From contig OZ038450.1 of NCBI GenBank assembly GCA_964036195.1, positions 21,233,208 to 21,297,207 of the forward strand: a DNA stretch of 64,000 nt, read 5' to 3'. Made by a program: the position numbers and the translations under genes. The notes beneath the pieces were generated by a model. The model saw nothing but the letters and a program-made list of their open reading frames with translations. It had not been told where the DNA came from and searched no databases. Below are positions 1 through 64,000 of this stretch, in pieces. The number at the start of each line of letters is the position of its first letter. Position 1 is the stretch's first letter. The stretch is from Sphaerolaimus hirsutus (lineage: Eukaryota; Nematoda; Chromadorea; Monhysterida; Sphaerolaimidae).

Positions 1-186
1 AATATAAAAATAACACTCATCTTTCTTCTTTACATTCTTTCCGGAATTTTATGAAAGAGTTGATATTCTTTTCTTTTCGAAATATTTTCTGATTATACTT
101 TCCGAAAACCAAACATTCTTTCAAACGCTAAATTTCATATGTATCCAAAAATGGATACATCGACAAAACCACCGAAAAAAACGTAC

Positions 187-3100
187 CATTAGTGCCCTTA
201 TTCAAGCAATCAATACCCAATCTGGGGTTATTAGTCTCACTCTGCCTGGCCTTGACATCCGTGAGCGCAGCGATGGAAGCCAGGCCGGAATTTTCCGCCA
301 ACGCCATCGGAATTGTCTCTAGCGCGTCAGCAAAGGCAGCGCACGCGTACTGCTCAAGTCCGGACATCTGCGTGGATCAATACTCGATGAGCGAACACAC
401 TGAGACAAGCTTTAGTTAGATGTAGGGATGGAAAAAAAGCGCTTTTTTTTAACGGCCCCGCTTTTTTTTTTAAAAAAAGCGCTTTTTTTTAAAAAAACGC
501 GCTTTTTTCGCTTTTTTTCAAAAAATGTCGAGATGTTCCCAAAAAGCTCCCAAATATGGTTCTGTATCAATATATACAAGTATATCAGACAAGTGGCAGT
601 ACTTGTGATGATATATAGCCATAGAATGGCTGTGTAGTCATGGGATAACCTGATAAGTGGTGATTTCTGCCAAAAAAAATACTTTTTATGTTGACTCATA
701 ATGTATATCACTGTTTGTAAATGTTTCATGACTTCAAGTGAAGTTAGGCATGAAATTGTGCTTATAAATAAGGCTATAAGAGAAAGCTAATACATTGAGA
801 CTCATGTTTCCCACTGTAGAAGTATGTGAGAGCACATTGGCTGAAAATTCTATACTACACTAACATATCACAACTTATTATTACATGATAGCATGCAGGA
901 ATGGAAGCAATGACACTAAAAATACCACAAAACCAATGAAAGCAACCACCAATGTCAATTTGTGTGTGAAATTGCTCGCCTGCGCGCAAAATTTTTGCAA
1001 AATACCTTGTGCACAAGTACTAAATTTTTTGCCAGCGCTTTTTTTTAAAAAAAAGCGCTGGGACCCTAGCGCTTTTTTTTAAAAAAAAGCGGCGTTTTTT
1101 TTTAAAAAAAGCGCTTGAAAAAAAGCGCTGGCCATCCCTAGTTAGATGGGGGTGGAAAATGTATTTAAGTTGAAAATTAGAGACCTAAATGCTCACGAAA
1201 CAAATTTCAAGCATAATGACGTATTACAGCAGTGGCCTTTTCACAAAATGGAGTTGGAATCCACAAGAAATGACATAAGAAACAAGTTATTTACAGGACA
1301 TAGTCTAGTAAACAAGTGTATGTACTTTCCGTGCTTAAGTTATCAATTTTTGAAATTTTGAAAGTATCGAAATTTTAGAAGTGGACGCCTCAAGTCGTCA
1401 ACTGACTGACTCTGAAAAATCTGGATTAGGCGTTTATTTCCAACTTTTGTGAACGTGTTATTCAAGCATTTTTCAGTTTATTTTTCATTCAGTCGATGGT
1501 AAATATCCCAAAATCGATTTCTACAATGCCAAAAATTTATGATTCATAACTTGTTCACAGTGAACCAGTGCCAAGTTCTGAACTACCCACCCCAATCCCC
1601 CACAACCCAAAATCAAACCAAAATCCATCCCAAACCCAACCTGCTCAGCGTGCTGAGCAACAGTCAGCGAGCAGGCGATTTCCGCGGCGCCGCCGCCGTA
1701 AACCACGCGCGAGTCGCGCACCAAATTTCGCACGACGCACATGGCGTCGTGCACGGAACGCTTGGCTTCCTCGATCATCTGGGGTGATTGAAGTTGAGTG
1801 AGTGGATGGATTGAGCTGAGTTTTAAGTGATCCGGTTGAAGGAGTTTGTGTGAAAAGTGGGAGGGTTTAGAATTAGGAAGATAGTTATTTTGGGGTGTCT
1901 TTTTCGATTTTACATACGCTTTTTAAAATATTAGATGTCCATTTATTCGCTGTCGACATGTGATACTTTATTAACACCACGTGATTTCTGCAGAACGAAC
2001 GCTAACATCAGCTAACGTCACAGACCATGTAAAATACCCTGTAAAATGTAAAAGGTCCTGCAAAGTGTCAAATGTCATGTAAAATAACCTGTGTATCCAA
2101 ATCTTATGCTTTTGAAACCAAATCTTACTTTTGGATATGACTTGGATACAAAAAACACACATAAAATTTGGATCGATACAATAAGATCTGGATACACATG
2201 ACACTTTACAGAGTCTTTTACATGACATTTGACACTTTACAGGACTTTTAGGGACTGCCCCTGGACAGGGAGTCAGGGACCGCCCCTGGACGAAAAATTC
2301 ATCAAACCAACCATCTTATTGCCAGCCCTGAGGAAAATAGTCACGGCCCTATGATTGGGGCACTGCTCAATGCAAAGCATCCTCTCGTTGCTCGTGCCAA
2401 AGGTGACCTCGCGCACGATGCCGGCGGTGCCCAGCTTGGCGGCGGTCAGCTCGCTGAATCGCGGCACGATGCGCCCGTTGGTGGCGATCGCTAGCAGCTT
2501 GGGGGGGGGTGAGTTGGTTGTTGGGTTATTTGGAGATTGACCACGTATTTATCGACACGATTCGTTTTTAGGAAGTGTGCTCGCCGTGGATTTTGACATG
2601 TTTTGGATGTAAGCAAGACTATAGGGCGGTCATGGTGTTTGAATATATTTAAATTTAAAAAATTTCACGCAAGTTTAAAAATCTTAGGCGAACCGAATGC
2701 TGCGCTAAAAACACATAAAATTTAAACACCGAGGAAAACTAAAAAATGTACCTCGATTTCAGGCCCGCCCACCCAGCGCACGGCGGGCAGATCGTGATGC
2801 ATGAGCAAGTGGTTCGCCTCGTCATCGAAGCCCCACTGGCAGATTGCCAACGTCGCACCGCTGTCTTTGACCTGTGCACAGCAAGATGATAGTAACTATG
2901 CTCCAGTGACTTTACATGTTGCACAAGCACTCGTGTTTGACGCAGGCGATTTTCATCGAGTCGAAAAAATCCATTGATTACTTAACTGCTCCACAATGAA
3001 TTTTTCATCCTTTCACAAAAATTACATACTTTAATTATCATTGGCACGCTTCCAACGTGAGACATAAACAAACGACAGTGCAGAGAAACAAGTCTGCCGA

Positions 3101-5149
3101 GTACACTGTACCGAGTATTCATCTAGAGCATCAAATCTACCTGTTTGATCATGGTCTCAAACGTCTCTTTCTCGTACTGTCGCAACTGTTTGTAGTCGTC
3201 GGCGGATTTGATGTCGAGCTTGTGCTTGGTCTTCGGCTTGGGCGGCTCAAAGGGACAAGTGAGAATTGCCATTTTCACATCCTTCATTTCCTGTAAGGTG
3301 GAAAGGAATTTACTTACTGATGCCCATGCTGACACCACGAAACTATGGTTCAAACGGGATTGACTTTTCGGGATCGGGATCGGGGATCATAAATCCCGAA
3401 AAATTTAGGGATTCGGGATCCCGTTTGGACCCTACACGAAACTGGATCAATGTGCGAAAAACATCATATAACGGTCAAAAGATACTCATCGAAACAAAAG
3501 TAAGAAAACATACCTTTGGCATCTGCGGGTGACTCATCGTTTTGTCAATCACGACGCCTTTGACCAACGCGCTGTCCTCTAGCTTGGCGCCAACTTTGCC
3601 CTCCACCTTGATCAGCTCGAAGTCCACGTCGGAGCGCTGCATGTCGGCGACAGAGAGCACCGCGTCCACGGCCATCTCGGCCAGTTGACGTTGGCAACGG
3701 TTCACGCTGAAATGCATGGTTGAAATTGAACACTTGAAATTCGACGGTATTTTATGAAAGACAGCGCTGCGTTGTACGTTTTTTATGCGTAAATAGTTGA
3801 AGTATGCATAAAAAGAGAATGCATAAATAATGTTAAAGTTATTTAGAAGAAAAATTAATCAAGTTCAAGGCAGTTTTCTAATAGTTCGGAGTACAAAAAA
3901 ACCCTTTTTCAACTTTCGGACGAGCAAAAAAAATTGTACAACCCACTCACACTTTCGATCCCAACGATGTCATGGCAGATTTTACCAAATTTTCCCTATC
4001 CTCAATAGGAAATCTATCGCTTATTTCGTCCAACTTTTTCAGTGCCACTTTGCACGCAACATCATAACCATCTGCAATTTTTATCGGGTGAATTCCTTTG
4101 TCGAGCAGCGATTCCGCTTGCTCTAGAAGAGCGCCAGCGAGAACTGAAATGTAAAAATAGTAAAAATGTAAAAAAAAGTTATTCAGATAAATATGGTACA
4201 GTGAAACGCCCTAAAAATCTCAGATACTGTGCCTGTCACAAAACACGCGAATGATTATTGCGAAAGCACTTTGACGAGCAAATAGGTTGACAACGAGAAA
4301 AAACTTTCAAGTGGATTTATGGCCACATGGCTGCGCTACTTCATGAAGTTCTATAAGGCACTTTACCCATCTTGTGTGAATTTCATGTGCATCAAATTAG
4401 CATTAGAAAGCCGAAGAAATTCCCCCCCACGGACCCACAACGCCAGTGGTGCCATCCCCGATCTCATCATCCTGGCTCTTTGCCAACTCAACCATCAACT
4501 TTGCCACGTGGTGGCTCACGTCCATCTGGTCCAAAATGGTCGCCCCATCGTTGGTGATGGTCACGTCGCCGTCGCCGGTCACGAGCATCTTGTCCATGCC
4601 CCTGGGGCCGAGCGAGCTGCGCAACGTGTTGGCCACCGCGCGGGCAGCCAGGATGTGCGACTGTGGGGGAGGGGGGTTATTGAGTGTTTCGAGAGATTGT
4701 TGGGTTGAATCTCGTGGTGGAATATTTTGACGACCCAATGTTTTTACAGACCTTTTTTGGAATTCAATATATCGAACAGATTCAACAGGGAAAATCGATA
4801 GAATAATTAACTGTACATCGTTCATAGCTAACACGTATAATGTACATCCAACACAGCTATATATAGCATTAACACTGAACAACGTTCCCTACATTTACTT
4901 GCGAGTGAAGTTCCATGTTATCCACATGCTGCACGCGCATGTGTCACGAAGTGCTTGTGCACATGACTAAGAACAAATACACCAGACACCGGCGTCAAGT
5001 CACTTGGAAACGAGCCAAAAACGACAAATCACCTTGACAGCCTCCACCCCAGTAAGCCTTTGCTTCCTGTCCTGTTCACGCATAACAATAAACGGTTGGC
5101 CATACTCGTCGAACATAATCGCGCCCACGGCGCCGCCTTTCAGGGCCAT
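187..5149 (-). CDS. CCT5: T-complex protein 1 subunit epsilon (chaperonin CCT5), 3' end missing
   Basis: Group II chaperonin subunit of the cytosolic TRiC/CCT ring, which folds actin, tubulin and other proteins using ATP. Exons on the minus strand, 5' to 3': 5149-5033, 4660-4435, 4143-3951, 3706-3514, 3290-3141, 2871-2752, 2497-2312, 1778-1641, 367-187. All junctions are GT..AG and the phases agree, giving 501 codons plus one base. Visible family motifs are [17 protein letters not shown], the ATPase motif GDGTTGVV, the epsilon-specific stretch [15 protein letters not shown], and GGGAAEI. The ATG at 5149 starts a short N-terminus ending in the CCT5-like [10 protein letters not shown]. About 40 residues are missing at the C-terminus, so the last exon lies left of base 1. 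The 1640-368 intron contains a hAT-like element. The gene is divergent from CDC45. The family is certain; individual splice sites are inferred. Confidence 0.95.
423..1140. mobile_element. hAT-like non-autonomous element, AAAAAAGCGC type
   Basis: Terminal inverted repeats TAGGGATGG...CCATCCCTA are flanked by a perfect 8-bp duplication GTTAGATG (415-422 and 1141-1148). The sub-terminal regions are runs of A/T mixed with AAAAAAGCGCTTTTTT palindromes, and the middle is unique AT-rich DNA with no gene. It lies in a CCT5 intron. The middle resembles the copies at 20,871 and 63,153 (shared GTGTGTGAAATTGC-like and GCGCGCAAAATTTTTGCA-like segments). The 8-bp duplication and terminal sequence point to hAT transposase mobilisation. 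Confidence 0.85.
2020..2260. repeat. Foldback element of the TGTAAAATGTCAAATGTCATG family
   Basis: Inverted arms built from variations of CATGTAAAATG, GTGTCAAATGTCATG and their complements face each other in a CCT5 intron. Related copies are at 15,925-16,125, 22,965-23,262, 28,384-28,560, 35,210-35,520 (interrupted) and 39,236-39,423. No coding capacity. Confidence 0.7.
3344..3434. mobile_element. Short hAT-like element, GGGATC type
   Basis: Only 91 bp. The ends TATGGTTCAAACGGGA and CCCGTTTGGACCCTA are imperfect inverted repeats around GGGATCGGGATC units. It is flanked by a perfect 8-bp duplication CACGAAAC (3336-3343 and 3435-3442) inside a CCT5 intron. Larger relatives are at 19,042, 35,241, 35,955, 38,440 and 40,451. 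Confidence 0.85.
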
Positions 5150-5896
5150 TTTGGGTAGATTTGGGCTGGAAAATTGCAGGGAAAACAGAAACAGTCACCC
5201 AGGAATTTTTATTTTCTGTAAATTATTCTATAAATTTTCAAGTGGGCAAGATTTGGATACATTAGGTCATCATGTCAACATTTTTGGACGCTCACGGAGA
5301 CGCGTGGAGGCGCATGAAAATGCCTGGGCATGCTTGTAAAAATGAAACCGAAAGAAAAATCTTCGTCGGAAACACACACTGTCTACTTCATGACGGTTAT
5401 GATTGGCAGCCATGCTGGAAATTGAATATGTAGGACAATGTATTTACATTAAATAAGATACAGGCACAGGGAACCGGTTTGTCAGAAAAAACGTCCCCTA
5501 CATTTGATAGCAGGTGACATCTGCAATCGCTGGTTGACTGAAGTGAAAGTGCAATGAAGCGCAGACGTACGTAAGTGGATAAGCTTACAATGCGTGTCAA
5601 ATGTCGACTGTCACTTCACTATGGGTATCCAAATACTGTCTCTTTCTCGGGGAGGTCCATAAATTGTTTGGCCCGCACATAATCAAACAAACCTTGTCGT
5701 GTTTTTGCTTTCACTGGCCTATCAAAGGGTTCAATTACAACGAGGAGATAATGTTGTATACCTGAATCAGATAATCAGCATGGGATAACCGATACCAGCG
5801 AAAATGGGTCAAACTTTGATTCACCAAAAATAAAAAAGCGAAAATTTGAATGATGGCTTGATGGCTGCCACTTAGTTGACAAAGTGTTTCCTTAAA
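5150..5896. promoter_or_regulatory. Divergent intergenic region between CCT5 and CDC45
   Basis: A 747-bp gap separates the two start codons, which face away from each other, so it should contain both promoters or one bidirectional promoter. No clear TATA box or other named element was recognised. A TTTTCCAG acceptor-like motif lies about 20 bases upstream of the CCT5 ATG, which would fit either a 5'UTR intron or a trans-splice site. Confidence 0.5.
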
Positions 5897-8800
5897 ATGC
5901 TGATTCACTGTGCCCGGAGTCAGTTTTTCGACGTGCTTCTCAAGCGAGCGCCCCATGTGCTGATCATTTGCAGTGATGATGTGGATGCCTTGTGCGCTGC
6001 GGCAATTCTCCAGGTAGTTGGATGTGTGCCAAGTAGTTGTATCTGACGGGTCACTTTGTTTTGGTTCGTGTACACAGTTGCGATATGTGTTCCATTTATT
6101 TTCACAGCACGCGCTGGTAATAGAGCACAAGGCGTTCACTCTTCGCTACGCCCGAAACGCAGTGGATCTCCGGACGATTGTCAGTGATTATGCAAATCAG
6201 GTTTGCTTTACAACCAATTGTAAATATCATGAAAATTTAAATCAATCGAGCAGTGATGTTACATCGTTGCATGGTTACAGCTGTCATACAAGGTGCTGAT
6301 AAACTGCGGTGGTATTCTGAACTTGGACGAGCTTTCATTGGGTGACCATCACGTTCTTTTCGTCATTGATTCGTTGGTCATTTGTGTTACTCTGTGCTTT
6401 TCCATGCACAAAAAAATTGACATCACACTCAAATTGCGCAGGCGGCGACCCTTTGATCTTGAAAACGTTTACGACGCCGACAGAATTCGCATTCTGGTGC
6501 GACCGGACGAAGTTGATACGCTAAAAATACCTAGATATGAGGACGTAGTCGAGGAGGAAAGTGATGGTGATGATGAAGAGAATGACGCCGGTGCGCAGAA
6601 TGGACAGGTTGAAAGAACAGTGCGTTTTCTCGGCTCTGGGATCAATACCGCATCTGGAGAAGTAAAGAACCATCTGAAAAAAGTGAAATATCAAGTAAAA
6701 AGTGAAAACAACATAAAATAATAAGTGAGGACTCAATTTGCGATCGAAGTACACCTTTTGCTCAATTCACGTCTCATTTTACCTCTCACTTCTCAAATGA
6801 TTTTTGACTTCTTCACCCACGTAATTGGCGCATATTTACATTTTATGACCATCTGAAACCATCTATCATTTTATGACCACCTGAAACCATGTATCATTAT
6901 ATCACCATCTACTTTCAGCGACACGACAGCGACCAGGATCTTTTTGAACAGTCTGACGCTGAAGGTTCCGCGCGCAATGAGCCTAGTGATGCAGATTCTC
7001 CAGTTGTGAAAAAATCGAGACAAAAGAAAAGTGCCCTGATGGGTGCAGTTGAGAAAAGAGATTGGGAAAAGAGAAGGTTTGTTTTTACACATAAATTTTG
7101 CACCAAGTTGTGCAATTTGAGACGTGTTTGTTTTTACAGGGCGGACTTGCTGTGGGAGTATTATGAACTTGTGCACTATGCCACACCGGTTCGTTTTGGA
7201 GAAATTTCTGTGATATGGGCCAAATTATATCGTGGTTTTAAAAAATCATAATTTGGCTAACCCTTTCAGTCGTCACTGCTAATGTACGATCTCGTGTACC
7301 GTTTGTCACTTGCCACTGTTGATCTCTGCTGGTGAGCGGTTGTTTTGCACTTTTCGTATTGTTTTTGATTTATAAAATACATGTTTGTGGATTTTTTGTG
7401 CGCAGGATTGCGATCGTCGGTGCAACTTCATTGTTTCTGGAAGGCAAATGGAACAAAGAGGAGTACATGTCCTTGTGCGCTGGGGAATTACGACAAATTG
7501 GCAGAGTTTACGATCAGAGCGGCAACTCTGCGTCACAGATCGATGCCATGCGCATTCAGTTCAGAAATGAGTGCGTTTTTACACAATTCAAACGTTAAGC
7601 ATTCGCGCTAACAATGCTTTCGAAAACAATCGTTAAGGTGGCCCATGTAGAGGGCTCCCTTTGTCCTTAAAAATGATTTTTAATCAACTAATTTTGTATT
7701 AATTAGTTAACCCTCAGCCTCGGGGATGATGTAAAGAATTTATTGATGAATTATATAAGTCCGCCATTACATTCACTTCGCCTCCCTACCGCAGCGTGTG
7801 GCTGCCGCTCTACGAACACTGGTCCCTGTTCGAATGTGTCCAACACTGCACGCACGCCTTTGCGCAACTCCGCCTCTGGTCCCAGGATGGGCAGCACAAT
7901 TTGCTCAGATTTTTCGCCGACTTGGGGTACGTGTGGTTGGGAAATTGTCAATTTTTTCAAAATGTTGGCGGCCTACACACTAGTTGACACATGTGTGTCA
8001 ACTGGTCTGTGTCAACTCTGAGTTCGTCTTCACGTTTCGTCTCAATCTCCAAATGCTCATGCCGAAATCTTGAAAAATAAATATTGTGGCATGTGCATTG
8101 GAAGATCATTCCGCGACAGGTGAAGCTGGAATCTGAGTTGACACGGACCAGTTGACACACATGTGTCAACTAGTGTGTGGGCCACCATTGTAGAATCGGT
8201 CACAACATCGTTATCGTTTTTTCCAGTTTACCGCTTGGCGAGTGTAGGCAGATATTTCCGGCCATGTCGCGCGAAGTGCGCTCGGAGGCAGTTGATGCGT
8301 TCAGGGAGAGAGCCAGCCTGTGGAAGTTTGTTTTTTGCACCTTGAACAGTAGTTGACAGCGACGTCAAATGTCAACTGGTTCCGATCTCAATTCAAAGCC
8401 TGTTGACCAGCCGACGAACGACGTTTAAATGCAAAAGAGTTTAATGATGTTGGAAATGAAGCTATAGTGTTGAAAAAATATTTAGGTTGGTGCAATGTAC
8501 AAAACCGACATGAGGTATATGTGTATACATCAATGCATAGTGTTATTGTCAGCATGCTTTGAATTAATATCGGAACCAGTTGACATTTTGTGTCGTATCA
8601 ACTGGGGCTTGTATAATTGTTCTCTGAAATAACTGAACTGAAATTCTCACTTTCCCGTCCGCAGGCTAAATGACATCGTCACGGGTGTCTATGTGCTGCA
8701 TTTCTCCTATTCACATCACTTTTCCGCCCTTGAAGTTGCCGCAGCCATTGGAGCTTTGTTGCACTTCGCGTCGCCGTCGACACAGACGGAAAATGGTGCC

Positions 8801-11800
8801 GATGCACATTTAGCTCAGTTTGATAAAGCGGCCGGTGCGCTGCAAAAGTTGGTGTTGGATGGGTTTATGGCGCCGCACACACTGTTTGTTAACTGGTTTC
8901 GGTATTTTGCATTTTGCGGGACAAGTGCATGTGCAGCAAAGTCGAACAGGAATTAATATTGCCATGTGCATTGAACGTGGTGTCGCAGCCCATAAACTAA
9001 AATATTTATGAAAAGCAGTCGACCCAGTTGGTATGTCAACTGGGCCAACTGTTTTTCATAAAGATTTTAGTTGTTGGGTTGCGAAACCGTGTTCAAATGC
9101 ACGTGGCAATGTGAATTCCTCTCAGACATTGCCGCATGTGCCCTTGAAAATTGTCCTGCGGCCTACAGTGTCATAAAATTGAGTTGACGGCGAAACCAGT
9201 TGACATCCACTGCGTGTATTTTTGTTGGGATAAAATATTTACGTTATCGAATGTCGAGGATAATTTTCATGTTGAATTTTTTGATGTTTTTTTTTCGATG
9301 TCGGAAAGTTATAAAAGTACTATCAAGGAAACTATGAAAAGTGACATCACTCCAACTCCACAATCGTCAATTCAATTCGAATGCAACCCCCCCCCCCCCT
9401 TCCCGGGGTGAGACCTAAAAAGTGCCGGAAAATGCTACTTTTACTATATATTTTTCGGTGTTTCTTAAAAATTTTGTGCGCAAGCGCGCAATTTCTTCCC
9501 CATGCATAGTATTTTCAACGGATCGGTCCATGTAAACCAATATCCTTGGAAATTGGAAATGAACTTATTTCTGCAACTTTCGCTGCATATGTATGCATAT
9601 TTACATACATATAAAACGGTTCCTGGCGCTGGCGCCAACGCCTTTGCATGGCGCCAGCGCCAAAACGCCTTTCCGTCCCTATATAGGGAAAATTTAGGGG
9701 GGGGGTGCTGACCCTTCCCCGTACGCCGGTTTCCGTAAACAAGCAGCCCCCCCTCCGCTCAAACATCCCGGATGCGTCCCTGTGTCACACCGATAACTAA
9801 TAAAATTAACATAAATATCATTAATCACAAACCGTTGCAGGACCGGTGTGCAAACCCTGTACGCGGGCATCGACCTGTACAAGCAGTTCCTGGGCGCGTG
9901 CGTGCGCGAGGCCACGGTGGCGCTGCTGCAGGGCCACATAATTCACAGCGGCCCGTTTTTGCACCTGCATGTCAACGCGGTTGGTAGTTTTGGCTTTGGT
10001 TATTTGGCTTTGATTATTTTGTTGGTGGCGTTTCATGCCCTGTTGGTATATAAGGACTAGGGTGTCAAAAAAAATTTTTTACGGAAAACGGAAACGGAAA
10101 CGGAAAAATAATTTCAGCGGCCGGAAAACGGAACGGAAAACGGAAAAAAATTTGCACTAGGCGGAAAACGGAAACGGAAACGGAAAAAAAATTTCAGCGG
10201 CCGGAAAACGGAAATAGGGGCCGGAAAAACGGAAACGGAAAAATGAAATTTGCATGGAAATGACAAAAATTTGCTGAAATTTTGCTGCAAGTGGGAGAAA
10301 TTTGCGTAAATTTTGCTGGAAACAGAAAAAAATCACATAATTGACAATCTGCATGAATGTTTACCAGTTTGGCTGTAACAGAAAACAGAAAGTTGAGCCA
10401 GAAAATGTTAAAATGAGGCGGAAAAACAGAAAATTGAGGCAGAAAATGCTAAAAAAGCAGAAAAATTGGAAATTGAGCTGGAAAACAGAAAAAAGGCGGA
10501 AAAACTAAAAATTTGGCCGGAAAACGGAAAATGAGCCGGAAAAACGGAAACGGAAAATTTAGTAGCCGGAAAACGGAACGGAAAACGGAAAAAAAAATTT
10601 CAGCAGCCGGAAAACGGAACGGAAAACGGAAAAAATTTGCCTGCGGAAAACGGAAACGGAAAACGGAAAACGGAAATTTGACACCCTAATAAGGACCTAT
10701 AGTTCTAAGAATGGCAGTTGGACACATGAAGCAGTGATTTTGGAGGCGAAAATCTATTAAAATGTACAAAAATTGGCGTTTCTCGGCTTGGGTGTAATTT
10801 CGCAAAAATCGCCCCATATAGGTAGATAGCTGGCCGATTGGGGGGGGGGGGTGGGTAGGGGATAGATAAATAGATAGCTGGGCCGTTTTTGCGGGAGGGG
10901 GTTACCCCCCAAAACCGCCCTTTCCTACCCATGATTATGCCTCCTTATATGGCAATTTTGAAGAAAAAGGTTTTTTTTAATTCACCAACACCCACCCAGG
11001 GCGCCGACTCGGCCTACCTATCGGGCGCGCACTCGCTCTACCAACTGGGTCGCTTCGTGCTGCGCGCCTACCGCCGCCGGCACCAGTCCAACAAGGCGCG
11101 CAACAACGCGTCCGGCTTGCCCTTGGTGCTCACCGCCGCCGCGATCGCTGGGGGTGATGAGAATGCCGCTGCGTGGTATTTGGTTTGCGGCGTGGTACCG
11201 TTGGAGGCGGAGTCCATGATGGATAAACCTAAGACGTTCGTTTTGGGGGGTTGCTTTTTTGGGGGTCTGGGGGAATGTGGCTTGCCATCTCTCTGGCGTA
11301 GTAAATACATTAGATCATGCAGAACGATATCACAATCCTGGAGTGGTTTCATCTAAGCATCCGGTTTCATTTTATAGCAATAAACTGTGCTTCCATGAAA
11401 TTAAAATAACTGGTTTTTGGTAACTGTTTGTTAGACATTCGTGATCTGGTTCACAGAAACTGTACGAACAGCTTGGAAGTGTGTGTAGGTGTTTTCAAGT
11501 TCATAACATTTACATTACCTATCTCAGAATGCAACAATTTACCATTATTTAATCGCGCAAAATTTGATAAAAACGGCTACCAATTCTTTTCAGATTGATG
11601 CCTCGCGCGTTTGAACGAACCGCTGAAAAGTTGGCGTGTACAATGCACTCGGAGACTTTCGACAACACAGGTATTTCCTGTCAATCTATTTTTCTCACTA
11701 CCCGTCAGATTTTTCCGACTACCCGAATTATCGACCCGTTTACAGTTGTACGAATTCGAAGCGAAAACCGACTGCGCTTTCTGGATTGTCTGATGCTGGT

Positions 11801-11825
11801 GCTACACACCGAAAGTGTGCGATGA
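5897..11825 (+). CDS. CDC45: Cell division control protein 45
   Basis: CDC45 is the component of the CMG helicase (Cdc45-MCM-GINS) needed to start and elongate DNA replication. Exons: 5897-6013, 6108-6200, 6281-6372, 6442-6661, 6919-7076, 7140-7188, 7270-7331, 7406-7570, 7795-7926, 8227-8325, 8665-8847, 9841-9979, 11000-11235, 11594-11670, 11746-11825. Together they form 633 codons plus TGA, against 566 in human. Recognisable segments are the degenerate DHH-like N-terminal motif SDDVDALCAAAIL, RRPFDLENVYD, an acidic linker, LPLYEHWSLFEC, SGPFLHL and the C-terminal RAFERTAEKL. Exon 4 could instead end at 6607; both donors keep phase 0, and the GTAAAG donor at 6662 was preferred. The last intron (75 nt) is a multiple of three with no stop, so its retention would go unnoticed in the frame. 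Introns 9, 11 and 12 carry mobile elements. Confidence 0.95.
7970..8184. repeat. Foldback element, CTAGTTGACACA family
   Basis: Arms GGCCTACACACTAGTTGACA and the complementary TGTCAACTAGTGTGTGGGCC enclose a short spacer; a second nested pair (GTCAACTGGTCTGTGTCAAC) continues the stem. It lies in CDC45 intron 9. A close copy is at 25,625-25,845 and a diverged one at 34,577-34,793. Confidence 0.8.
8347..9200. repeat. Degraded GTTGAC foldback copies in CDC45 introns
   Basis: Inverted pairs such as GTCAACTGGTTCCGA (8368-8383) facing CGGAACCAGTTGACA (8570-8585), and CCCAGTTGGTATGTCAACTGGG (9014-9035), are worn members of the GTTGAC family on either side of CDC45 exon 11. The exon itself (8665-8847) is not part of the repeat. 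Confidence 0.5.
10058..10688. mobile_element. hAT-like element, GGAAAACGGAAAC type
   Basis: Ends TAGGGTGTCAAA and TTTGACACCCTA form inverted repeats, flanked by a perfect 8-bp duplication ATAAGGAC (10050-10057 and 10689-10696). The interior is nearly all variants of GGAAAACGGAAACGGAAA. Same family as 24,716-25,242. It lies in CDC45 intron 12 in a purine-rich orientation. Confidence 0.9.
10695..10999. other. CDC45 intron sequence with G-rich GATAGATAGCTGG repeat
   Basis: Between the hAT-like element and exon 13 there is a repeat with GATAGATAGCTGGCCGATTGGGGGG units and a homopolymeric G run. The same word set recurs at 11,870-12,190 and 60,650-60,790. No gene is seen. Confidence 0.5.
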
Positions 11826-13025
11826 TTTTCTATTATGGAATTGTGTTTTTGTCGGGGGTATCTTGAATTTAACCCTCCGGGGGTTGGATGGATGGAAAAT
11901 CGCTCCTCCGGAGGGATAGATAGGTGGGGGTTGCGAGGGCTCTATTTGTAGTCTTTTTCAAGGTGAAAAATTGGTAAAGTAGGACAAAAATAGGTGTATA
12001 ATAACATATATTTATAGTACCAAAAATAGCTGAAAATAGTGAATAACGTGGAACTAATGATTTTGAAGATGAAAATCTATAAAACGGCATGAAAATAAGC
12101 GATTGTCACGTTCATTAAAATGACGGTGGCCAAAACATTTTCCTCCTGGCCGGATGGATAGCTGGGCGATTGGGGGGGGGGGTCGCCTATTCGAGACCCC
12201 TGCTTTTTGTGCGCCGATGTACCACTTGTATAATTACTCACATGTTCAACCACCGATTTTCACTGACGTTTTTTACTAATGGTAAAAATCATGCGCTTGA
12301 CCAGAAATGAACTGTCAAAAGCGACGAGACCACGCAATAATAATCGTAAAATAGAAAAAAATCACCAGTTGAGGAATTCACGGCAACACCAGAAAAAGCG
12401 GTAATAAGCCACACAATCTCTAAATCGGAATGTATTGAACTATGTACTTTTGCCCTATTTAATTCTTACGCGAAAGTTTGGGCTGTTTTGTACATAAGTT
12501 TTCACTGTGATAAGAGGCACATTTTGATTCTGCGGCGTTTTCGATTAGAATTTACGGTATCGATATTCCGCTTGAAGGTGGCTGGTCGTAAGTTTTGACG
12601 ATTCGGTGACCTGTTGTCTGTATATTCTCATGGAAAATGAATGAGCTATGAAATGTATAGGTAAGTAAAACCAGAGTGCACAGCGCTTGCAGTCCCACGA
12701 ATAGGTGAAATCTGCCGCTGTACCCATTTACTGGGGAGAGGAGTTGACCCCCAAAGCGCCAGGATGTTCGGTATGCGCGCTTTTTCGATTTCCGAAACAC
12801 CATTCCAGTGTCCCTGAAATGCTGTTTCTCTGTGGCACCTCGTGAAATAACACTGGACGCTTTTTAGATTCAATAATCGTGTTTGGATATAAAAATATAT
12901 AAGTTTGAAATTGGTGAAAAAGCAAATAGTACAGTAGGTTTGAGCAGAGAAAAGTTTAAAAACATACCAAAATGTACCAGTAGCCAAATAATTTCACATC
13001 GACACCTTTACGTGGGTGTCAAATA
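11826..13025. other. Spacer downstream of CDC45, repeats only
   Basis: Contains a copy of the CCTCCGGAGGGATAGATAG / GCTGGGCGATTGGGGGGG repeat (about 11,870-12,200) and otherwise AT-rich unique sequence. I saw no conserved coding segment; short open frames here lack family resemblance and splice context. Confidence 0.5.
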
Positions 13026-13650
13026 TACCGTATATACTCGAATGATTCCCCCTTCAGAAAAGTCTGACGAAAAATAATTCCGGCGGTGGAGGGATTATTT
13101 GAGTATATGTGGTAGATGTATAGGTATCTATTTTTTATATTTAGCTATTCAGTGAGTTTGATGGTACCCTCCGTTCCAGACCCGTGGGTAACTGGTACCG
13201 ATTCCGCAAGTGAGCAAAATTGTCAAGTTGTCACTAATGTTGTAATTGAAGTGACAAATGAACATACCTTATTTCACTGAAATACACCCCTCGTTTGACC
13301 CCCACCCTCTCGAGACCACTATGAAACAAACACCCCCCCCCCAGATTGAGTGTAATGAGAACGTACATGACAAATACGGCAGTTTGTGTTCTGCGTAGTG
13401 CAGAACACACGTTAAAACAATGTCGTAATCACGTTAGAACAGTGTTTATACCATCTACGTACTAATATTAGTCTACAGGAGTCTATACATGTCAGTTATT
13501 GATGCATTTTTCTACCCCAGTGTACATCACAAACGACGATTTTGTACTAGGATTTGAAAAACCTTCTGCCGAAATAATAACCCCCCCCCCCCTCTCGGGA
13601 GCACTATGAAACAATCACCCCCCGGGGGGGTATTTCGAGGAAATACGGTA
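13026..13650. repeat. TACCGTAT..ATACGGTA inverted-repeat element
   Basis: Ends TACCGTATATACTCGAA and TTTCGAGGAAATACGGTA are inverted repeats; the interior has poly-C/poly-G stretches and CTCGAA words. Many relatives (18,945-19,652; 21,892-22,670; 30,748-30,905; 61,661-62,106) share the same ends. A TA at each edge would suit Tc1/mariner-type mobilisation, but no transposase is present. Confidence 0.7.
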
Positions 13651-13940
13651 AGTGGCAGGTAAATTTCAAAATGTACTTTTCACTTATGAGTTGATTTGCC
13701 ACTCGATTCAACTTGACTTGTTGATTTGCGGAATAGGGATCAGTCCCCCATTATTTTTGAAGCTATCGCTGTCCAAGGAGAAATAATCTTGAAAAAACAA
13801 TTGAAAGATATCAGAAAAAGGCTATAAAAAGTATAAAAAAATGCCTGAGCTCACCGATTAAAAACGTAAAAAACTGCAACTGAACCACAAAAAAAATGAC
13901 TATCACAACTCCAACACATACATAGCAACATAACCAATCC

Positions 13941-16900
13941 TCACTCAGAATTCTTGTGTCCCACAGCATAGGGGTCTTCATCCGAGAACGCCCTAATCAC
14001 AGCCAGCCCGTTGACGTACACGCCCGCCGCCAATGTGGTCACACCGAGCGCCACAAGCGCGCCGTTTATCAGGCAGTGCTTGTACAGTTGACCCGTCCTA
14101 TGCCACACGCGGTACATGCTGATTGTCTGAAGGGGAGTGATGTTTTGTCATCGAAAGGGGAAAGATGATTACACGCCAATGGCGCCATGAGGAGTAACTA
14201 AAGCGACTGCTTGGGGCTGTTGGGAACAATGGCGCCAAGACAACAACAAAATTGAGATAATTGGCACGATGCTTAAGGCCAGCAAGCGCCAATGTCGCCA
14301 GAGCAAAATGGCGCCAAGCGCCAGGAGCGTCATGGCGCTTTGGCGCTAGTGCCACCGCCAGGCGTTTTGTTCCTGGCGCCAGGCAAAGATAGCGCCAAGC
14401 GCCATGACGCTTTTACATCAGTACCTATTACCTCCCAATAAATGTATTCAGGTCTGGCTAATGTATAAATGTATTCTGCCTAAATATTAAAGCAAAAAAG
14501 AAATACATATGCGATAATCCACTGAACAAACTTGTAATAGCGGCGGATAAACCAAGGCACAAAGTGTCCCCGATGTCGTTCCCACCAACGGAATTAGGAT
14601 GTCCAGTTTCGGCAAGCCGATCGCCATCACATCTGAAAATAACAACAAAATGCAAAAAAAATTTAGGGCTGATTGCGCCCGGGATCGAACCGGGGACCTC
14701 TCGCGTGTGAGGCGAGCGTGATAACCGCTACACCACGCAACCGCTGGGAGCAGCGTACTTAAAAGTGTCTATGTTCACCTACGAAGCGACAGAACAACTG
14801 AATTGACACATTCGCTTAGAACTATTAAGCACAGCTGCCTGCTGAGTAAATAGAACAACGCAAAATTTTGAATACCGTATTTCATCGAATCACCCCCAGT
14901 GAGCTTTTTCTGCCAGTTTACCAGTTTAGATAATAAATGGCTACACAAATTGGCAGCCAGAACATAATGTATTTACGTTGCGTACATGTACACTGCACTT
15001 CCCACTCTGTATTTCTATGGTTACATTTCTACTCGAATGAGTGGGTAATGAATGGGTAACTTTTGTATGGTAGCAGCTTAAATTTTTTTTTCTACATTTG
15101 TGCTTGTTAGGAGTGTATACTCGGCGGACCGCAATGTATGCGCCCAAAATTATTTATGTCTTGGTCGATAACGCGCGAGCTGGATACTTATGTAGCACTT
15201 TCACAAAAAGAAAAATATTTTGAAAAAGAAAAAGGCGGAGTGACGTAGAAACGCGGAATGTTTTTTCCTGTCATGTTTTTCTTTTTTTGCTGGAATTATT
15301 TTTATTTTATTAATGATGGAGTGTTTCCTTCAGAAAAAGGCATAGCATGCGGTCCGCCGAGTATACAAACATTTCAACATTGCTCATCAAATTGCAAATT
15401 ATAATACATACATTCCAGGGGGGGGTGTTCGAGGGGGGTATATAGAAGAGTAGCTAAAGCGTATTTACGCTTACCCGAAATACCCGGGTAAATGGGTATT
15501 TATATTTACGCTTACGCTTTCCAAAAATGCCGGTATTTTAACAACTCTGGTATATAGTCGAGGAGAGGGGGGTATATTAGCCAATAAAATCTGGTTTATT
15601 TAATCTGGAGCACCCCAAACCCACACGTAATAAACACCCAGAAAGTCCTGAAGCACTTGTCCAGCGCGAACAAATGCTTTTCCCACCAGGGGAACATGCG
15701 GGGGAACTTTCTGGCGAAGCCGGCCCAGAACATGTCGAACACGACGTACATGGCGATGCTGTGGCCCAACAGCGACTGGAACATCAGGCACACGTTCACC
15801 GCCGAGTAGCCCCTGGGTGCGCGAGGTGTTTGTGAATGGTGGTATAATACAGTGAAGAATCGGGCAGATAAAGCTCGCTAAAAAGCTCTAAAAACGGGCT
15901 TCTCCAAAACAGCCCCCCACATCCTGTAAAGTGTAAAGTAAAGTGCCATGTGTAATGTCAAAAAATTCCCGAATTATCACGCAAAAAGTCAAAAGTTAAG
16001 TAATAAAAACTTTTCTTTTTAAACTTACATTTTGCATGACATATGACATTTTACTTTGCACTTTATTTCATTTATGTTACATTTTACACTTTATAATTTG
16101 TTTTACACACTTTCCGAGCCAAGCTTCGCACTTACCGTATTTCTTCTATTAGAAAGGCACCTCCAATAGAATAGTGCAGGCGAAAAGTAGACGAAAAACA
16201 GAACGGCGCTCTTCTATTAGAAGAAATACGGTAATGGAACACCACGAAGGTAAAGTGTCAAGAAAAATCCCATCACCAGCCAACCACAGTTGTTAATGCG
16301 TATTTAATTTTACTCAAAAAGTACGCATACTCGAGTACCGAGTAAATATACTATTTGAGAAAAGTATTTTTACTCGACTGTACGCTTACTTTTTGAGTGT
16401 TGGAGTGCAGTAGAGTAATTCTTGCAAGTACAGAAAGAGTATTTTTGCCAGTAGAGACCCCTGCTTTACACAAAGAATACTTATTAAATGAAAGAAAACA
16501 CCTTTTTGTCGTCCAGGGTAAACATTTATAATGCTATGCTCCCTTTACGCTTTCCTGAGAAAAAATACTCGCATTTACGCTTTCTGGGAAAACAAGTATT
16601 TTACTCTCATTTACTCGCGAGTAAAAGTAAAAAATTACTTTACGCTTTCTGTACTCAGGGGTGAGTAAAAACAAAATACTTTACGCATACTTTGAAAAAA
16701 GTTCGGTACTTTTAACAACTCTGAAGCCAACGTCAAACGCCTAATGCATTAATCAACCAACTTAGGCAAATTCAGTGTCACAGTAGACGCAGTATCCACT
16801 CCAAAAGCCGTGTATCCGAAAAAGCCCACGGCGGTCATGAGCGCCGTGCACAACAACATGGTGGTGGGCAGCACGCCGCAGTTCTGCAGGAAGTCCTCCG

Positions 16901-19900
16901 GGTGCTCTAGTTTGTTCTCGATCGGAAGGATCTGTGGGGTGTTGTGGGGTGAGAGGTGTTTGAGGTTTACTTTCCCCTGGAAAACCTAAAACTGAGTATT
17001 TTTGAGAAATTTTGCCCCAGTTTCCACCCAAAATCACCAAAAGTCATATTTTTTGATAATTTTCACCTTCAACTTAGACTAGGTATTTTCAGTTTTTTTT
17101 GGCTATGTATGATCCTATATACCCATTTTTTAAAGCTATTTTTTCTATATTTTTATCGTTTTTCGCCCTTTTCTCCCTTCCTGCCTTGAAAAAAACCTAT
17201 ATAAACGTCTATCAGGAATACGTTTTCAGTACTACAGTACTTTTAAAGTGTAAAAGCGTAAGCGTTATGTGTAAAAGCGAGTACAGGAACTTTTTCAAAC
17301 GTAAACGTATTTACGCTGTACTCGCGTATACGTAGAAGTAAATACGTTTTAACAACTATGATCAAATTCCATCATCGATCATAGCTGTAAAAATCCTACC
17401 CAAAATCACGAACCCAACCCTCCCAACAAACCATGGTCTGCCCTTCAAAAGCGTACATAGCCATGCCGATGAACGTGACAGTGCCCATAAAGTCCGTGGA
17501 CGCGGGAACGGCGCGCCATTGGCTGGGCAGCGAGACGCAGTAGCCCAGCACCATGAAAACGCCAACTAGGAAAAATATGGTGGATAGCAGGGCGTAGATT
17601 GAGATTATCTGAAGTGGGAATGAGGTCAGATGTTGATTGAGCTAGAACCCGGTGCACAAGTAGCAATATCCGGTGCCAAGGTAGACCCGGGACTTAGGTA
17701 CGGCCCCCGTACTTGAGCACTTGGTCATGGGTACTGGATAGTTGGTCAAACGTATTTACGTTTCCTCGAAAAATACATATAAATACTAGCGTATTGCGTA
17801 AATACGTTTACGTGTCCTCCCGAAAAAATACAAGTACTCACATACTTTTTGAAAGTACGCGAGTACAGAAAGCGTATTTTAAGGGGACAGAAAATGTCAT
17901 TTTGCTAGACAGAAATTGTCAAACATAGGACATTAGCCTAGTGCACTGCCGCAACTACGGTGACATAAAAAATTAAATATCAGAAACAGTCACCATTGCA
18001 TCAAACACAAAAAATACGAATTTTTAAAAACTCACTCTCATACGTGTGGTCATATTTGTGGCGAGAACAATTAAAAAGGCGCCGGAGGCGAAAACCCACA
18101 GCGATATATCTTCGCCCGAATAATCCAGTACAACCTGAAAATCGGGTATTCTATTCAGGTATTTACGGTACATAAAATATGACAGTGTGGGGAGGTTTGA
18201 AAAATATGTTAGAGACAAACCTTTTGGATGTTTCTGGATATGAAAAGCAGCGATACGCTGCACATGCCAAGCTGATAAAACAGTATCGTTATATTCACTA
18301 CGTACCTGAAATGAAATTTTTAAATAGAGCGTATTTTTGTATCATAAAGATAAATATGTATGGATCACTTAGAAAGCTGGCAGTTTAGGGATGGAATTTG
18401 CATTTGCCGTTTGCGCTATTGTAGTGCCATCTTTCAATCACGCGCCGGAGCTTTGGGGTCTGGTGCCTACCTAGCATTGAAAAAATCTCTGCGATATTTA
18501 TATTTTTCCACAATTTTCCAGAGAGATTTAATTATATTTTCTTTTTGAGAGATTTTCTGAGATTTTTAAAAATTCAGAAAATCTCTCAAATTCTGATATT
18601 TAGGTATATTTATTTATATTTTTCTCCAGGTTTTTTTGAGAGATTTAATTAGGTATATTTTATTCTCGAGAGATTTTCTGAGATTATATTTAATTGTATT
18701 TTCAAGAAATAAATGATTTTTTCAATGCTATGCCTACCTAGTCACCACTTCCATTAGCTACAACTTATTCATTTTGGTGCCAATTCTAATCGCTATTTTC
18801 ACATTCACAGAAAAACTGACATATATCGCTTGCTGTTCCGCTGCAAATGCGGCACCGCACTCAAATCCAGCACTTTCTTCGTAAAATGGCCATAATCCAG
18901 CGCGGGACTTTTTAACCTGCGAAAAGAAATTTCATCTAATAACTGACCGTATTACCTCGAATAATCCCCGCTCCTTGAATTAACCCCCCTCAAAATACCG
19001 CTCCTGAAATTTTGCTGAGGAAATAAAAATAATACCCCCACTAGGGTTCAAACGGGACCAGTTTTCGGGACCGGGACCGGGACCAGAAATTTTTCAATGT
19101 CGGGACCAGGACCGGGACCGGGACTGGGTGGTCGGGTCGGGGAGCGGGAACAGGAATGTTTGAATGTCGGGAGCGGGACTGGGACCGGGACTGGGGTGTC
19201 GGGACCGGGACTGTGACTGGGACTGGGTCGTTAGAAATGTATTTTTTGGCAGAAATCACCTCTTATAATGCTACACATAACATCACTCATCATCGAAGTC
19301 GGGACCACTGAAAAATTCCGGGACCGGGACCGGGGCTGGGTGGTCGGGATCGGGACCAGGATGTTTTGAATGTCGGAACCGGGACCGGGACCGGGACTGG
19401 GGTGTCGGGGCCGGGACTGGGACCACCCCAGTCCCGACTTTTTGCCGAACCGGGTACCGGGACCGCGGTCCCGTTTGAACCCTAACCCCCACCCATATCG
19501 AGTGTAAAAAGAATGTACACGACAAATACTGCGGTTTGTCGATGCAGAACACACGTTGAAAGTAATTGAAAGAAAGAATGAATTGAAGTAAAGAAAGAAA
19601 ATTTGCTGGCGAAATAATACACCCCCTGGGGCTATTTCAAGGTAATACGGTAGTAAATTTACCAAACCCACAAAACCATCCCCAAAGCGCAAAACACAAA
19701 CTAGCCACACTCACACGGCGGCCATGTGCTGGGCCGTTTTCACCAATACATGATTGCCGTACCAATTGAGCGCGGCCACGACGAAAGTGAGCGCGAAGGC
19801 CGACCACAAACCGGCGCTCATCCACGCGAACGGCAACGAGAAGCAGCCCGCGTTGAACATCGACTTGGCCAGGGTCATCACCGCTCTGCGGGGAGTGATG

Positions 19901-22900
19901 GATTATTGTGAAGTGGTGTGAAGAGTAGTGATGTAAAGGCACCGGGGCACCGGTGCCCCGGTGCTGGGCACCGAAGGGCACCAGCACCGGTGCTGGTGCG
20001 GTGCCATTGCAATCTTCAGGGGTGCCATGCCGGTGCCGGTGCCATTTTTTTCAGAATAGCACCGGTGCCGGTGCGGTGCGGTGCCATTTTTTTGCCGGTG
20101 CCAAAGGTGCTAGCACCAGGGCAAAGTAAAAGGCACCGGGAAAGGCACCGGCCAAGGCTTCATGTGCTGTGCAATTTTGTCCACAGTATGTGCTTAGTCA
20201 TATTTCAAAAAACAGCGATATATTTACCCAACCGTTTTTGCCTATTTTGTAAACCTCCCTATCAAATAAATATACCTACTGTGAAATTCATTATACCCGA
20301 TATGTGATCTGATGAGCGAATATAAAATTTTGTTGAATTTTAAATCATTTTTATATTTTATACTTATCTTACTTTTTTGTTCAAAATTTGTTGTCAATAT
20401 ATGACAGAGATAGTTCCATTCTCTGTACAGCAACGACTCCGATCAGTAGACAATAGTGTCTATGGACATTGTAATGAATTAAATATTTTATCTTTCATTT
20501 TTAATCATTGTAATTGCTTCATAAAGGTGATTGCCACATCATTCTGATCATTTTAAGTGCTCAACCATCAAAATCGGTTGAAAATTCATGGAAATATGCA
20601 CTTCCAAATGTGAGACCACTGAGAAACTGCCCGATATTTACTTCAGAAGTTCCAGCCCGGTGCGGTGCCTTTCGGTGCTAGCACCGGCAACCCGCCGGTG
20701 CCCTTCGGTGCCGGTGCCATTTTTTCCAAAAGGCACCGGTGCCGGTGCGGTGCGGTGCCATTTTCTGGCCGGTGCCCCAGGGTGCCAGGTGCCCTTTTCA
20801 TGCGTTGGCAAAGGTGCCGGTGCGGTGCGGTGCCATTTTTCCCGGTGCCTTTAACATCACTAGTGAAGAGTAGGGTTGGAAAAAAACGTTTTTTTTAACT
20901 CGATGTTATTTTTATAAAAAAAACGTTTTTTTAAATAAAAAACGGTTTTTTTTAAAAGCTCCCAGATATGACCTTGTGTCAACATATATAGGTATATCAG
21001 ACAGTAGCAATACTCTGTGATGTTATATATGACCATATAATGGCTGTTGAGCCATGGGATAGCATTATAAGTGGTGATTTGTGTCAAAAATATCCATTTT
21101 TTTGTCGATGCGTTCGTATATTGCCTTATAGTCGAATGTTCGTAACTTCAGGTAAAGTTTGGCATGGAATAGTGATGAAACAAGGTTATAAAAGGAGGTT
21201 GTTACTTTGGGAGTGAAGTTACACACTGTGGAGGTACATGGAAGCACATTACCTCAATATTATATACTACACCGACATATGACGGCTTATTAACCCATGG
21301 TAGCATATATAAATGGATACTTTGATACTAAAAATGCCACAAAACTAATGAAAACAACCACCAATGTCAATTTGTGTGTGAAATTGCGCGCTTGCGCGCA
21401 AAAATTTTGCAAAATACCTAGTGCTTAGTACTAAAAATTTCGGTCGATGTTTTTTTTATAAAAAAAACATTTCGGACGTCATGTTTTTTTTAAAAAAAAA
21501 CGTTTTTTTTTAATAAAAAACGTTTAAAAAAAAACATCGGCCAACCCTAGTGAAGAGTTCTAGTGATTTTGGTGTTGAGCGACGAAGGTGCCACGCAAAG
21601 TTGTTAAAACGTATTTACGTTTATTTGAACTTTGATGAGAAAACACATCTTGGATGTATTCTAGAATAAAAAATCGACAAAATTTCTGACTTTTACGTTT
21701 TCTGTGAAAAAATACTCACCTTCACGTTTTCTGTGAGAAAAACACCTATTTTTACATTTTCTGTGAGGAAAAATACTCAGTTTTACGTTTTCCCAGAAAA
21801 AAGTATATTAGGTACTCATGTTTTACGCAGTGTAAAAGTTAAAAGTTTTTACTTTACGTTTTCTGTGCTCAGTGGTGAGTAAAAAATAAATACCGTATTA
21901 CGTCGAAATACCACCAGGGGCCAGATTTAATACTCCCTACAGATTTGTAGGGTAGGGCGTACGCCCGACAGATTTTTTAAAGTTTAGCCGCATCGACGCA
22001 CATGCACCGAGAGCAAGGCGGTTTGTAAAATATACGAAACCATCCCTTAAGGTCGCCGATATTGCAATATGACGTATATCACTTCGATTTTGGCCCGGAA
22101 ATCACGATTTCGTCATTTCTCGGCCGTCTGCCAATTCGTTTTTTATTTTATTTTGTCGGGCGGGTTACTCGCATAGGTCACGCTTTTGTGTAGTCAGGTG
22201 GTCACTTTTTTAGTGTTCACTGTCTGCAACCGAAACCATGAGGGCAGCGACAAGAAAGAAATGCATGCACGAGCGTACAAAAGCGTGACTTATGCGAGTA
22301 ACCCGCCCAACAAAATAAAATAGAAAACGAATTGGCAGACGGCCAAGAAATGACGAAATCGTAATTTCCGAGCCAAAATCGAAGCGATATACGTCATATT
22401 GCAATATCGGCGACCTTAAGGGATGGTTTCGTATATTTTACAAACCGCCTTGCTCTCGGTGCATGTGCGTCGATGCGGCTGAACTTTAAAAAATCTATCG
22501 GGCGTACGCCCTACCCTACAAATCTGTAGGGAGTATTAAATCTGGCCCCAGGGGTTTATGTTTTCAGAGTGGAAATTTTGAGGGGGGTATTTCGAGGGGG
22601 GCTTATCCGAGGGGGCTTTTTCGAGGGGGGATATTATTTCGCCAGAAATTTTCGAGACGGATCGTAGTAACTAATGCACTTTTTCATACCCCAAACTGGT
22701 AATAAATGCAGCGAACGAGGTTACTTTACACGGTTACTTTACACTCTACCCAATCACTACACCCACTACAAGCTTACCTGTGCGAGCTGATAGTGTCCCC
22801 AGTACGCTTGGGCCTGCCGAACATGGGTGCCGCGTCGCCCACGGACACCTCCTCGGCGAGGAAAGACGCGCTCCGCTTGTGTTCGTGCAGGCTGTGGTGC

Positions 22901-25551
22901 AGCGACTGCGCAAGGGGGGGGGGGGTGATGGTTAGATGTTTGAGGCCTCCGCGGCTATCCCAGACACTGTAAGATGTCCTGTAAAATGTCAAATGACACG
23001 CGAAGTGTCTAAAGTCATGTAAAATGCCTAGTAAAATGGCTAACGAATTGCAAAAAATGAATAAATTGGGATGTGGATGTGGCATCGAAAAAGTTGCATT
23101 GCCGATTTGCGCAGCGCCATTGTCTCTTTGGGTAAGTTGTTTTTCTCAGGTTCCATTTCCAGACTATATAAACGAAGTTTGCCGATTCACAGGGCGTTTT
23201 ACATGACTTTAGACACTTTGCATGACATTTGACAGGGTATTTTACAAGGTCTGGAACTGACAACTAAAATCGAGTTGACACTGAAACCCGTTGAGATCCA
23301 GTGTGTGTGATGCCAAAGGGGCAACTGAGGTGGAAATTGTTTTTTGAAAATGTTGAAAATTTAGCGAGACACATTGTTGATGCCGTCTCCGCGCTTAACC
23401 CAACTTTCGAAATTTTGTAGCAATCGACTTTTAGAAGTGGGCGACTCATTTACATTGTAAATAAATAGATACATATGATGTCCGCGGATGAGGTGCTTGC
23501 AATCAGTAAGGATCATTAATGGTTGTTTTTATATTTTATCCGATGAAATGCTTTCCACCTTTCATTTGTCATGTCATTTATTTGCAATAATGAATAAATG
23601 TATTTCTTTTGTGTCAGATTTATATAAGTGAACCGAGTGTGCCCGCTGAATCTAAACCGGAAGTCCCTGAGATCAGAGTTGATTTTACTTTTGACACATC
23701 CGGGATTATAAGGAGAGAATATCGAACATTTCTGCATAGATTAGCTAAAAAGCAAACAGAAAACGTCATTTTTTTCTATTAACCGCAGACAATGTGCATA
23801 AATATAAACATAAAGCGAAAAATTGCAACAGTCAATAAGGCCGCGATGTCAATACAATTCAATCCACACTTCACACCCAACTTATTTTGCTACCTATACA
23901 ACATACCGTATTTCTTCTAATAGAAGAGCGCCGTTCTATCTTTTTCGTCGACTTTTTTACCTGCCGCTCTATTAGAGGTGCCGTCCTATTGGAGGCTGCC
24001 GTTCTATTTTTTCACCAATATTTTTCAGACATTTTTCATTTGAACATTGTGTTTTAAATAAAATTTTAAAAAACAACATTTTACTATCAGAGCATCAATT
24101 CAAACAAAACCAAATGTGACAATAACCCTCAATCATAGTTCTGGGGCCAGTTCCGCAAAATGAGAAGTGAGAAGTGAAATGGCAAAAGCGAAGTTAAAAA
24201 AATAAAAAGTGCCGTAATTTATCTTCGCTTTTGCCATTTCACTTTCCGATTCACCTGCCATTTCACTTCGCCTTTGCGCTTTTACTCAGCCTTTGCCATT
24301 TCACTTCTCATTTCGCGGAACTGGCACCTGAACACCTCGGGTCTTCTCACCACCCATATTTCTTATATTGGTTTGTGTGTTCTGGCACACTTCCAACGTA
24401 ATTTCTACTTGCCGTCCTATCGGAGGCTGTCCTATTAATTCCGTGAATGCTAAAACGTGCAAAAACCTCTATCGGAGGTGCCGTTTTATTGGAGGTATGC
24501 CGTTCTATTAGAAGAAATACGGTATTTACCAAATTTCCTCGAATAGCCCCCCATAGTAACAGACGAGTGGGCGAAAACGTGACGCATAAAAAATAAAACG
24601 AGCTAACCCATTTTCAGCATCAATTTGTTTGTGCAATTCTGTGAAAATAGCAATCAATGAGTATTTAGTTACTAACTTCAAATACATTACTAGGTATGTA
24701 ATTATAGATAATGAGTAGGGTGTCAACGAAAACTTTTTGGCGGAAAACGGAAACGGAAAAAACTTTGCACTTGCCGGAAAACGGAAACGGAAAATTTTTT
24801 GCACTTGCCGGAAAACGGACAAATGAAAGGCCGGAAAACGGAAATGGAAACGGAAAAATTTGCCGAATATATGCCGGAAACGGAAAAAATTTGCTTAAAT
24901 TTTGCCGGAAATGGAAAAAAAATTGCAGAAATTTATCCAGAAATAAAAAAATTTGCAGAAATTTTGCTAAAAATGGGAAAAATTCACATAATTGAGAGCC
25001 TGCATGCATGTTTACCACTTTGGCTGAAACAGAAAACAAAAAATTGAGCTGGAAAGTGAAAAAAAGTTGGAAAAATAGACAATTAAACCGAAAAACAGAA
25101 AAAAGGCGGAAAAACTTAAAATTTAGCTGGAACACGGAAAATGAGCCGGAAAAACGGAAACAGGAACGGAAAAAAAATTTGGCAGCCGGAAAAATGGAAA
25201 CGGAAAAAATTTGCCTGCGGAAAGCGGAAATTTGACACCCTAATAATGAGTACAAATAACGCCCCAGGGGGGTTATTCGAGCAAATACGATATCTCTCAG
25301 TGCACTAAAAAATTCAAGCTTAAAACATTTCATCCACAAAATTACCCCAAAACCCGCCACACAACCGAACCGACCCCATAATCCCGTATCCTCTCGTCGT
25401 GATTCAATCCAAAGGGCTGCGACCTGCTCAACTGCCTGTTCAGCAGCAACGAGTTCGACTTCAGCTCGGAGCTGGCGGGCGCGGCCGCCACAACCGACTG
25501 GTGTTCCACATCGCTGGCGGACGGGTCTGCGTGCGCTTGCGACTGCGACAT
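13941..25551 (-). CDS. SLC36-family (proton-coupled) amino-acid transporter
   Basis: Multi-pass membrane transporter of the amino acid/auxin permease superfamily, most like SLC36 (PAT) carriers of the plasma or lysosomal membrane. Exons on the minus strand, 5' to 3': 25551-25375, 22905-22778, 19885-19715, 18916-18821, 18305-18221, 18134-18036, 17608-17432, 16931-16762, 15812-15625, 14632-14532, 14126-13941. They join in frame to 525 codons plus TGA. Typical segments are KSMFNAGCFSLPFAWMSAGL (first membrane helix), AMYAFEGQTM followed in the next exon by ILPIENKLEHP (the family's conserved core), and LDILIPLVGTTSGTL near the end. The cytosolic N-terminus is polar and Ser-rich. The ATG at 25551 has a good context (GGCGGCCATG); an acceptor-like CCTCCTAG lies 22 bases upstream, so an untranslated first exon or trans-splicing is possible. 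Substrate and subcellular site are not shown by the sequence. Confidence 0.92.
14164..14426. repeat. Degraded GCGCC-type element
   Basis: Dense GGCGCCA/TGGCGCTTTGGCGCT words, with the right end GCGTTTTTACATCA-like as in the GCGCC hAT-like element at 26,917/61,047. It lies in the last intron of the SLC36-like gene. Ends and duplication are not clear enough to delimit exactly. Confidence 0.45.
14671..14742 (-). tRNA. tRNA-Val, anticodon CAC
   Basis: Read on the minus strand the 72 bases fold as a full cloverleaf. The acceptor stem is GGTTGCG/CGCAATC. The anticodon stem CTCGC/GCGAG encloses the loop CTCACAC with anticodon CAC, and the T arm is CCCGG-TTCGATC-CCGGG. There is no intron and no encoded CCA. 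It lies in the intron between exons 9 and 10 of the SLC36-like gene, on the same strand. The intact stems suggest a functional gene rather than a tRNA-derived SINE. Confidence 0.95.
15925..16125. repeat. Foldback, TGTAAAGTGTAAAG family
   Basis: CATCCTGTAAAGTGTAAAGT faces ACATTTTACACTTTATAAT across an AT-rich centre. Member of the TGTAAAATGTC family, within an SLC36-like intron. Confidence 0.55.
16133..16233. repeat. Small TACCGTATTTCTTCTATTAGAA palindrome
   Basis: A 101-bp inverted repeat with ends TACCGTATTTCTTCTATTAG and CTATTAGAAGAAATACGGTA. Sister copies are at 23,904-24,524 and 31,985-32,115. Confidence 0.75.
16287..16723. repeat. AGTTGTTAA..TTAACAACT element built of ACGC/TTTACG words
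   Basis: Ends ACAGTTGTTAATGCG and TACTTTTAACAACTCTG are inverted; the interior is variations of TTTACGCTTTCTG and AAGTATTTTTACTC. Related stretches are at 15,450-15,555, 17,215-17,365, 17,740-17,885 and 21,597-21,890, all in introns of the SLC36-like gene. Confidence 0.6.
18945..19652. repeat. ACCGTATTACCTCGAA element with nested insertion
   Basis: Begins ACCGTATTACCTCGAATAAT and ends TTCAAGGTAATACGGT. The centre is interrupted by the hAT-like element 19,042-19,484, so the hAT-like insertion is younger. Confidence 0.7.
19042..19484. mobile_element. hAT-like element, GGGACCGGGACC type
   Basis: Ends TAGGGTTCAAACGGGACC and GGTCCCGTTTGAACCCTA, with a perfect 8-bp duplication ACCCCCAC (19,034-19,041 and 19,485-19,492). 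The interior is GGGACCGGGACCGGGACTGGG and variants. The terminal repeat matches the GGGATC elements except that the interior word is GGGACC instead of GGGATC. Confidence 0.9.
19926..20862. mobile_element. hAT-like element, GGTGCCGGTGC type
   Basis: Ends TAGTGATGTAAAGGCACCGG and CCGGTGCCTTTAACATCACTA. Flanks GTGAAGAG (19,918-19,925 and 20,863-20,870) form a perfect 8-bp duplication. Both sub-terminal regions are words such as GGTGCCGGTGCGGTGCGGTGCC; the middle is AT-rich and non-coding. Confidence 0.9.
20871..21549. mobile_element. hAT-like element, AAAAAACGTTTTTT type
   Basis: Ends TAGGGTTGGAAAAAAACG and GGCCAACCCTA, flanked by GTGAAGAG (20,863-20,870 and 21,550-21,557). The left duplication copy is shared with the preceding element, so the two insertions abut at the same octamer. 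The interior resembles 423-1140. Confidence 0.9.
21910..22556. repeat. Very long near-perfect palindrome
   Basis: Arms of about 270 bp: GGCCAGATTTAATACTCCCT at the left end matches, inverted, AGGGAGTATTAAATCTGGCC at the right end, and the match continues through CGGGCGTACGCC, AAGGCGGTTTGTAAAATATA and TGACGTATATC to a centre near 22,215. It sits inside an ACCGTATT..-type element (about 21,892-22,670). A possible 5-bp duplication CCAGG flanks it. Non-coding; a foldback transposon is the likely explanation. Confidence 0.85.
22965..23262. repeat. Foldback, TGTAAAATGTCAAATGTCATG family
   Basis: CAGACACTGTAAGATGTCCT and following words face GACAGGGTATTTTACAAGGT. It lies in an intron of the SLC36-like gene directly upstream of exon 2. 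Confidence 0.6.
23904..24524. repeat. TACCGTATTTCTTCTAATAG inverted-repeat element
   Basis: Ends TACCGTATTTCTTCTAATAG and CTATTAGAAGAAATACGGTA. The interior has words CCGTTCTATTGGAGG repeated in both orientations, plus a central palindrome around 24,150-24,330 (CAGTTCCGCAAAATGAGAAG facing CTTCTCATTTCGCGGAACTG). Confidence 0.75.
24716..25242. mobile_element. hAT-like element, GGAAAACGGAAAC type
   Basis: Ends TAGGGTGTCAACG and TTTGACACCCTA, with a perfect 8-bp duplication ATAATGAG (24,708-24,715 and 25,243-25,250). The interior is GGAAAACGGAAACGGAAAA words, as at 10,058-10,688. It lies in the first intron of the SLC36-like gene. Confidence 0.9.
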
Positions 25552-26916
25552 GGCCGCCACAGCATGCTCTTGCGGCTAGGAGGAAAAGTGCGTGTAATAG
25601 TGAATATTTAAATCGGTAATGGCGATCCACACACTAGTTGACACACGCGTGTCAATTGGTCTGTGTCAACTCGAGTTTCGACTTCACGTGTCGCAAACCG
25701 ATCTTCCAATGCATTTGCAGTAATGTTGACTTTGCAACAATGCCACATGTGCATTTGGAGATCTCTCTGCGATACGTGAAGCCGAAATCTCAGTTGACAC
25801 AGACCAGTTGACGCACCTGTGTCAACTAGTGTGTACGCCGCCTTAGTGAATATTTAGATCGGTAACGAGTTTGCGCAATCGAAATGCATCGAAATACACA
25901 CGAAAAACAATACACATCAATACACGAAATACACATTAACAACGAAAAAAAAACTTTACAAATCGATCGGACTCGACGTTATACAAAGAATGCTACCGTA
26001 TTTTGATGAATGAAATCATGTGAAAAATTTGCACAAATTCACAAATGTTATGTGATAAGATAAAAAATAACATGGGATATTGAGACTTCATGGTAAAGTG
26101 TTCCGATCAAGGTACTTTTACACAGTAGTTTACGGCCGAAATTCCGGAAAATCAGTTTTGAACGTATTTGAGTTTTTCGGATTGAGTACTCTGTCAACTA
26201 CTATTGGCGGCGATCTAAAATAATTCATTCTCGTAAACTCAAATGATTTAAAAACATAATTATCAGTTTTGGAAGATTTTTTCCGTAAACGAGCGAATGT
26301 GGCCACATTTTGAAATAGCTGACTTTTCATTACAGTTGCGAAAAAAAGTTCAGAAAAAAAAACGAAACTACAGTTGCGGTTAAATGGAGCAAAAGTGATT
26401 TTATTCCGATCTAAAGAGCGCAAAATCACACGGGCGGCATGTGCGCCGCTGTGCTCACGCAATCTTTTTTACACAAACACGTTTCATGGATAATCAATAA
26501 ATGCAAAGACCGCAAAGCGACGCTTTATGGTTCTATGATTTCGTTTGTGCAGTGCTGTGCATTTTCCAGTTTACCTTTCCATTCCGTTTTCTGTTTATGA
26601 ACCCTGATTAACGCAGTAGATAACGCGTTTTGTGTAAATATTTGCACAGCCATGGAATATAACAATGGAAAATAGAAATTCGGATGTTTATTTCGCGCCC
26701 AGCGAAAAAAAAACATTAAAAAATTCGATTTTTTTTCAGAAAAAATCGTGTTGTTCTAAGTGTTTTAAGCGTTTTTTCTTCATTTTTCCGGTATTATTGG
26801 TAAACATGCATGAATAAAATGGAGAAGCGTAATTCAAAACTTCTATTTCACATGGATATGTTTGTGGTGGTAAAATGCGCAAATGTGCCAATGGCAACAA
26901 CTTGGAGGGCCGTGAA
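25552..26916. other. Spacer between the SLC36-like gene and the nested insertion, no gene seen
   Basis: Contains a CTAGTTGACACA foldback (25,625-25,845: CACACACTAGTTGACACACG facing TGTGTCAACTAGTGTGTACG). From 25,850 to 26,908 the DNA is AT-rich and unique. Short open frames there show no recognisable family. Confidence 0.55.
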
Positions 26917-27461
26917 TAGTGATGTAAAAGCGCCATGGCGCTGGCGCCTGGCGCTAGCGCCAAAGCAAAAAGCGCCATGGCGCTTTTGGCGCTTGGCGCT
27001 ATTTTTCTGTGGCGCCATTGGCGCTTGGCGCTGGACTTTGGAAAAGCGCCATTGCGCTTTTGGCGCTTGGCGCTAGTTTGCCCTGGCGCCATTGGCGCCT
27101 GGCGCTAGTGTTTTTGAAAGCGCCAAAAAAGCGCCACAAAGTTTAAAATTTACAGCATAAAATGATGTAAAATATTGTGTAAAATGTAAATTGATTTGCA
27201 TAAGTGTGCTGTGCAATGTGCATCATACTTTAAGTGAGTCTAATATGATATTTGCTGTATTAGTAACATCTCATACTTATGTTTCATTGTCTTACACAAT
27301 AATTACAACTCCCATTGACACAAGAAGCAACAATTTTGCTGATGGGTTGCCTATAGTAGAATTATTTATGTAATCCAGTGGTATGCTGGATTTTGATCAT
27401 CTGACAGGTTGGAAAGAAATCGCTCATCCAGAGAGATCGAGCTGAAATAACGATTTTTGGG
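26917..27461. mobile_element. Left half of a hAT-like GCGCC element split by the Polinton
   Basis: Begins TAGTGATGTAAAAGCGCC directly after GCCGTGAA (26,909-26,916) and continues with GGCGCTTGGCGCT words, then AT-rich sequence up to the Polinton duplication TTTGGG (27,456-27,461). The matching right end is at 61,047, 34 kb away, followed by the same GCCGTGAA. Confidence 0.85.
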
Positions 27462-27537
27462 AGTAGTAGGAGGCTAAGATAAACGACCATTTTTCGCGTT
27501 TTTTTCAAAAACGAGGTACCACCGATTTTTTTCGATT
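27462..27537 (+). repeat. Polinton left terminal inverted repeat
   Basis: Starts AGTAGTAGGAGGCTAAGATA and is identical over 76 bp to the reverse complement of 60,357-60,432; after that the two arms diverge (an AATTAATA-containing stretch still resembles). Contains the words CGAGGTACCACCG and AACGACCATTTTTCGCG. Confidence 0.97.
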
Positions 27538-27994
27538 CAATTTTTAATTAATATTTCTTGTTTTGCTAGTATCTGGGATTGGCTGGGATCTGGGTAGCTG
27601 AGCTTTTGTCTGGGCACACTAAGTGTATCTATTTTGATTGAATAAGCTAGGCCACAATGAAATCACGTGTGTTTCAGCTTACTTCAACAGTTGCCTCTAA
27701 AATGACTGAATTTTGGTCGAAAATCAGAGATGAACCCGCAAAAGTGTTATTTCACTGTGCTCCACATTATGAAGCTAAAATAGCCTCTGGTATACAGCGG
27801 TGTATCTACCCGGAGAAAGACAAGGACTCGGCCTAAAGTCCACATCTAATCTTTGAAAGTTAGAGTTTTAACTCTAACGAAATTGAAACATTTACTTGTA
27901 TAGGTAGTAAGGCAAATTTTCAATTGTAAATGTATTTATTTCACAAATTTCAATCACTCAACATCAAATGAACTTGAAAAAATCACACGGAAAA

Positions 27995-30900
27995 TCACTC
28001 TTCAGCCATCACTTCATCATCTGAACTGTCTGTCAAATTGATGTCGCTGACATCATTACCTTCGCAAATGGCACAGTTGAACCACCCAGTCACTACCAGT
28101 TTTTTGTGCTCATCGATTTCATTTGTTGTTTCCCTCTCAACTACAAGAAGATTTTCAAAAGTTTTTTTGAATATAAAAGTCTCAAATAATTAAATAGTAG
28201 GCTAACTCTTATTCAAAGTTTCGCATTGTTTGCCCCTAATTGTTCCCGCATTTGTTGTGCATTGATGGCAAATTTTTGTGCCATTTTCAACCTCCCTTTT
28301 GTGATCCTTTTTTCCTTTTTTACATTTTGCCAAAATGAATTTTATCGGTTCACATTCAGCTGAGTGACCTTCTGGGGACAATCCCAAACCATGTAAAGTG
28401 TCCAGTAAAATGTCAAATGTCATGCAAAGTGTCAAAAGTCATGTAAAATGTAAAATGGGAGTGTCCAGTAAAATGTCATGCAAAGTGTCAAAAGTCATGT
28501 AAAATGGTAGACATTTTACATATTTTACACTTGACATTTTACTTTACACATTACAGGGTTTGGGAGCGGCACCAGAGTCCATTGAATCCTCATCAATGTC
28601 TCCCACCAACCGCCAAATGGGAAATTTGGAATTGTGCACAGTCTCGCCCCCATTTTTCAAAACAACTTTCACTTTCACCAATGTCCCGATGTTTTCATTA
28701 AAAAAATCGATTCTTTGTTGTAATTCTTGTAGTCTATCTTTTGACCACTTTTCCAGATTTTTGTGCTGAAATGTAAAAATATTTTTTCCGCCATGAAATT
28801 GTTAAATATTGGAAAAATTTACAACCTCAACCATCAAATGATTTCTAACAGCTTCCATATCACACAACCTTTCCCCAGTGTACACCACACCCATTATATC
28901 CTGCATGCTGATATCTCTGAGTTGGTTGATACTTTCAACCATTTTGGCCCGACATTTTTCAACCATGTCTGCCTTTAGATCGATGGCCAAGTACTCACCG
29001 CGACACAATTGAATTGCAGTGAGGCCCTGAAAAGTTAGGTTTCATTTCGGGGGCTTTAAAAAAGCCCCCTTTTAAAAATATGATACCAATTTATGGTATT
29101 TATGTGTTCACCTTTGAGTATTTTTTGCGGTGCAACGCTGAGGTAGTTACTTTTGAGTATTTTTTGAGTATTTACCTCGAAACACTTGGGGAAAAACCCC
29201 TTTTTCATTCAACTCCCTAATTTCTTGAAACACCAATTTTGCGGGTTCACAATTACTACACATCTCCCTAGAGAAAAATGTAAGTAAATATCGAATAACC
29301 TTTTTCCCAGCCTTTAAATTTTCCAACAGCAAACCAAAGTTGCTGTAAATTTTGTTCATGATCTTGAAAGAACTTTGCATTCGCCGTTTCATGTTGTCAA
29401 CATCCCCACATTCACTCATGTCACTATCTGTTTCACCTTCAGTTTCCATATCAATGTAATCTTCATCTTCTCCCTCTGTGTCAATATCCCCACTTATCCA
29501 ACTATTTACACTGGCACCACTGTCTGTGTCACTCGAACTACTACTGTTCGGCGATTCCCCACCTGCCATTGTGTAATATAAATTACCCATCCCATCAGAG
29601 TAGAATATGAATGGCCCACCATTGTAGGGTACAGAGCTCGTGTAAAATGGACCTTCCCCGCTGTGAACATCTCCAGGCAAATTTCTTTGATTTTTCACAT
29701 TTCTGTGAAAATTTTCATTTTGAAAAAATATGAAAATTCAATTTGACGTTAAATAACATACTCATTTGTCAAGCGCACTGTAGGCAGCACAAAAGCGGGT
29801 GGTGGGCTTTTAGAAGGTGAAATAGGTGCCAAAATATCCGATGACGAATCACTGAGTTTTACATAAATGTGAAATAACATTTCCATTTGACAAATTTACA
29901 AAAGATTATCTTACAAACCAATTTTTTCCCTTTTTTGCAGCCACGGAACAATCGGACACCCCATCAATACCCACAAAACACTCCGACACTCCAACCACTG
30001 AATATTCTGGCAACCCAACTGCATTCGCCAGACACGCAGACCCGGCAGTTGCCAAACGTTTTGGTGCCCTTGCAACAGTTTCTGATGTGATCGGTGGTGA
30101 TTGTGGTGATGTCAAAGCGAATTCACTGCGGTCACTGAAAATTTTATGGACTCGTTTTTATTTATAGACGGTTTGTAAATATTGAACCCATATAGATCAT
30201 GTTTCATAAATTCATGTCAACAAAAAATTTCTTTGATTTTCCATACTCAGAAGTATTAAAATATACTCAAATATACATACTCACTCAATGGTAATGGACA
30301 GCTACCGGGCCGGTAGCAAATTTTTGGAAGGGTGTTTTATAAAAACACCCCAAAAAACTTTACATCCTCATATGAAAGTGAAAATTAAATAAAAAACAAA
30401 ATGTACCTAGTGTGATTTTTTCCCTCATGTTCGCCATTTGCCAAGTTGTCCTCAGACACCATAGGAAAGTCGTTACCAGGTACGGTAGGTGAGTTGTTAC
30501 CACTCGCTGTAGTCAAAGTATCACTCGACGCCAGTTCCGGCACCATCGCCGTGTTTGAATTGCCGCCTGAATGCGGTACCGGTACCGGTGCACCCAATAC
30601 GTCCGAATTGCCGCACGGTGCTGTTCTTGGCGCAGACCCCGACCCCACCAACATGTTCGAATTGCCACATGGCTCCATTTGTGAATCGTCCTCCAGCGGC
30701 GGAGAAGCAGCTGAATATCTGCAATATACTTTGATTTAGTTTTTTAGTACCATATTTGCTTGAATACTTACCCCTTGAATAACTCCCCCCTCAAATAACC
30801 CCCCTTTGTGACGAGTGAGAAAATAATAACCCCCCCTCGAATAGTTCCCCCTCAAAAATGTCTGACGAAATAATAACCCCAGGGATTATTCAAGCAAATA

Positions 30901-31162
30901 CGGTATCTCAAAACTTGTGAAATAACAAATGTCATGCATTTTTAAGTAGTTCACCCGGTGTACTTAAAGTTTATCGGAAGAGTTTCAATCAATGTCAAAT
31001 GTCACGCATGTCCAAAAGTTATTTAGAATATTTTCGAATCTCCAAAACTAACTGAAACGTGAATGGTGAAGACATTTTGCGTGATTTTGGAGAACTCGGA
31101 GATTCAAAAACTGTCTCCGAATCAGATTCAAAAATTGGGTCATCAGGCGTAAAAGTAGACAT
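27995..31162 (-). CDS. Unknown spliced Polinton accessory gene (left arm, minus strand)
   Basis: No family recognised. Exons on the minus strand: 31162-31053, 30718-30407, 30134-29919, 29851-29762, 29702 to about 29176, 29026-28826, 28765 to about 28555, about 28371-28205, and about 28148-27995 with TGA. The first five join in consistent phase. The junctions at about 29,176/29,026 and 28,555/28,371 are uncertain. The N-terminal half is Ser/Pro/Asn-rich and disordered. The centre has a strongly acidic Ser/Asp/Glu run (around 29,440-29,550), then a helical segment with Cys pairs (MCSNCEPAK). The C-terminal part holds a Gln/Lys-rich coiled-coil-like stretch, a CHQC motif and an acidic tail with CAIC. 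The design resembles a nuclear or adaptor protein more than an enzyme. It starts 590 bp from a divergent partner gene. Confidence 0.6.
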
Positions 31163-31751
31163 TTTTGGGCTGAATGTTTCAGATTGTGCTAAATATGAAA
31201 AATCCCGCTCTTAAATACCCCCCAATGCAGCAAATGTTTATATGTTTTTCACCTGTAAAATATTTATGAGTCATCAATTTTACGATTACACCCCAAAGAC
31301 GGTCGTAATTAAGACAATACCCACACATGAGTAAAAGCCCCCCCCCCCCCCCAGAAGCAGTAGGCCAACAGTGAAAAATTTTCATGAAAATGTGCCTAGC
31401 CGGATATTACCCATAAAATTTATAGCCACTCAATGTAATGTGCATGATCATGCATAGATATTCCCAAAACCAGTGCTTGGGGGGTGAAGCAGCACACAAG
31501 CATAAACGTCATGAAAATTTTGGCTTCAAAATAAATGGCCATGGCCACATATTACCCATAAAATTTATAACCAGTAAATTTTATGTCTCTACCTATACCC
31601 AAAATTATCAACTCTCGATCTGTGCAATAAAAATTACAATAAATAAAGTTATTTCACTTTTTTATGCATTAGCCACACATATAGGTAAAGCTATTTTTCA
31701 GAATTCAGTGTATTCTACCCATGTTATTTCTTCCACCAACTAAAAGTAGGA
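31163..31751. promoter_or_regulatory. Divergent promoter region of the left-arm gene pair
   Basis: 589 bp between two outward-facing start codons (31,162 minus, 31,752 plus). It contains a 14-base C run near 31,338 and two related AT-rich words ATTACCCATAAAATTTATA (31,408 and 31,550 area) in the same orientation. These might be promoter elements, but no clear TATA position could be assigned. Confidence 0.4.
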
Positions 31752-34124
31752 ATGAACAGAATCAAAAAGACTTGGCATTTGCTGTTTTTACATACTTTTT
31801 TGATCACAACATGCCACACTGTGTTAAGGTAGGTTCAACATTTTTATAATTTACAAAATTTCATTTTTTCCAAAAAATTTTAGACCCGATGGGGGCGGAA
31901 ATCAGGGCACCCATGACAAAAATTTGGAAAGTCTGGATGACTTTTTTGAACCAATAAATACAGGTGCGACTTTAAAAAATTAAATACCATATTTTTTCTA
32001 ATAGAAATGCAGACTTCTAATTGTATGTCACCTAGAATGGGTCATCATTTGAGTATGTAAGACAAAAAGTCAATGAAAAAATACAAAGGGTCGTTCTATT
32101 AGAAGAAATATGGTAAAAATCAAGTTTAAATTCTGGAAAAAAATCAGATCTAATTGAGCGACTAATAGAAGAAGACATCGCAAACACACCATCAACTTCA
32201 AATGCCGTGGGTGGTGACCGTCACACATCCCAAGGGAATACCGCACCAATAGGTAGGGTGGTAAATGGTAGGGCTCTGCGGTAAATGGTATGGTAAATAT
32301 TCATAAAAAGTAATTTTTACTGTACGGTAAACTTCTAAAATTTACCCTGTAAACAGCACGGTAAGGTGCTGTTAATATTTCCATTTTATGTCAACACATT
32401 AAATTTGTAAAATGCTGTAATCGGTACGGTATGGTACAGAAAATTTTACCACCATTCTACCAGTAGGTGATAGGCACTTTTCACAAGCAACTATTGGGCT
32501 AGTCAGTGATGGGATACATGGAAATGCAATTCAACCACGTCCTGTTGTTGTTGGTGGGACACCCTGTACTGAACAGAACCGACCCCAAAATCAGGTATTG
32601 TAAAGTAAATTAGTAGTACATTTCACAAGTAGCCCTATTTTTTCAGACATCAAACCAAATGCTAAGAATGTCTTCAACATTACCTAACCCAGTGAATAGC
32701 CAGCATGAACAGGTTGTTTTATATATGTACCAAAAATACAATTCGAAAAATTTGGAAAAATCTTTTACAGAACACCAGACCCAGTTTTCAACCAAGTAAT
32801 GTACCCACGGACAGTTATATAGGGCAACCAATTGGTGGACAAATACCCCCCATATCTTCAATTTTATCTGAAGTAACCCCCCAAATTCACATGCAAAGTT
32901 TTTACCCATGCAGTTTGAGACCCACTCAAAATGTCATAAATATACCACACCCAAGACAAGTTGAACAGTGCGTTAGATAAATTTTCCATAATTTTATTTT
33001 GTATATATGCCCAAAATTTGTGTGACATAAAAGGCATGTGGCGGGGAGACACCTGAACCCTAATGCACCCCCATTTCAACACCAACAACCACAACAGAAT
33101 GCAAATTTCCCCACAGTCATGTTTGTTTACACGTTAATATCAAATCATATCTTATAATGCATACCTTTTGAAGCAAGAAGTATTTAATAACAGACCCCAA
33201 AATGCACCCCCAAGAAGGACAAATTGCTTTCAAACTATTTATCAAATGATGACACCCCCTGTGGATGCAAATAACGTGGTGAATGTGGAAATTCACCCAT
33301 ATTTGACTGGGATGGACTCAAGGCAACTTATCATTTTCAATCAATTTAGGTGATTTTCCAAAAAAAAAATATAAAAAATTTGTGATGTAGAATGAAATTT
33401 TTTGCAGAACTCTTGGGCAATTAGTTAGAGCTGGTGTGATTGCAAAGTTTCCAGTTTGGAACCACAATATTTCTAATACATTGATTATCGATGATGCAGC
33501 CACTTTGGCAGTTTTTGTAAGTACTTATGTGAATGTATTACTGGTGGACATCACACTTAGTATGGAAACCTACCATAACTCACCTGAATAAGGTAACAAC
33601 AAATTTTGTTACAAGATTTTATTCACCAAATTATGGTAGGATTCAGCATAAACAGTCTTGTCCACCAAGTGTAATAAAATATAAATTTATTTGCCTTTTT
33701 TCAGATGGCCATTAGCAATATGGTCGCAATGTTTTTATCAATGGTCGGGGTTGGTAAAATGTTAGCCATAAACGGGAATATGCAGGCTGTGATAAATGGG
33801 AATTATATATATGATGTAATTCACAATTTTAACATAAATAGGACCTTTAGAGAGATGATATTTGCAAATATGTGGGCTGTAGATGGCTATATACCTACAT
33901 TTGTCAAGAATATGATGGATATATTCATCCGCGAAAATTCACCTAGTCTCTACAAGTACGCTACATCGAATTTTACCGGTCGAAATAGTGCATCACATGG
34001 CGTAATGCGACTCCGAAATGTAATGCATACAATTTTTTTTCAAAACACTTCTGGAGAGCATGGCCTATTTTTACTGTTCCTAATTATATGGATGAATTTT
34101 TATATGTACCAAGGTAGGGTGTGA
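31752..34124 (+). CDS. Unknown spliced Polinton accessory gene (left arm, plus strand)
   Basis: No family recognised. Exons: 31752-31828, 31884-31963, 32148-32252, 32464-32594, 32647-32712, 32771 to about 32967, one or two short exons between about 33,010 and 33,120, about 33,180-33349, 33408-33516, 33705-34124. The first five exons join in frame. Splice sites between 32,967 and 33,180 are uncertain, and the last exon could instead splice at a GTAGGG near 34,114. The start MNRIKKTWHLLFLHTFL is signal-peptide-like. The middle is Pro/Gln/Asn-rich and disordered. The last three exons form a conserved-looking domain of about 240 residues, rich in Met, Asn, Phe and Ile (for example RTLGQLVRAGVIAKFPVWNH and FANMWAVDGYIPTFVKNMMD). 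Intron 2 contains a TACCATATTTTTTC palindrome. Confidence 0.6.
31985..32115. repeat. TACCATATTTTTTCTAATAG palindrome in an intron
   Basis: Ends TACCATATTTTTTCTAATAG and TCTATTAGAAGAAATATGGTA; same family as 16,133-16,233. It shows that the Polinton cargo has been resident long enough, or in a similar host, to acquire the local small elements. Confidence 0.75.
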
Positions 34125-35662
34125 AAATTCGAAAAAATTGTCCAATGAAATTCCAAAAAAACCAACCTGTAAGTTGTATTTTATGCAAATAAACAGAAAA
34201 TCCACGTAGAAGTCAGTCCACTGAATAAATACATCCAATGCAAAAGCGAGAATTTCTAATCCCGAGTGTGAATGGGGTGTTGAAAATCAATAGAAGTCAT
34301 TCTCTTAACATGCTTGATCATCAAGGCCACTTTTCAGCAAAATACCTATTTTTGGCACATTTCCAAATAATCAAATAAGTACGAATGTGTATTACACTGG
34401 ATTTGAAATGTCAAAATGACCCAGATAGCTAGCAAAATCCTTATCTAACAGACGTTCACATCAATTCGCACATTTTTAGTTGCTGAAATGCGCTTTTTTA
34501 AGCTCATATTGATTTATTTTGCGCTATGTTACGTTTTTTCGTTCGCTTCCATATTTTTCGCCCAATCAACCCTACAGACGCTAGTTGACATCAACTGTCA
34601 ACTGGTTCCGAGGTACTAGTTGACATTGACACCAAATGTCAACTGGGCCCGACCTCGGTTCAGAGATTGCTAACGAGTCGACAAATGACATTCAAACTCA
34701 AGCTTTGATCCAAGATCGGCTCCAGTTGACATTTGGTGTCAATGTCAACTAGTATCTCGGAACCAGTTGACAGTTGATGTCAACTAGCGTCTGTAGGACC
34801 AATAATCCAATCTTTTGTTGCTACATTTCAGTTTTTATCATGTTTGGCCGGTTTGCAGTATTTTTATAAATTTTCGGTGAAAGTTTACACACCGCTATCC
34901 AGAAATTTACCACGGACCCGTGAAAAAGTTGGGTAATTTTCAGTGCTTTTTGGGTAATTTTGCAATTTGATGAATTTTTGACCCCAAGGTATGCATTTTA
35001 TCTGCCCAAAAATTATCAAAAATGTCATTCTATTTAATGTTTCTACTCGAGTTTATTTCAACGGCAATAAAATATGTCTATCTATTTGGAATAAAACAAT
35101 AGTCAACCCCGAATAAAAAGACTAATAAGTGGGCGGGCTGCGAAAATTGAAAGTTAAAATAGGTGCAATTCTTCCTTGTCAGTTTTTTCCTGGATTCAAT
35201 CCCAAACCCAGTAAAATACCCTTTAAAATGTCACGCAAAGTAGGGTTCAAATGGGATACCGATCCCAACCCGAAACCCAACCCTGTTCCCGATCCAGACC
35301 CCGAAATTTCAAAATATCAATCCCGACCCCAAACCTGACACTGAAAACCCAATCCCGAAACCTCAAAATCCCAATCCCGACTTCGATTCCGACCCCGGAA
35401 CCCAATTCCGACCCCGATTCCGAAATATCAAAAACTAATTCCCGATCCCAACCCTAAAAAGTAAATCCTGTTTGAGTCCTAATGAGCAAAGTGTCAAAAG
35501 TCATGTAAAATAGTGTTGAAAAATGGCAACTGATATTTCTATGGTGAATTTTCATGCCCCGCCCACTTATTAGCCTTTTATTTGGGACAATGTATTGAAA
35601 TTGGATTTTTTCAACTTTACAGACCCCCTCGCCACCAGAAGAGCACCGAGCTGCGTATTAGA
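34125..35662. other. Non-coding left-arm spacer with two foldbacks and a GGGATC-type element
   Basis: 34,577-34,793 is an almost perfect palindrome: ACGCTAGTTGACATCAACTG faces CAGTTGATGTCAACTAGCGT, and inner arms CTAGTTGACATTGACACC also pair. 35,241-35,481 begins TAGGGTTCAAATGGGA and ends GTTTGAGTCCTA, a worn GGGATC-type element with no clear duplication. It interrupts a TGTAAAATGTC foldback (35,210-35,520). No coding exons were recognised. Confidence 0.6.
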
Positions 35663-38600
35663 ATGTGGTTTTTTAATTTGGCGCTGTTTTTCATCGCGGC
35701 CGTGCAATTGGTCAGCGCCAATTCACCCTGCGACAACCGTTTGTGCGATTGCGTCGGTGACAAGGCAATTTGCTCCGTTTTGCCCCGCCATGATTTGACA
35801 TCGTTAGTTTGATATCGGTTTTAATTTCCCACCCCAATTAACCACCCCAACCCCACCTTGATTATCAAGCACTGGCCCCCAACCCCGATTTTTCAGCTCC
35901 AATCACCTAAACCCCGATTATCTAGTTCCGATTACACAGTTCCGACCACACAGTAGAGTTCAAACGGGATTGACTTTTTGGGATCGGGATTGGGAATTAT
36001 TTTTTGATATTTCGGGATTGGGATCGGGATGGGATTGGGGTTTCGGGATTGGGACTACTAAATCCCGGAATTTCACGGGATTCGGGATCGGGATCGGGAT
36101 CCCGTTTGAACCCTATCACACAGTACCAATTACCCAATCCATTTTCTGACCCATTTGTACATCTCACACCCATTTCAGACACCCACCCCAGATTTCTGAC
36201 AAACCCAGCTATCACGCAGGTACGGGGTTGAGTCGGACATCCGGAACCTCGTTGTCAAGGCCCCCGCCCGCTCCCTGTGCGACGCAGTCCGCGAAAAGTT
36301 CCCGTACGCCGACAATTACGAGTGTGAAAATACGGTGGGTTTTATTGTGTGAATTTTATCGTGTGAACAGTTTTTTCATCAAAAAAATACCCAAAAGACA
36401 GTGGGTATTTTCAGGGGGTTTTCTGTGGACATTTTTTCATCGCTAAAAAATGTCTCCCCGAAATTCAGGGCAACGGCAAGAAGGGCGGCAGCGGCACCCG
36501 CTCCGGCATCAGTGCACTCACGCCGTTCCGCTCGGTGGCAGTGGCACCGTTCCGTTCGGCGGCACCGGCACCGTTCCGTTCGGCGGCAGCGGCACCGCTC
36601 AATTTGAACAATTATGCGGACAGTCTCGACAAAAAGGTTAGAATTTGGGGTTTTTTGGAGGTTTCTGAACCTTGGGGTGTTTGGGGGGGTGGTCTGAACA
36701 TTTTTGTGGGTTTTTTTTGCGAGATTTTTACAAAATTTTGGAACAAGGTAAGGTGGAATCTGTAAAAACATATTTATCAATCCTGGTAAATATCAGTAAA
36801 AAATGCCTAGGTAAATAGTTGAAAGGGGTGGGTTTCAAAATAGAGACTTTTCAGGATCGGGGTCAGGATTGTTTTTTTCGGGGGTTTTTGGAATCAGTAA
36901 TTTATGTGCAAATTTTTTCAAAATATTGCAGCCACCAGTACTGATTGGTGAGTCTACAACTTTGGCTATTACATTACCCCCTACCACTGACAAATTGACT
37001 ACTACCACTGACAAATTTACTACCACTGACAAATTGACTACCACCACTGACAAACCTACCACTAAATCTATGACTGGTGCACCTACTTTGTCAGTAACTG
37101 TCTCATCCACTGAATTGACAACACAGACCAAACCACACCCACAGAGAATGGTTTACAAATCTAAAAATGGTGAATTGAAATACTGTGAAGTCACATCTTA
37201 TAAATGTGACTGCAATGCGTGTGCCAAGAAATGCCCCTGCTCCACCCCCCCTCCTTGTACAACTACAGAGAAATGCACCCCGCATATCATATGGGTGTGT
37301 TTTGTTTGTTTTTAGAGTCAAATGTGAAAATACCAAAGTATTTTACTCAATTTGGCCATTTTTTAGATCACCCCATCACCACCAAACGCGACATCACCCA
37401 CAACCACCATTTCAACAACCCCCTTCCTGACCACCCCCTTTTTGACAACCCCCCATCCATCCACTCCCACTTCGACTTCGACCCTAACCCCTTCACCCCC
37501 GACAAATCCCCCGCGCACCCTACCCCCTTCACCCCCGACAAACCCCCCATGCACACCACCCCCGCCAAAGTGTGAATTCAAAGAAGCTGTGCGCATGGTT
37601 ATGAAAGACAATGAATATGTGGGTCGTTTGTGTGCATATCATGAATCACTCAGGAAAATGTGAGTTGATCTGTGTTGCAATTCGAATATTTTTCTCGATT
37701 TCTGAAAAGTATGTGAGACAAGTTTGGTGCACCATTTTAGAGATGCCGCGCCTACCACAACTGTCTCGCCCACCACAACTGTCACGCCTACCACAGCTGA
37801 AACATCCGCACAATCTGTTACCAATGATACCCCCCAAATGGCATTTTTGGTACACAGTAATGGTGCAAAATCATCATCTGGTGGAGTTGATTCTGAGAAA
37901 AGTCTGGTGGATCAGGATTTGACTGAAAAGGTACATAATTGTCACTGTTACACCTAGAATAGATTTTAGTTTGTTTTTGACAGATTTGACTGAAAATAGG
38001 TTGTCTTTTAAACCTATTTTCGGTTTGTGGTGCAGTACCTGGTAAAATGTGAATTTAAAAAGAAATGTTAAATTTGTAGGTTGATCGCATTATCAAGATC
38101 GTGGAGCGCACCCTGGGCACCGTCGAGCGCATCCTACCCATCGTCGAGCGCACCCTGCCCATTGTCGAACACACCCTGGACACCGTGGAGAGTATTCAAA
38201 AATACGTAGAAGATTGGTTTTATAAGGCGTATGACAACGCCTTCCAAGGGGGTACCAATTTGGTGATATTTTTTGGCGCCTACTGTTTCCAAATTGCGTA
38301 TCAGGTGAGATCATTGAATTTTTCACCCCCCCAATCTGCTGAGCATTGTGAATAACAATGAAAGTATACATTTTTCCCCCCCACAACCCGCTGAATATTG
38401 TGAATAAAGGTGAAAATATGTATTTCCCCACCCCTCAACTAGGGTTCAAACGGGATTGACTTTTCGGGATCGGGATCGGGATCGGGATTCACTTTTTGAG
38501 ATTTCGGGATCGGGATCGGGATCGGGATTGGGGTTTCGGGATCGGGATCGGGATCGGGATTGGTTTTTTGAAATTTCGGGATCGGGATCGGGATCGGGAT

Positions 38601-40280
38601 TGGCCGGGATTGGGGTCACGGGATCGGGATCGGGATTGGGATAGGCATTTTTCCGGGATCGGGATTGGGTTCTAGGGATAGAGATTTTGGCCATTTTTCT
38701 GGCATTCACAGTTGTTCATAAAGGTCTCAAAACACTGTTGGATGCCAGAAAAGTGGCAAAAAATTGACGCTGGGGGTTTGCATCCACTTTTTGCATGCAA
38801 AAACATCATTATTTCACTTTTTTTAATTTCCACTAATTTTTCCGGGATCGGGATCCCGGACTTGGGAGTTTCTCGGGATCGGGATCGGGATTTGAAAACT
38901 TTCGGGATCGGGATCGGGATCGGGATTGGTATTTTTGAGATTTCGGGATCGGGATCGGGATCGGGATTGGGGTTTCGGGATCGGGATCGGGATCGGGACT
39001 GGTAAATCCCGGAATTTCACGGGATCCGGGATCGGGATCGGGATCCCGTTTGAACCCTACCCTCAACCCCCCCAAGCATTGGTAAACATCAATTTTTACT
39101 ATCCTCAACCCCGCAGTGGCTGCTGGAAAAATTGGGGTGCAACCGCAGCGCACACCCCCGAACCCGGAAGGGCAGCGTCAGCATGGTCAGCAATATGGCG
39201 GACACTTTGCGCTCTCGGGCGCACAACCTGGTACCAGTTCCAAGTCTCGTCAAGTGTCAAAGTGTCAAATGTTGTGAAAATTTGTCAATTTTTTATCATT
39301 CACAATTTTGTCAAATGTCATGCAAATTCATTTTTTACTTTCATTTTTCAAAAATGTGAATGATAAAAAATTGACAAATTTTCACAACATTTGACACTTT
39401 GACACTTGACGAGACTTGGAACTGTTCCCCGGTGGCTGGTGGGGCGCGCATCGCCACAAACGAACTCGTGTTCGCTAGGCCCCCAACAGTCCCACCAGAT
39501 GTCATGTACCAAGAGCTGGTCGATATGAGGGCGCGCATGGAGGAACTTTTCCAAAGGCCACCACCCCCCAACCACCAAATTCAAGGTTTTGTTCAGGCTT
39601 TGGGTTGATTTTGAATATATCAGATCGAATATCGAATATATCATATCGAATATCGAACATTTTAGGCTAAATATATATGTTTTCAGTGTCAACTCGAATT
39701 TAGGTATAATTTTGAATGTCATTTGGTTTGACCGCTTTCATTCAATTTTGTCTGTCAACTAGTTTAGCTGTTTTCGCTGTAAACTGGGATTTTAATTGAT
39801 TGTTCATAAATGAGCAGAATACAATTTCCATTGCCACAATGCAAACAACTGTCAATTAAAATTCGAGTTTACAGCGAAAACAGCTAAACTAGTTGACAGA
39901 CAAAGCGGTCAACTCCCACGAAAACACTCTCGCTAACAACGCAGCGCCAGCTGGGGCAGCGGCGGCAGTCAACGTGAGCGGCAGCAGCGCGCGCACCGCA
40001 CCACCTGTCCCCACCCGCAACCTTTACCAAGAATACGGCCCCAACAACCCGTTCGTTGACGGCAACAGGTCCCTGCGCTCGTTCACCACCACCAACGACC
40101 GGGTCTACCTGCAGCGCACGCCATCCGGGCGCCACGAGTTCACGGGGGCCCAGTACCACCGCGGAGGCGCTGGAGGTGCATTTTTACACTTCGCATTCCA
40201 CTGTTACCATATTTGACAACCCCACTGTCACCACATCTCTCATTTACACCCCACCCTCTGATGCAGCTTTGAACGTGTGA
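35663..40280 (+). CDS. Spliced accessory gene for a mucin-like type I membrane glycoprotein
   Basis: Exons 35663-35802, 36220-36334, 36469-36636, 36932-37294, 37367-37659, 37741-37930, 38080-38304, 39117-39230, 39414-39585, 39900-40175, 40267-40280 join in frame to 689 codons plus TGA. Residues 1-20 are a signal peptide (core NLALFFIAAVQLVSA). A small Cys-rich head follows (CDNRLCDCVGDKAICS), with more Cys in exon 2. Exons 4-6 encode a Thr/Pro/Ser-rich stalk with repeats such as TTTDKLTT and a Cys cluster (CDCNACAKKCPC). Exon 7 has heptad-like repeats IVERTL, then a short hydrophobic stretch (NLVIFFGAYCFQIAY) that may cross the membrane. The remaining 200 residues, basic at first, would be cytoplasmic. 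It lies inside the Polinton. No homologue was recognised; a surface or envelope glycoprotein is inferred from architecture only. Exon 9 starts inside a foldback arm. Confidence 0.65.
35955..36115. mobile_element. hAT-like element, GGGATC type
   Basis: Ends TAGAGTTCAAACGGGATTG and GGGATCCCGTTTGAACCCTA, flanked by CCACACAG and TCACACAG (one mismatch). It lies in intron 1 of the glycoprotein-like gene. Confidence 0.8.
38440..39059. mobile_element. hAT-like element, GGGATC type (largest copy)
   Basis: Ends TAGGGTTCAAACGGGATTG and GGGATCCCGTTTGAACCCTA, with a perfect 8-bp duplication CCCTCAAC (38,432-38,439 and 39,060-39,067). Two GGGATCGGGATCGGGATTGG arrays flank a short unique centre. It lies in intron 7 of the glycoprotein-like gene, hence inserted into the Polinton or its source. 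Confidence 0.9.
39236..39423. repeat. Foldback that makes up almost a whole intron
   Basis: AGTTCCAAGTCTCGTCAAGT faces ACTTGACGAGACTTGGAACT with about 70-bp arms and a 50-bp loop. The predicted intron 39,231-39,413 begins five bases before the left arm and ends with an AG inside the right arm. It belongs to the TGTCAAATGT family. Confidence 0.75.
39752..39905. repeat. Foldback CTGTCAACTAGTTTAGCTG supplying a splice acceptor
   Basis: TGTCTGTCAACTAGTTTAGC faces GCTAAACTAGTTGACAGACA with further pairing of CTGTTTTCGCTGTAAACT. The AG of GTTGACAG at 39,898-39,899 is the predicted acceptor of exon 10 of the glycoprotein-like gene. Confidence 0.7.
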
Positions 40281-40450
40281 GACAACAACGCGACGCCAGC
40301 GGCAGTTGGGCTGGGCGGACGCGGTGCGTGCAGTTTTTGTGAGCAGATTTTTTCCGCAGATTTTGGTCGGTTTCAGAGTGTGAAAGATTTTTTTCCGCAG
40401 ATTTTGGTTGGAGGTTGTTTTTTTGCCATAAGGCAAACACGTGTCACGCC

Positions 40451-40639
40451 TAGGGTTCAAACGGGATCCAGATCCCGATCCCGGATCCCGTGAAATTCGG
40501 GGATTTTGTGGTCCCGATCCCGACCCAAACAATTCCGATCATGAAATCTCAAAATACCAACTCCAAACCCAATTCCTATTCCGACCACGAAACCCCAATC
40601 CCGACCCTGATCCCGAAAAGTCAACCCATTTGAACCCTA
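40451..40639. mobile_element. hAT-like element, GGGATC type
   Basis: Ends TAGGGTTCAAACGGGATCC and CCCATTTGAACCCTA, flanked by GTCACGCC and GTCACACC (one mismatch). The interior has CCCGATCCCGACC words. It lies just downstream of the glycoprotein-like gene. Confidence 0.8.
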
Positions 40640-42520
40640 GTCACACCAACATAAAATCGCTGACTATTTTCAAAATTCACAATTTCGATTCACATATTAT
40701 GGTTGTAGTTGATTCACCTGAGCTTTCCAATCCAAAGTAAAGAAAACTTTGCTTGCGTGACACGTGTTTGCAGTTATTTTTAGCAGGGCATTTGACTTTT
40801 TTGTAGGACACTTGCGCTTTTTGAAAGTTCACACACGCTGGATGTCAACTGAATTTTACAGAAATCACGTGTCACCAAAAAAATCACTAGTTTTTTTTTC
40901 AATTCACAATTCAGACCCATACACACGTTTAACTATCGATGAATTTCACAGAAAAATCCAGTGATTTTTTTGGTGACACGTGAATACACCTAGCTATTTT
41001 AAGTAGGACATTTGACTTATATTTTTAGTAGGACTGTCGTACGCATTTTTAGGTAGGTCTGTTGCGCTATATTTTTAGGTAGGTTAGGAATGTTGCAATA
41101 TTTTTAGGATGTAGCGCCACACACGCTGGATGTCAACTGAATTCGTGTCAACTAAATTTTCTGAAACTGAATTTGTAATGTCAACTAGCGTGTGATTACG
41201 TATTCATTGTTTTCTCGTAGGTAGACCCCCAAATACACGTACAATACATTTTCACTTACTTTTTGTCACTTATATCCCACACTTTACAGTGAAACCTACC
41301 ATATCCTACAGATTTCTTCAGATTTCCACCCACTCGCCCAGATAACCACCCCCCCACTGAATTAAACCCCCTACCCACCCAAGTTGTGCATGTTGAGAGT
41401 GAGTTTTGTGGAAATTTTGACGAAATAATACCCCTCGAATAGACCCCCCTCTAAAAAAAAAAACCCATGAAAATTATTCATGCAAATAGGTCGGTATCTG
41501 TGCGAGTGCATGTGTACATTATTTGAGATTTTTTCATTTAGCATGCTTTGCACTGGGATCACTTTTTGACAATTTTTGAGCAAGAATTTTCTGCCGTGCA
41601 AAGCATGTCTGGCCAGTCTATGCATCATTGAATCTCCCGCGTGCATTATACAACTTTAAATGTGCTTTAGTTTTGATAAACAGGGTTGCAATATTTTTTG
41701 TGTTATTTTTTATTTTACCATCCACCGTTTTTAGTAAAAATGAAAATTTGAAAATGTTTTGAATGCCCAGTAAATATGCATGCACTGTTTTTTTCACTTG
41801 AAATTAGAGGGAATCGTGGTGATCACCTGTAAAGTGGCCGCAAAAAATCAGTCTGTTTCAGCTTATACAGAGATACCGGCCATGAAACTTTATTGCGACC
41901 ACTTTACACGTGATCACCACGATTCCCTCTAATTTCAAGTGGGAAACAGTGTTGGAAACCCTAAAAACAATGTCCTAAACACAAACAGATCACATGTAGG
42001 TGCATTTCACATCCATAGGTCCACAAATCACATGTATCACATCCATAGGTGCATTTCACATCTGTAGGTGCATTTCACATCCTATTTAGGTACATTTTGT
42101 GCGCGCGCGCTATAATCTATGTGGCGAGTAGCCACACAGTAAGTACGTTAGTACGAACTTTCAAAAGTATACTAATCTAGTACCAAAGAAAAGAGCACAA
42201 AAAATCACAATCATGGAAGCGTGGCGGCCAGAAAAACCAATTAGCTAAGTGCGGCCCGCGCGAGCAGATGCGCTGGTTGCTCCACGACGCGTAGCGGTCG
42301 CGGAGACACGTCGGCGCGGCCCACTGCATTTTGGTTGGTTTTTGGGTAGTTTTTTTTGTAAAAAATTAGGTTTTTTAGGAAAAATTAGGTTTTTTAGGAA
42401 AAATTAGGTTTTTAGGAATTTTTTAGGAAAGTAAAAAATAGGTAAAAAATAGGAAAGTAAAAAATAGGAAAGTAAAAAATAGGAAAATGGGGTGCCTATT
42501 TTTTACAAAAACAGAAAAAA
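40640..42520. other. Non-coding left-arm spacer with hairpins and short tandem repeats
   Basis: 41,795-41,945 is a hairpin (CACTTGAAATTAGAGGGAAT facing ATTCCCTCTAATTTCAAGTG, and GTGGTGATCACCTGTAAAGTG facing its complement). 41,990-42,090 has three spaced copies of AGGTGCATTTCACATC. 42,350-42,500 has AGGAAAAATTAGGTTTTTT and AAAAAATAGGAAAGT tandem units. A short GC-rich stretch at 42,225-42,330 stands out from the AT-rich surroundings but encodes nothing I recognise. Confidence 0.55.
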
Positions 42521-43141
42521 TTACAAAAAATTACTGGCTCTATGCCAAAGGCAATTTCCGTCGCAGGCTGCGGCAATTTTCTCGTCTTCATCCTTGAGAT
42601 GGCAATGCGGTAGGGACATATCGAATAGGGGGTGGCAGGCGTAGCCCACCAATTGCCAGGCCTTGACTATGGCCCTTCTACCATCGCAGGGGCCAATGTC
42701 ACCGTTGCGGGGCCAGTCGTGATAGAGACCGTTTTCCAGATCATTAGCTCCGAGTAGCAAGTATTTTTCGTGCACGTGCAAGGCTGCCATGTGCTTGTTC
42801 TGTTCACACCCGGGCCACACATTGATGATAGAATTCAGTTCTTGAGGTGAAGTAGCACCCATCAGGAAGGCATTTTGAAAAGGTCTCATGGCGTATTGCA
42901 GATGGAGGAACCGCTGCGCGAGCAGAAAACCCGCACGCCCCGCGTAAGGAGAGCGCTTGTGTCGCAATGCTTGAAAACATTCTATGTGAGTTGCCATGTT
43001 CATATCCCACAAATTTTTGAGACTCATGTTGAGAATATCTAGTTGTTCATTCACGACGATGTGTATTAGGTGCCTGACGCAGTCTAATTGACCGGGTTTG
43101 GTATCAGCTCGAAGATAAAAATCTCGGGGGTTGTTCAGCAT
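42521..43141 (-). CDS. Hypothetical Polinton protein, 206 aa
   Basis: Uninterrupted frame from ATG at 43,141. No signal peptide or membrane helix is evident. His- and Cys-rich, notably near the C-terminus (CDGNCLWH, LPHCHLKDEDE), so metal binding is possible. It is mostly alpha-helical in composition. No family recognised. It is the leftmost minus-strand gene of the core block and follows a 1.9-kb non-coding spacer. Confidence 0.6.
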   Translation of the reverse strand: MLNNPRDFYLRADTKPGQLDCVRHLIHIVVNEQLDILNMSLKNLWDMNMATHIECFQALRHKRSPYAGRAGFLLAQRFLHLQYAMRPFQNAFLMGATSPQELNSIINVWPGCEQNKHMAALHVHEKYLLLGANDLENGLYHDWPRNGDIGPCDGRRAIVKAWQLVGYACHPLFDMSLPHCHLKDEDEKIAAACDGNCLWHRASNFL

Positions 43142-43275
43142 ATAAATTCTGCCTTTTCTATTGAACCAGAACTTTGGGAAAGTTCCTGCATGGCGGGGGA
43201 AAAATCACTTGTTGACTACTATTTTTGCTACTGTTATGTACTGTTATCACCCATCACCATGGTAGGGAGGGAAAA

Positions 43276-43815
43276 TCACTTGTAGTTGTTTATGTTGACT
43301 ACTATATTGCCGTAGCGTCCGCTGGCGGCGGCATGTTTATCACTATTTCCACTGCCTTGCTGGGGGCAGCGTGGTTCTATGATACAAGTGTGATCACAAA
43401 ATCCTTCTTCATCGTTACTATTACCGGTGATATCACTCCAACGATAAATAATTCCCCATGGTTGCAGAATGTTGGTGGGTGTCGGTGACTCACTATTAAT
43501 ATTTTTCTTGACATTACACCCCACGAGGTCTTCTCGGTCTTCAACCTCCATACCCTCTTGTTGATCATCCTCCGGTCCCTTGTTAACTAGCTTGAGATTT
43601 TCTGCTTGATTCATTTTTTTGACTTTTTCCAAAAGTTTATCAATCACTGGTCCCTTAGTAAAACTGTCTTTTGTATTTTGCTGCTGGGGGTTGTTCGCCT
43701 GCGGCGGGGTCAGGGTATCTGGGTGGCGCACGCCCGTCATCGAAGCAGCCGTCTGTCGTTGTTGCTGAGTTGTTGCCTTCGGCTGTTCCTGTGGTCGGTC
43801 TGTGACGAATTGCAT
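43276..43815 (-). CDS. Hypothetical Polinton protein, 179 aa, Gln-rich
   Basis: ATG at 43,815. The N-terminal half is Gln/Thr/Pro-rich and probably disordered; the middle is acidic (MEVEDREDLVGC). It overlaps the 3' part of the 194-aa frame below in another frame for 161 bases. It could be an independent gene or a downstream exon of that gene. No family recognised. Confidence 0.45.
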   Translation of the reverse strand: MQFVTDRPQEQPKATTQQQRQTAASMTGVRHPDTLTPPQANNPQQQNTKDSFTKGPVIDKLLEKVKKMNQAENLKLVNKGPEDDQQEGMEVEDREDLVGCNVKKNINSESPTPTNILQPWGIIYRWSDITGNSNDEEGFCDHTCIIEPRCPQQGSGNSDKHAAASGRYGNIVVNINNYK

Positions 43816-44239
43816 CGATCATTTTTTCATGTCTTATTCTGCACCCACGACATAATTTGACTTGCACTTCCACACTGTCGTCGCTATAAAGCTTTGACGG
43901 TAAATATTTGGTGCGTGTCTCGCACATCCTACAAAGTGCAAACTGTAGGAACTTGTAAGAGAACATTGTGCAGAGGGGAAAGTTCATTTTTCTCCGCTTG
44001 TAGACAATTTCTCGGCGTTCGCGCCCATAAATTCCACCAAAACCACCGTCATTTTGCTTTTGTTTATCAATTAGCAAGTTTTGTTTTTCATCTAATCCAT
44101 CACCTTGAGACGGGTCTTCTGGTACCAGTAGTGGTGGTGGGTGTTGACTGTCCTGGTTGTCCTCCATAGCTCGCTCGATAGCGGCCTCGGCAGCTTTGTG
44201 GGTTGCTGAAGCCACTTTGGTGGCCAAGTGTGCTGCCAT
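43655..44239 (-). CDS. Hypothetical Polinton protein with a paired-Cys zinc-binding module, 194 aa
   Basis: ATG at 44,239, preceded by a GGTC microsatellite and a TATA-like box. Ala-rich helical N-terminus (residues 1-25), acidic/Pro linker, then a candidate zinc module: CRMC followed about 30 residues later by CRGC and His (LCRGCRIRHEKMID). The last 45 residues are low complexity and overlap the next frame. A regulatory or DNA-binding role is conceivable; no family is recognised. Confidence 0.55.
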   Translation of the reverse strand: MAAHLATKVASATHKAAEAAIERAMEDNQDSQHPPPLLVPEDPSQGDGLDEKQNLLIDKQKQNDGGFGGIYGRERREIVYKRRKMNFPLCTMFSYKFLQFALCRMCETRTKYLPSKLYSDDSVEVQVKLCRGCRIRHEKMIDAIRHRPTTGTAEGNNSATTTDGCFDDGRAPPRYPDPAAGEQPPAAKYKRQFY

Positions 44240-44254
44240 CGTGTTGTGTAAAAG

Positions 44255-44306
44255 TTGGTTGGTTGGTCGGTCGGTCGGTCGGTCGGTCGGTCGGTCGGTC
44301 GGTCGG
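44255..44306. repeat. GGTC tandem microsatellite
   Basis: About eleven GGTC units preceded by GGTT units. On the minus strand it lies 16 bases upstream of the 44,239 start codon. A matching shorter tract occurs at 57,087-57,116 beside the PolB start. Confidence 0.9.
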
Positions 44307-44339
44307 AGAGTAGTTGCTTCGGGAGCTGGAATCGCATAT

Positions 44340-44549
44340 GAAAGAGAATGGGAAAATTTTCTGCCTTTTTATACCGATATCCTACCCAACATAAGAATTT
44401 TTTATGGGAATTTTTTTATTAGTCATTACCTTTTATGGAAAACTGTAAAATTTATTAGTCATAAAGTATTATGACTAGTCATGAAATTGCCGGTGGGTAT
44501 ATTTAATGGTGGTTAGTTGAGCCTAAAAATTTCATTTTGGAGCATCATC
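44340..44549. promoter_or_regulatory. Divergent Polinton promoter region
   Basis: Between the minus-strand gene starting at 44,239 and the plus-strand gene starting at 44,550. A minus-strand TATAAAAAGG lies at 44,372-44,363 and a plus-strand TATATTTAA at 44,499-44,507. Repeated TTATTAGTCAT words (44,425-44,465) lie between them. Confidence 0.55.
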
Positions 44550-45514
44550 ATGGAAGGCAACAACCAAAAGCCACCAACCACCCACCCAGCCATATTTTTT
44601 GGTGAAAGACCCATGCAAATTGCATTTCAAAAAATCACGAGCAATGCCTTCTCTCCCAATTATCGGTATGATGATGTCGGGTTCAAGGTGTACTCAGCTT
44701 ACGAGTACCACATCCCACCAGGAGGGCGATGCTACATCATGTTGGACTTGCGCTTTCGAAACCCTTGGGGGGTGTATTTGAGGGTATCTAACCAGATGTG
44801 CTTGGCTTTGTTCTATGGTGTAATGGCCATTAATGGTGAGTTCACTAGTGATAAGTTGAGTAGGTTGACAAGAGGTTGACTGAAACACCACTCATTGGAC
44901 AGATTTAATCGACACCGGTGGAAATTGCGGCATTTTATTGCTCAATACATCGACGAGACCTTTCTTTGTATTTCGAGGAATGCACATAGCCAACATAGTG
45001 CTCGAGAAATACATGGTACCGAAAATGGTGGAATTACCTCCCGACGCCCCCCTCAAATCCAGCTTCTGCATGAACGGGGAGCGGGAATTTCATGATTTCC
45101 TCGCGCGGATGGATTTTGCGAGTGGAAAAAACCCCATCCCCTCAACTAATGGTAAGTAAGTCTGCAGGACATGGAAAAACATTACCCATCTCAACTTTTT
45201 ACTATTACTACGATATAGTGAATGACGACACTGAGATCTTGGAAGATGAAGATTACCGATACAAAGAAATATGGGGCAGTTCCTGGTACACACCTAAATG
45301 CCCCTCGACATTCTGTGATATGAAATCATTCAAGAAATGGCCTGCATACCAACAGTTTTGCCTTCCACTGGAGCCCACGTTGGAGAATTGCGAAAGCGAC
45401 CCGGATATCAACAGGATGAAACGTCAAGCCAAACGAAACATTTACTTGTCCTGGGACAAGCCATTCATGACGAGTGATGAGAAGAGCTTATCCGAATGGA
45501 AACGAATTGATTAA
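44550..45514 (+). CDS. Spliced dUTPase-fold protein lacking catalytic motifs, with novel C-terminal domain
   Basis: Exon 1 is 44550-44835 and exon 2 begins at 44903 (67-nt GT..AG intron). The product aligns along the trimeric dUTPase fold: an IPPGGR segment, a strand in the position of the RSGL region, then INTSTRPFFVFRGMHIANI in place of the usual GDRIAQLI region. The signature residues are absent: no PRSGL, no G-V-I-D-x-D-Y, no GDRIAQ. A 100-residue C-terminal part with aromatic and Cys residues (FYYYYDIV, PKCPSTFCDMKSFKKW) follows in a different frame. The join needs either a 16-nt GTAAGT..CAG gap (45,152-45,167), a 46-nt intron with a weak donor (45,122-45,167), or a frameshift. Probably a dUTPase paralogue recruited for a non-catalytic role. 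Confidence 0.65.
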
Positions 45515-45518
45515 TTGA

Positions 45519-46043
45519 TCATTTTTTTATTACATTTTTTGCGGCGCTTGACAATTGACCCATAATTGTCGTCAAAGTAGTTGCGAATAACGTGAAAAAT
45601 AAATATCTCACATCGTGTTTGCAAATCAGTGATATAATTCGCAAAACAACATTTTTATTTTTAATCGGCTTACACAAAAACATCAATTTTAGAAAAATGA
45701 GTGCGAATAAGCCACAAGTGTCTGAGGCTTTCTTTTGTATCACAACGGTGTTGAAACTAAAGGTACAATCCTTGGCAAATTGTAATTTAATATCATTGAT
45801 CACCCTGCGTGACAAATTCTGCCGACCTAATGAATCAAAAATGAACATATGATCACGAGATATTCTATATATGGTTATAAAATGACCCCAAGTCAAATCT
45901 GGATATTGTAGAAAGCATACGACTCCTCGCCCCACCAAAATAACTTTGTTCAAGTCTACATCGCCTAAAATCACGCATTTGGCACCATTTTGGTCTAAGA
46001 CCGTATCACCACTAATTATGGTTTTGATGTCTCCCACCTCCAT
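45519..46043 (-). CDS. PRO: Adenain-like cysteine protease
   Basis: 174 aa. Virion maturation protease of the Ulp1/adenovirus-protease (C5) superfamily, expected to cleave capsid and core precursors. Catalytic residues can be placed: His in WGHFITIY (about residue 53), acidic residue in FDSLG, and Cys in SDTCGLFAL (about residue 110). The C-terminal 60 residues are hydrophobic/helical. Its length is close to the usual 180-200. It converges tail-to-tail with the plus-strand dUTPase-like gene four bases away and lies directly downstream of the major capsid gene, the standard Polinton neighbourhood. Confidence 0.85.
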   Translation of the reverse strand: MEVGDIKTIISGDTVLDQNGAKCVILGDVDLNKVILVGRGVVCFLQYPDLTWGHFITIYRISRDHMFIFDSLGRQNLSRRVINDIKLQFAKDCTFSFNTVVIQKKASDTCGLFALIFLKLMFLCKPIKNKNVVLRIISLICKHDVRYLFFTLFATTLTTIMGQLSSAAKNVIKK

Positions 46044-46084
46044 ATCTCTCCCCTTTCACAAATACCACGCCTGCTCACCACTGA

Positions 46085-47527
46085 TTAATAATTAGCGTTA
46101 GACAAAATAGTACGGTCTGGGTGCAAATGAAGTGAGGCAATGTTGAAACAATAAACTAAAATGACCAGACCGGATGCTGGTGTTACCTCGTGGAATGAAA
46201 AGTCGATGCCTAGTGAACCGATCGACAATAGATCAGTTTTCTGCGCACTCACTGGGCAAACTACGGGGTCGAAACTTAGGGCGAACATATTGTGTTTAAA
46301 TTCATCGAAAGATAAACAGTTTTTCACATCAAAATTTTTCTTCAGAGATCTGTACAATTCAGAAAAAGCCAAAGCGTAACCCAAATCCGTCGTGTTGAGG
46401 TCTGCTTTGTCGAAATAAAAAGGTACCATTGGGTGGCGGGTTGCGCCGAACAGCATCGCCGCCCTTTCTATTTTGAATGGTTTGAAACAAAATTTTGCTT
46501 TTCTCACATCTTGAGTCAAGTACCGATCTCCTTCTATCATTTGAACTATACAAAAGTTTGGTAACCTCCCAGAGTAAATAGCCTGTTGGGATGTTTGTTT
46601 AAGGTTCCCGGGCACGTTTACCCGTATAACTCGAGTATTTAGAAAATGTATTTTTAATGGTCTTCTTCCCACTGCTCTTTCCACAGCTATGGCGCATTCT
46701 GAACTGGGTTGCAAATGCAATGCAAACAGTTGTATTCTGGACACTTTTATTTTGTATTTTTTAGCAGAATCAGCTACTATCGGGTTGAAACATTCTATAC
46801 AAAATTGATCATTGTGTCTTACCAACTCTATAGTGAGTGGGTATCCCGCTGGCCATCGGGGTTTAGTGGTAAAAAGGTCTAAAGCTAATTTCGAATATGT
46901 AATGCATGTTTTACCCCCCGCTATTTGAGACGCTCTTTGTTTGAAACTCTCAGAAGAGTCCATTTCTATATCCGTTGTGTAATTTTCATTAAAAAATCCA
47001 GCTATTTCTTTCTCCTTATACACGTCATCCATGTTAAGCAATAGTTTGTGTCTCATATTAGCCATATACCCGTAGGTGTCGGAAATGTCCATAATTAAAG
47101 CATCCTTGCTAAACAGTTTCACGCTGCGCCAGCACGTGCTACCAAAACCCGGTATCAGGGCTACTTTGTCTAAAGTGGAAGTTGTTACTGCATCGTCCCC
47201 CGTCCCCGTCGTTATGGATGCTGGTATGTCTGTACCATCTTCGTTTACGACATTAAACTTCATGCGCACATAAATATTCGCTAAATCGATGTAATACTGG
47301 GAGGAATCAATTGTCCATGTCCAACTGGTATTGTAATCATTGTGTTGTATGGTTAGAGGAACTTCGAAGAGTTGTGATTGAATAAATGTAGAATCTATAG
47401 CTGGTGCTGAATAATAATTTACTTCATCGGCTGTGATGAATGTAGATGACGGGTCGACTTTTTGCTTGAGTACAGTTTCCGGCATAAAAACTTGGGCGCC
47501 GGAGTTGTTAGATGTGGAAGCTGCCAT
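46085..47527 (-). CDS. MCP: Major capsid protein, double jelly-roll (hexon-like)
   Basis: 480 aa. Recognised by overall pattern: an N-terminal arm, then FEVPLTIQ, DLANIYVRMKFNVVNEDG, FGSTCWRSVKLFSKD, and near the C-terminus NFCIVQMIEGDRYL followed by HPMVPFYFD and LYRSL. This is the order seen in Polinton and adintovirus major capsid proteins of the PRD1-adenovirus lineage. Shorter than many (about 550-650). It would form the trimeric capsomers of the virion. A TATATATATAAA box lies about 50 bases upstream on the minus strand. Confidence 0.85.
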   Translation of the reverse strand: MAASTSNNSGAQVFMPETVLKQKVDPSSTFITADEVNYYSAPAIDSTFIQSQLFEVPLTIQHNDYNTSWTWTIDSSQYYIDLANIYVRMKFNVVNEDGTDIPASITTGTGDDAVTTSTLDKVALIPGFGSTCWRSVKLFSKDALIMDISDTYGYMANMRHKLLLNMDDVYKEKEIAGFFNENYTTDIEMDSSESFKQRASQIAGGKTCITYSKLALDLFTTKPRWPAGYPLTIELVRHNDQFCIECFNPIVADSAKKYKIKVSRIQLFALHLQPSSECAIAVERAVGRRPLKIHFLNTRVIRVNVPGNLKQTSQQAIYSGRLPNFCIVQMIEGDRYLTQDVRKAKFCFKPFKIERAAMLFGATRHPMVPFYFDKADLNTTDLGYALAFSELYRSLKKNFDVKNCLSFDEFKHNMFALSFDPVVCPVSAQKTDLLSIGSLGIDFSFHEVTPASGLVILVYCFNIASLHLHPDRTILSNANY

Positions 47528-47572
47528 TTTGAGAAATTATTCAATCTGAATTGAATACCTTCTTTGGTTACC

Positions 47573-47584
47573 TTTATATATATA
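47573..47584 (-). promoter_or_regulatory. TATA-like box upstream of the major capsid gene
   Basis: Minus-strand TATATATATAAA lies 46-57 bases upstream of the ATG at 47,527, in the short gap before the basic-protein gene. This position fits a dedicated late promoter. Confidence 0.5.
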
Positions 47585-47602
47585 GGGTGAAGGGTTCACC
47601 AA

Positions 47603-48052
47603 TTAACGTGGAAATACCGGGATAGAAACTGGAAACTTCTTCTTTTTACTGCGCCTTTTGCGACCTTTACCAGTCCTCTTTTTACCTTTACCAAAATTAT
47701 TTTTCCACAACCCAGACAATCGTTTTCTTCCACGCTTCCTACCCCTACGTCTTCTGCCCTTGCCCTTGGTAGTCGTTTTCTTCCCTTTACCGATTTGTTT
47801 AACCTGTTTCTTTTTTCTTTTCTTTTTTTCACTCCCAGTTGACCTTACGGCATTTCTACTTTCACTAGTGACCATGGGTTCTGCTAGAGATCTCGTAGTG
47901 ACAACGTCCGATGGACCTAATCCTACCAGACCTGTAAAATTGGCATTTCTCTCTATATTTTTCTCATAAAAGGATGAATCTGGGGGTTTGAAAACTCCTC
48001 CACTACTAAATTTGTGTATTCGTTCACAATCTTTTTCTGAATCTGGGTCCAT
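47603..48052 (-). CDS. Small basic core-like protein, Lys/Arg-rich
   Basis: 149 aa. The first 70 residues are ordinary; from about residue 75 the sequence is nearly all Lys, Arg and Gly (KGRRRRGRKRGRKR, KKRTGKGRKRRSKKKK), ending in a short hydrophobic tail. It lies between the penton-like and major capsid genes. It resembles in composition the DNA-condensing core proteins of adenoviruses; that role is inference. Three bases separate its ATG from the penton stop. Confidence 0.7.
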   Translation of the reverse strand: MDPDSEKDCERIHKFSSGGVFKPPDSSFYEKNIERNANFTGLVGLGPSDVVTTRSLAEPMVTSESRNAVRSTGSEKKKRKKKQVKQIGKGKKTTTKGKGRRRRGRKRGRKRLSGLWKNNFGKGKKRTGKGRKRRSKKKKFPVSIPVFPR

Positions 48053-48055
48053 AAT

Positions 48056-49099
48056 TTATTGCAGCATTGGGCGTTTTCTTATCATTAAAGACATAAAAAT
48101 CCTGGTGTGTGGTGCTATTCTCACGTATGAGCCGTTTTCGTGATACAGGGAAAATTGTAATCTATTGGTATACACAGAATCAAATGGGTGAAATTTTTGT
48201 TGAATAGGTTGATAATCAACGTCTTGGATAACCTGGTTTTTATCCAAGAAAATATTTCCTAATGCAACTTTGTTGCAACCGAAAAGTGTTTTTTGAAGAG
48301 TGGAAACTTCGGCTATATATACTATTTGGCTGCCGCGAAAAAAACCTGAGCTAGGGAATACTAAATCTCCATTCTCCAGTAAATGATTTTTTAGTGATAA
48401 CAAATTTCTAAGTTCTTCAGATACTATCAACATGGGAATGTTTGTTTTCACTGTAAAAATTTTATCTCCGTGTTCTTGAAATTCCAATATAGGATGTATT
48501 TTTTTTCCCACCACAGACGAAATGGGTGATAAGTTTCCATCTTTCAACAAATGCATGGAATTTTCAACATTGACTAATCCCTCCTCATTACGTTTCAAAT
48601 CTTCAAATGGGACATGTCTCCGCTTTCTACTCCCCGTTAAAGGTGGCGTATAAAATTTTGTTTCAGGTCGTTGATATGCTTCTATTGAATCAAAAAGGTG
48701 ATGCCAATGGGGTTTATTCTTCTCTTTCAAGTCTTGTAAATTATCACACTGTTCTGCATTTTTGAATGAGTCTGTCACGCACTTGAGCAATTCGTGACTG
48801 CTGGGTATTCTGAGAAATTTATCTTTTATCATGAGATTAGAAAAATCTAACTCACTATAGTGGAACTTTGAATTAAAATCATATACCAGATGGTATTTAT
48901 CGTGTCTACGATGTTCTATAACAGCTTCAGAGCGGTCTACATGTGAAAAAGATATCGAAGTCATGCATATTTCCCAACTTTGAGACAGGTTGAACTGAAT
49001 ATTACTGGGGAAATCATAAACCATATCAGAGGCGGTATAATCTTCATTATTGGGTTCCAAAACGATATCTATGTGGTATTCATTAGATTTTGGTTCCAT
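48056..49099 (-). CDS. mCP: Minor capsid (penton-like) protein, single jelly-roll
   Basis: 347 aa from the ATG at 49,099 (the frame opens earlier, at 49,126, inside the preceding gene). It begins with a beta-rich segment ending in SWEICMTSISF, which matches the 'WEVALTEI' pattern common to Polinton penton proteins, and ends with LQFSLYHENGSYVRI..RIFMSLMIRKRP, the typical last jelly-roll strands. Expected to form the vertex capsomer. It lies between the small membrane protein and the basic protein gene. Confidence 0.8.
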   Translation of the reverse strand: MEPKSNEYHIDIVLEPNNEDYTASDMVYDFPSNIQFNLSQSWEICMTSISFSHVDRSEAVIEHRRHDKYHLVYDFNSKFHYSELDFSNLMIKDKFLRIPSSHELLKCVTDSFKNAEQCDNLQDLKEKNKPHWHHLFDSIEAYQRPETKFYTPPLTGSRKRRHVPFEDLKRNEEGLVNVENSMHLLKDGNLSPISSVVGKKIHPILEFQEHGDKIFTVKTNIPMLIVSEELRNLLSLKNHLLENGDLVFPSSGFFRGSQIVYIAEVSTLQKTLFGCNKVALGNIFLDKNQVIQDVDYQPIQQKFHPFDSVYTNRLQFSLYHENGSYVRIAPHTRIFMSLMIRKRPMLQ

Positions 49100-49436
49100 A
49101 ATTAGTGTGATTCCTGTGATTAGCAAAAATTAAATCGTAAATATGTTCCTGAGCTGAATTTTTATCTAGAACTCTCAAAAATGCCCTTAATATATCGGGG
49201 GATTTTTCATATATAATGTTTGGTGGTAATCTGGTGGAAATATATATCAGTATGATTATCACAGTAAGCAGTTGAACACACGTCACTCCGACTTGAACAA
49301 CTAGCTTTTTACTCAAATTACACGTAAATGCCTTTTGAGACACGGGTGGAGACATTACTAGAGGTTCTGTGGTGTGATTATAAGCTTCTACATTAGTATT
49401 ATTCATCTTGGTTGTTGAGCGAGTTCTCTTCGACAT
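49083..49436 (-). CDS. Small single-pass membrane protein, 117 aa
   Basis: A basic/polar N-terminus of about 40 residues, then a strongly hydrophobic helix (VGVTCVQLLTVIIILIYIST, about residues 50-69), and a short polar C-terminal part. The start overlaps the 3' end of the integrase by 38 bases and the end overlaps the penton gene start by 17. Small membrane proteins at this position are common in Polintons and may serve internal-membrane or cell-exit functions; no family assignment is made. Confidence 0.7.
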   Translation of the reverse strand: MSKRTRSTTKMNNTNVEAYNHTTEPLVMSPPVSQKAFTCNLSKKLVVQVGVTCVQLLTVIIILIYISTRLPPNIIYEKSPDILRAFLRVLDKNSAQEHIYDLIFANHRNHTNYGTKI

Positions 49437-50454
49437 TTACAAAGTCTTGAGCGTAATAAACTTTTGGGAGTAATTCAGATTCGGAAGCGTTTTTCACTTT
49501 TGCTATTCGATATGTGTATGGTATGAACGTATCTTTTATTTTTGCTATGTAATAAATGTTTGAGGAAAACTTTTGATCAGTTGACTTTGCAAAAGTTTTG
49601 TGAATTCGAACTCTAACCGGGTCATTAATATCAAATTTGCGCTTGGGTCTCTTCTCGATAGGTATATTCTTCAAGGATCCTTTTTCTAGTTTTGGCTGAA
49701 ATCTCAATTTAAATATATCACGATCATTTAAGATATTCAACTGAATAGGTGCTTTATACCCCAAATACTTTCGGGGGGTCCTATTTATAGCATCCACTAT
49801 GTATTTCAAAGCAAAGTAATATCTCCTGTGCTTAGTAGTGGCGTAAAATCTAGCTAATCTCAAACGTATTGTAGAAATTATTCGCTCAACTGGTGAGTTT
49901 TTTTGGTAGCTGGCTAATGGGGTCAAAGTAATCTTTTCTTTGGACAAAAATTCTGTAAATTCTTTGCTTAAAAATTCTGCTGCATAATCACAAAATACCG
50001 TCTCCACGCTACCGCCTCTTGTTTCTACTTCACGCAAAATTTCTTCAAATTTCTTCTTAATGTGTGTGGCCGACTTGGACTTGCATATTCTAAAATGGAT
50101 CATATCCGAAAATGTGTCTACGGCTAATAGTACAGCTGTATTACCATAATTAGTTTTGGGTGGTCCTAAAAAGGCCAAATCTATACTTAAACAATCATAC
50201 AAACCTGTACTAATTACGGGACGCGTACGTCTTTTTAATGTCTTTGTCTGCTTGGTAAACACGTATCCTCTCTGTTTTTTCAACCATTCTAAAACTTGAT
50301 CACGTTTTATGTTTTTGTCGTACTTGCGTGCTTCGTCGAAAAGCACCTGGGTTCTGGCGAACAAACCCTGAGTTATTTTTTTTGCAGTTATTCTTCCTTT
50401 TCTATATTTTCCGTACCACAAATATTTCAATAATGCATCTGTTTTTTTATTCAT
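49399..50454 (-). CDS. INT: Retroviral-type (RVE) integrase
   Basis: 351 aa from the ATG at 50,454. DDE-transferase that joins element ends to target DNA and makes the 6-bp duplication. The RNase H-fold catalytic triad is visible as D in LSIDLAF, D in VFCDYAAEF, and E in SPVERIIST, with about 35 residues between the last two, as in DD35E enzymes. The N-terminal region is helical and basic without an obvious HHCC zinc finger. The C-terminal part has an SH3-like beta region (NDPVRVRIHKTF..YRIAKVK). It lies mid-element rather than near a terminus, a consequence of the long left arm. Confidence 0.93.
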   Translation of the reverse strand: MNKKTDALLKYLWYGKYRKGRITAKKITQGLFARTQVLFDEARKYDKNIKRDQVLEWLKKQRGYVFTKQTKTLKRRTRPVISTGLYDCLSIDLAFLGPPKTNYGNTAVLLAVDTFSDMIHFRICKSKSATHIKKKFEEILREVETRGGSVETVFCDYAAEFLSKEFTEFLSKEKITLTPLASYQKNSPVERIISTIRLRLARFYATTKHRRYYFALKYIVDAINRTPRKYLGYKAPIQLNILNDRDIFKLRFQPKLEKGSLKNIPIEKRPKRKFDINDPVRVRIHKTFAKSTDQKFSSNIYYIAKIKDTFIPYTYRIAKVKNASESELLPKVYYAQDFVNVEENSLNNQDE

Positions 50455-50482
50455 TTTAGCAGTTCCCCACACCCGGTATTAA

Positions 50483-51472
50483 TTACCAAGTATTCTGAAG
50501 CCAATAAAATTGTTGTTGTCGTTGCTGACGATTTCGGCTGCGATTCTTTTTTTTACCCTTACCTAAAATATCTAGTAATTGTCGTTTGTGTGATGCTCGT
50601 GTGTGTTGGCGTAATTTGTTCATGTGATCCCAAAACTCGTCGAATCCTAATGGAGGTGTTAAGTTGGGGTAAAGTTTGGAACCTAGAGCTTTTAACGTAA
50701 ATTTGGCAATATATCGAATGATATCTGAATAATTTGATTTTTCCACGGCCTTTCCTGCAGTTACGACTTGGTTTTGTTTGTCTACCCACACTCTACCCGT
50801 ATATCTTCGGTGCAATTCTTTCATTTTATCCACCAACTCATCCGGATCATTATTTTTAAATTGAATAGTTGGGGTACCTTTCAGGGCTGGTGGTTTTTTC
50901 TCTTGTTGTGTTGATGAGGAAGGAAGAGGTTCGTCATTTTCTCCTGATGAGTCTTTGTCACCAAAATTCAACAGTCGTCTAGCTTGAGTCGGTTCTTCTA
51001 CTTTCACTTGATGACGACGAGCGCTTTTTCGAGAGGATTTTTCAGCTGATGGTTGGGGTTCACTTTGTTGATAAAGTGGAAAAAAAGAAGGTGTCGAGTG
51101 TTTACCAGGTGATTCAGCTTGGAACTGGGGTGATTCGGGGGTACCGTATACTGCTGGTGAGGGGGGTTGTGGCGGGGGGGATTGGCGTGGATGCGGATCA
51201 TCATTATAGCCGCTCAGATTGATAGTTTGAGGTATTTTGGTTGGTGAGTTGTTTGCATTCGTTTCTTTAACACTATTCAATACTAAAGATAATTTATTTC
51301 TCGCTGCTAGTAGTAGATGATATTTTTGAGCGTCTGTTAATTTTTTGCTTTTGAGTATTTCTTCTATGAGTTTTTGAAATTGTTCTTTGCCTACTTGCTC
51401 ATCCACAAACTTTTTTAATACATATTTAAAGTCATTCACATTTATGCTACTACCTCTATGTTGATTAGCCAT
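50483..51472 (-). CDS. Hypothetical Polinton protein, 329 aa, Pro-rich with basic tail
   Basis: An N-terminal helical segment (residues 1-70), a long Pro/Ser/Gln-rich disordered centre, then a folded C-terminal domain of about 100 residues (from DELVDKMKELHRRYTG to LGFDEFWDHMNKLRQHTR), and a basic Gln/Arg tail. It lies between the ATPase-side small gene and the integrase. The position and composition suit a structural or DNA-binding virion protein; no family recognised. Confidence 0.6.
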   Translation of the reverse strand: MANQHRGSSINVNDFKYVLKKFVDEQVGKEQFQKLIEEILKSKKLTDAQKYHLLLAARNKLSLVLNSVKETNANNSPTKIPQTINLSGYNDDPHPRQSPPPQPPSPAVYGTPESPQFQAESPGKHSTPSFFPLYQQSEPQPSAEKSSRKSARRHQVKVEEPTQARRLLNFGDKDSSGENDEPLPSSSTQQEKKPPALKGTPTIQFKNNDPDELVDKMKELHRRYTGRVWVDKQNQVVTAGKAVEKSNYSDIIRYIAKFTLKALGSKLYPNLTPPLGFDEFWDHMNKLRQHTRASHKRQLLDILGKGKKKNRSRNRQQRQQQFYWLQNTW

Positions 51473-51473
51473 A

Positions 51474-51836
51474 CTACCTTGAAGAAAACAACTTGGAGGC
51501 TACTGACTTGGTTAATAACTTTATCAATGCGATGGATGCGTGCTTAACTAGTAATTTTCTCCCACTTTTGCCTGACTGACAATTTGACAATGCATTTATT
51601 ATCGGTGAGAAATATTCTAGTGAACGATTAGTAGATGAGTTTAATATTTTCTTGATGTCGCTATTATAGCTGACATTGAATGCTATATCCAAAATTGAAT
51701 AAATCACTGGTTTCTTGGCGGTACTTAAATAGGATCGGAGCTTTTTATCACTGTGCAGGGTTGCGGCTTGTTCCAATACACTCGCATATTTCTTCACTCT
51801 GGGTGTCATGTGCTTTTTGGTGCCAAAATTCTTCAT
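51474..51836 (-). CDS. Hypothetical small helical Polinton protein, 120 aa
   Basis: A basic, helix-rich protein with start ATG at 51,836, two bases downstream of the ATPase gene. The C-terminal third is hydrophobic-basic (SIALIKLLTKSVASKLF). Position and size recall the small gene found next to the ATPase in other Polintons and adintoviruses, but I see no diagnostic motif. Confidence 0.6.
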   Translation of the reverse strand: MKNFGTKKHMTPRVKKYASVLEQAATLHSDKKLRSYLSTAKKPVIYSILDIAFNVSYNSDIKKILNSSTNRSLEYFSPIINALSNCQSGKSGRKLLVKHASIALIKLLTKSVASKLFSSR

Positions 51837-51838
51837 AT

Positions 51839-52594
51839 TTATTGATCACACACTGTTATAAAATTGGTTGCTTTGCTGGGGTCGTCACCGTAATTTGTTG
51901 ACAAGTCATACACGACTTGGTCTTGGGAGTTTTCGTTGAAAATGTTTGATCTCGCCTGAAAAATAGGGTTGGGTATATGTTGAAATGATACTAATAAATA
52001 TCCGTAAGGTTGAGAAATTGCGTCACTATATGCAAGTAGGAATTTTTTTTTCTGTTCACTTTTCCCGAACCAACTAGTAGCTAATGAATTTACAACCTGT
52101 TCTGTCGGGTATTTAAACAAAACGAGATAAGAGCAATTTCTCCTAATCACCTTAAGGCTGGGGCTGTAATAAGGATCGTGTACCTGTATTAATGTTATCA
52201 AATTCTTTGAATGACTAACAGAATTTGTAATTAGTCGACTGGTGTACCATTGTGGTAATAATAACTGCATATCATCATATACGACTATTTGGGCCAAATT
52301 AGTATCTTCCAGTGAAGCTAGAGAAGGAACTTTATTGCGTTCCAATATTTCCACCTTATCGGGGAATTCATTCTGCAATTGTTGATAAACAGGGTGATTA
52401 TTCTGATTGCTTCCTGAGCAAATTAAAACTTTATCTGGTATTTGATCCAAATTAAACAACCCTCTTAATGCGTGTTGTATAAACTTCAATGTCCAAGAAC
52501 TTTTGCCACATTTACTAGGACCGATTATCAAGTATGACTGACCGTAATTTGCTAATCGGACATCCTGTTCAGTGAAGTACTTTTCGTTCGTCAT
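51839..52594 (-). CDS. ATP: Genome-packaging ATPase (FtsK/HerA type)
   Basis: 251 aa from the ATG at 52,594. Walker A is GPSKCGKSSW (about residues 24-33) and Walker B is IVVYDDMQLL. The A32-like ATPases of Polintons, adintoviruses and large DNA viruses pump the genome into the capsid; length and motif spacing agree. The start overlaps the end of the PolB gene by 26 bases. Confidence 0.93.
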   Translation of the reverse strand: MTNEKYFTEQDVRLANYGQSYLIIGPSKCGKSSWTLKFIQHALRGLFNLDQIPDKVLICSGSNQNNHPVYQQLQNEFPDKVEILERNKVPSLASLEDTNLAQIVVYDDMQLLLPQWYTSRLITNSVSHSKNLITLIQVHDPYYSPSLKVIRRNCSYLVLFKYPTEQVVNSLATSWFGKSEQKKKFLLAYSDAISQPYGYLLVSFQHIPNPIFQARSNIFNENSQDQVVYDLSTNYGDDPSKATNFITVCDQ

Positions 52595-55500
52595 TATCAC
52601 CACCAGCAGTGCGTTGGTGCGGTCTTTGCCCCAAATATCCCCAGGGGATGGACCAAGGTTGGTCGTTAAACCAGTAATGATATCTTTTTTTAAGTTGAAA
52701 ATGAACGCGTTTAATGACCTTGTCGGTTGTAATAGATAAAAGGTTTGGTGTGTGTCTGAACTGGAGATTCTCAGTACTTATATAATGTGGTGAAAAAATT
52801 TGTGGAGAGAAATAAGATACCAATTGTTTCTTCAACTCATTACTTTGTAAAGAATGTTGATTTTCATTCGTCATGCGAACTCCTTTAGCTTTCAGCGTAG
52901 TATACACATTCCTGGGATCACATTTTTTCCTGTACGTGAGTGAATAAAATTTATTAGCGATGCCGATAAATTCACTTATAAATTCACCATCTGGGACATC
53001 GCTACCTAAACCACCTAATATACCTGGGTTGAGTTCTGGGTGGAACTGGCCTTCTTTAGTCCCGGTAGCGTAATAGCAACTATCCGTATCAGAATACAAT
53101 AATTGTGTGTATTGGAATTGTTCTAAAAGCCTTTGTAATATAGATCTAGCATAGCTAGTAATATAAAGTGCCAAAATGATACAAGAATTTGTGGAATTCA
53201 CAACGTACTCATTAGCGGTTTTCATTTTTACTCGGGCGATATTTTTATCCATGATAAAAATTTCGTCTACATCATTCATTGGTGAAAAAACAGTAGTCAT
53301 GAACTTGGCTGGATCCTTTATGAACACATATTTTGACTTTTGGCTATTTAGCCCCAATTGACCGTATGAGCTGTTGAGCAATAATTTGCAGACTCTAGTC
53401 TTGGCTGGGTTTTCTTGAAATTTATCTGGGTCTAACTTGCACTTTTCTACTTGGTAAAACTTTTCGCAAAATGCCAACTTCTCTTGTTCATTGCTAAAGT
53501 TGTGTTTAGAGGACAAAACTTTTAGAGCAAAAATTTTGTCGATGAATGTGCTAAAGACACCTTCTGTTGGTGATTCTGGTGACCACACGGATACGTGGTC
53601 ATATATTAGTGCTTCATAAGCGCAAATGATGGTATATTTCCTCTCTAAAGCCATGTTTAGGCAGTTAACTGACCAAGTACCAGACATTTTTCTCTGTTTT
53701 TTTGAACAATTACACACGTAGGATCCGTCTGGTGGAGGTAACTTTGCTTTACCCGATGCATACTTTTTTGCGCAAGTGTAGCACAAAGCGTAAACTGAAA
53801 ATTGATCTATTTTCATAGGTAGACATGGAAGGAGTAAATCTCGGGGTGGTAATATGTCAACCTGCAAGACACCTGCCGTAAACGGTAACAATTTACCAGA
53901 ATAATTAGTTAAAAATTCTAATTGTTCTTGAGATAGTACCCTGGGTGCCTTGATAGGCATGGGGAACTTTTTCATAGTCGCTGGATATTGACTACATATA
54001 TCCACGGCATTAATAGTTCGATTTGGGTCAAAGTCTAATGGTAAATTTTCTTCGAAAAGGTTCCCGTTTGGGTTAGTACTAAAAAAACACTTGAATAGTT
54101 CTGTCCTGCCTCCGAAATAAGCTGATCTCATATCCAGTGGCTCCCTAACTTTTGAAGAATTAAATATCTTACTAAATATTAAACTTTCCCTCCTCAGTCT
54201 ATGAACATCACATTCCCACCAAACTTCTACGCGTACACCCAATTGCTTTTGAATCATGTCAATTCGTTTCATAGTATTTTCATAATTTTCCTTGTGTGAC
54301 AGGTGAGATTGCCTCATTTTTGTGTGTCTTGATGGGAAACATTGTTTGCAAGAGTGTACTGCGCACCCGAACAGTTCGCGAAAAAAATCAATTTTTGTTT
54401 TATTTTCGTCTTTATACACCACACAATCAATCTTAAACTTTCTGTATGAATTTGCATCTTGGTCAAAACAGGACACTACCTTTTCACCTTCTTGTGATCT
54501 AGAATATTGAATATACTTGTTGTCGAAATACTTGGCCAAAGCGACTATACTTTTCAAACCCCATTTGCTCTGATTGTCGCCAGTGTTAAAACTGTTGCGA
54601 GGTGGTGTGTGTACTATAAGTGATGTGTCCACATGTTGACTTTTCCATATAAAGTTGGCCAGACTACTGAGACTTTTTGAATTGAGGTGTGGTATTATAT
54701 TAAAAGTATAATAAATCTCTTTTGAAAATTTGATAAAAGCCTCTTCTAAAACCATGGTGTCTGATTTGATGTACTCGTAACATTCTTTCTTGATATCAAA
54801 TTCCATATGCTTATTCTTTTCGTACCATTCCATAAATAATTTTCTCTCGTCACTTTTCATGCTTTCAACATCGTAAAAGTCTGGTGAAGGTAATACTTCA
54901 TATGTGGCATGCAAATTGTGTTCCGTCACAATTTGGTGCGGAAAATTACCTTTGCGAACTGAGCAATTGAAAGCTTTCCCGACCTGTGCTAAACTCATGG
55001 GGAAATATTTTAATGAACACATGAAACTGATTTGGTTGTTTAGGCGCATATAAAAAATGTGTCTAGCATTTGAAAGCAACAATTTTGGAATTTGCCCATT
55101 TTTAATAAAAATGGATAATATTTCACATAAATCAAAACTCAAATTGTGGGCGACTACTGTTAAGTTAACGTGTCTCTTGTAATCCATTAAAAAATAGTAA
55201 AACTCTGATATAGCATTTAAACCGTAAAAAAATCTAGTGCATGACAAACACGGGTCACATGCCCGTTCTTGTAAAAAACATTCATTGCACCTTTTTAAGC
55301 AATACACCGCATAAGTCGAATGTACTTTACGAAATACTTTTTCTTTGTCTGATGGAGCTTCTTCCCCCCATTGTTTTTGTTTTGTTTCTACAACAGGTTT
55401 TTGAAACGTTTCAGTGTCGTAGAAAATTAATTGAAATTTTCTACCGGGGAACTTGTGCTCATATGGAATAGGTCTCTGAAAAAAACATTCAAACTGGTGA

Positions 55501-57137
55501 GTCCTGAATGTCTTTTTCATTGAAACGTTGGTTCCGCAATAACTACATTTGGTAAAACCGCAGTTATCGTGATTTTGACCCAAAGTTACTTTTTTGTTGC
55601 ACTTGCCACAAAAATGCACGCACTGACACACAGTTAATGGTTCGCAAGATGAAGGTGGGCTCAGACTCTGTATGTCACTTGTGTTCAAACAACTGTCACT
55701 ATCTGAATCGTCTGTGTCTCCATACACTTTAGTAATGGTGACGTTAGATTTGTGTGGAAATACATTTACCAAGTGGTTTTCATAACACTTATTACTATAA
55801 AATGACCTATTGCACTTTGAACAAACTATAGTTTTTGCGCCTTTGTCTATAGGGCAAATTTCCGAAGCGTAACACATGGAACAAGTTGATTTCGAACATT
55901 TGCATGGAGTATCCTTGTTGAAAATGATTTTATTGCAACAATCTGTGACTCTGTAGCAATTAGCTAATGTACTTATTGATTTAATCAATACCACATGTTG
56001 TTCCCTTTCGTCATACAATAAATCGATACATGCATTTTTCTTGCCGGTGAAACTTTGAAATATCAATTCCACCCCACCTTCCCTAATAGACCAAACCCTG
56101 CAACTGTATTTTACGTGTTTGTATACTGGTGGAAATTTGTTGAGCGCCTTCAAAAGTATATTTATATTGCCATACAAATCTTTGCACTGCATATCATACT
56201 TAAAACATGACCTGGCGAATTCTACAAATTTGGTTACATCTTTCTCTAGTAGTTTGAAATGACCCATTCTATTTTTCCTTTTGTACCTCTTGAATAAATT
56301 ACGTTTTTTACTTATGGTTGCCAAGATACTTTGACGCCCCATAAACAAACAAATGGGTAAGCATTGATCAGGTAGAGATGACAAGTTTGGTGGGTTGTAT
56401 AGAGCTTTCTTGTGATAAGTTATTCTACTCTGAACATCTGGTAAAAACTTTGTAAACGAATCAAATCCTTTTGCTACAATATCTTTACGTTCCACAGTCG
56501 TAATATTCACTGAAAAACCATTCAGTAAGTTGTCTTCTTCTATCCCCGCGGATTGAAAAATCATTTCAACTCTATTTAAAATAGAAGCTATTGATACATT
56601 CTGCAGGTGAGTAATTTTTGATAGTATGTAACCCCTATCAAAACTCTTTGACATAACTTTTATTCCAACGAAAATTCTTTTTTTCTCTTCAACTTGCTTG
56701 TCTGAAAAATAATCGACATAAACTTTTTCAATGCATTTGGCTAAAATATATTCCAAAAAAGTTATAGGGTCACTAACTTTATCTTCTAAATTTGGGACAA
56801 ATTTTACGTCATACACGTAATAATTAGTATAAAACTTACCATTTTTTTCTAACCACGGTTCTTCAATCTTAAACAACTCCTTCCACTTGGGTTCAGTATT
56901 GTCGATTTCTCTAATATTGTCCTTGATGAATTCATAATGTTTATTCAGACTGACGTCATCAGCTTCTTCGTATTGAATTTTACCTTCATCTATTTCGTCA
57001 TCTGATGATGAAAACTCTGTAGGGGGTTGTTGGTCTTCAGGGGGTGGGCTGTCTACCAACTCGTAGGTTCGTTGTTCATCAGTCATGTCGGTTGGTCGGT
57101 TGGTCGGTCGGTCGTCCTTGTTGCTGCGCCGCGTCAT
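52569..57137 (-). CDS. POLB: Protein-primed family B DNA polymerase
   Basis: 1522 aa. Exonuclease motifs: FYDTETF (about 572), VAHNLSFD, and YIKSDT. Polymerase motifs: DICSQYP (motif A), KLLLNSSYGQLG (motif B), YSDTDSC (motif C). A TPR-type insertion (region with CKQCFPSRHTKMRQ, then a long helical stretch) lies between the exonuclease and motif A, as in protein-primed enzymes. About 550 residues precede the exonuclease; they include two Cys/His clusters (around 400-452 and 503-551: CKCSKSTCSMC, CSKCNRSFYSNKC, CGKCNKKV, CSYCGTNV). An in-frame second ATG lies at 57,086, just after a GACC-repeat-encoded DRPTNRPTD; the true start could be either. The enzyme replicates the element. Confidence 0.95.
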   Translation of the reverse strand: MTRRSNKDDRPTNRPTDMTDEQRTYELVDSPPPEDQQPPTEFSSSDDEIDEGKIQYEEADDVSLNKHYEFIKDNIREIDNTEPKWKELFKIEEPWLEKNGKFYTNYYVYDVKFVPNLEDKVSDPITFLEYILAKCIEKVYVDYFSDKQVEEKKRIFVGIKVMSKSFDRGYILSKITHLQNVSIASILNRVEMIFQSAGIEEDNLLNGFSVNITTVERKDIVAKGFDSFTKFLPDVQSRITYHKKALYNPPNLSSLPDQCLPICLFMGRQSILATISKKRNLFKRYKRKNRMGHFKLLEKDVTKFVEFARSCFKYDMQCKDLYGNINILLKALNKFPPVYKHVKYSCRVWSIREGGVELIFQSFTGKKNACIDLLYDEREQHVVLIKSISTLANCYRVTDCCNKIIFNKDTPCKCSKSTCSMCYASEICPIDKGAKTIVCSKCNRSFYSNKCYENHLVNVFPHKSNVTITKVYGDTDDSDSDSCLNTSDIQSLSPPSSCEPLTVCQCVHFCGKCNKKVTLGQNHDNCGFTKCSYCGTNVSMKKTFRTHQFECFFQRPIPYEHKFPGRKFQLIFYDTETFQKPVVETKQKQWGEEAPSDKEKVFRKVHSTYAVYCLKRCNECFLQERACDPCLSCTRFFYGLNAISEFYYFLMDYKRHVNLTVVAHNLSFDLCEILSIFIKNGQIPKLLLSNARHIFYMRLNNQISFMCSLKYFPMSLAQVGKAFNCSVRKGNFPHQIVTEHNLHATYEVLPSPDFYDVESMKSDERKLFMEWYEKNKHMEFDIKKECYEYIKSDTMVLEEAFIKFSKEIYYTFNIIPHLNSKSLSSLANFIWKSQHVDTSLIVHTPPRNSFNTGDNQSKWGLKSIVALAKYFDNKYIQYSRSQEGEKVVSCFDQDANSYRKFKIDCVVYKDENKTKIDFFRELFGCAVHSCKQCFPSRHTKMRQSHLSHKENYENTMKRIDMIQKQLGVRVEVWWECDVHRLRRESLIFSKIFNSSKVREPLDMRSAYFGGRTELFKCFFSTNPNGNLFEENLPLDFDPNRTINAVDICSQYPATMKKFPMPIKAPRVLSQEQLEFLTNYSGKLLPFTAGVLQVDILPPRDLLLPCLPMKIDQFSVYALCYTCAKKYASGKAKLPPPDGSYVCNCSKKQRKMSGTWSVNCLNMALERKYTIICAYEALIYDHVSVWSPESPTEGVFSTFIDKIFALKVLSSKHNFSNEQEKLAFCEKFYQVEKCKLDPDKFQENPAKTRVCKLLLNSSYGQLGLNSQKSKYVFIKDPAKFMTTVFSPMNDVDEIFIMDKNIARVKMKTANEYVVNSTNSCIILALYITSYARSILQRLLEQFQYTQLLYSDTDSCYYATGTKEGQFHPELNPGILGGLGSDVPDGEFISEFIGIANKFYSLTYRKKCDPRNVYTTLKAKGVRMTNENQHSLQSNELKKQLVSYFSPQIFSPHYISTENLQFRHTPNLLSITTDKVIKRVHFQLKKRYHYWFNDQPWSIPWGYLGQRPHQRTAGGDNDERKVLH
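57087..57116. repeat. GGTC/GGTT microsatellite at the PolB start
   Basis: GGTTGGTCGGTTGGTCGGTC and neighbours. It lies between the two possible PolB start codons, and if the downstream ATG is used it is 5' leader sequence. The same motif lies just upstream of the gene starting at 44,239. Confidence 0.8.
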
Positions 57138-57515
57138 CCGTCGTCGTCCGTCGTCAAATGGAGACTATTGGGCGATTCCCAACCCATTTTATAATGCTGC
57201 CGTAGAGTCATAAAATTTTATTATGGTGAATCATGGCGCATATAAAATTTTAGTGGACATAAAATTTATTGACAATAACTTTTATAACTTTACATGGGAT
57301 TGTAGAGAGCGGTATAAAAGAGTGGGTGACTTGCTTTTCCTTTCATATTTTGAAAAATAAAAGCATTCGAAGCCTAAATCAAACCCGTTAGCTGGTCAAT
57401 AGTGAAAGGATACATCTACCAAAGCAATTCAAAAGAGTATATAAGGTTAGATATTTTGTCATAAGAAAGTTGTTAACTTTGATTGGTTGATGTGATTTGG
57501 GTAAATTATTTACAG
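57138..57515. promoter_or_regulatory. Divergent promoter region: PolB versus right-arm cluster
   Basis: A minus-strand TATAAAAT at 57,193-57,186 lies about 50 bases upstream of the PolB frame. A plus-strand TATAAAAG at 57,313-57,320 lies about 200 bases upstream of the first right-arm gene. Between them are AT-rich words ATAAAATTTTA and ATAAAATTTATT that resemble the 44.4-kb divergent region. A possible 5'UTR intron runs from the GTTAGA near 57,447 to the TTTACAG before the ATG at 57,516. Confidence 0.55.
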
Positions 57516-58022
57516 ATGGGCAGACTTAAAGATATAGAAGTGGAACTTCTTACGCTGAGTGAAGATGTCTTTGTGCACAGTCAAATCAGTAGCACTGAGT
57601 ATCAGAATCTTTTCAAAAATGGTAAAGTGCGTAGAGAAAAACGGAAACTGAAAAACATACCTGATTCTATATCAGCATGTAGACTAGCCTCTAAAATACG
57701 AGATGCCTGTCAAATATTGCCCAATTCAATCAAATTGGACATGTTATTAAGAACGCATGTTAGACGACTCAAGTTGTCTAAAATATTAAACGTATGTAAA
57801 TACAAAGACAGGGAGATTAAAATAAAAGTATTGTTCCACATAGAAAAAAGAAATGAAAATAATAACACTAGAATGGCATTCATTTCTTTCTGGCTAAAAG
57901 ACTTGAACTTTTATCTCAACTTGAGAAACCCTCTTTTTGTATTCACCTGGTTAGATGACGAATACGACTACATGTCGGATGGTGGAATTACCGATTCGTC
58001 TGACAGCATTGATACTTCATAA
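57516..58022 (+). CDS. Hypothetical right-arm protein 1, 168 aa
   Basis: First gene of a six-gene plus-strand cluster. The ATG directly follows TTATTTACAG. Basic helical N-terminal half, a beta-like segment with FISFWLKDLNFYLN, and a very acidic Ser/Asp tail (DDEYDYMSDGG...). The W-L-x-D-x-N pattern is similar to the W-[LI]-N-G-x-N motif in proteins 4 and 5 of the cluster. No known family. Confidence 0.65.
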   Translation: MGRLKDIEVELLTLSEDVFVHSQISSTEYQNLFKNGKVRREKRKLKNIPDSISACRLASKIRDACQILPNSIKLDMLLRTHVRRLKLSKILNVCKYKDREIKIKVLFHIEKRNENNNTRMAFISFWLKDLNFYLNLRNPLFVFTWLDDEYDYMSDGGITDSSDSIDTS

Positions 58023-58033
58023 CGCTCTCAGAT

Positions 58034-58357
58034 ATGGGTCAGACAATACAGAGAATAAGTAACGAAAAAGAGTTGAGAGAAGGGATAAGCAAAAAGATTT
58101 TGAAAGAAAAAAAGAGTTTTTATGCCGTGTCAGTGCTGTTCTTCCCTAGGGGGATTGATAAGTACGCAATAAATATTGAACGTTTATCCCCTTCCAAAGC
58201 GGCTGACAATACATTAGATAAAATTTTTTGTACTGAGCATGATGCACTCAATTATATAAGATTGCATGATAGTGGTGACATTTGTGATTCCCTACATAAA
58301 TATTACGTCACTTTCAAATTTCAACTTGATGAAGTGAATGTTACACCCGCAATATGA
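58034..58357 (+). CDS. Hypothetical right-arm protein 2, 107 aa
   Basis: The ATG is two bases after CTCTCAGAT, 11 bases beyond the previous stop. Basic N-terminus, then mixed alpha/beta sequence with FYAVSVLFFPRG and YYVTFKF. No recognised family or membrane segment. Confidence 0.6.
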   Translation: MGQTIQRISNEKELREGISKKILKEKKSFYAVSVLFFPRGIDKYAINIERLSPSKAADNTLDKIFCTEHDALNYIRLHDSGDICDSLHKYYVTFKFQLDEVNVTPAI

Positions 58358-58376
58358 TGCACTATTTTTCATAGGT

Positions 58377-58727
58377 ATGGCCACTAATGGGAAAACCTTG
58401 CGAGAATTGAAAAGATATGTGAAATCTCATCATGAAAACGATGGTCGCTACGAGGGAATGTTGATTGCTATAGATTGGGATGATTTTAAAGAAAAGAGTT
58501 TAAGCGAAAGAAATGCTATATTTGAAAAATACTTGAAAGAAAAAACATTAAAGTTCAATACTAAATCGGCTGCCATCAATTTCGCATGTAGAAGATTAGC
58601 AGATAATACTGTAGGGAATGGTGGCAATGCGTATTTATTGCTAACAAAGTTTGCACTTAAGCACATAGAAATTATAAATATAAAAGATTGCGAAGAATAC
58701 TCCTATATGGTTGAGGAAAATCTTTAA
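58377..58727 (+). CDS. Hypothetical right-arm protein 3, 116 aa
   Basis: Starts MATNGKTLRELKRY just after TTTTTCATAGGT; an upstream in-frame ATG at 58,338 would overlap the previous gene by 20 bases and is less likely. Helical, charged, with a short hydrophobic stretch (NAYLLLTKFALKHIEIINI). No recognised family. Confidence 0.6.
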   Translation: MATNGKTLRELKRYVKSHHENDGRYEGMLIAIDWDDFKEKSLSERNAIFEKYLKEKTLKFNTKSAAINFACRRLADNTVGNGGNAYLLLTKFALKHIEIINIKDCEEYSYMVEENL

Positions 58728-58738
58728 CAACATTTCAG

Positions 58739-59245
58739 ATGCTATTTGGAAAAAATGGGAGATTTATGAACAATTATGTAATAAGAAAGAATCACACCAG
58801 ATCAAGTTGGAAAGCGACATTATACAAAACAAGTTTCGACAAATACGCGCTGACACACGAAGAGTTTTTGGAGAACATGGACTCATTCAATAATGAACAC
58901 ACCAGAAGAATTGATTTTAAAAACAAAGTTACAACCAACACATCTGTACTAGAATTGATGAGTTCATTATCGTGCAAGGGAATGATGCCTCTGATCATAT
59001 TGGAGATATTCGCAAGATCAATGGGTAGTGGCATTACATTAGAAAAATTTGTGCATCCTTTATGCGGCAATAAGACATATCATTTCATCATACTCGAACA
59101 AACTGCGATGGGTATTAGTAGAACATTCGCTACTGGTGATCGATTTTACAGTATATGGTTGAATGGGATGAACTTGTGCAATTATGCTTCGGGTAATATA
59201 GAGAGGATTAGAATTTGTGGTATTAGAATAATTGATTCTTCCTGA
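58739..59245 (+). CDS. Hypothetical right-arm protein 4, 168 aa
   Basis: The ATG directly follows AACATTTCAG. Basic N-terminal 30 residues, a hydrophobic helix (MPLIILEIFARSMGSGITL), and a C-terminal segment FYSIWLNGMNLCNY that shares the W-[LI]-N-G-x-N pattern with protein 5. No recognised family. Confidence 0.6.
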   Translation: MLFGKNGRFMNNYVIRKNHTRSSWKATLYKTSFDKYALTHEEFLENMDSFNNEHTRRIDFKNKVTTNTSVLELMSSLSCKGMMPLIILEIFARSMGSGITLEKFVHPLCGNKTYHFIILEQTAMGISRTFATGDRFYSIWLNGMNLCNYASGNIERIRICGIRIIDSS

Positions 59246-59261
59246 TTACAGGTAAACGAAA

Positions 59262-59900
59262 ATGGATAATGCACCGACGAGAATTAAGCAGAGTAAAAAT
59301 ATAAAAAAATTGTTCCTCAATGTTTACACATTACCATTGGAATATGCGGATTTGAGTACTGTGGACTTTAGGGAAGATTTGGATAAATTTGAGAAATATG
59401 TTGAAAAACATGAATTCAATTGTTCTATTCCTCGCTATACACCAGTGACTGATATATTAATAAGTTTGGGAAAGACGCACAAGATCCCATTCAACTTGGA
59501 TTTAATTTATAATTTAATGCCTTGCAGTGGTTATACAGACAACCGCATAGAAGTAAACCCATATGAAAATGAAGATTTGGCATATAGAAGACCCGAATAC
59601 CGAGGTCCCAATTTGTTGATTGATAAATTTCTGATAAATAACATGTATAAAGATAGGATTTATATTGTATTATTGCAGCAAAAAATTCGTAAAGTTCTAT
59701 TCTCATACACCTACAAATATACATTATGGATTAATGGGGAGAACATGAACCATTACTACAAAAGAGACCCTTACATAAGAACCTGGTTGAGGAGGCGACC
59801 AAATGAAAATTTCAATCCATATAAAGATGGGATAGAATGTAGTACTTTAGAGAAAGATGGAAAAACACAAATAGTTGGTAACTACTTATTTGACCGTTAA
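59262..59900 (+). CDS. Hypothetical right-arm protein 5, 212 aa
   Basis: The ATG lies 12 bases after TGATTACAG. Rich in Tyr, Asn and Lys. The last 60 residues contain YTLWINGENMNHYY, similar to FYSIWLNGMNLCNY in protein 4, which suggests distant paralogy. It ends nine bases before the dUTPase ATG. No recognised family. Confidence 0.6.
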   Translation: MDNAPTRIKQSKNIKKLFLNVYTLPLEYADLSTVDFREDLDKFEKYVEKHEFNCSIPRYTPVTDILISLGKTHKIPFNLDLIYNLMPCSGYTDNRIEVNPYENEDLAYRRPEYRGPNLLIDKFLINNMYKDRIYIVLLQQKIRKVLFSYTYKYTLWINGENMNHYYKRDPYIRTWLRRRPNENFNPYKDGIECSTLEKDGKTQIVGNYLFDR

Positions 59901-59908
59901 CGACGCAG

Positions 59909-60340
59909 ATGTGTGAGTTGATGAAATTTGAATTGATAAGCAATAGCGCGACCGTTCCATTGAAATGTACTCCAAAGGCTGCCGGTTTCGACATTGCCAG
60001 TTCTGAAGAATACTTTATACCACCAAAAGAACGATTAATTGTCAAAACAGATTTGAAAGTTCAATTTCCCGAAGGTTGTTATGGTCGTTTAGCTTCCCGT
60101 AGTGGTCTTTCCATGTTTCACGGAATTGAAGTTGGTGGGGGTGTGATAGACCCAGATTACGATGGAGAAATAAAAGTGATCTTATACAATCATTCCAATA
60201 ATTGGTATCACGTCAGCAAAGGTGACAGAATCGCACAACTCATTTGCGAACGCTACTCCAATGCTGTGTGTCACAATGTGGATATATCTTGTTGCAGCCA
60301 CGGGGTTCGCTCCGTTGGCTTCGGTTCCTCTGGCTATTAA
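59909..60340 (+). CDS. DUT: dUTPase (deoxyuridine triphosphatase)
   Basis: 143 aa, the usual trimeric dUTPase size. Converts dUTP to dUMP and pyrophosphate, limiting uracil incorporation during element replication. Five motifs are present: AAGFDIAS (I), GRLASRSGL (II, catalytic Ser-Gly region), GVIDPDYDGE (III, catalytic Asp), GDRIAQLI (IV), and the C-terminal GFGSSGY (V), the P-loop-like lid. The start MCELMKF follows ACGCAG. Last gene of the right-arm cluster; its stop is 16 bases before the terminal repeat. Confidence 0.96.
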   Translation: MCELMKFELISNSATVPLKCTPKAAGFDIASSEEYFIPPKERLIVKTDLKVQFPEGCYGRLASRSGLSMFHGIEVGGGVIDPDYDGEIKVILYNHSNNWYHVSKGDRIAQLICERYSNAVCHNVDISCCSHGVRSVGFGSSGY

Positions 60341-60356
60341 TTAAAATGAAAAATCA

Positions 60357-60432
60357 AATCGAAAAAAATCGGTGGTACCTCGTTTTTGAAAAAAACGCGA
60401 AAAATGGTCGTTTATCTTAGCCTCCTACTACT
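60357..60432 (-). repeat. Polinton right terminal inverted repeat
   Basis: Ends CCTCCTACTACT, then TTTGGG (host duplication). Exact inverse of the left terminal repeat. It begins only about 16 bases after the stop codon of the dUTPase gene, so the right arm has almost no sub-terminal spacer. Confidence 0.97.
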
Positions 60433-60438
60433 TTTGGG

Positions 60439-61047
60439 AGGGGGTTCAATATAAATACAGGCTTTTGGAAAATTGGGAAATTGGGAAAATTTCTAAAAAT
60501 GGGGGATACATAACTAAAATAGGTATACAAATGCATATATAGCCACAAACATGTGAAAATAGGTGTGAAAATTAGTGATTTTGAGCAAAACTTTTGTCAA
60601 AATTGTTTCAAAAATCTAACCGCACCGCTAGACATCTGGGCAATTTTGGGGGTGCGGGTGGCGTGGGGATAGTAGCCAAAAGATTTGCCTCCGGGATAGA
60701 TAGATAAATAGCTAAGCGGCCTCCAGGATAGACAGATAGCTGGGCGATTTGGGGCTTACCTTCCAACCCCTCCCCCATTGGAGACCCCTGAAGTAATCTG
60801 ATCTGATTAGGTAAAACCAACTTATCTTAGTGCTTTGAAAGGCTTTATACCTCGCTGGTAAAATGACGAGAACTTCATGAAAATTCGTTTCGTGAGCATG
60901 GGTGCATATAATTTTTTTGGCGCTGGCGCTTTTGGCGCATTGCACCACTGTTCTCTGGCGCCATTGACGCTTGGCGCTATGGTCTGGAAAAGCGCCATGG
61001 CGCTTTTGGCGCTTGGCGCCAAAATCTTGGCGCTTTTCACATCACTA
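60439..61047. mobile_element. Right half of the hAT-like GCGCC element split by the Polinton
   Basis: After the Polinton duplication the sequence runs through a GATAGATAGCTGGGCGAT repeat copy (about 60,650-60,790) and GGCGCT words and ends GGCGCTTTTCACATCACTA, the inverse of the left end at 26,917. The following octamer GCCGTGAA (61,048-61,055) equals that at 26,909-26,916. Confidence 0.85.
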
Positions 61048-61055
61048 GCCGTGAA

Positions 61056-61660
61056 ACTTAAATATGTATTCAAAATAGACAAGAAATATTCGAACATGTA
61101 AAAATCTGGTGGAAGAAAATTTCTTTAATGCGTTTAAAATTTCTTTAGCATTTAATGCGAAAAGTATCTGAAAAAAATACGAAAATTCGAAAAGGCATTT
61201 TCTGAAGAAAAATCGCACAATTTATACACTTTTTTCAACTGGGTTTCCATCGTTATTAGAGTAGGTAGGTAGGTACTAAATAGGTATAACTCCTGGAAAT
61301 GTGCGGACTGCGGTTGTTTCTGCTTAAATAACGATAATTGTAATTATAATTCATTGCTGAATTTCTTTCATATTTCGTGCGAAAGAATTTACCAAGTTTA
61401 CCGACCAAAGTAGTTGACGTAAATATATATTTTATTTCCAAACTCTGTATACTGATACTGTATGTATTTACCAACATTGTTTGTACGGATAAAGACTTTA
61501 TCCATCAATAAAATGATAATAATTTTTTTCAGATAAAAACCCGCATTGCATGAACAAGACATGGTCCTATATTTTATAAACATGAACATCCACATATAAT
61601 AAACACTGACATAGGTATATTTCTTTTCCTTGCAAATATTTACCTGCGTGACTGGACAAG
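61056..61660. other. AT-rich spacer, no gene seen
   Basis: Unique AT-rich DNA. Short open frames lack any recognisable family, splice context or repeats. Confidence 0.5.
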
Positions 61661-62106
61661 TACCGTATTACCTCGAAATACCCCCATGGGGGTTTATTAT
61701 TTCGCCAGCAAAATTTGAGGGGGGGTTAATTCGAGGGGGGGGGGGGTTTATTCGAGGGGGGGGGGTTTATTATTTCGTCAGAAATTTTCGTAAGGATCGT
61801 AGTAAATAGTAGGCATTTGCATACCCAAAACCGGTAATAAATGTGTCCAAACAGGATGTATTTGGACATTAATACGTAGATAGCCACAAAAACTAGTCTA
61901 TGTGTAGCTGCAATGCAAATCAACAGTAATATACATCATGTAAATTGCATACATGACGTATTTATTATGTACGTGACGTACATCGTTCCGAAGGGGGGGG
62001 GGGTATTTCGAGGGGGGGGGTTTATTATTTCCCCAGCCCATTTTGAGGGGGGGTTAATTCGAGGGGGGGTTAATTCAAGGGGGGGATAATTCGAGGTAAT
62101 ACGGTA
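61661..62106. repeat. TACCGTATTACCTCGAA inverted-repeat element with G runs
   Basis: Ends TACCGTATTACCTCGAAATA and TTCGAGGTAATACGGTA; internal TTTATTATTTCG and GAGGGGGGG words in both halves. Same family as 13,026-13,650. Confidence 0.75.
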
Positions 62107-62780
62107 AATGGTATCAAGTGTGCAAAAAATCGACCCCTGTTTTAAAATCGGTTCGAACTGTTGTATAGTTGTGCCAAAATACCGGTTAGCTTAATTTGAC
62201 GAATAAAAGCCCAGAAACGTACATAAATAGCTCCAGGTCGCGAAAAACCTGAAAATATGTTACCGTATTTCTTCAAATACAAGAGGAGGTCTCAATAGAA
62301 CTTATGTAAAAAGCGCCAGCACTTGGGCGCCACGTGCCACAGCCAGTCACTTTTGTACTGTGAGCAATCGAAAAAAGCTGCCGCGCCATCGCAGCTAAGC
62401 TCCAAAAACACCATAACGCACTTTGTTGGCTTGGCGCCAATGCGGCCACAATAAAATGGCGCCGAGCGGGAAATTGACCTGTAAGTATTGAAAAACTCAA
62501 ATGCGTAATTGCATGTATATAGGTATGTTTGTAATGCGTGTTTCCCAATCCCAACCATAGTTGTGAAAACGTATTTGCATGGTCCGGCTGAAAAGTTCCC
62601 GGGCAGTGCTCGTCATTCGCGCTAGGGGTAAGCTACGGTCATAAACTTTTGACAGGTTAAGATATCAGGTGTTTTGAGTTTTCGCCTAAAATTTTACCTA
62701 TCTAGCTCCACCCACTGCGGAACTGTGAGGGTTACAATTTTGGTCATTCTGTACTGATGTACACATGGTGCTCTAGCTTA
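62107..62780. other. Spacer with a worn GCGCC repeat
   Basis: 62,310-62,480 has scattered GGCGCCA words like the GCGCC element; the start at 62,263 (TACCGTATTTCTTCAAATAC) is a single end of a TACCGTATTTC element without its partner. No gene is seen. Confidence 0.45.
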
Positions 62781-62784
62781 ATGC

Positions 62785-64000
62785 TGCTTTAAGTTGTGAT
62801 CATGAAACTTTGGCTAGTGTAAGCCACCAGTGTTGGCAATGTGCTGATAGTATTCAACACTTTCATCAACATCATTGCTATTAAGGTAAAATAAATATGC
62901 AGATCAGAGTGATTGCAAGAAACGTGGGAACTGTGATGGATGTTTTTGGTGATCATCTGAGATCTTGTTGTATTGCAGTGATTTTAATGTTGTTTTGAAA
63001 TGTGCAGTAAATGAATTATGTGAATAAAATTTCCCTATGTTTCATTACTAATGTGTAGTGGACACATTACCTGTGTTCAACAGCAGTGAGTAGACTCCAA
63101 GGGGGGCTATTTTGAGAAGGAGAGGCAGAATGATGAAGTTGGTAGTGAGAGTTAGGGTTGGAAAAAAATCGATTTTTTTTAACGACCCCGATTTTTAAAA
63201 AAAAAATCGATTTTTTAATTAAAAAATCGATTTTTTTAAATAAAAATTGCTGAGGTCAAAATTAGCCCCATTTCTGCCTAAAATCGCCTCTGGGGGTAAT
63301 AAAAGCCATATAAATTGGTAGGGAGTGCACACTTATACTTTCTGTGCTAATGTAAGTACAGTAGAGCTTCGGAAAAGCTTGAAAGTCAGTTATTTTTAAG
63401 TGTAAATGTAATTAAATTGTTATATTTGTGACGTGAATCACACTTCATCGACAATTTGCAATTTTATTTGCAGAAATAGCATGTTCTTGCTCAGAACAAA
63501 ATATAAATGATATTGGAAATGAACATGGATGCATTTTGCATAAATGTTTGATGTGACAACACAAAGCATAACTATGAATACTTCCTATAATAATTCACAG
63601 CCTACCTTACACGCTTAAAAGCACACATAAATGGGTACTACACCCCCCAAATTGGTTGTCAAAGCCATGAAAAAAGCAACTTGTGGATTGTTTGCATGAA
63701 AGTGCGCGCTCGCGCGCAAAATTTTTGCATTTTACCTAGTGCTTGAGTACCAAAATTTTTTGCCAGCGATTTTAAATAAAAAAAATCGGTACGGGTGCTG
63801 CGATTTTTTTTTAAAAAAATCGAAATTTTTAATAAAAAAATCGCTTAAAAAAAATCGCTTGCCAACCCTAGTGAGAGTAGTGACATTATTGACAATATTG
63901 ACTAGGCTTATGATTTCATAGCTAATGTTGGTTAGTGCTGGCACATTGCCAACACTGGTGGCTTACACTAGCCAATGTTTCATGACCACAACTTAAAGTA
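62785..64000. mobile_element. Inverted-repeat element running off the right edge
   Basis: TTTAAGTTGTGATCATGAAA and following GGCTAGTGTAAGCCACCAGTG (62,790-62,850) face CACTGGTGGCTTACACTAGC and TTTCATGACCACAACTTAAA (63,950-64,000). The centre is non-coding AT-rich DNA interrupted by the hAT-like element at 63,153-63,870. Confidence 0.75.
63153..63870. mobile_element. hAT-like element, AAAAATCGATTTTT type
   Basis: Ends TAGGGTTGGAAAAAAATCG and GCCAACCCTA, with a perfect 8-bp duplication GTGAGAGT (63,145-63,152 and 63,871-63,878). Sub-terminal words are AAAAAATCGATTTTTT; the middle resembles 423-1140 and 20,871-21,549. Nested in the inverted-repeat element above. Confidence 0.9.

Follow-up and report, generated by a model that had tools for sequence, protein, structure and literature searches.

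A 33-kb Polinton/Maverick of Sphaerolaimus hirsutus whose left arm is probably an exchangeable cassette

Introduction

Polintons are usually 15–20 kb long and contain few or no introns. In a 64,000-nt stretch of the nematode Sphaerolaimus hirsutus (assembly GCA_964036195.1, contig OZ038450.1, positions 21,233,208–21,297,207; hereinafter the window), an element of 33 kb carries Polinton genes next to a left arm of three predicted multi-exon genes. Does this arm belong to the element, and how did it come to be there? The answer bears on whether Polintons still spread as viruses. We favor, with moderate confidence, the view that the locus is a recently active, unusually large Polinton/Maverick with a left arm of 13 kb that serves as an exchangeable cassette and exists in three old types.

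Results

Ends and size of the element

The element is bounded by two perfect copies of the 6-bp target-site duplication TTTGGG (27,456–27,461 and 60,433–60,438). In the window copy its terminal inverted repeats, at 27,462–27,537 (+ strand, starting AGTAGT) and 60,357–60,432 (− strand, finishing ACTACT), are 100% identical across 76 bp, as the initial annotation had described, and 97% identical across 88 bp. They display the (AGT)2//(ACT)2 end motif given for vertebrate Mavericks in the available text of PMC8097293. The repeat tip occurs twice within the window and nowhere besides (0 occurrences expected upon shuffling), and the repeat has 15 full-length matches in the 348-Mb host assembly. Together with the PolB and integrase genes and the Polinton backbone described below, these ends and the duplication bear out the identification of a complete Polinton/Maverick. 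The proposed size of about twice the usual also holds, as the mean length of 134 intact vertebrate Mavericks is 16.9 ± 1.7 kb (range 12.7–24.6 kb) in the available text of Barreat and Katzourakis 2021 (PMC8097293).

Genes of the backbone and right arm

The backbone encodes a family B DNA polymerase of 1,531 aa (PolB; 52,569–57,164, −), recognized by PF03175 (E = 4e-35) and 27% identical to an Ictalurus furcatus protein bearing the same domain, and a retrovirus-like integrase (49,399–50,478, −) that matches Ty3 integrase (E = 1.5e-5) and, below the Pfam cut-off, rve (E = 4e-5). A putative packaging-type ATPase with a P-loop (51,839–52,777, −) has a weak, below-cut-off match to AAA_29 (E = 0.002). 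Of the frames named in the initial annotation, PolB and the integrase are confirmed by these domain matches and the ATPase is a candidate; the protease and capsid frames are open and carry no library name. They comprise a putative adenain-like cysteine protease (45,519–46,055, −), placed by position and an H/D/C motif seen by eye, a putative major capsid protein (MCP; 46,085–47,536, −), placed by gene order, by-eye motifs and two unnamed metagenome relatives of 22–25% identity, and a putative minor capsid (penton) protein (48,056–49,129, −), placed by position. All three names derive from gene order and motifs read by eye; none of the ORFs has a Pfam match or a credible PDB match, and an AlphaFold model of the putative MCP from three sequences was too poor for use (pLDDT 33). 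A short Lys/Arg-rich protein (47,603–48,055, −) and two putative Polinton ORFs (50,483–51,845, −) lie among these genes, and the backbone ORFs are uninterrupted in the window copy.

Region D (42,521–44,368, −), with ORFs at 42,521–43,204, 43,276–43,818 and 43,655–44,368, is constant between the cassette types described below; one of its ORFs has no credible PDB match. Gene E (44,550–45,159, +) would encode a dUTPase-like protein (PF00692, E = 7e-7) if 44,550–44,835 and 44,903–45,159 are spliced across a predicted 67-bp intron, and its motif 3 looks degenerate by eye. The right arm contains four ORFs (57,483–59,900, +) followed by a dUTPase (59,894–60,340, +; PF00692, E = 1e-32); these five ORFs, each 120 aa or longer, replace the six-gene cluster that had been proposed. 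A PHROGs scan yielded nothing but matches with E > 0.01, viral_contigs gave no relatives of the MCP, PolB or ATPase and genome_contigs none of PolB, and no Rfam family reached its gathering score in the window.

Layout and genes of the left-arm cassette

The left arm begins with a near-constant end (27,462–27,961), which is 95–100% alike among six copies of the element and 82.8–87.5% alike to a seventh (E7). It continues into a variable cassette (27,962–41,283), of which three types (that of the window copy, II and III) occur among the seven copies. The right junction of the cassette falls at ~41.28 kb between the window copy and the other four copies compared, and at 41.12–41.21 kb between types II and III.

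Three multi-exon genes had been proposed in this arm, and exons conserved between types, together with several shared GT/AG sites, support them. We kept those exons that are supported by comparing cassette types; the first gene predictions, wherein exons threaded through everything, were dropped. Gene A (27,998–31,210, −; exon ends approximate) encodes an acidic N-terminal half and a Cys-rich C-terminal half. Gene B (31,884–34,124, +; start uncertain) has a weak SAP-like motif near the N terminus, a conserved C-terminal domain (last exon ~33,705–34,124) and a hydrophobic stretch at its end (2.02). Gene C (35,660–40,216, +; exon ends approximate) encodes a predicted membrane glycoprotein comprising a signal peptide, a Cys module, a Thr-rich mucin-like part, a heptad-like stretch, a hydrophobic segment and a Pro-rich tail. 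The hydrophobic segment, located in exon 38,080–38,304, has a modest hydropathy, averaging 1.47 across 15 residues in the window copy and 1.92 in type III. Judged by pattern and hydropathy, with this modest transmembrane candidate, the gene C product looks like a surface glycoprotein, and gene C resembles a variable accessory gene of viral type more than cellular cargo. Sequence-based prediction places splicing in the left-arm genes and in the dUTPase-like gene E.

In the exons scanned, genes A, B and C gave no Pfam match above cut-off; a 293-aa piece of gene B has no credible PDB match, and a word-limited search of a protein database, with 222 candidates scored, returned no relative at E 0.01. 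Repeats of the type seen in the flanks are found in 5/5 cassettes examined and 0/5 backbones; they mostly match among cassettes of one type. The GC content of 35–45 kb (mostly 0.43–0.47) is nearer to that of the flanks than is the GC content of 45–60 kb (0.33–0.41).

Copies in the host assembly

Seven full-length copies of 32.4–44.9 kb, five of them 32.4–33.5 kb, are located on four contigs of the host assembly. All have paired terminal repeats and their own perfect 6-bp duplication, and all seven duplications are different. According to the initial annotation, a second copy with the same left-arm genes at another locus would prove that these genes belong to the element. Such a copy exists on another contig (the C13 copy, E3), with a different target duplication and a left arm of the window-copy type; its cassette is 99.3% identical to that of the window copy in two compared pieces (0.7% difference) and just 97.3% identical in the left-end piece, so types are not uniform, as the diverged first 500 bp of E7 also show. 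More broadly, a homologous left end and the gene B exon are present in 7/7 copies, indicating that the element always includes the left arm, which travels with it. In E2, one end and its flank recur at a distance of 3 kb (L012 versus L013, 100% over 2,323 bp), which may be an assembly error.

Three cassette types on one backbone

The left arm (~28.0–41.2 kb) occurs as three deeply diverged, homologous types in a 2:2:3 ratio among the seven copies of this one assembly. The backbone (41.5–60.3 kb), by contrast, differs by 0.16–0.64% among five copies (29–120 differences over 18,646 aligned sites), in agreement with the recent movement previously read from the identical ends. Across 16 ORF segments compared between the window copy and four others, backbone pS is 0.0039–0.0093 and pN/pS is 0.13–0.28. 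For genes A, B and C, respectively, dS is 0.78, 0.10 and 0.27 between the window-copy type and type II, and 0.28, 0.69 and 0.60 between the window-copy type and type III. The dN/dS values against the other types are 0.16 and 0.18 (gene A), 0.20 and 0.21 (gene B) and 0.23 and 0.25 (gene C), for intervals picked after viewing codon scores and conservation and without an out-of-frame control, with three stops in two intervals that run beyond likely exon ends and with some alignments partial. Within types, cassettes differ by 0.76% (E5 and E2) and 0.20% (E6 and E4).

Backbone and cassette relationships disagree. The E5 backbone is closest to that of E6 (0.156%) and 0.536% from that of E2; the E5 cassette is of E2's type and is 14% from that of E6 even across the 4,430 bp that can be aligned. 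Sites within the backbone are also grouped by position: 28 of the 29 sites common to E1 and E2 lie at 41.5–47.4 kb, and all nine common to E2 and E5 lie at 48.6–52.4 kb. The clustering of the latter nine among 38 sites has P = 1.8e-7, a value computed post hoc with three rarer two-copy patterns (five sites) left aside. The window-copy cassette is itself a mosaic, nearer to type III at 28.0–29.2 kb and nearer to type II across most of the sequence beyond.

Discussion

Origin of the cassette types

Near-identical backbones combined with left arms whose types are old and constrained suggest recombination between different elements that come together in a single cell, and a force by which more than one version of the accessory block stays in use. 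Under such an exchange, elements of different lineages would replicate in one cell, with PolB copying linear DNA, would recombine by template switching or by crossing over in the conserved stretches on either side of the cassette, and would be reinserted through the integrase. The types might persist because cassette functions (a surface glycoprotein and regulators) meet the host or other elements in situations where difference pays, in the manner of serotypes or superinfection types. We tentatively extend this to a fuller reading, wherein a 13-kb spliced cassette encoding a surface glycoprotein and two companions is kept as three or more ancient alleles, which are joined by recombination to a single, currently successful backbone; a eukaryotic transposon would then contain a counterpart of the serotype or superinfection-type loci of viruses and phages.

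The likeness of the backbones could instead stem from gene conversion among resident copies, in which case the insertions would be older, conversion would keep already similar backbones alike, the diverged left arms would escape it and no replicative exchange would be involved. Such concerted evolution finds some agreement in the single-site blocks within the backbone, which resemble conversion tracts, and in the dependence of conversion on similarity, which would halt it at the diverged arm. However, the left 0.5 kb is also 95–100% alike in 6/7 copies and would demand separate tracts, and the backbone pN/pS points to selection during active replication. Same-type cassettes at different loci are, moreover, 0.2–0.8% apart over most compared sequence, implying that whole elements spread recently. 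We regard concerted evolution as unlikely. An assembly artefact or chimera, whose outer repeats would not bound one insertion, is highly improbable: the second end copy of E2 speaks for it, but the seven different perfect duplications and the shared length of five copies largely refute it.

A quite unlikely origin, in our estimate, is capture from the host, whereby the left arm would derive from cellular genes bearing introns and repeats and would have diversified later, other gene-B loci being the source. The introns and the restriction of flank-type repeats to the left arm fit this reading, as does the GC content of 35–45 kb. Gene B has 92 matches genome-wide; five loci beyond the seven copies were sampled, and at three of them the stretches read showed no core. 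These loci and the flank-like GC leave room for a cellular or other mobile source. On the other side, many gene-B matches fall into equal-score sets, as expected of mobile copies, gene B is accompanied by the core at C14, and it is present in a second family as well (C15; gene B 53%, MCP 86%). The cellular-type cargo of the initial annotation is only partly supported, by introns and by gene-B loci with no core in the stretches read, and is opposed by the lack of any cellular domain in the scanned exons, by the 293-aa gene B piece without a relative in the database search and by an arm that is constant in all seven copies.

Comparison with known systems

Compared with the vertebrate Mavericks in the available text of PMC8097293, the element shares PolB, integrase, a putative ATPase, the 6-bp duplication, the terminal motif and accessory regions flanking the core. 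It differs from them in length (32.4–44.9 kb in seven copies, against 12.7–24.6 kb), in its predicted-spliced left-arm genes, the intact vertebrate elements being intronless, and in having three types on one backbone. The intronless state and that size range are descriptive traits of the vertebrate set and not criteria of the Polinton family. Our observations suggest that the intronless 15–20 kb picture is too narrow for Polintons.

The fusogen of the nematode Mavericks described by Widen et al. is reportedly herpesvirus-like. In the available text of a meeting report on that work (PMC10680173), nematode Mavericks carry a fusogen, termed 'similar to viral fusogens', and cargo (wosp, krma); by description, our element resembles them in carrying extra genes, including a predicted membrane protein that could serve entry. 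The EMALE virophages of Cafeteria (PMC8547959, as available in part) are likewise integrated, many-copy elements encoding capsid (putative here). EMALE01 and EMALE02 have one part in common but not the other, for which the authors propose a probable recombination exchanging the morphogenesis module. The DNA swapped there is unrelated, whereas our cassette types are homologous alleles of a non-structural arm, each present in several copies within a single genome. Polinton-like viruses of protists span a comparable size range (14–40 kb, PMC12220804) but, in the available text of PMC11071308, mostly lack the pairing of pPolB and RVE integrase present here. Adintoviruses, in the available text of PMC11071296, show hexon clades paired with polymerase clades in mixed combinations and are defined by a BLASTp-recognizable hexon and a PolB with an OTU-like N-terminal domain; our comparison covers PolB and the rve integrase, a pair that both have. 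No such cassette appears in the titles or abstract openings among the matches listed for openly licensed PMC papers.

The locus would allow concrete tests of whether a Polinton engages in entry, immunity or exclusion. As a separate observation that points to a eukaryotic host, alongside weak CDC45 matches below cut-off, a CCT epsilon exon matches PDB chains with E = 3e-34.

Copies of the element in the host assembly

E1, at 27,462-60,432, is a Polinton by its polymerase, integrase, terminal repeats, duplication length and end motif. Its 76-bp terminal repeats are identical and flanked on each side by a TTTGGG duplication, and the repeat tip has no further occurrence within the window. The host assembly comprises 348,482,957 bases in 762 contigs and has at least 15 full-length matches to the left terminal repeat. 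Taken in pairs, 14 of these delimit seven elements of 32,391, 32,406, 32,515, 32,971 (E1), 33,548, 38,039 and 44,929 bp, and the remaining match is an extra copy of one E2 end, 3 kb off. The other copies lie on contigs C1 (E2), C13 (E3), C7 (E4) and C6 (E5 at 13.9 Mb, E6 at 3.0 Mb, E7 at 4.6 Mb). Each of the seven is bounded by a perfect 6-bp duplication different from the rest (TACATG in E2, AACGCA in E3, AATACA in E4, TACGGT in E5, ACTTGC in E6 and CATATT in E7). Five of the seven measure 32.4-33.5 kb, which is therefore the usual size of this element. E3 exceeds E1 by 12 kb, and E7 (L036, L038) has a several-kb insertion apparently within or beside gene B. The doubled E2 end on C1, at ~33.92 Mb (L012, L013), has identical flank and is either a genuine duplication or an assembly error. 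Compared with intact vertebrate Mavericks (PMC8097293), E1 departs in both size and predicted introns.

The backbone of E1 encodes on the minus strand a family B DNA polymerase (PolB), a putative P-loop ATPase, an integrase, putative minor and major capsid proteins (MCP, 46085..47536) and a putative protease, and the right arm carries four ORFs without assigned function and a dUTPase. A relative of PolB is annotated in the catfish Ictalurus furcatus (27% identity). The protease and capsid names derive from position, size and motifs read by eye, and sequence-library searches did not back them; a single fold prediction for the major capsid protein gave a model too poor for use. Adjoining the capsid genes is a 150-aa Lys/Arg-rich ORF (47603-48055), which resembles a DNA-condensing core protein. 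E1 holds two dUTPase-type genes (44550-45159 and 59894-60340), since the predicted splicing of the first, gene E, in the constant part to the right of the cassette, would make it a dUTPase relative (E 7e-7). Catalytic motif 3 of gene E is seemingly lost, in which it recalls the dUTPase-derived E4 proteins of adenoviruses. Host exons of the chaperonin CCT epsilon and of CDC45, the latter with weak, below cut-off matches, occupy the left flank (1521-1922 and 4406-4888, minus strand; 6257-6721 and 10874-11356, plus strand).

A uniform backbone and three cassette types

E2, E4, E5 and E6 were taken in separate pieces and compared with E1 in 250-bp tiles. From ~41.5 kb to the right end the tiles are 96-100% alike, with two exceptions (41,712, 86% in one copy; 44,212, 86-87% in three copies), and the right ends of all seven copies are 99.4-99.9% alike. 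The five copies could be aligned together over 18,646 backbone sites, and any two of them differ at 29-120 of these; the ORFs (16 segments) have pS of 0.0039-0.0093 and pN/pS of 0.13-0.28, and breaks occur in 2/64 gene-by-copy comparisons (one premature stop, one frameshift). Beyond a junction that is sharp on the right side of the cassette, in the left arm at ~28.0-41.2 kb, the parts that align are as little as 62% identical and certain tiles have no match.

The left arms sort into three types: I (E1, E3), II (E2, E5) and III (E4, E6, E7). Within types, E1 and E3 are 99.3% identical in two fetched pieces and 97.3% in the left-end piece, E2 and E5 differ by 0.76% (96/12,558), and E4 and E6 by 0.20% (26/13,055); between groups, identity in the left-end piece is 75.9-90.4%. 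E7 was typed by its end (99.0-99.1%), by 158 bp within gene B (99.4%), the remainder of its two pieces matching no left arm, and by a gene B exon score equal to those of E4 and E6.

Proposed exchange between copies

The backbone and cassette relationships disagree: the E5 backbone is closest to that of E6 (0.156%) and 0.536% from that of E2, yet the E5 cassette is type II, like that of E2. Within the backbone, 28 of the 29 sites common to E1 and E2 fall at 41.5-47.4 kb, and all nine common to E2 and E5 at 48.6-52.4 kb; the clustering of these nine among the 38 sites has a chance of 1.8e-7 (calculated post hoc, with five sites of three rarer patterns omitted). The E1 cassette is closer to type III at 28.0-29.2 kb and closer to type II across most of the remainder. 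The best reading is that related elements would co-replicate and recombine while a set of cassette types is maintained; the main rival is gene conversion between resident copies. Virophages offer a precedent for module exchange (PMC8547959), and nematode Mavericks one for cargo (meeting report PMC10680173); the titles and abstract openings surveyed contained no description of a multi-type cassette.

Genes of the cassette

The left arm looks coding. Pooled NG86 estimates over chosen exon intervals, comparing E1 with types II and III, respectively, gave dN/dS of 0.16 and 0.18 for predicted gene A (dS 0.78 and 0.28), 0.20 and 0.21 for gene B (dS 0.10 and 0.69), and 0.23 and 0.25 for gene C (dS 0.27 and 0.60); three stops fall within two of the intervals, which extend past likely exon ends. 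In genes B and C, several predicted exon borders (for example 37367, 37660, 37741, 37931, 38080 and 38305) have GT/AG sites common to all three types, and no such shared site was found at other borders, including the end of the first exon of gene C. Gene C probably encodes a surface glycoprotein, because its product has a signal peptide and a Cys module, both conserved, together with a part rich in Thr and a heptad-like stretch, the latter with a modest candidate TM segment. In the gene B product, a SAP-like motif matches weakly (E 0.0096, below cut-off), the C-terminal domain is conserved and a hydrophobic stretch lies close to the end; the gene A product is acidic first and Cys-rich after.

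Repeats and relatives of the cassette

Repeats found in the window flanks recur in the left arms (6 intervals in E1, 8 each in E2, E4 and E6, and 4 in E5, some of those in E2 sitting in an E2-specific insertion), and none occurs in the 19-kb backbone of any of these five copies. All eight are common in coordinates to E4 and E6, and all four of E5 are present in E2; the repeats therefore travelled together with the element. Probably the cassette has resided in the lineage of this host or in related ones. MITE-like palindromic hairpins lie in or beside the left arm (34571-34797, 39226-39433, 39747-39904 and 41783-41951), and a relative of the one at 34.6 kb lies at 8350 in the flank.

The last exon of gene B has 92 matches in the host assembly (G000) at 26-100% identity, with equal-score sets over many contigs, as mobile elements show. 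Five gene B loci were sampled beyond the seven elements. An element on C15 is 86% identical to E1 in MCP (protein level) and 53% in gene B, and at the C14 locus integrase, ATPase and PolB are 89%, 92% and 90% identical and gene B 64%; in both of these related families, gene B has thus diverged further than the core. It may also occur outside intact Polintons, since stretches of 11.3, 11.0 and 5.0 kb examined on one side at C2, C4 and C9, respectively, yielded no core protein. A second Polinton family with related terminal repeats, to which the C15 element belongs, is present on C16, C15 and C13:4210566 (L016-L019, L040, L041), and its right arm is ~77% identical in two 1.5-kb pieces from C16 and C15.
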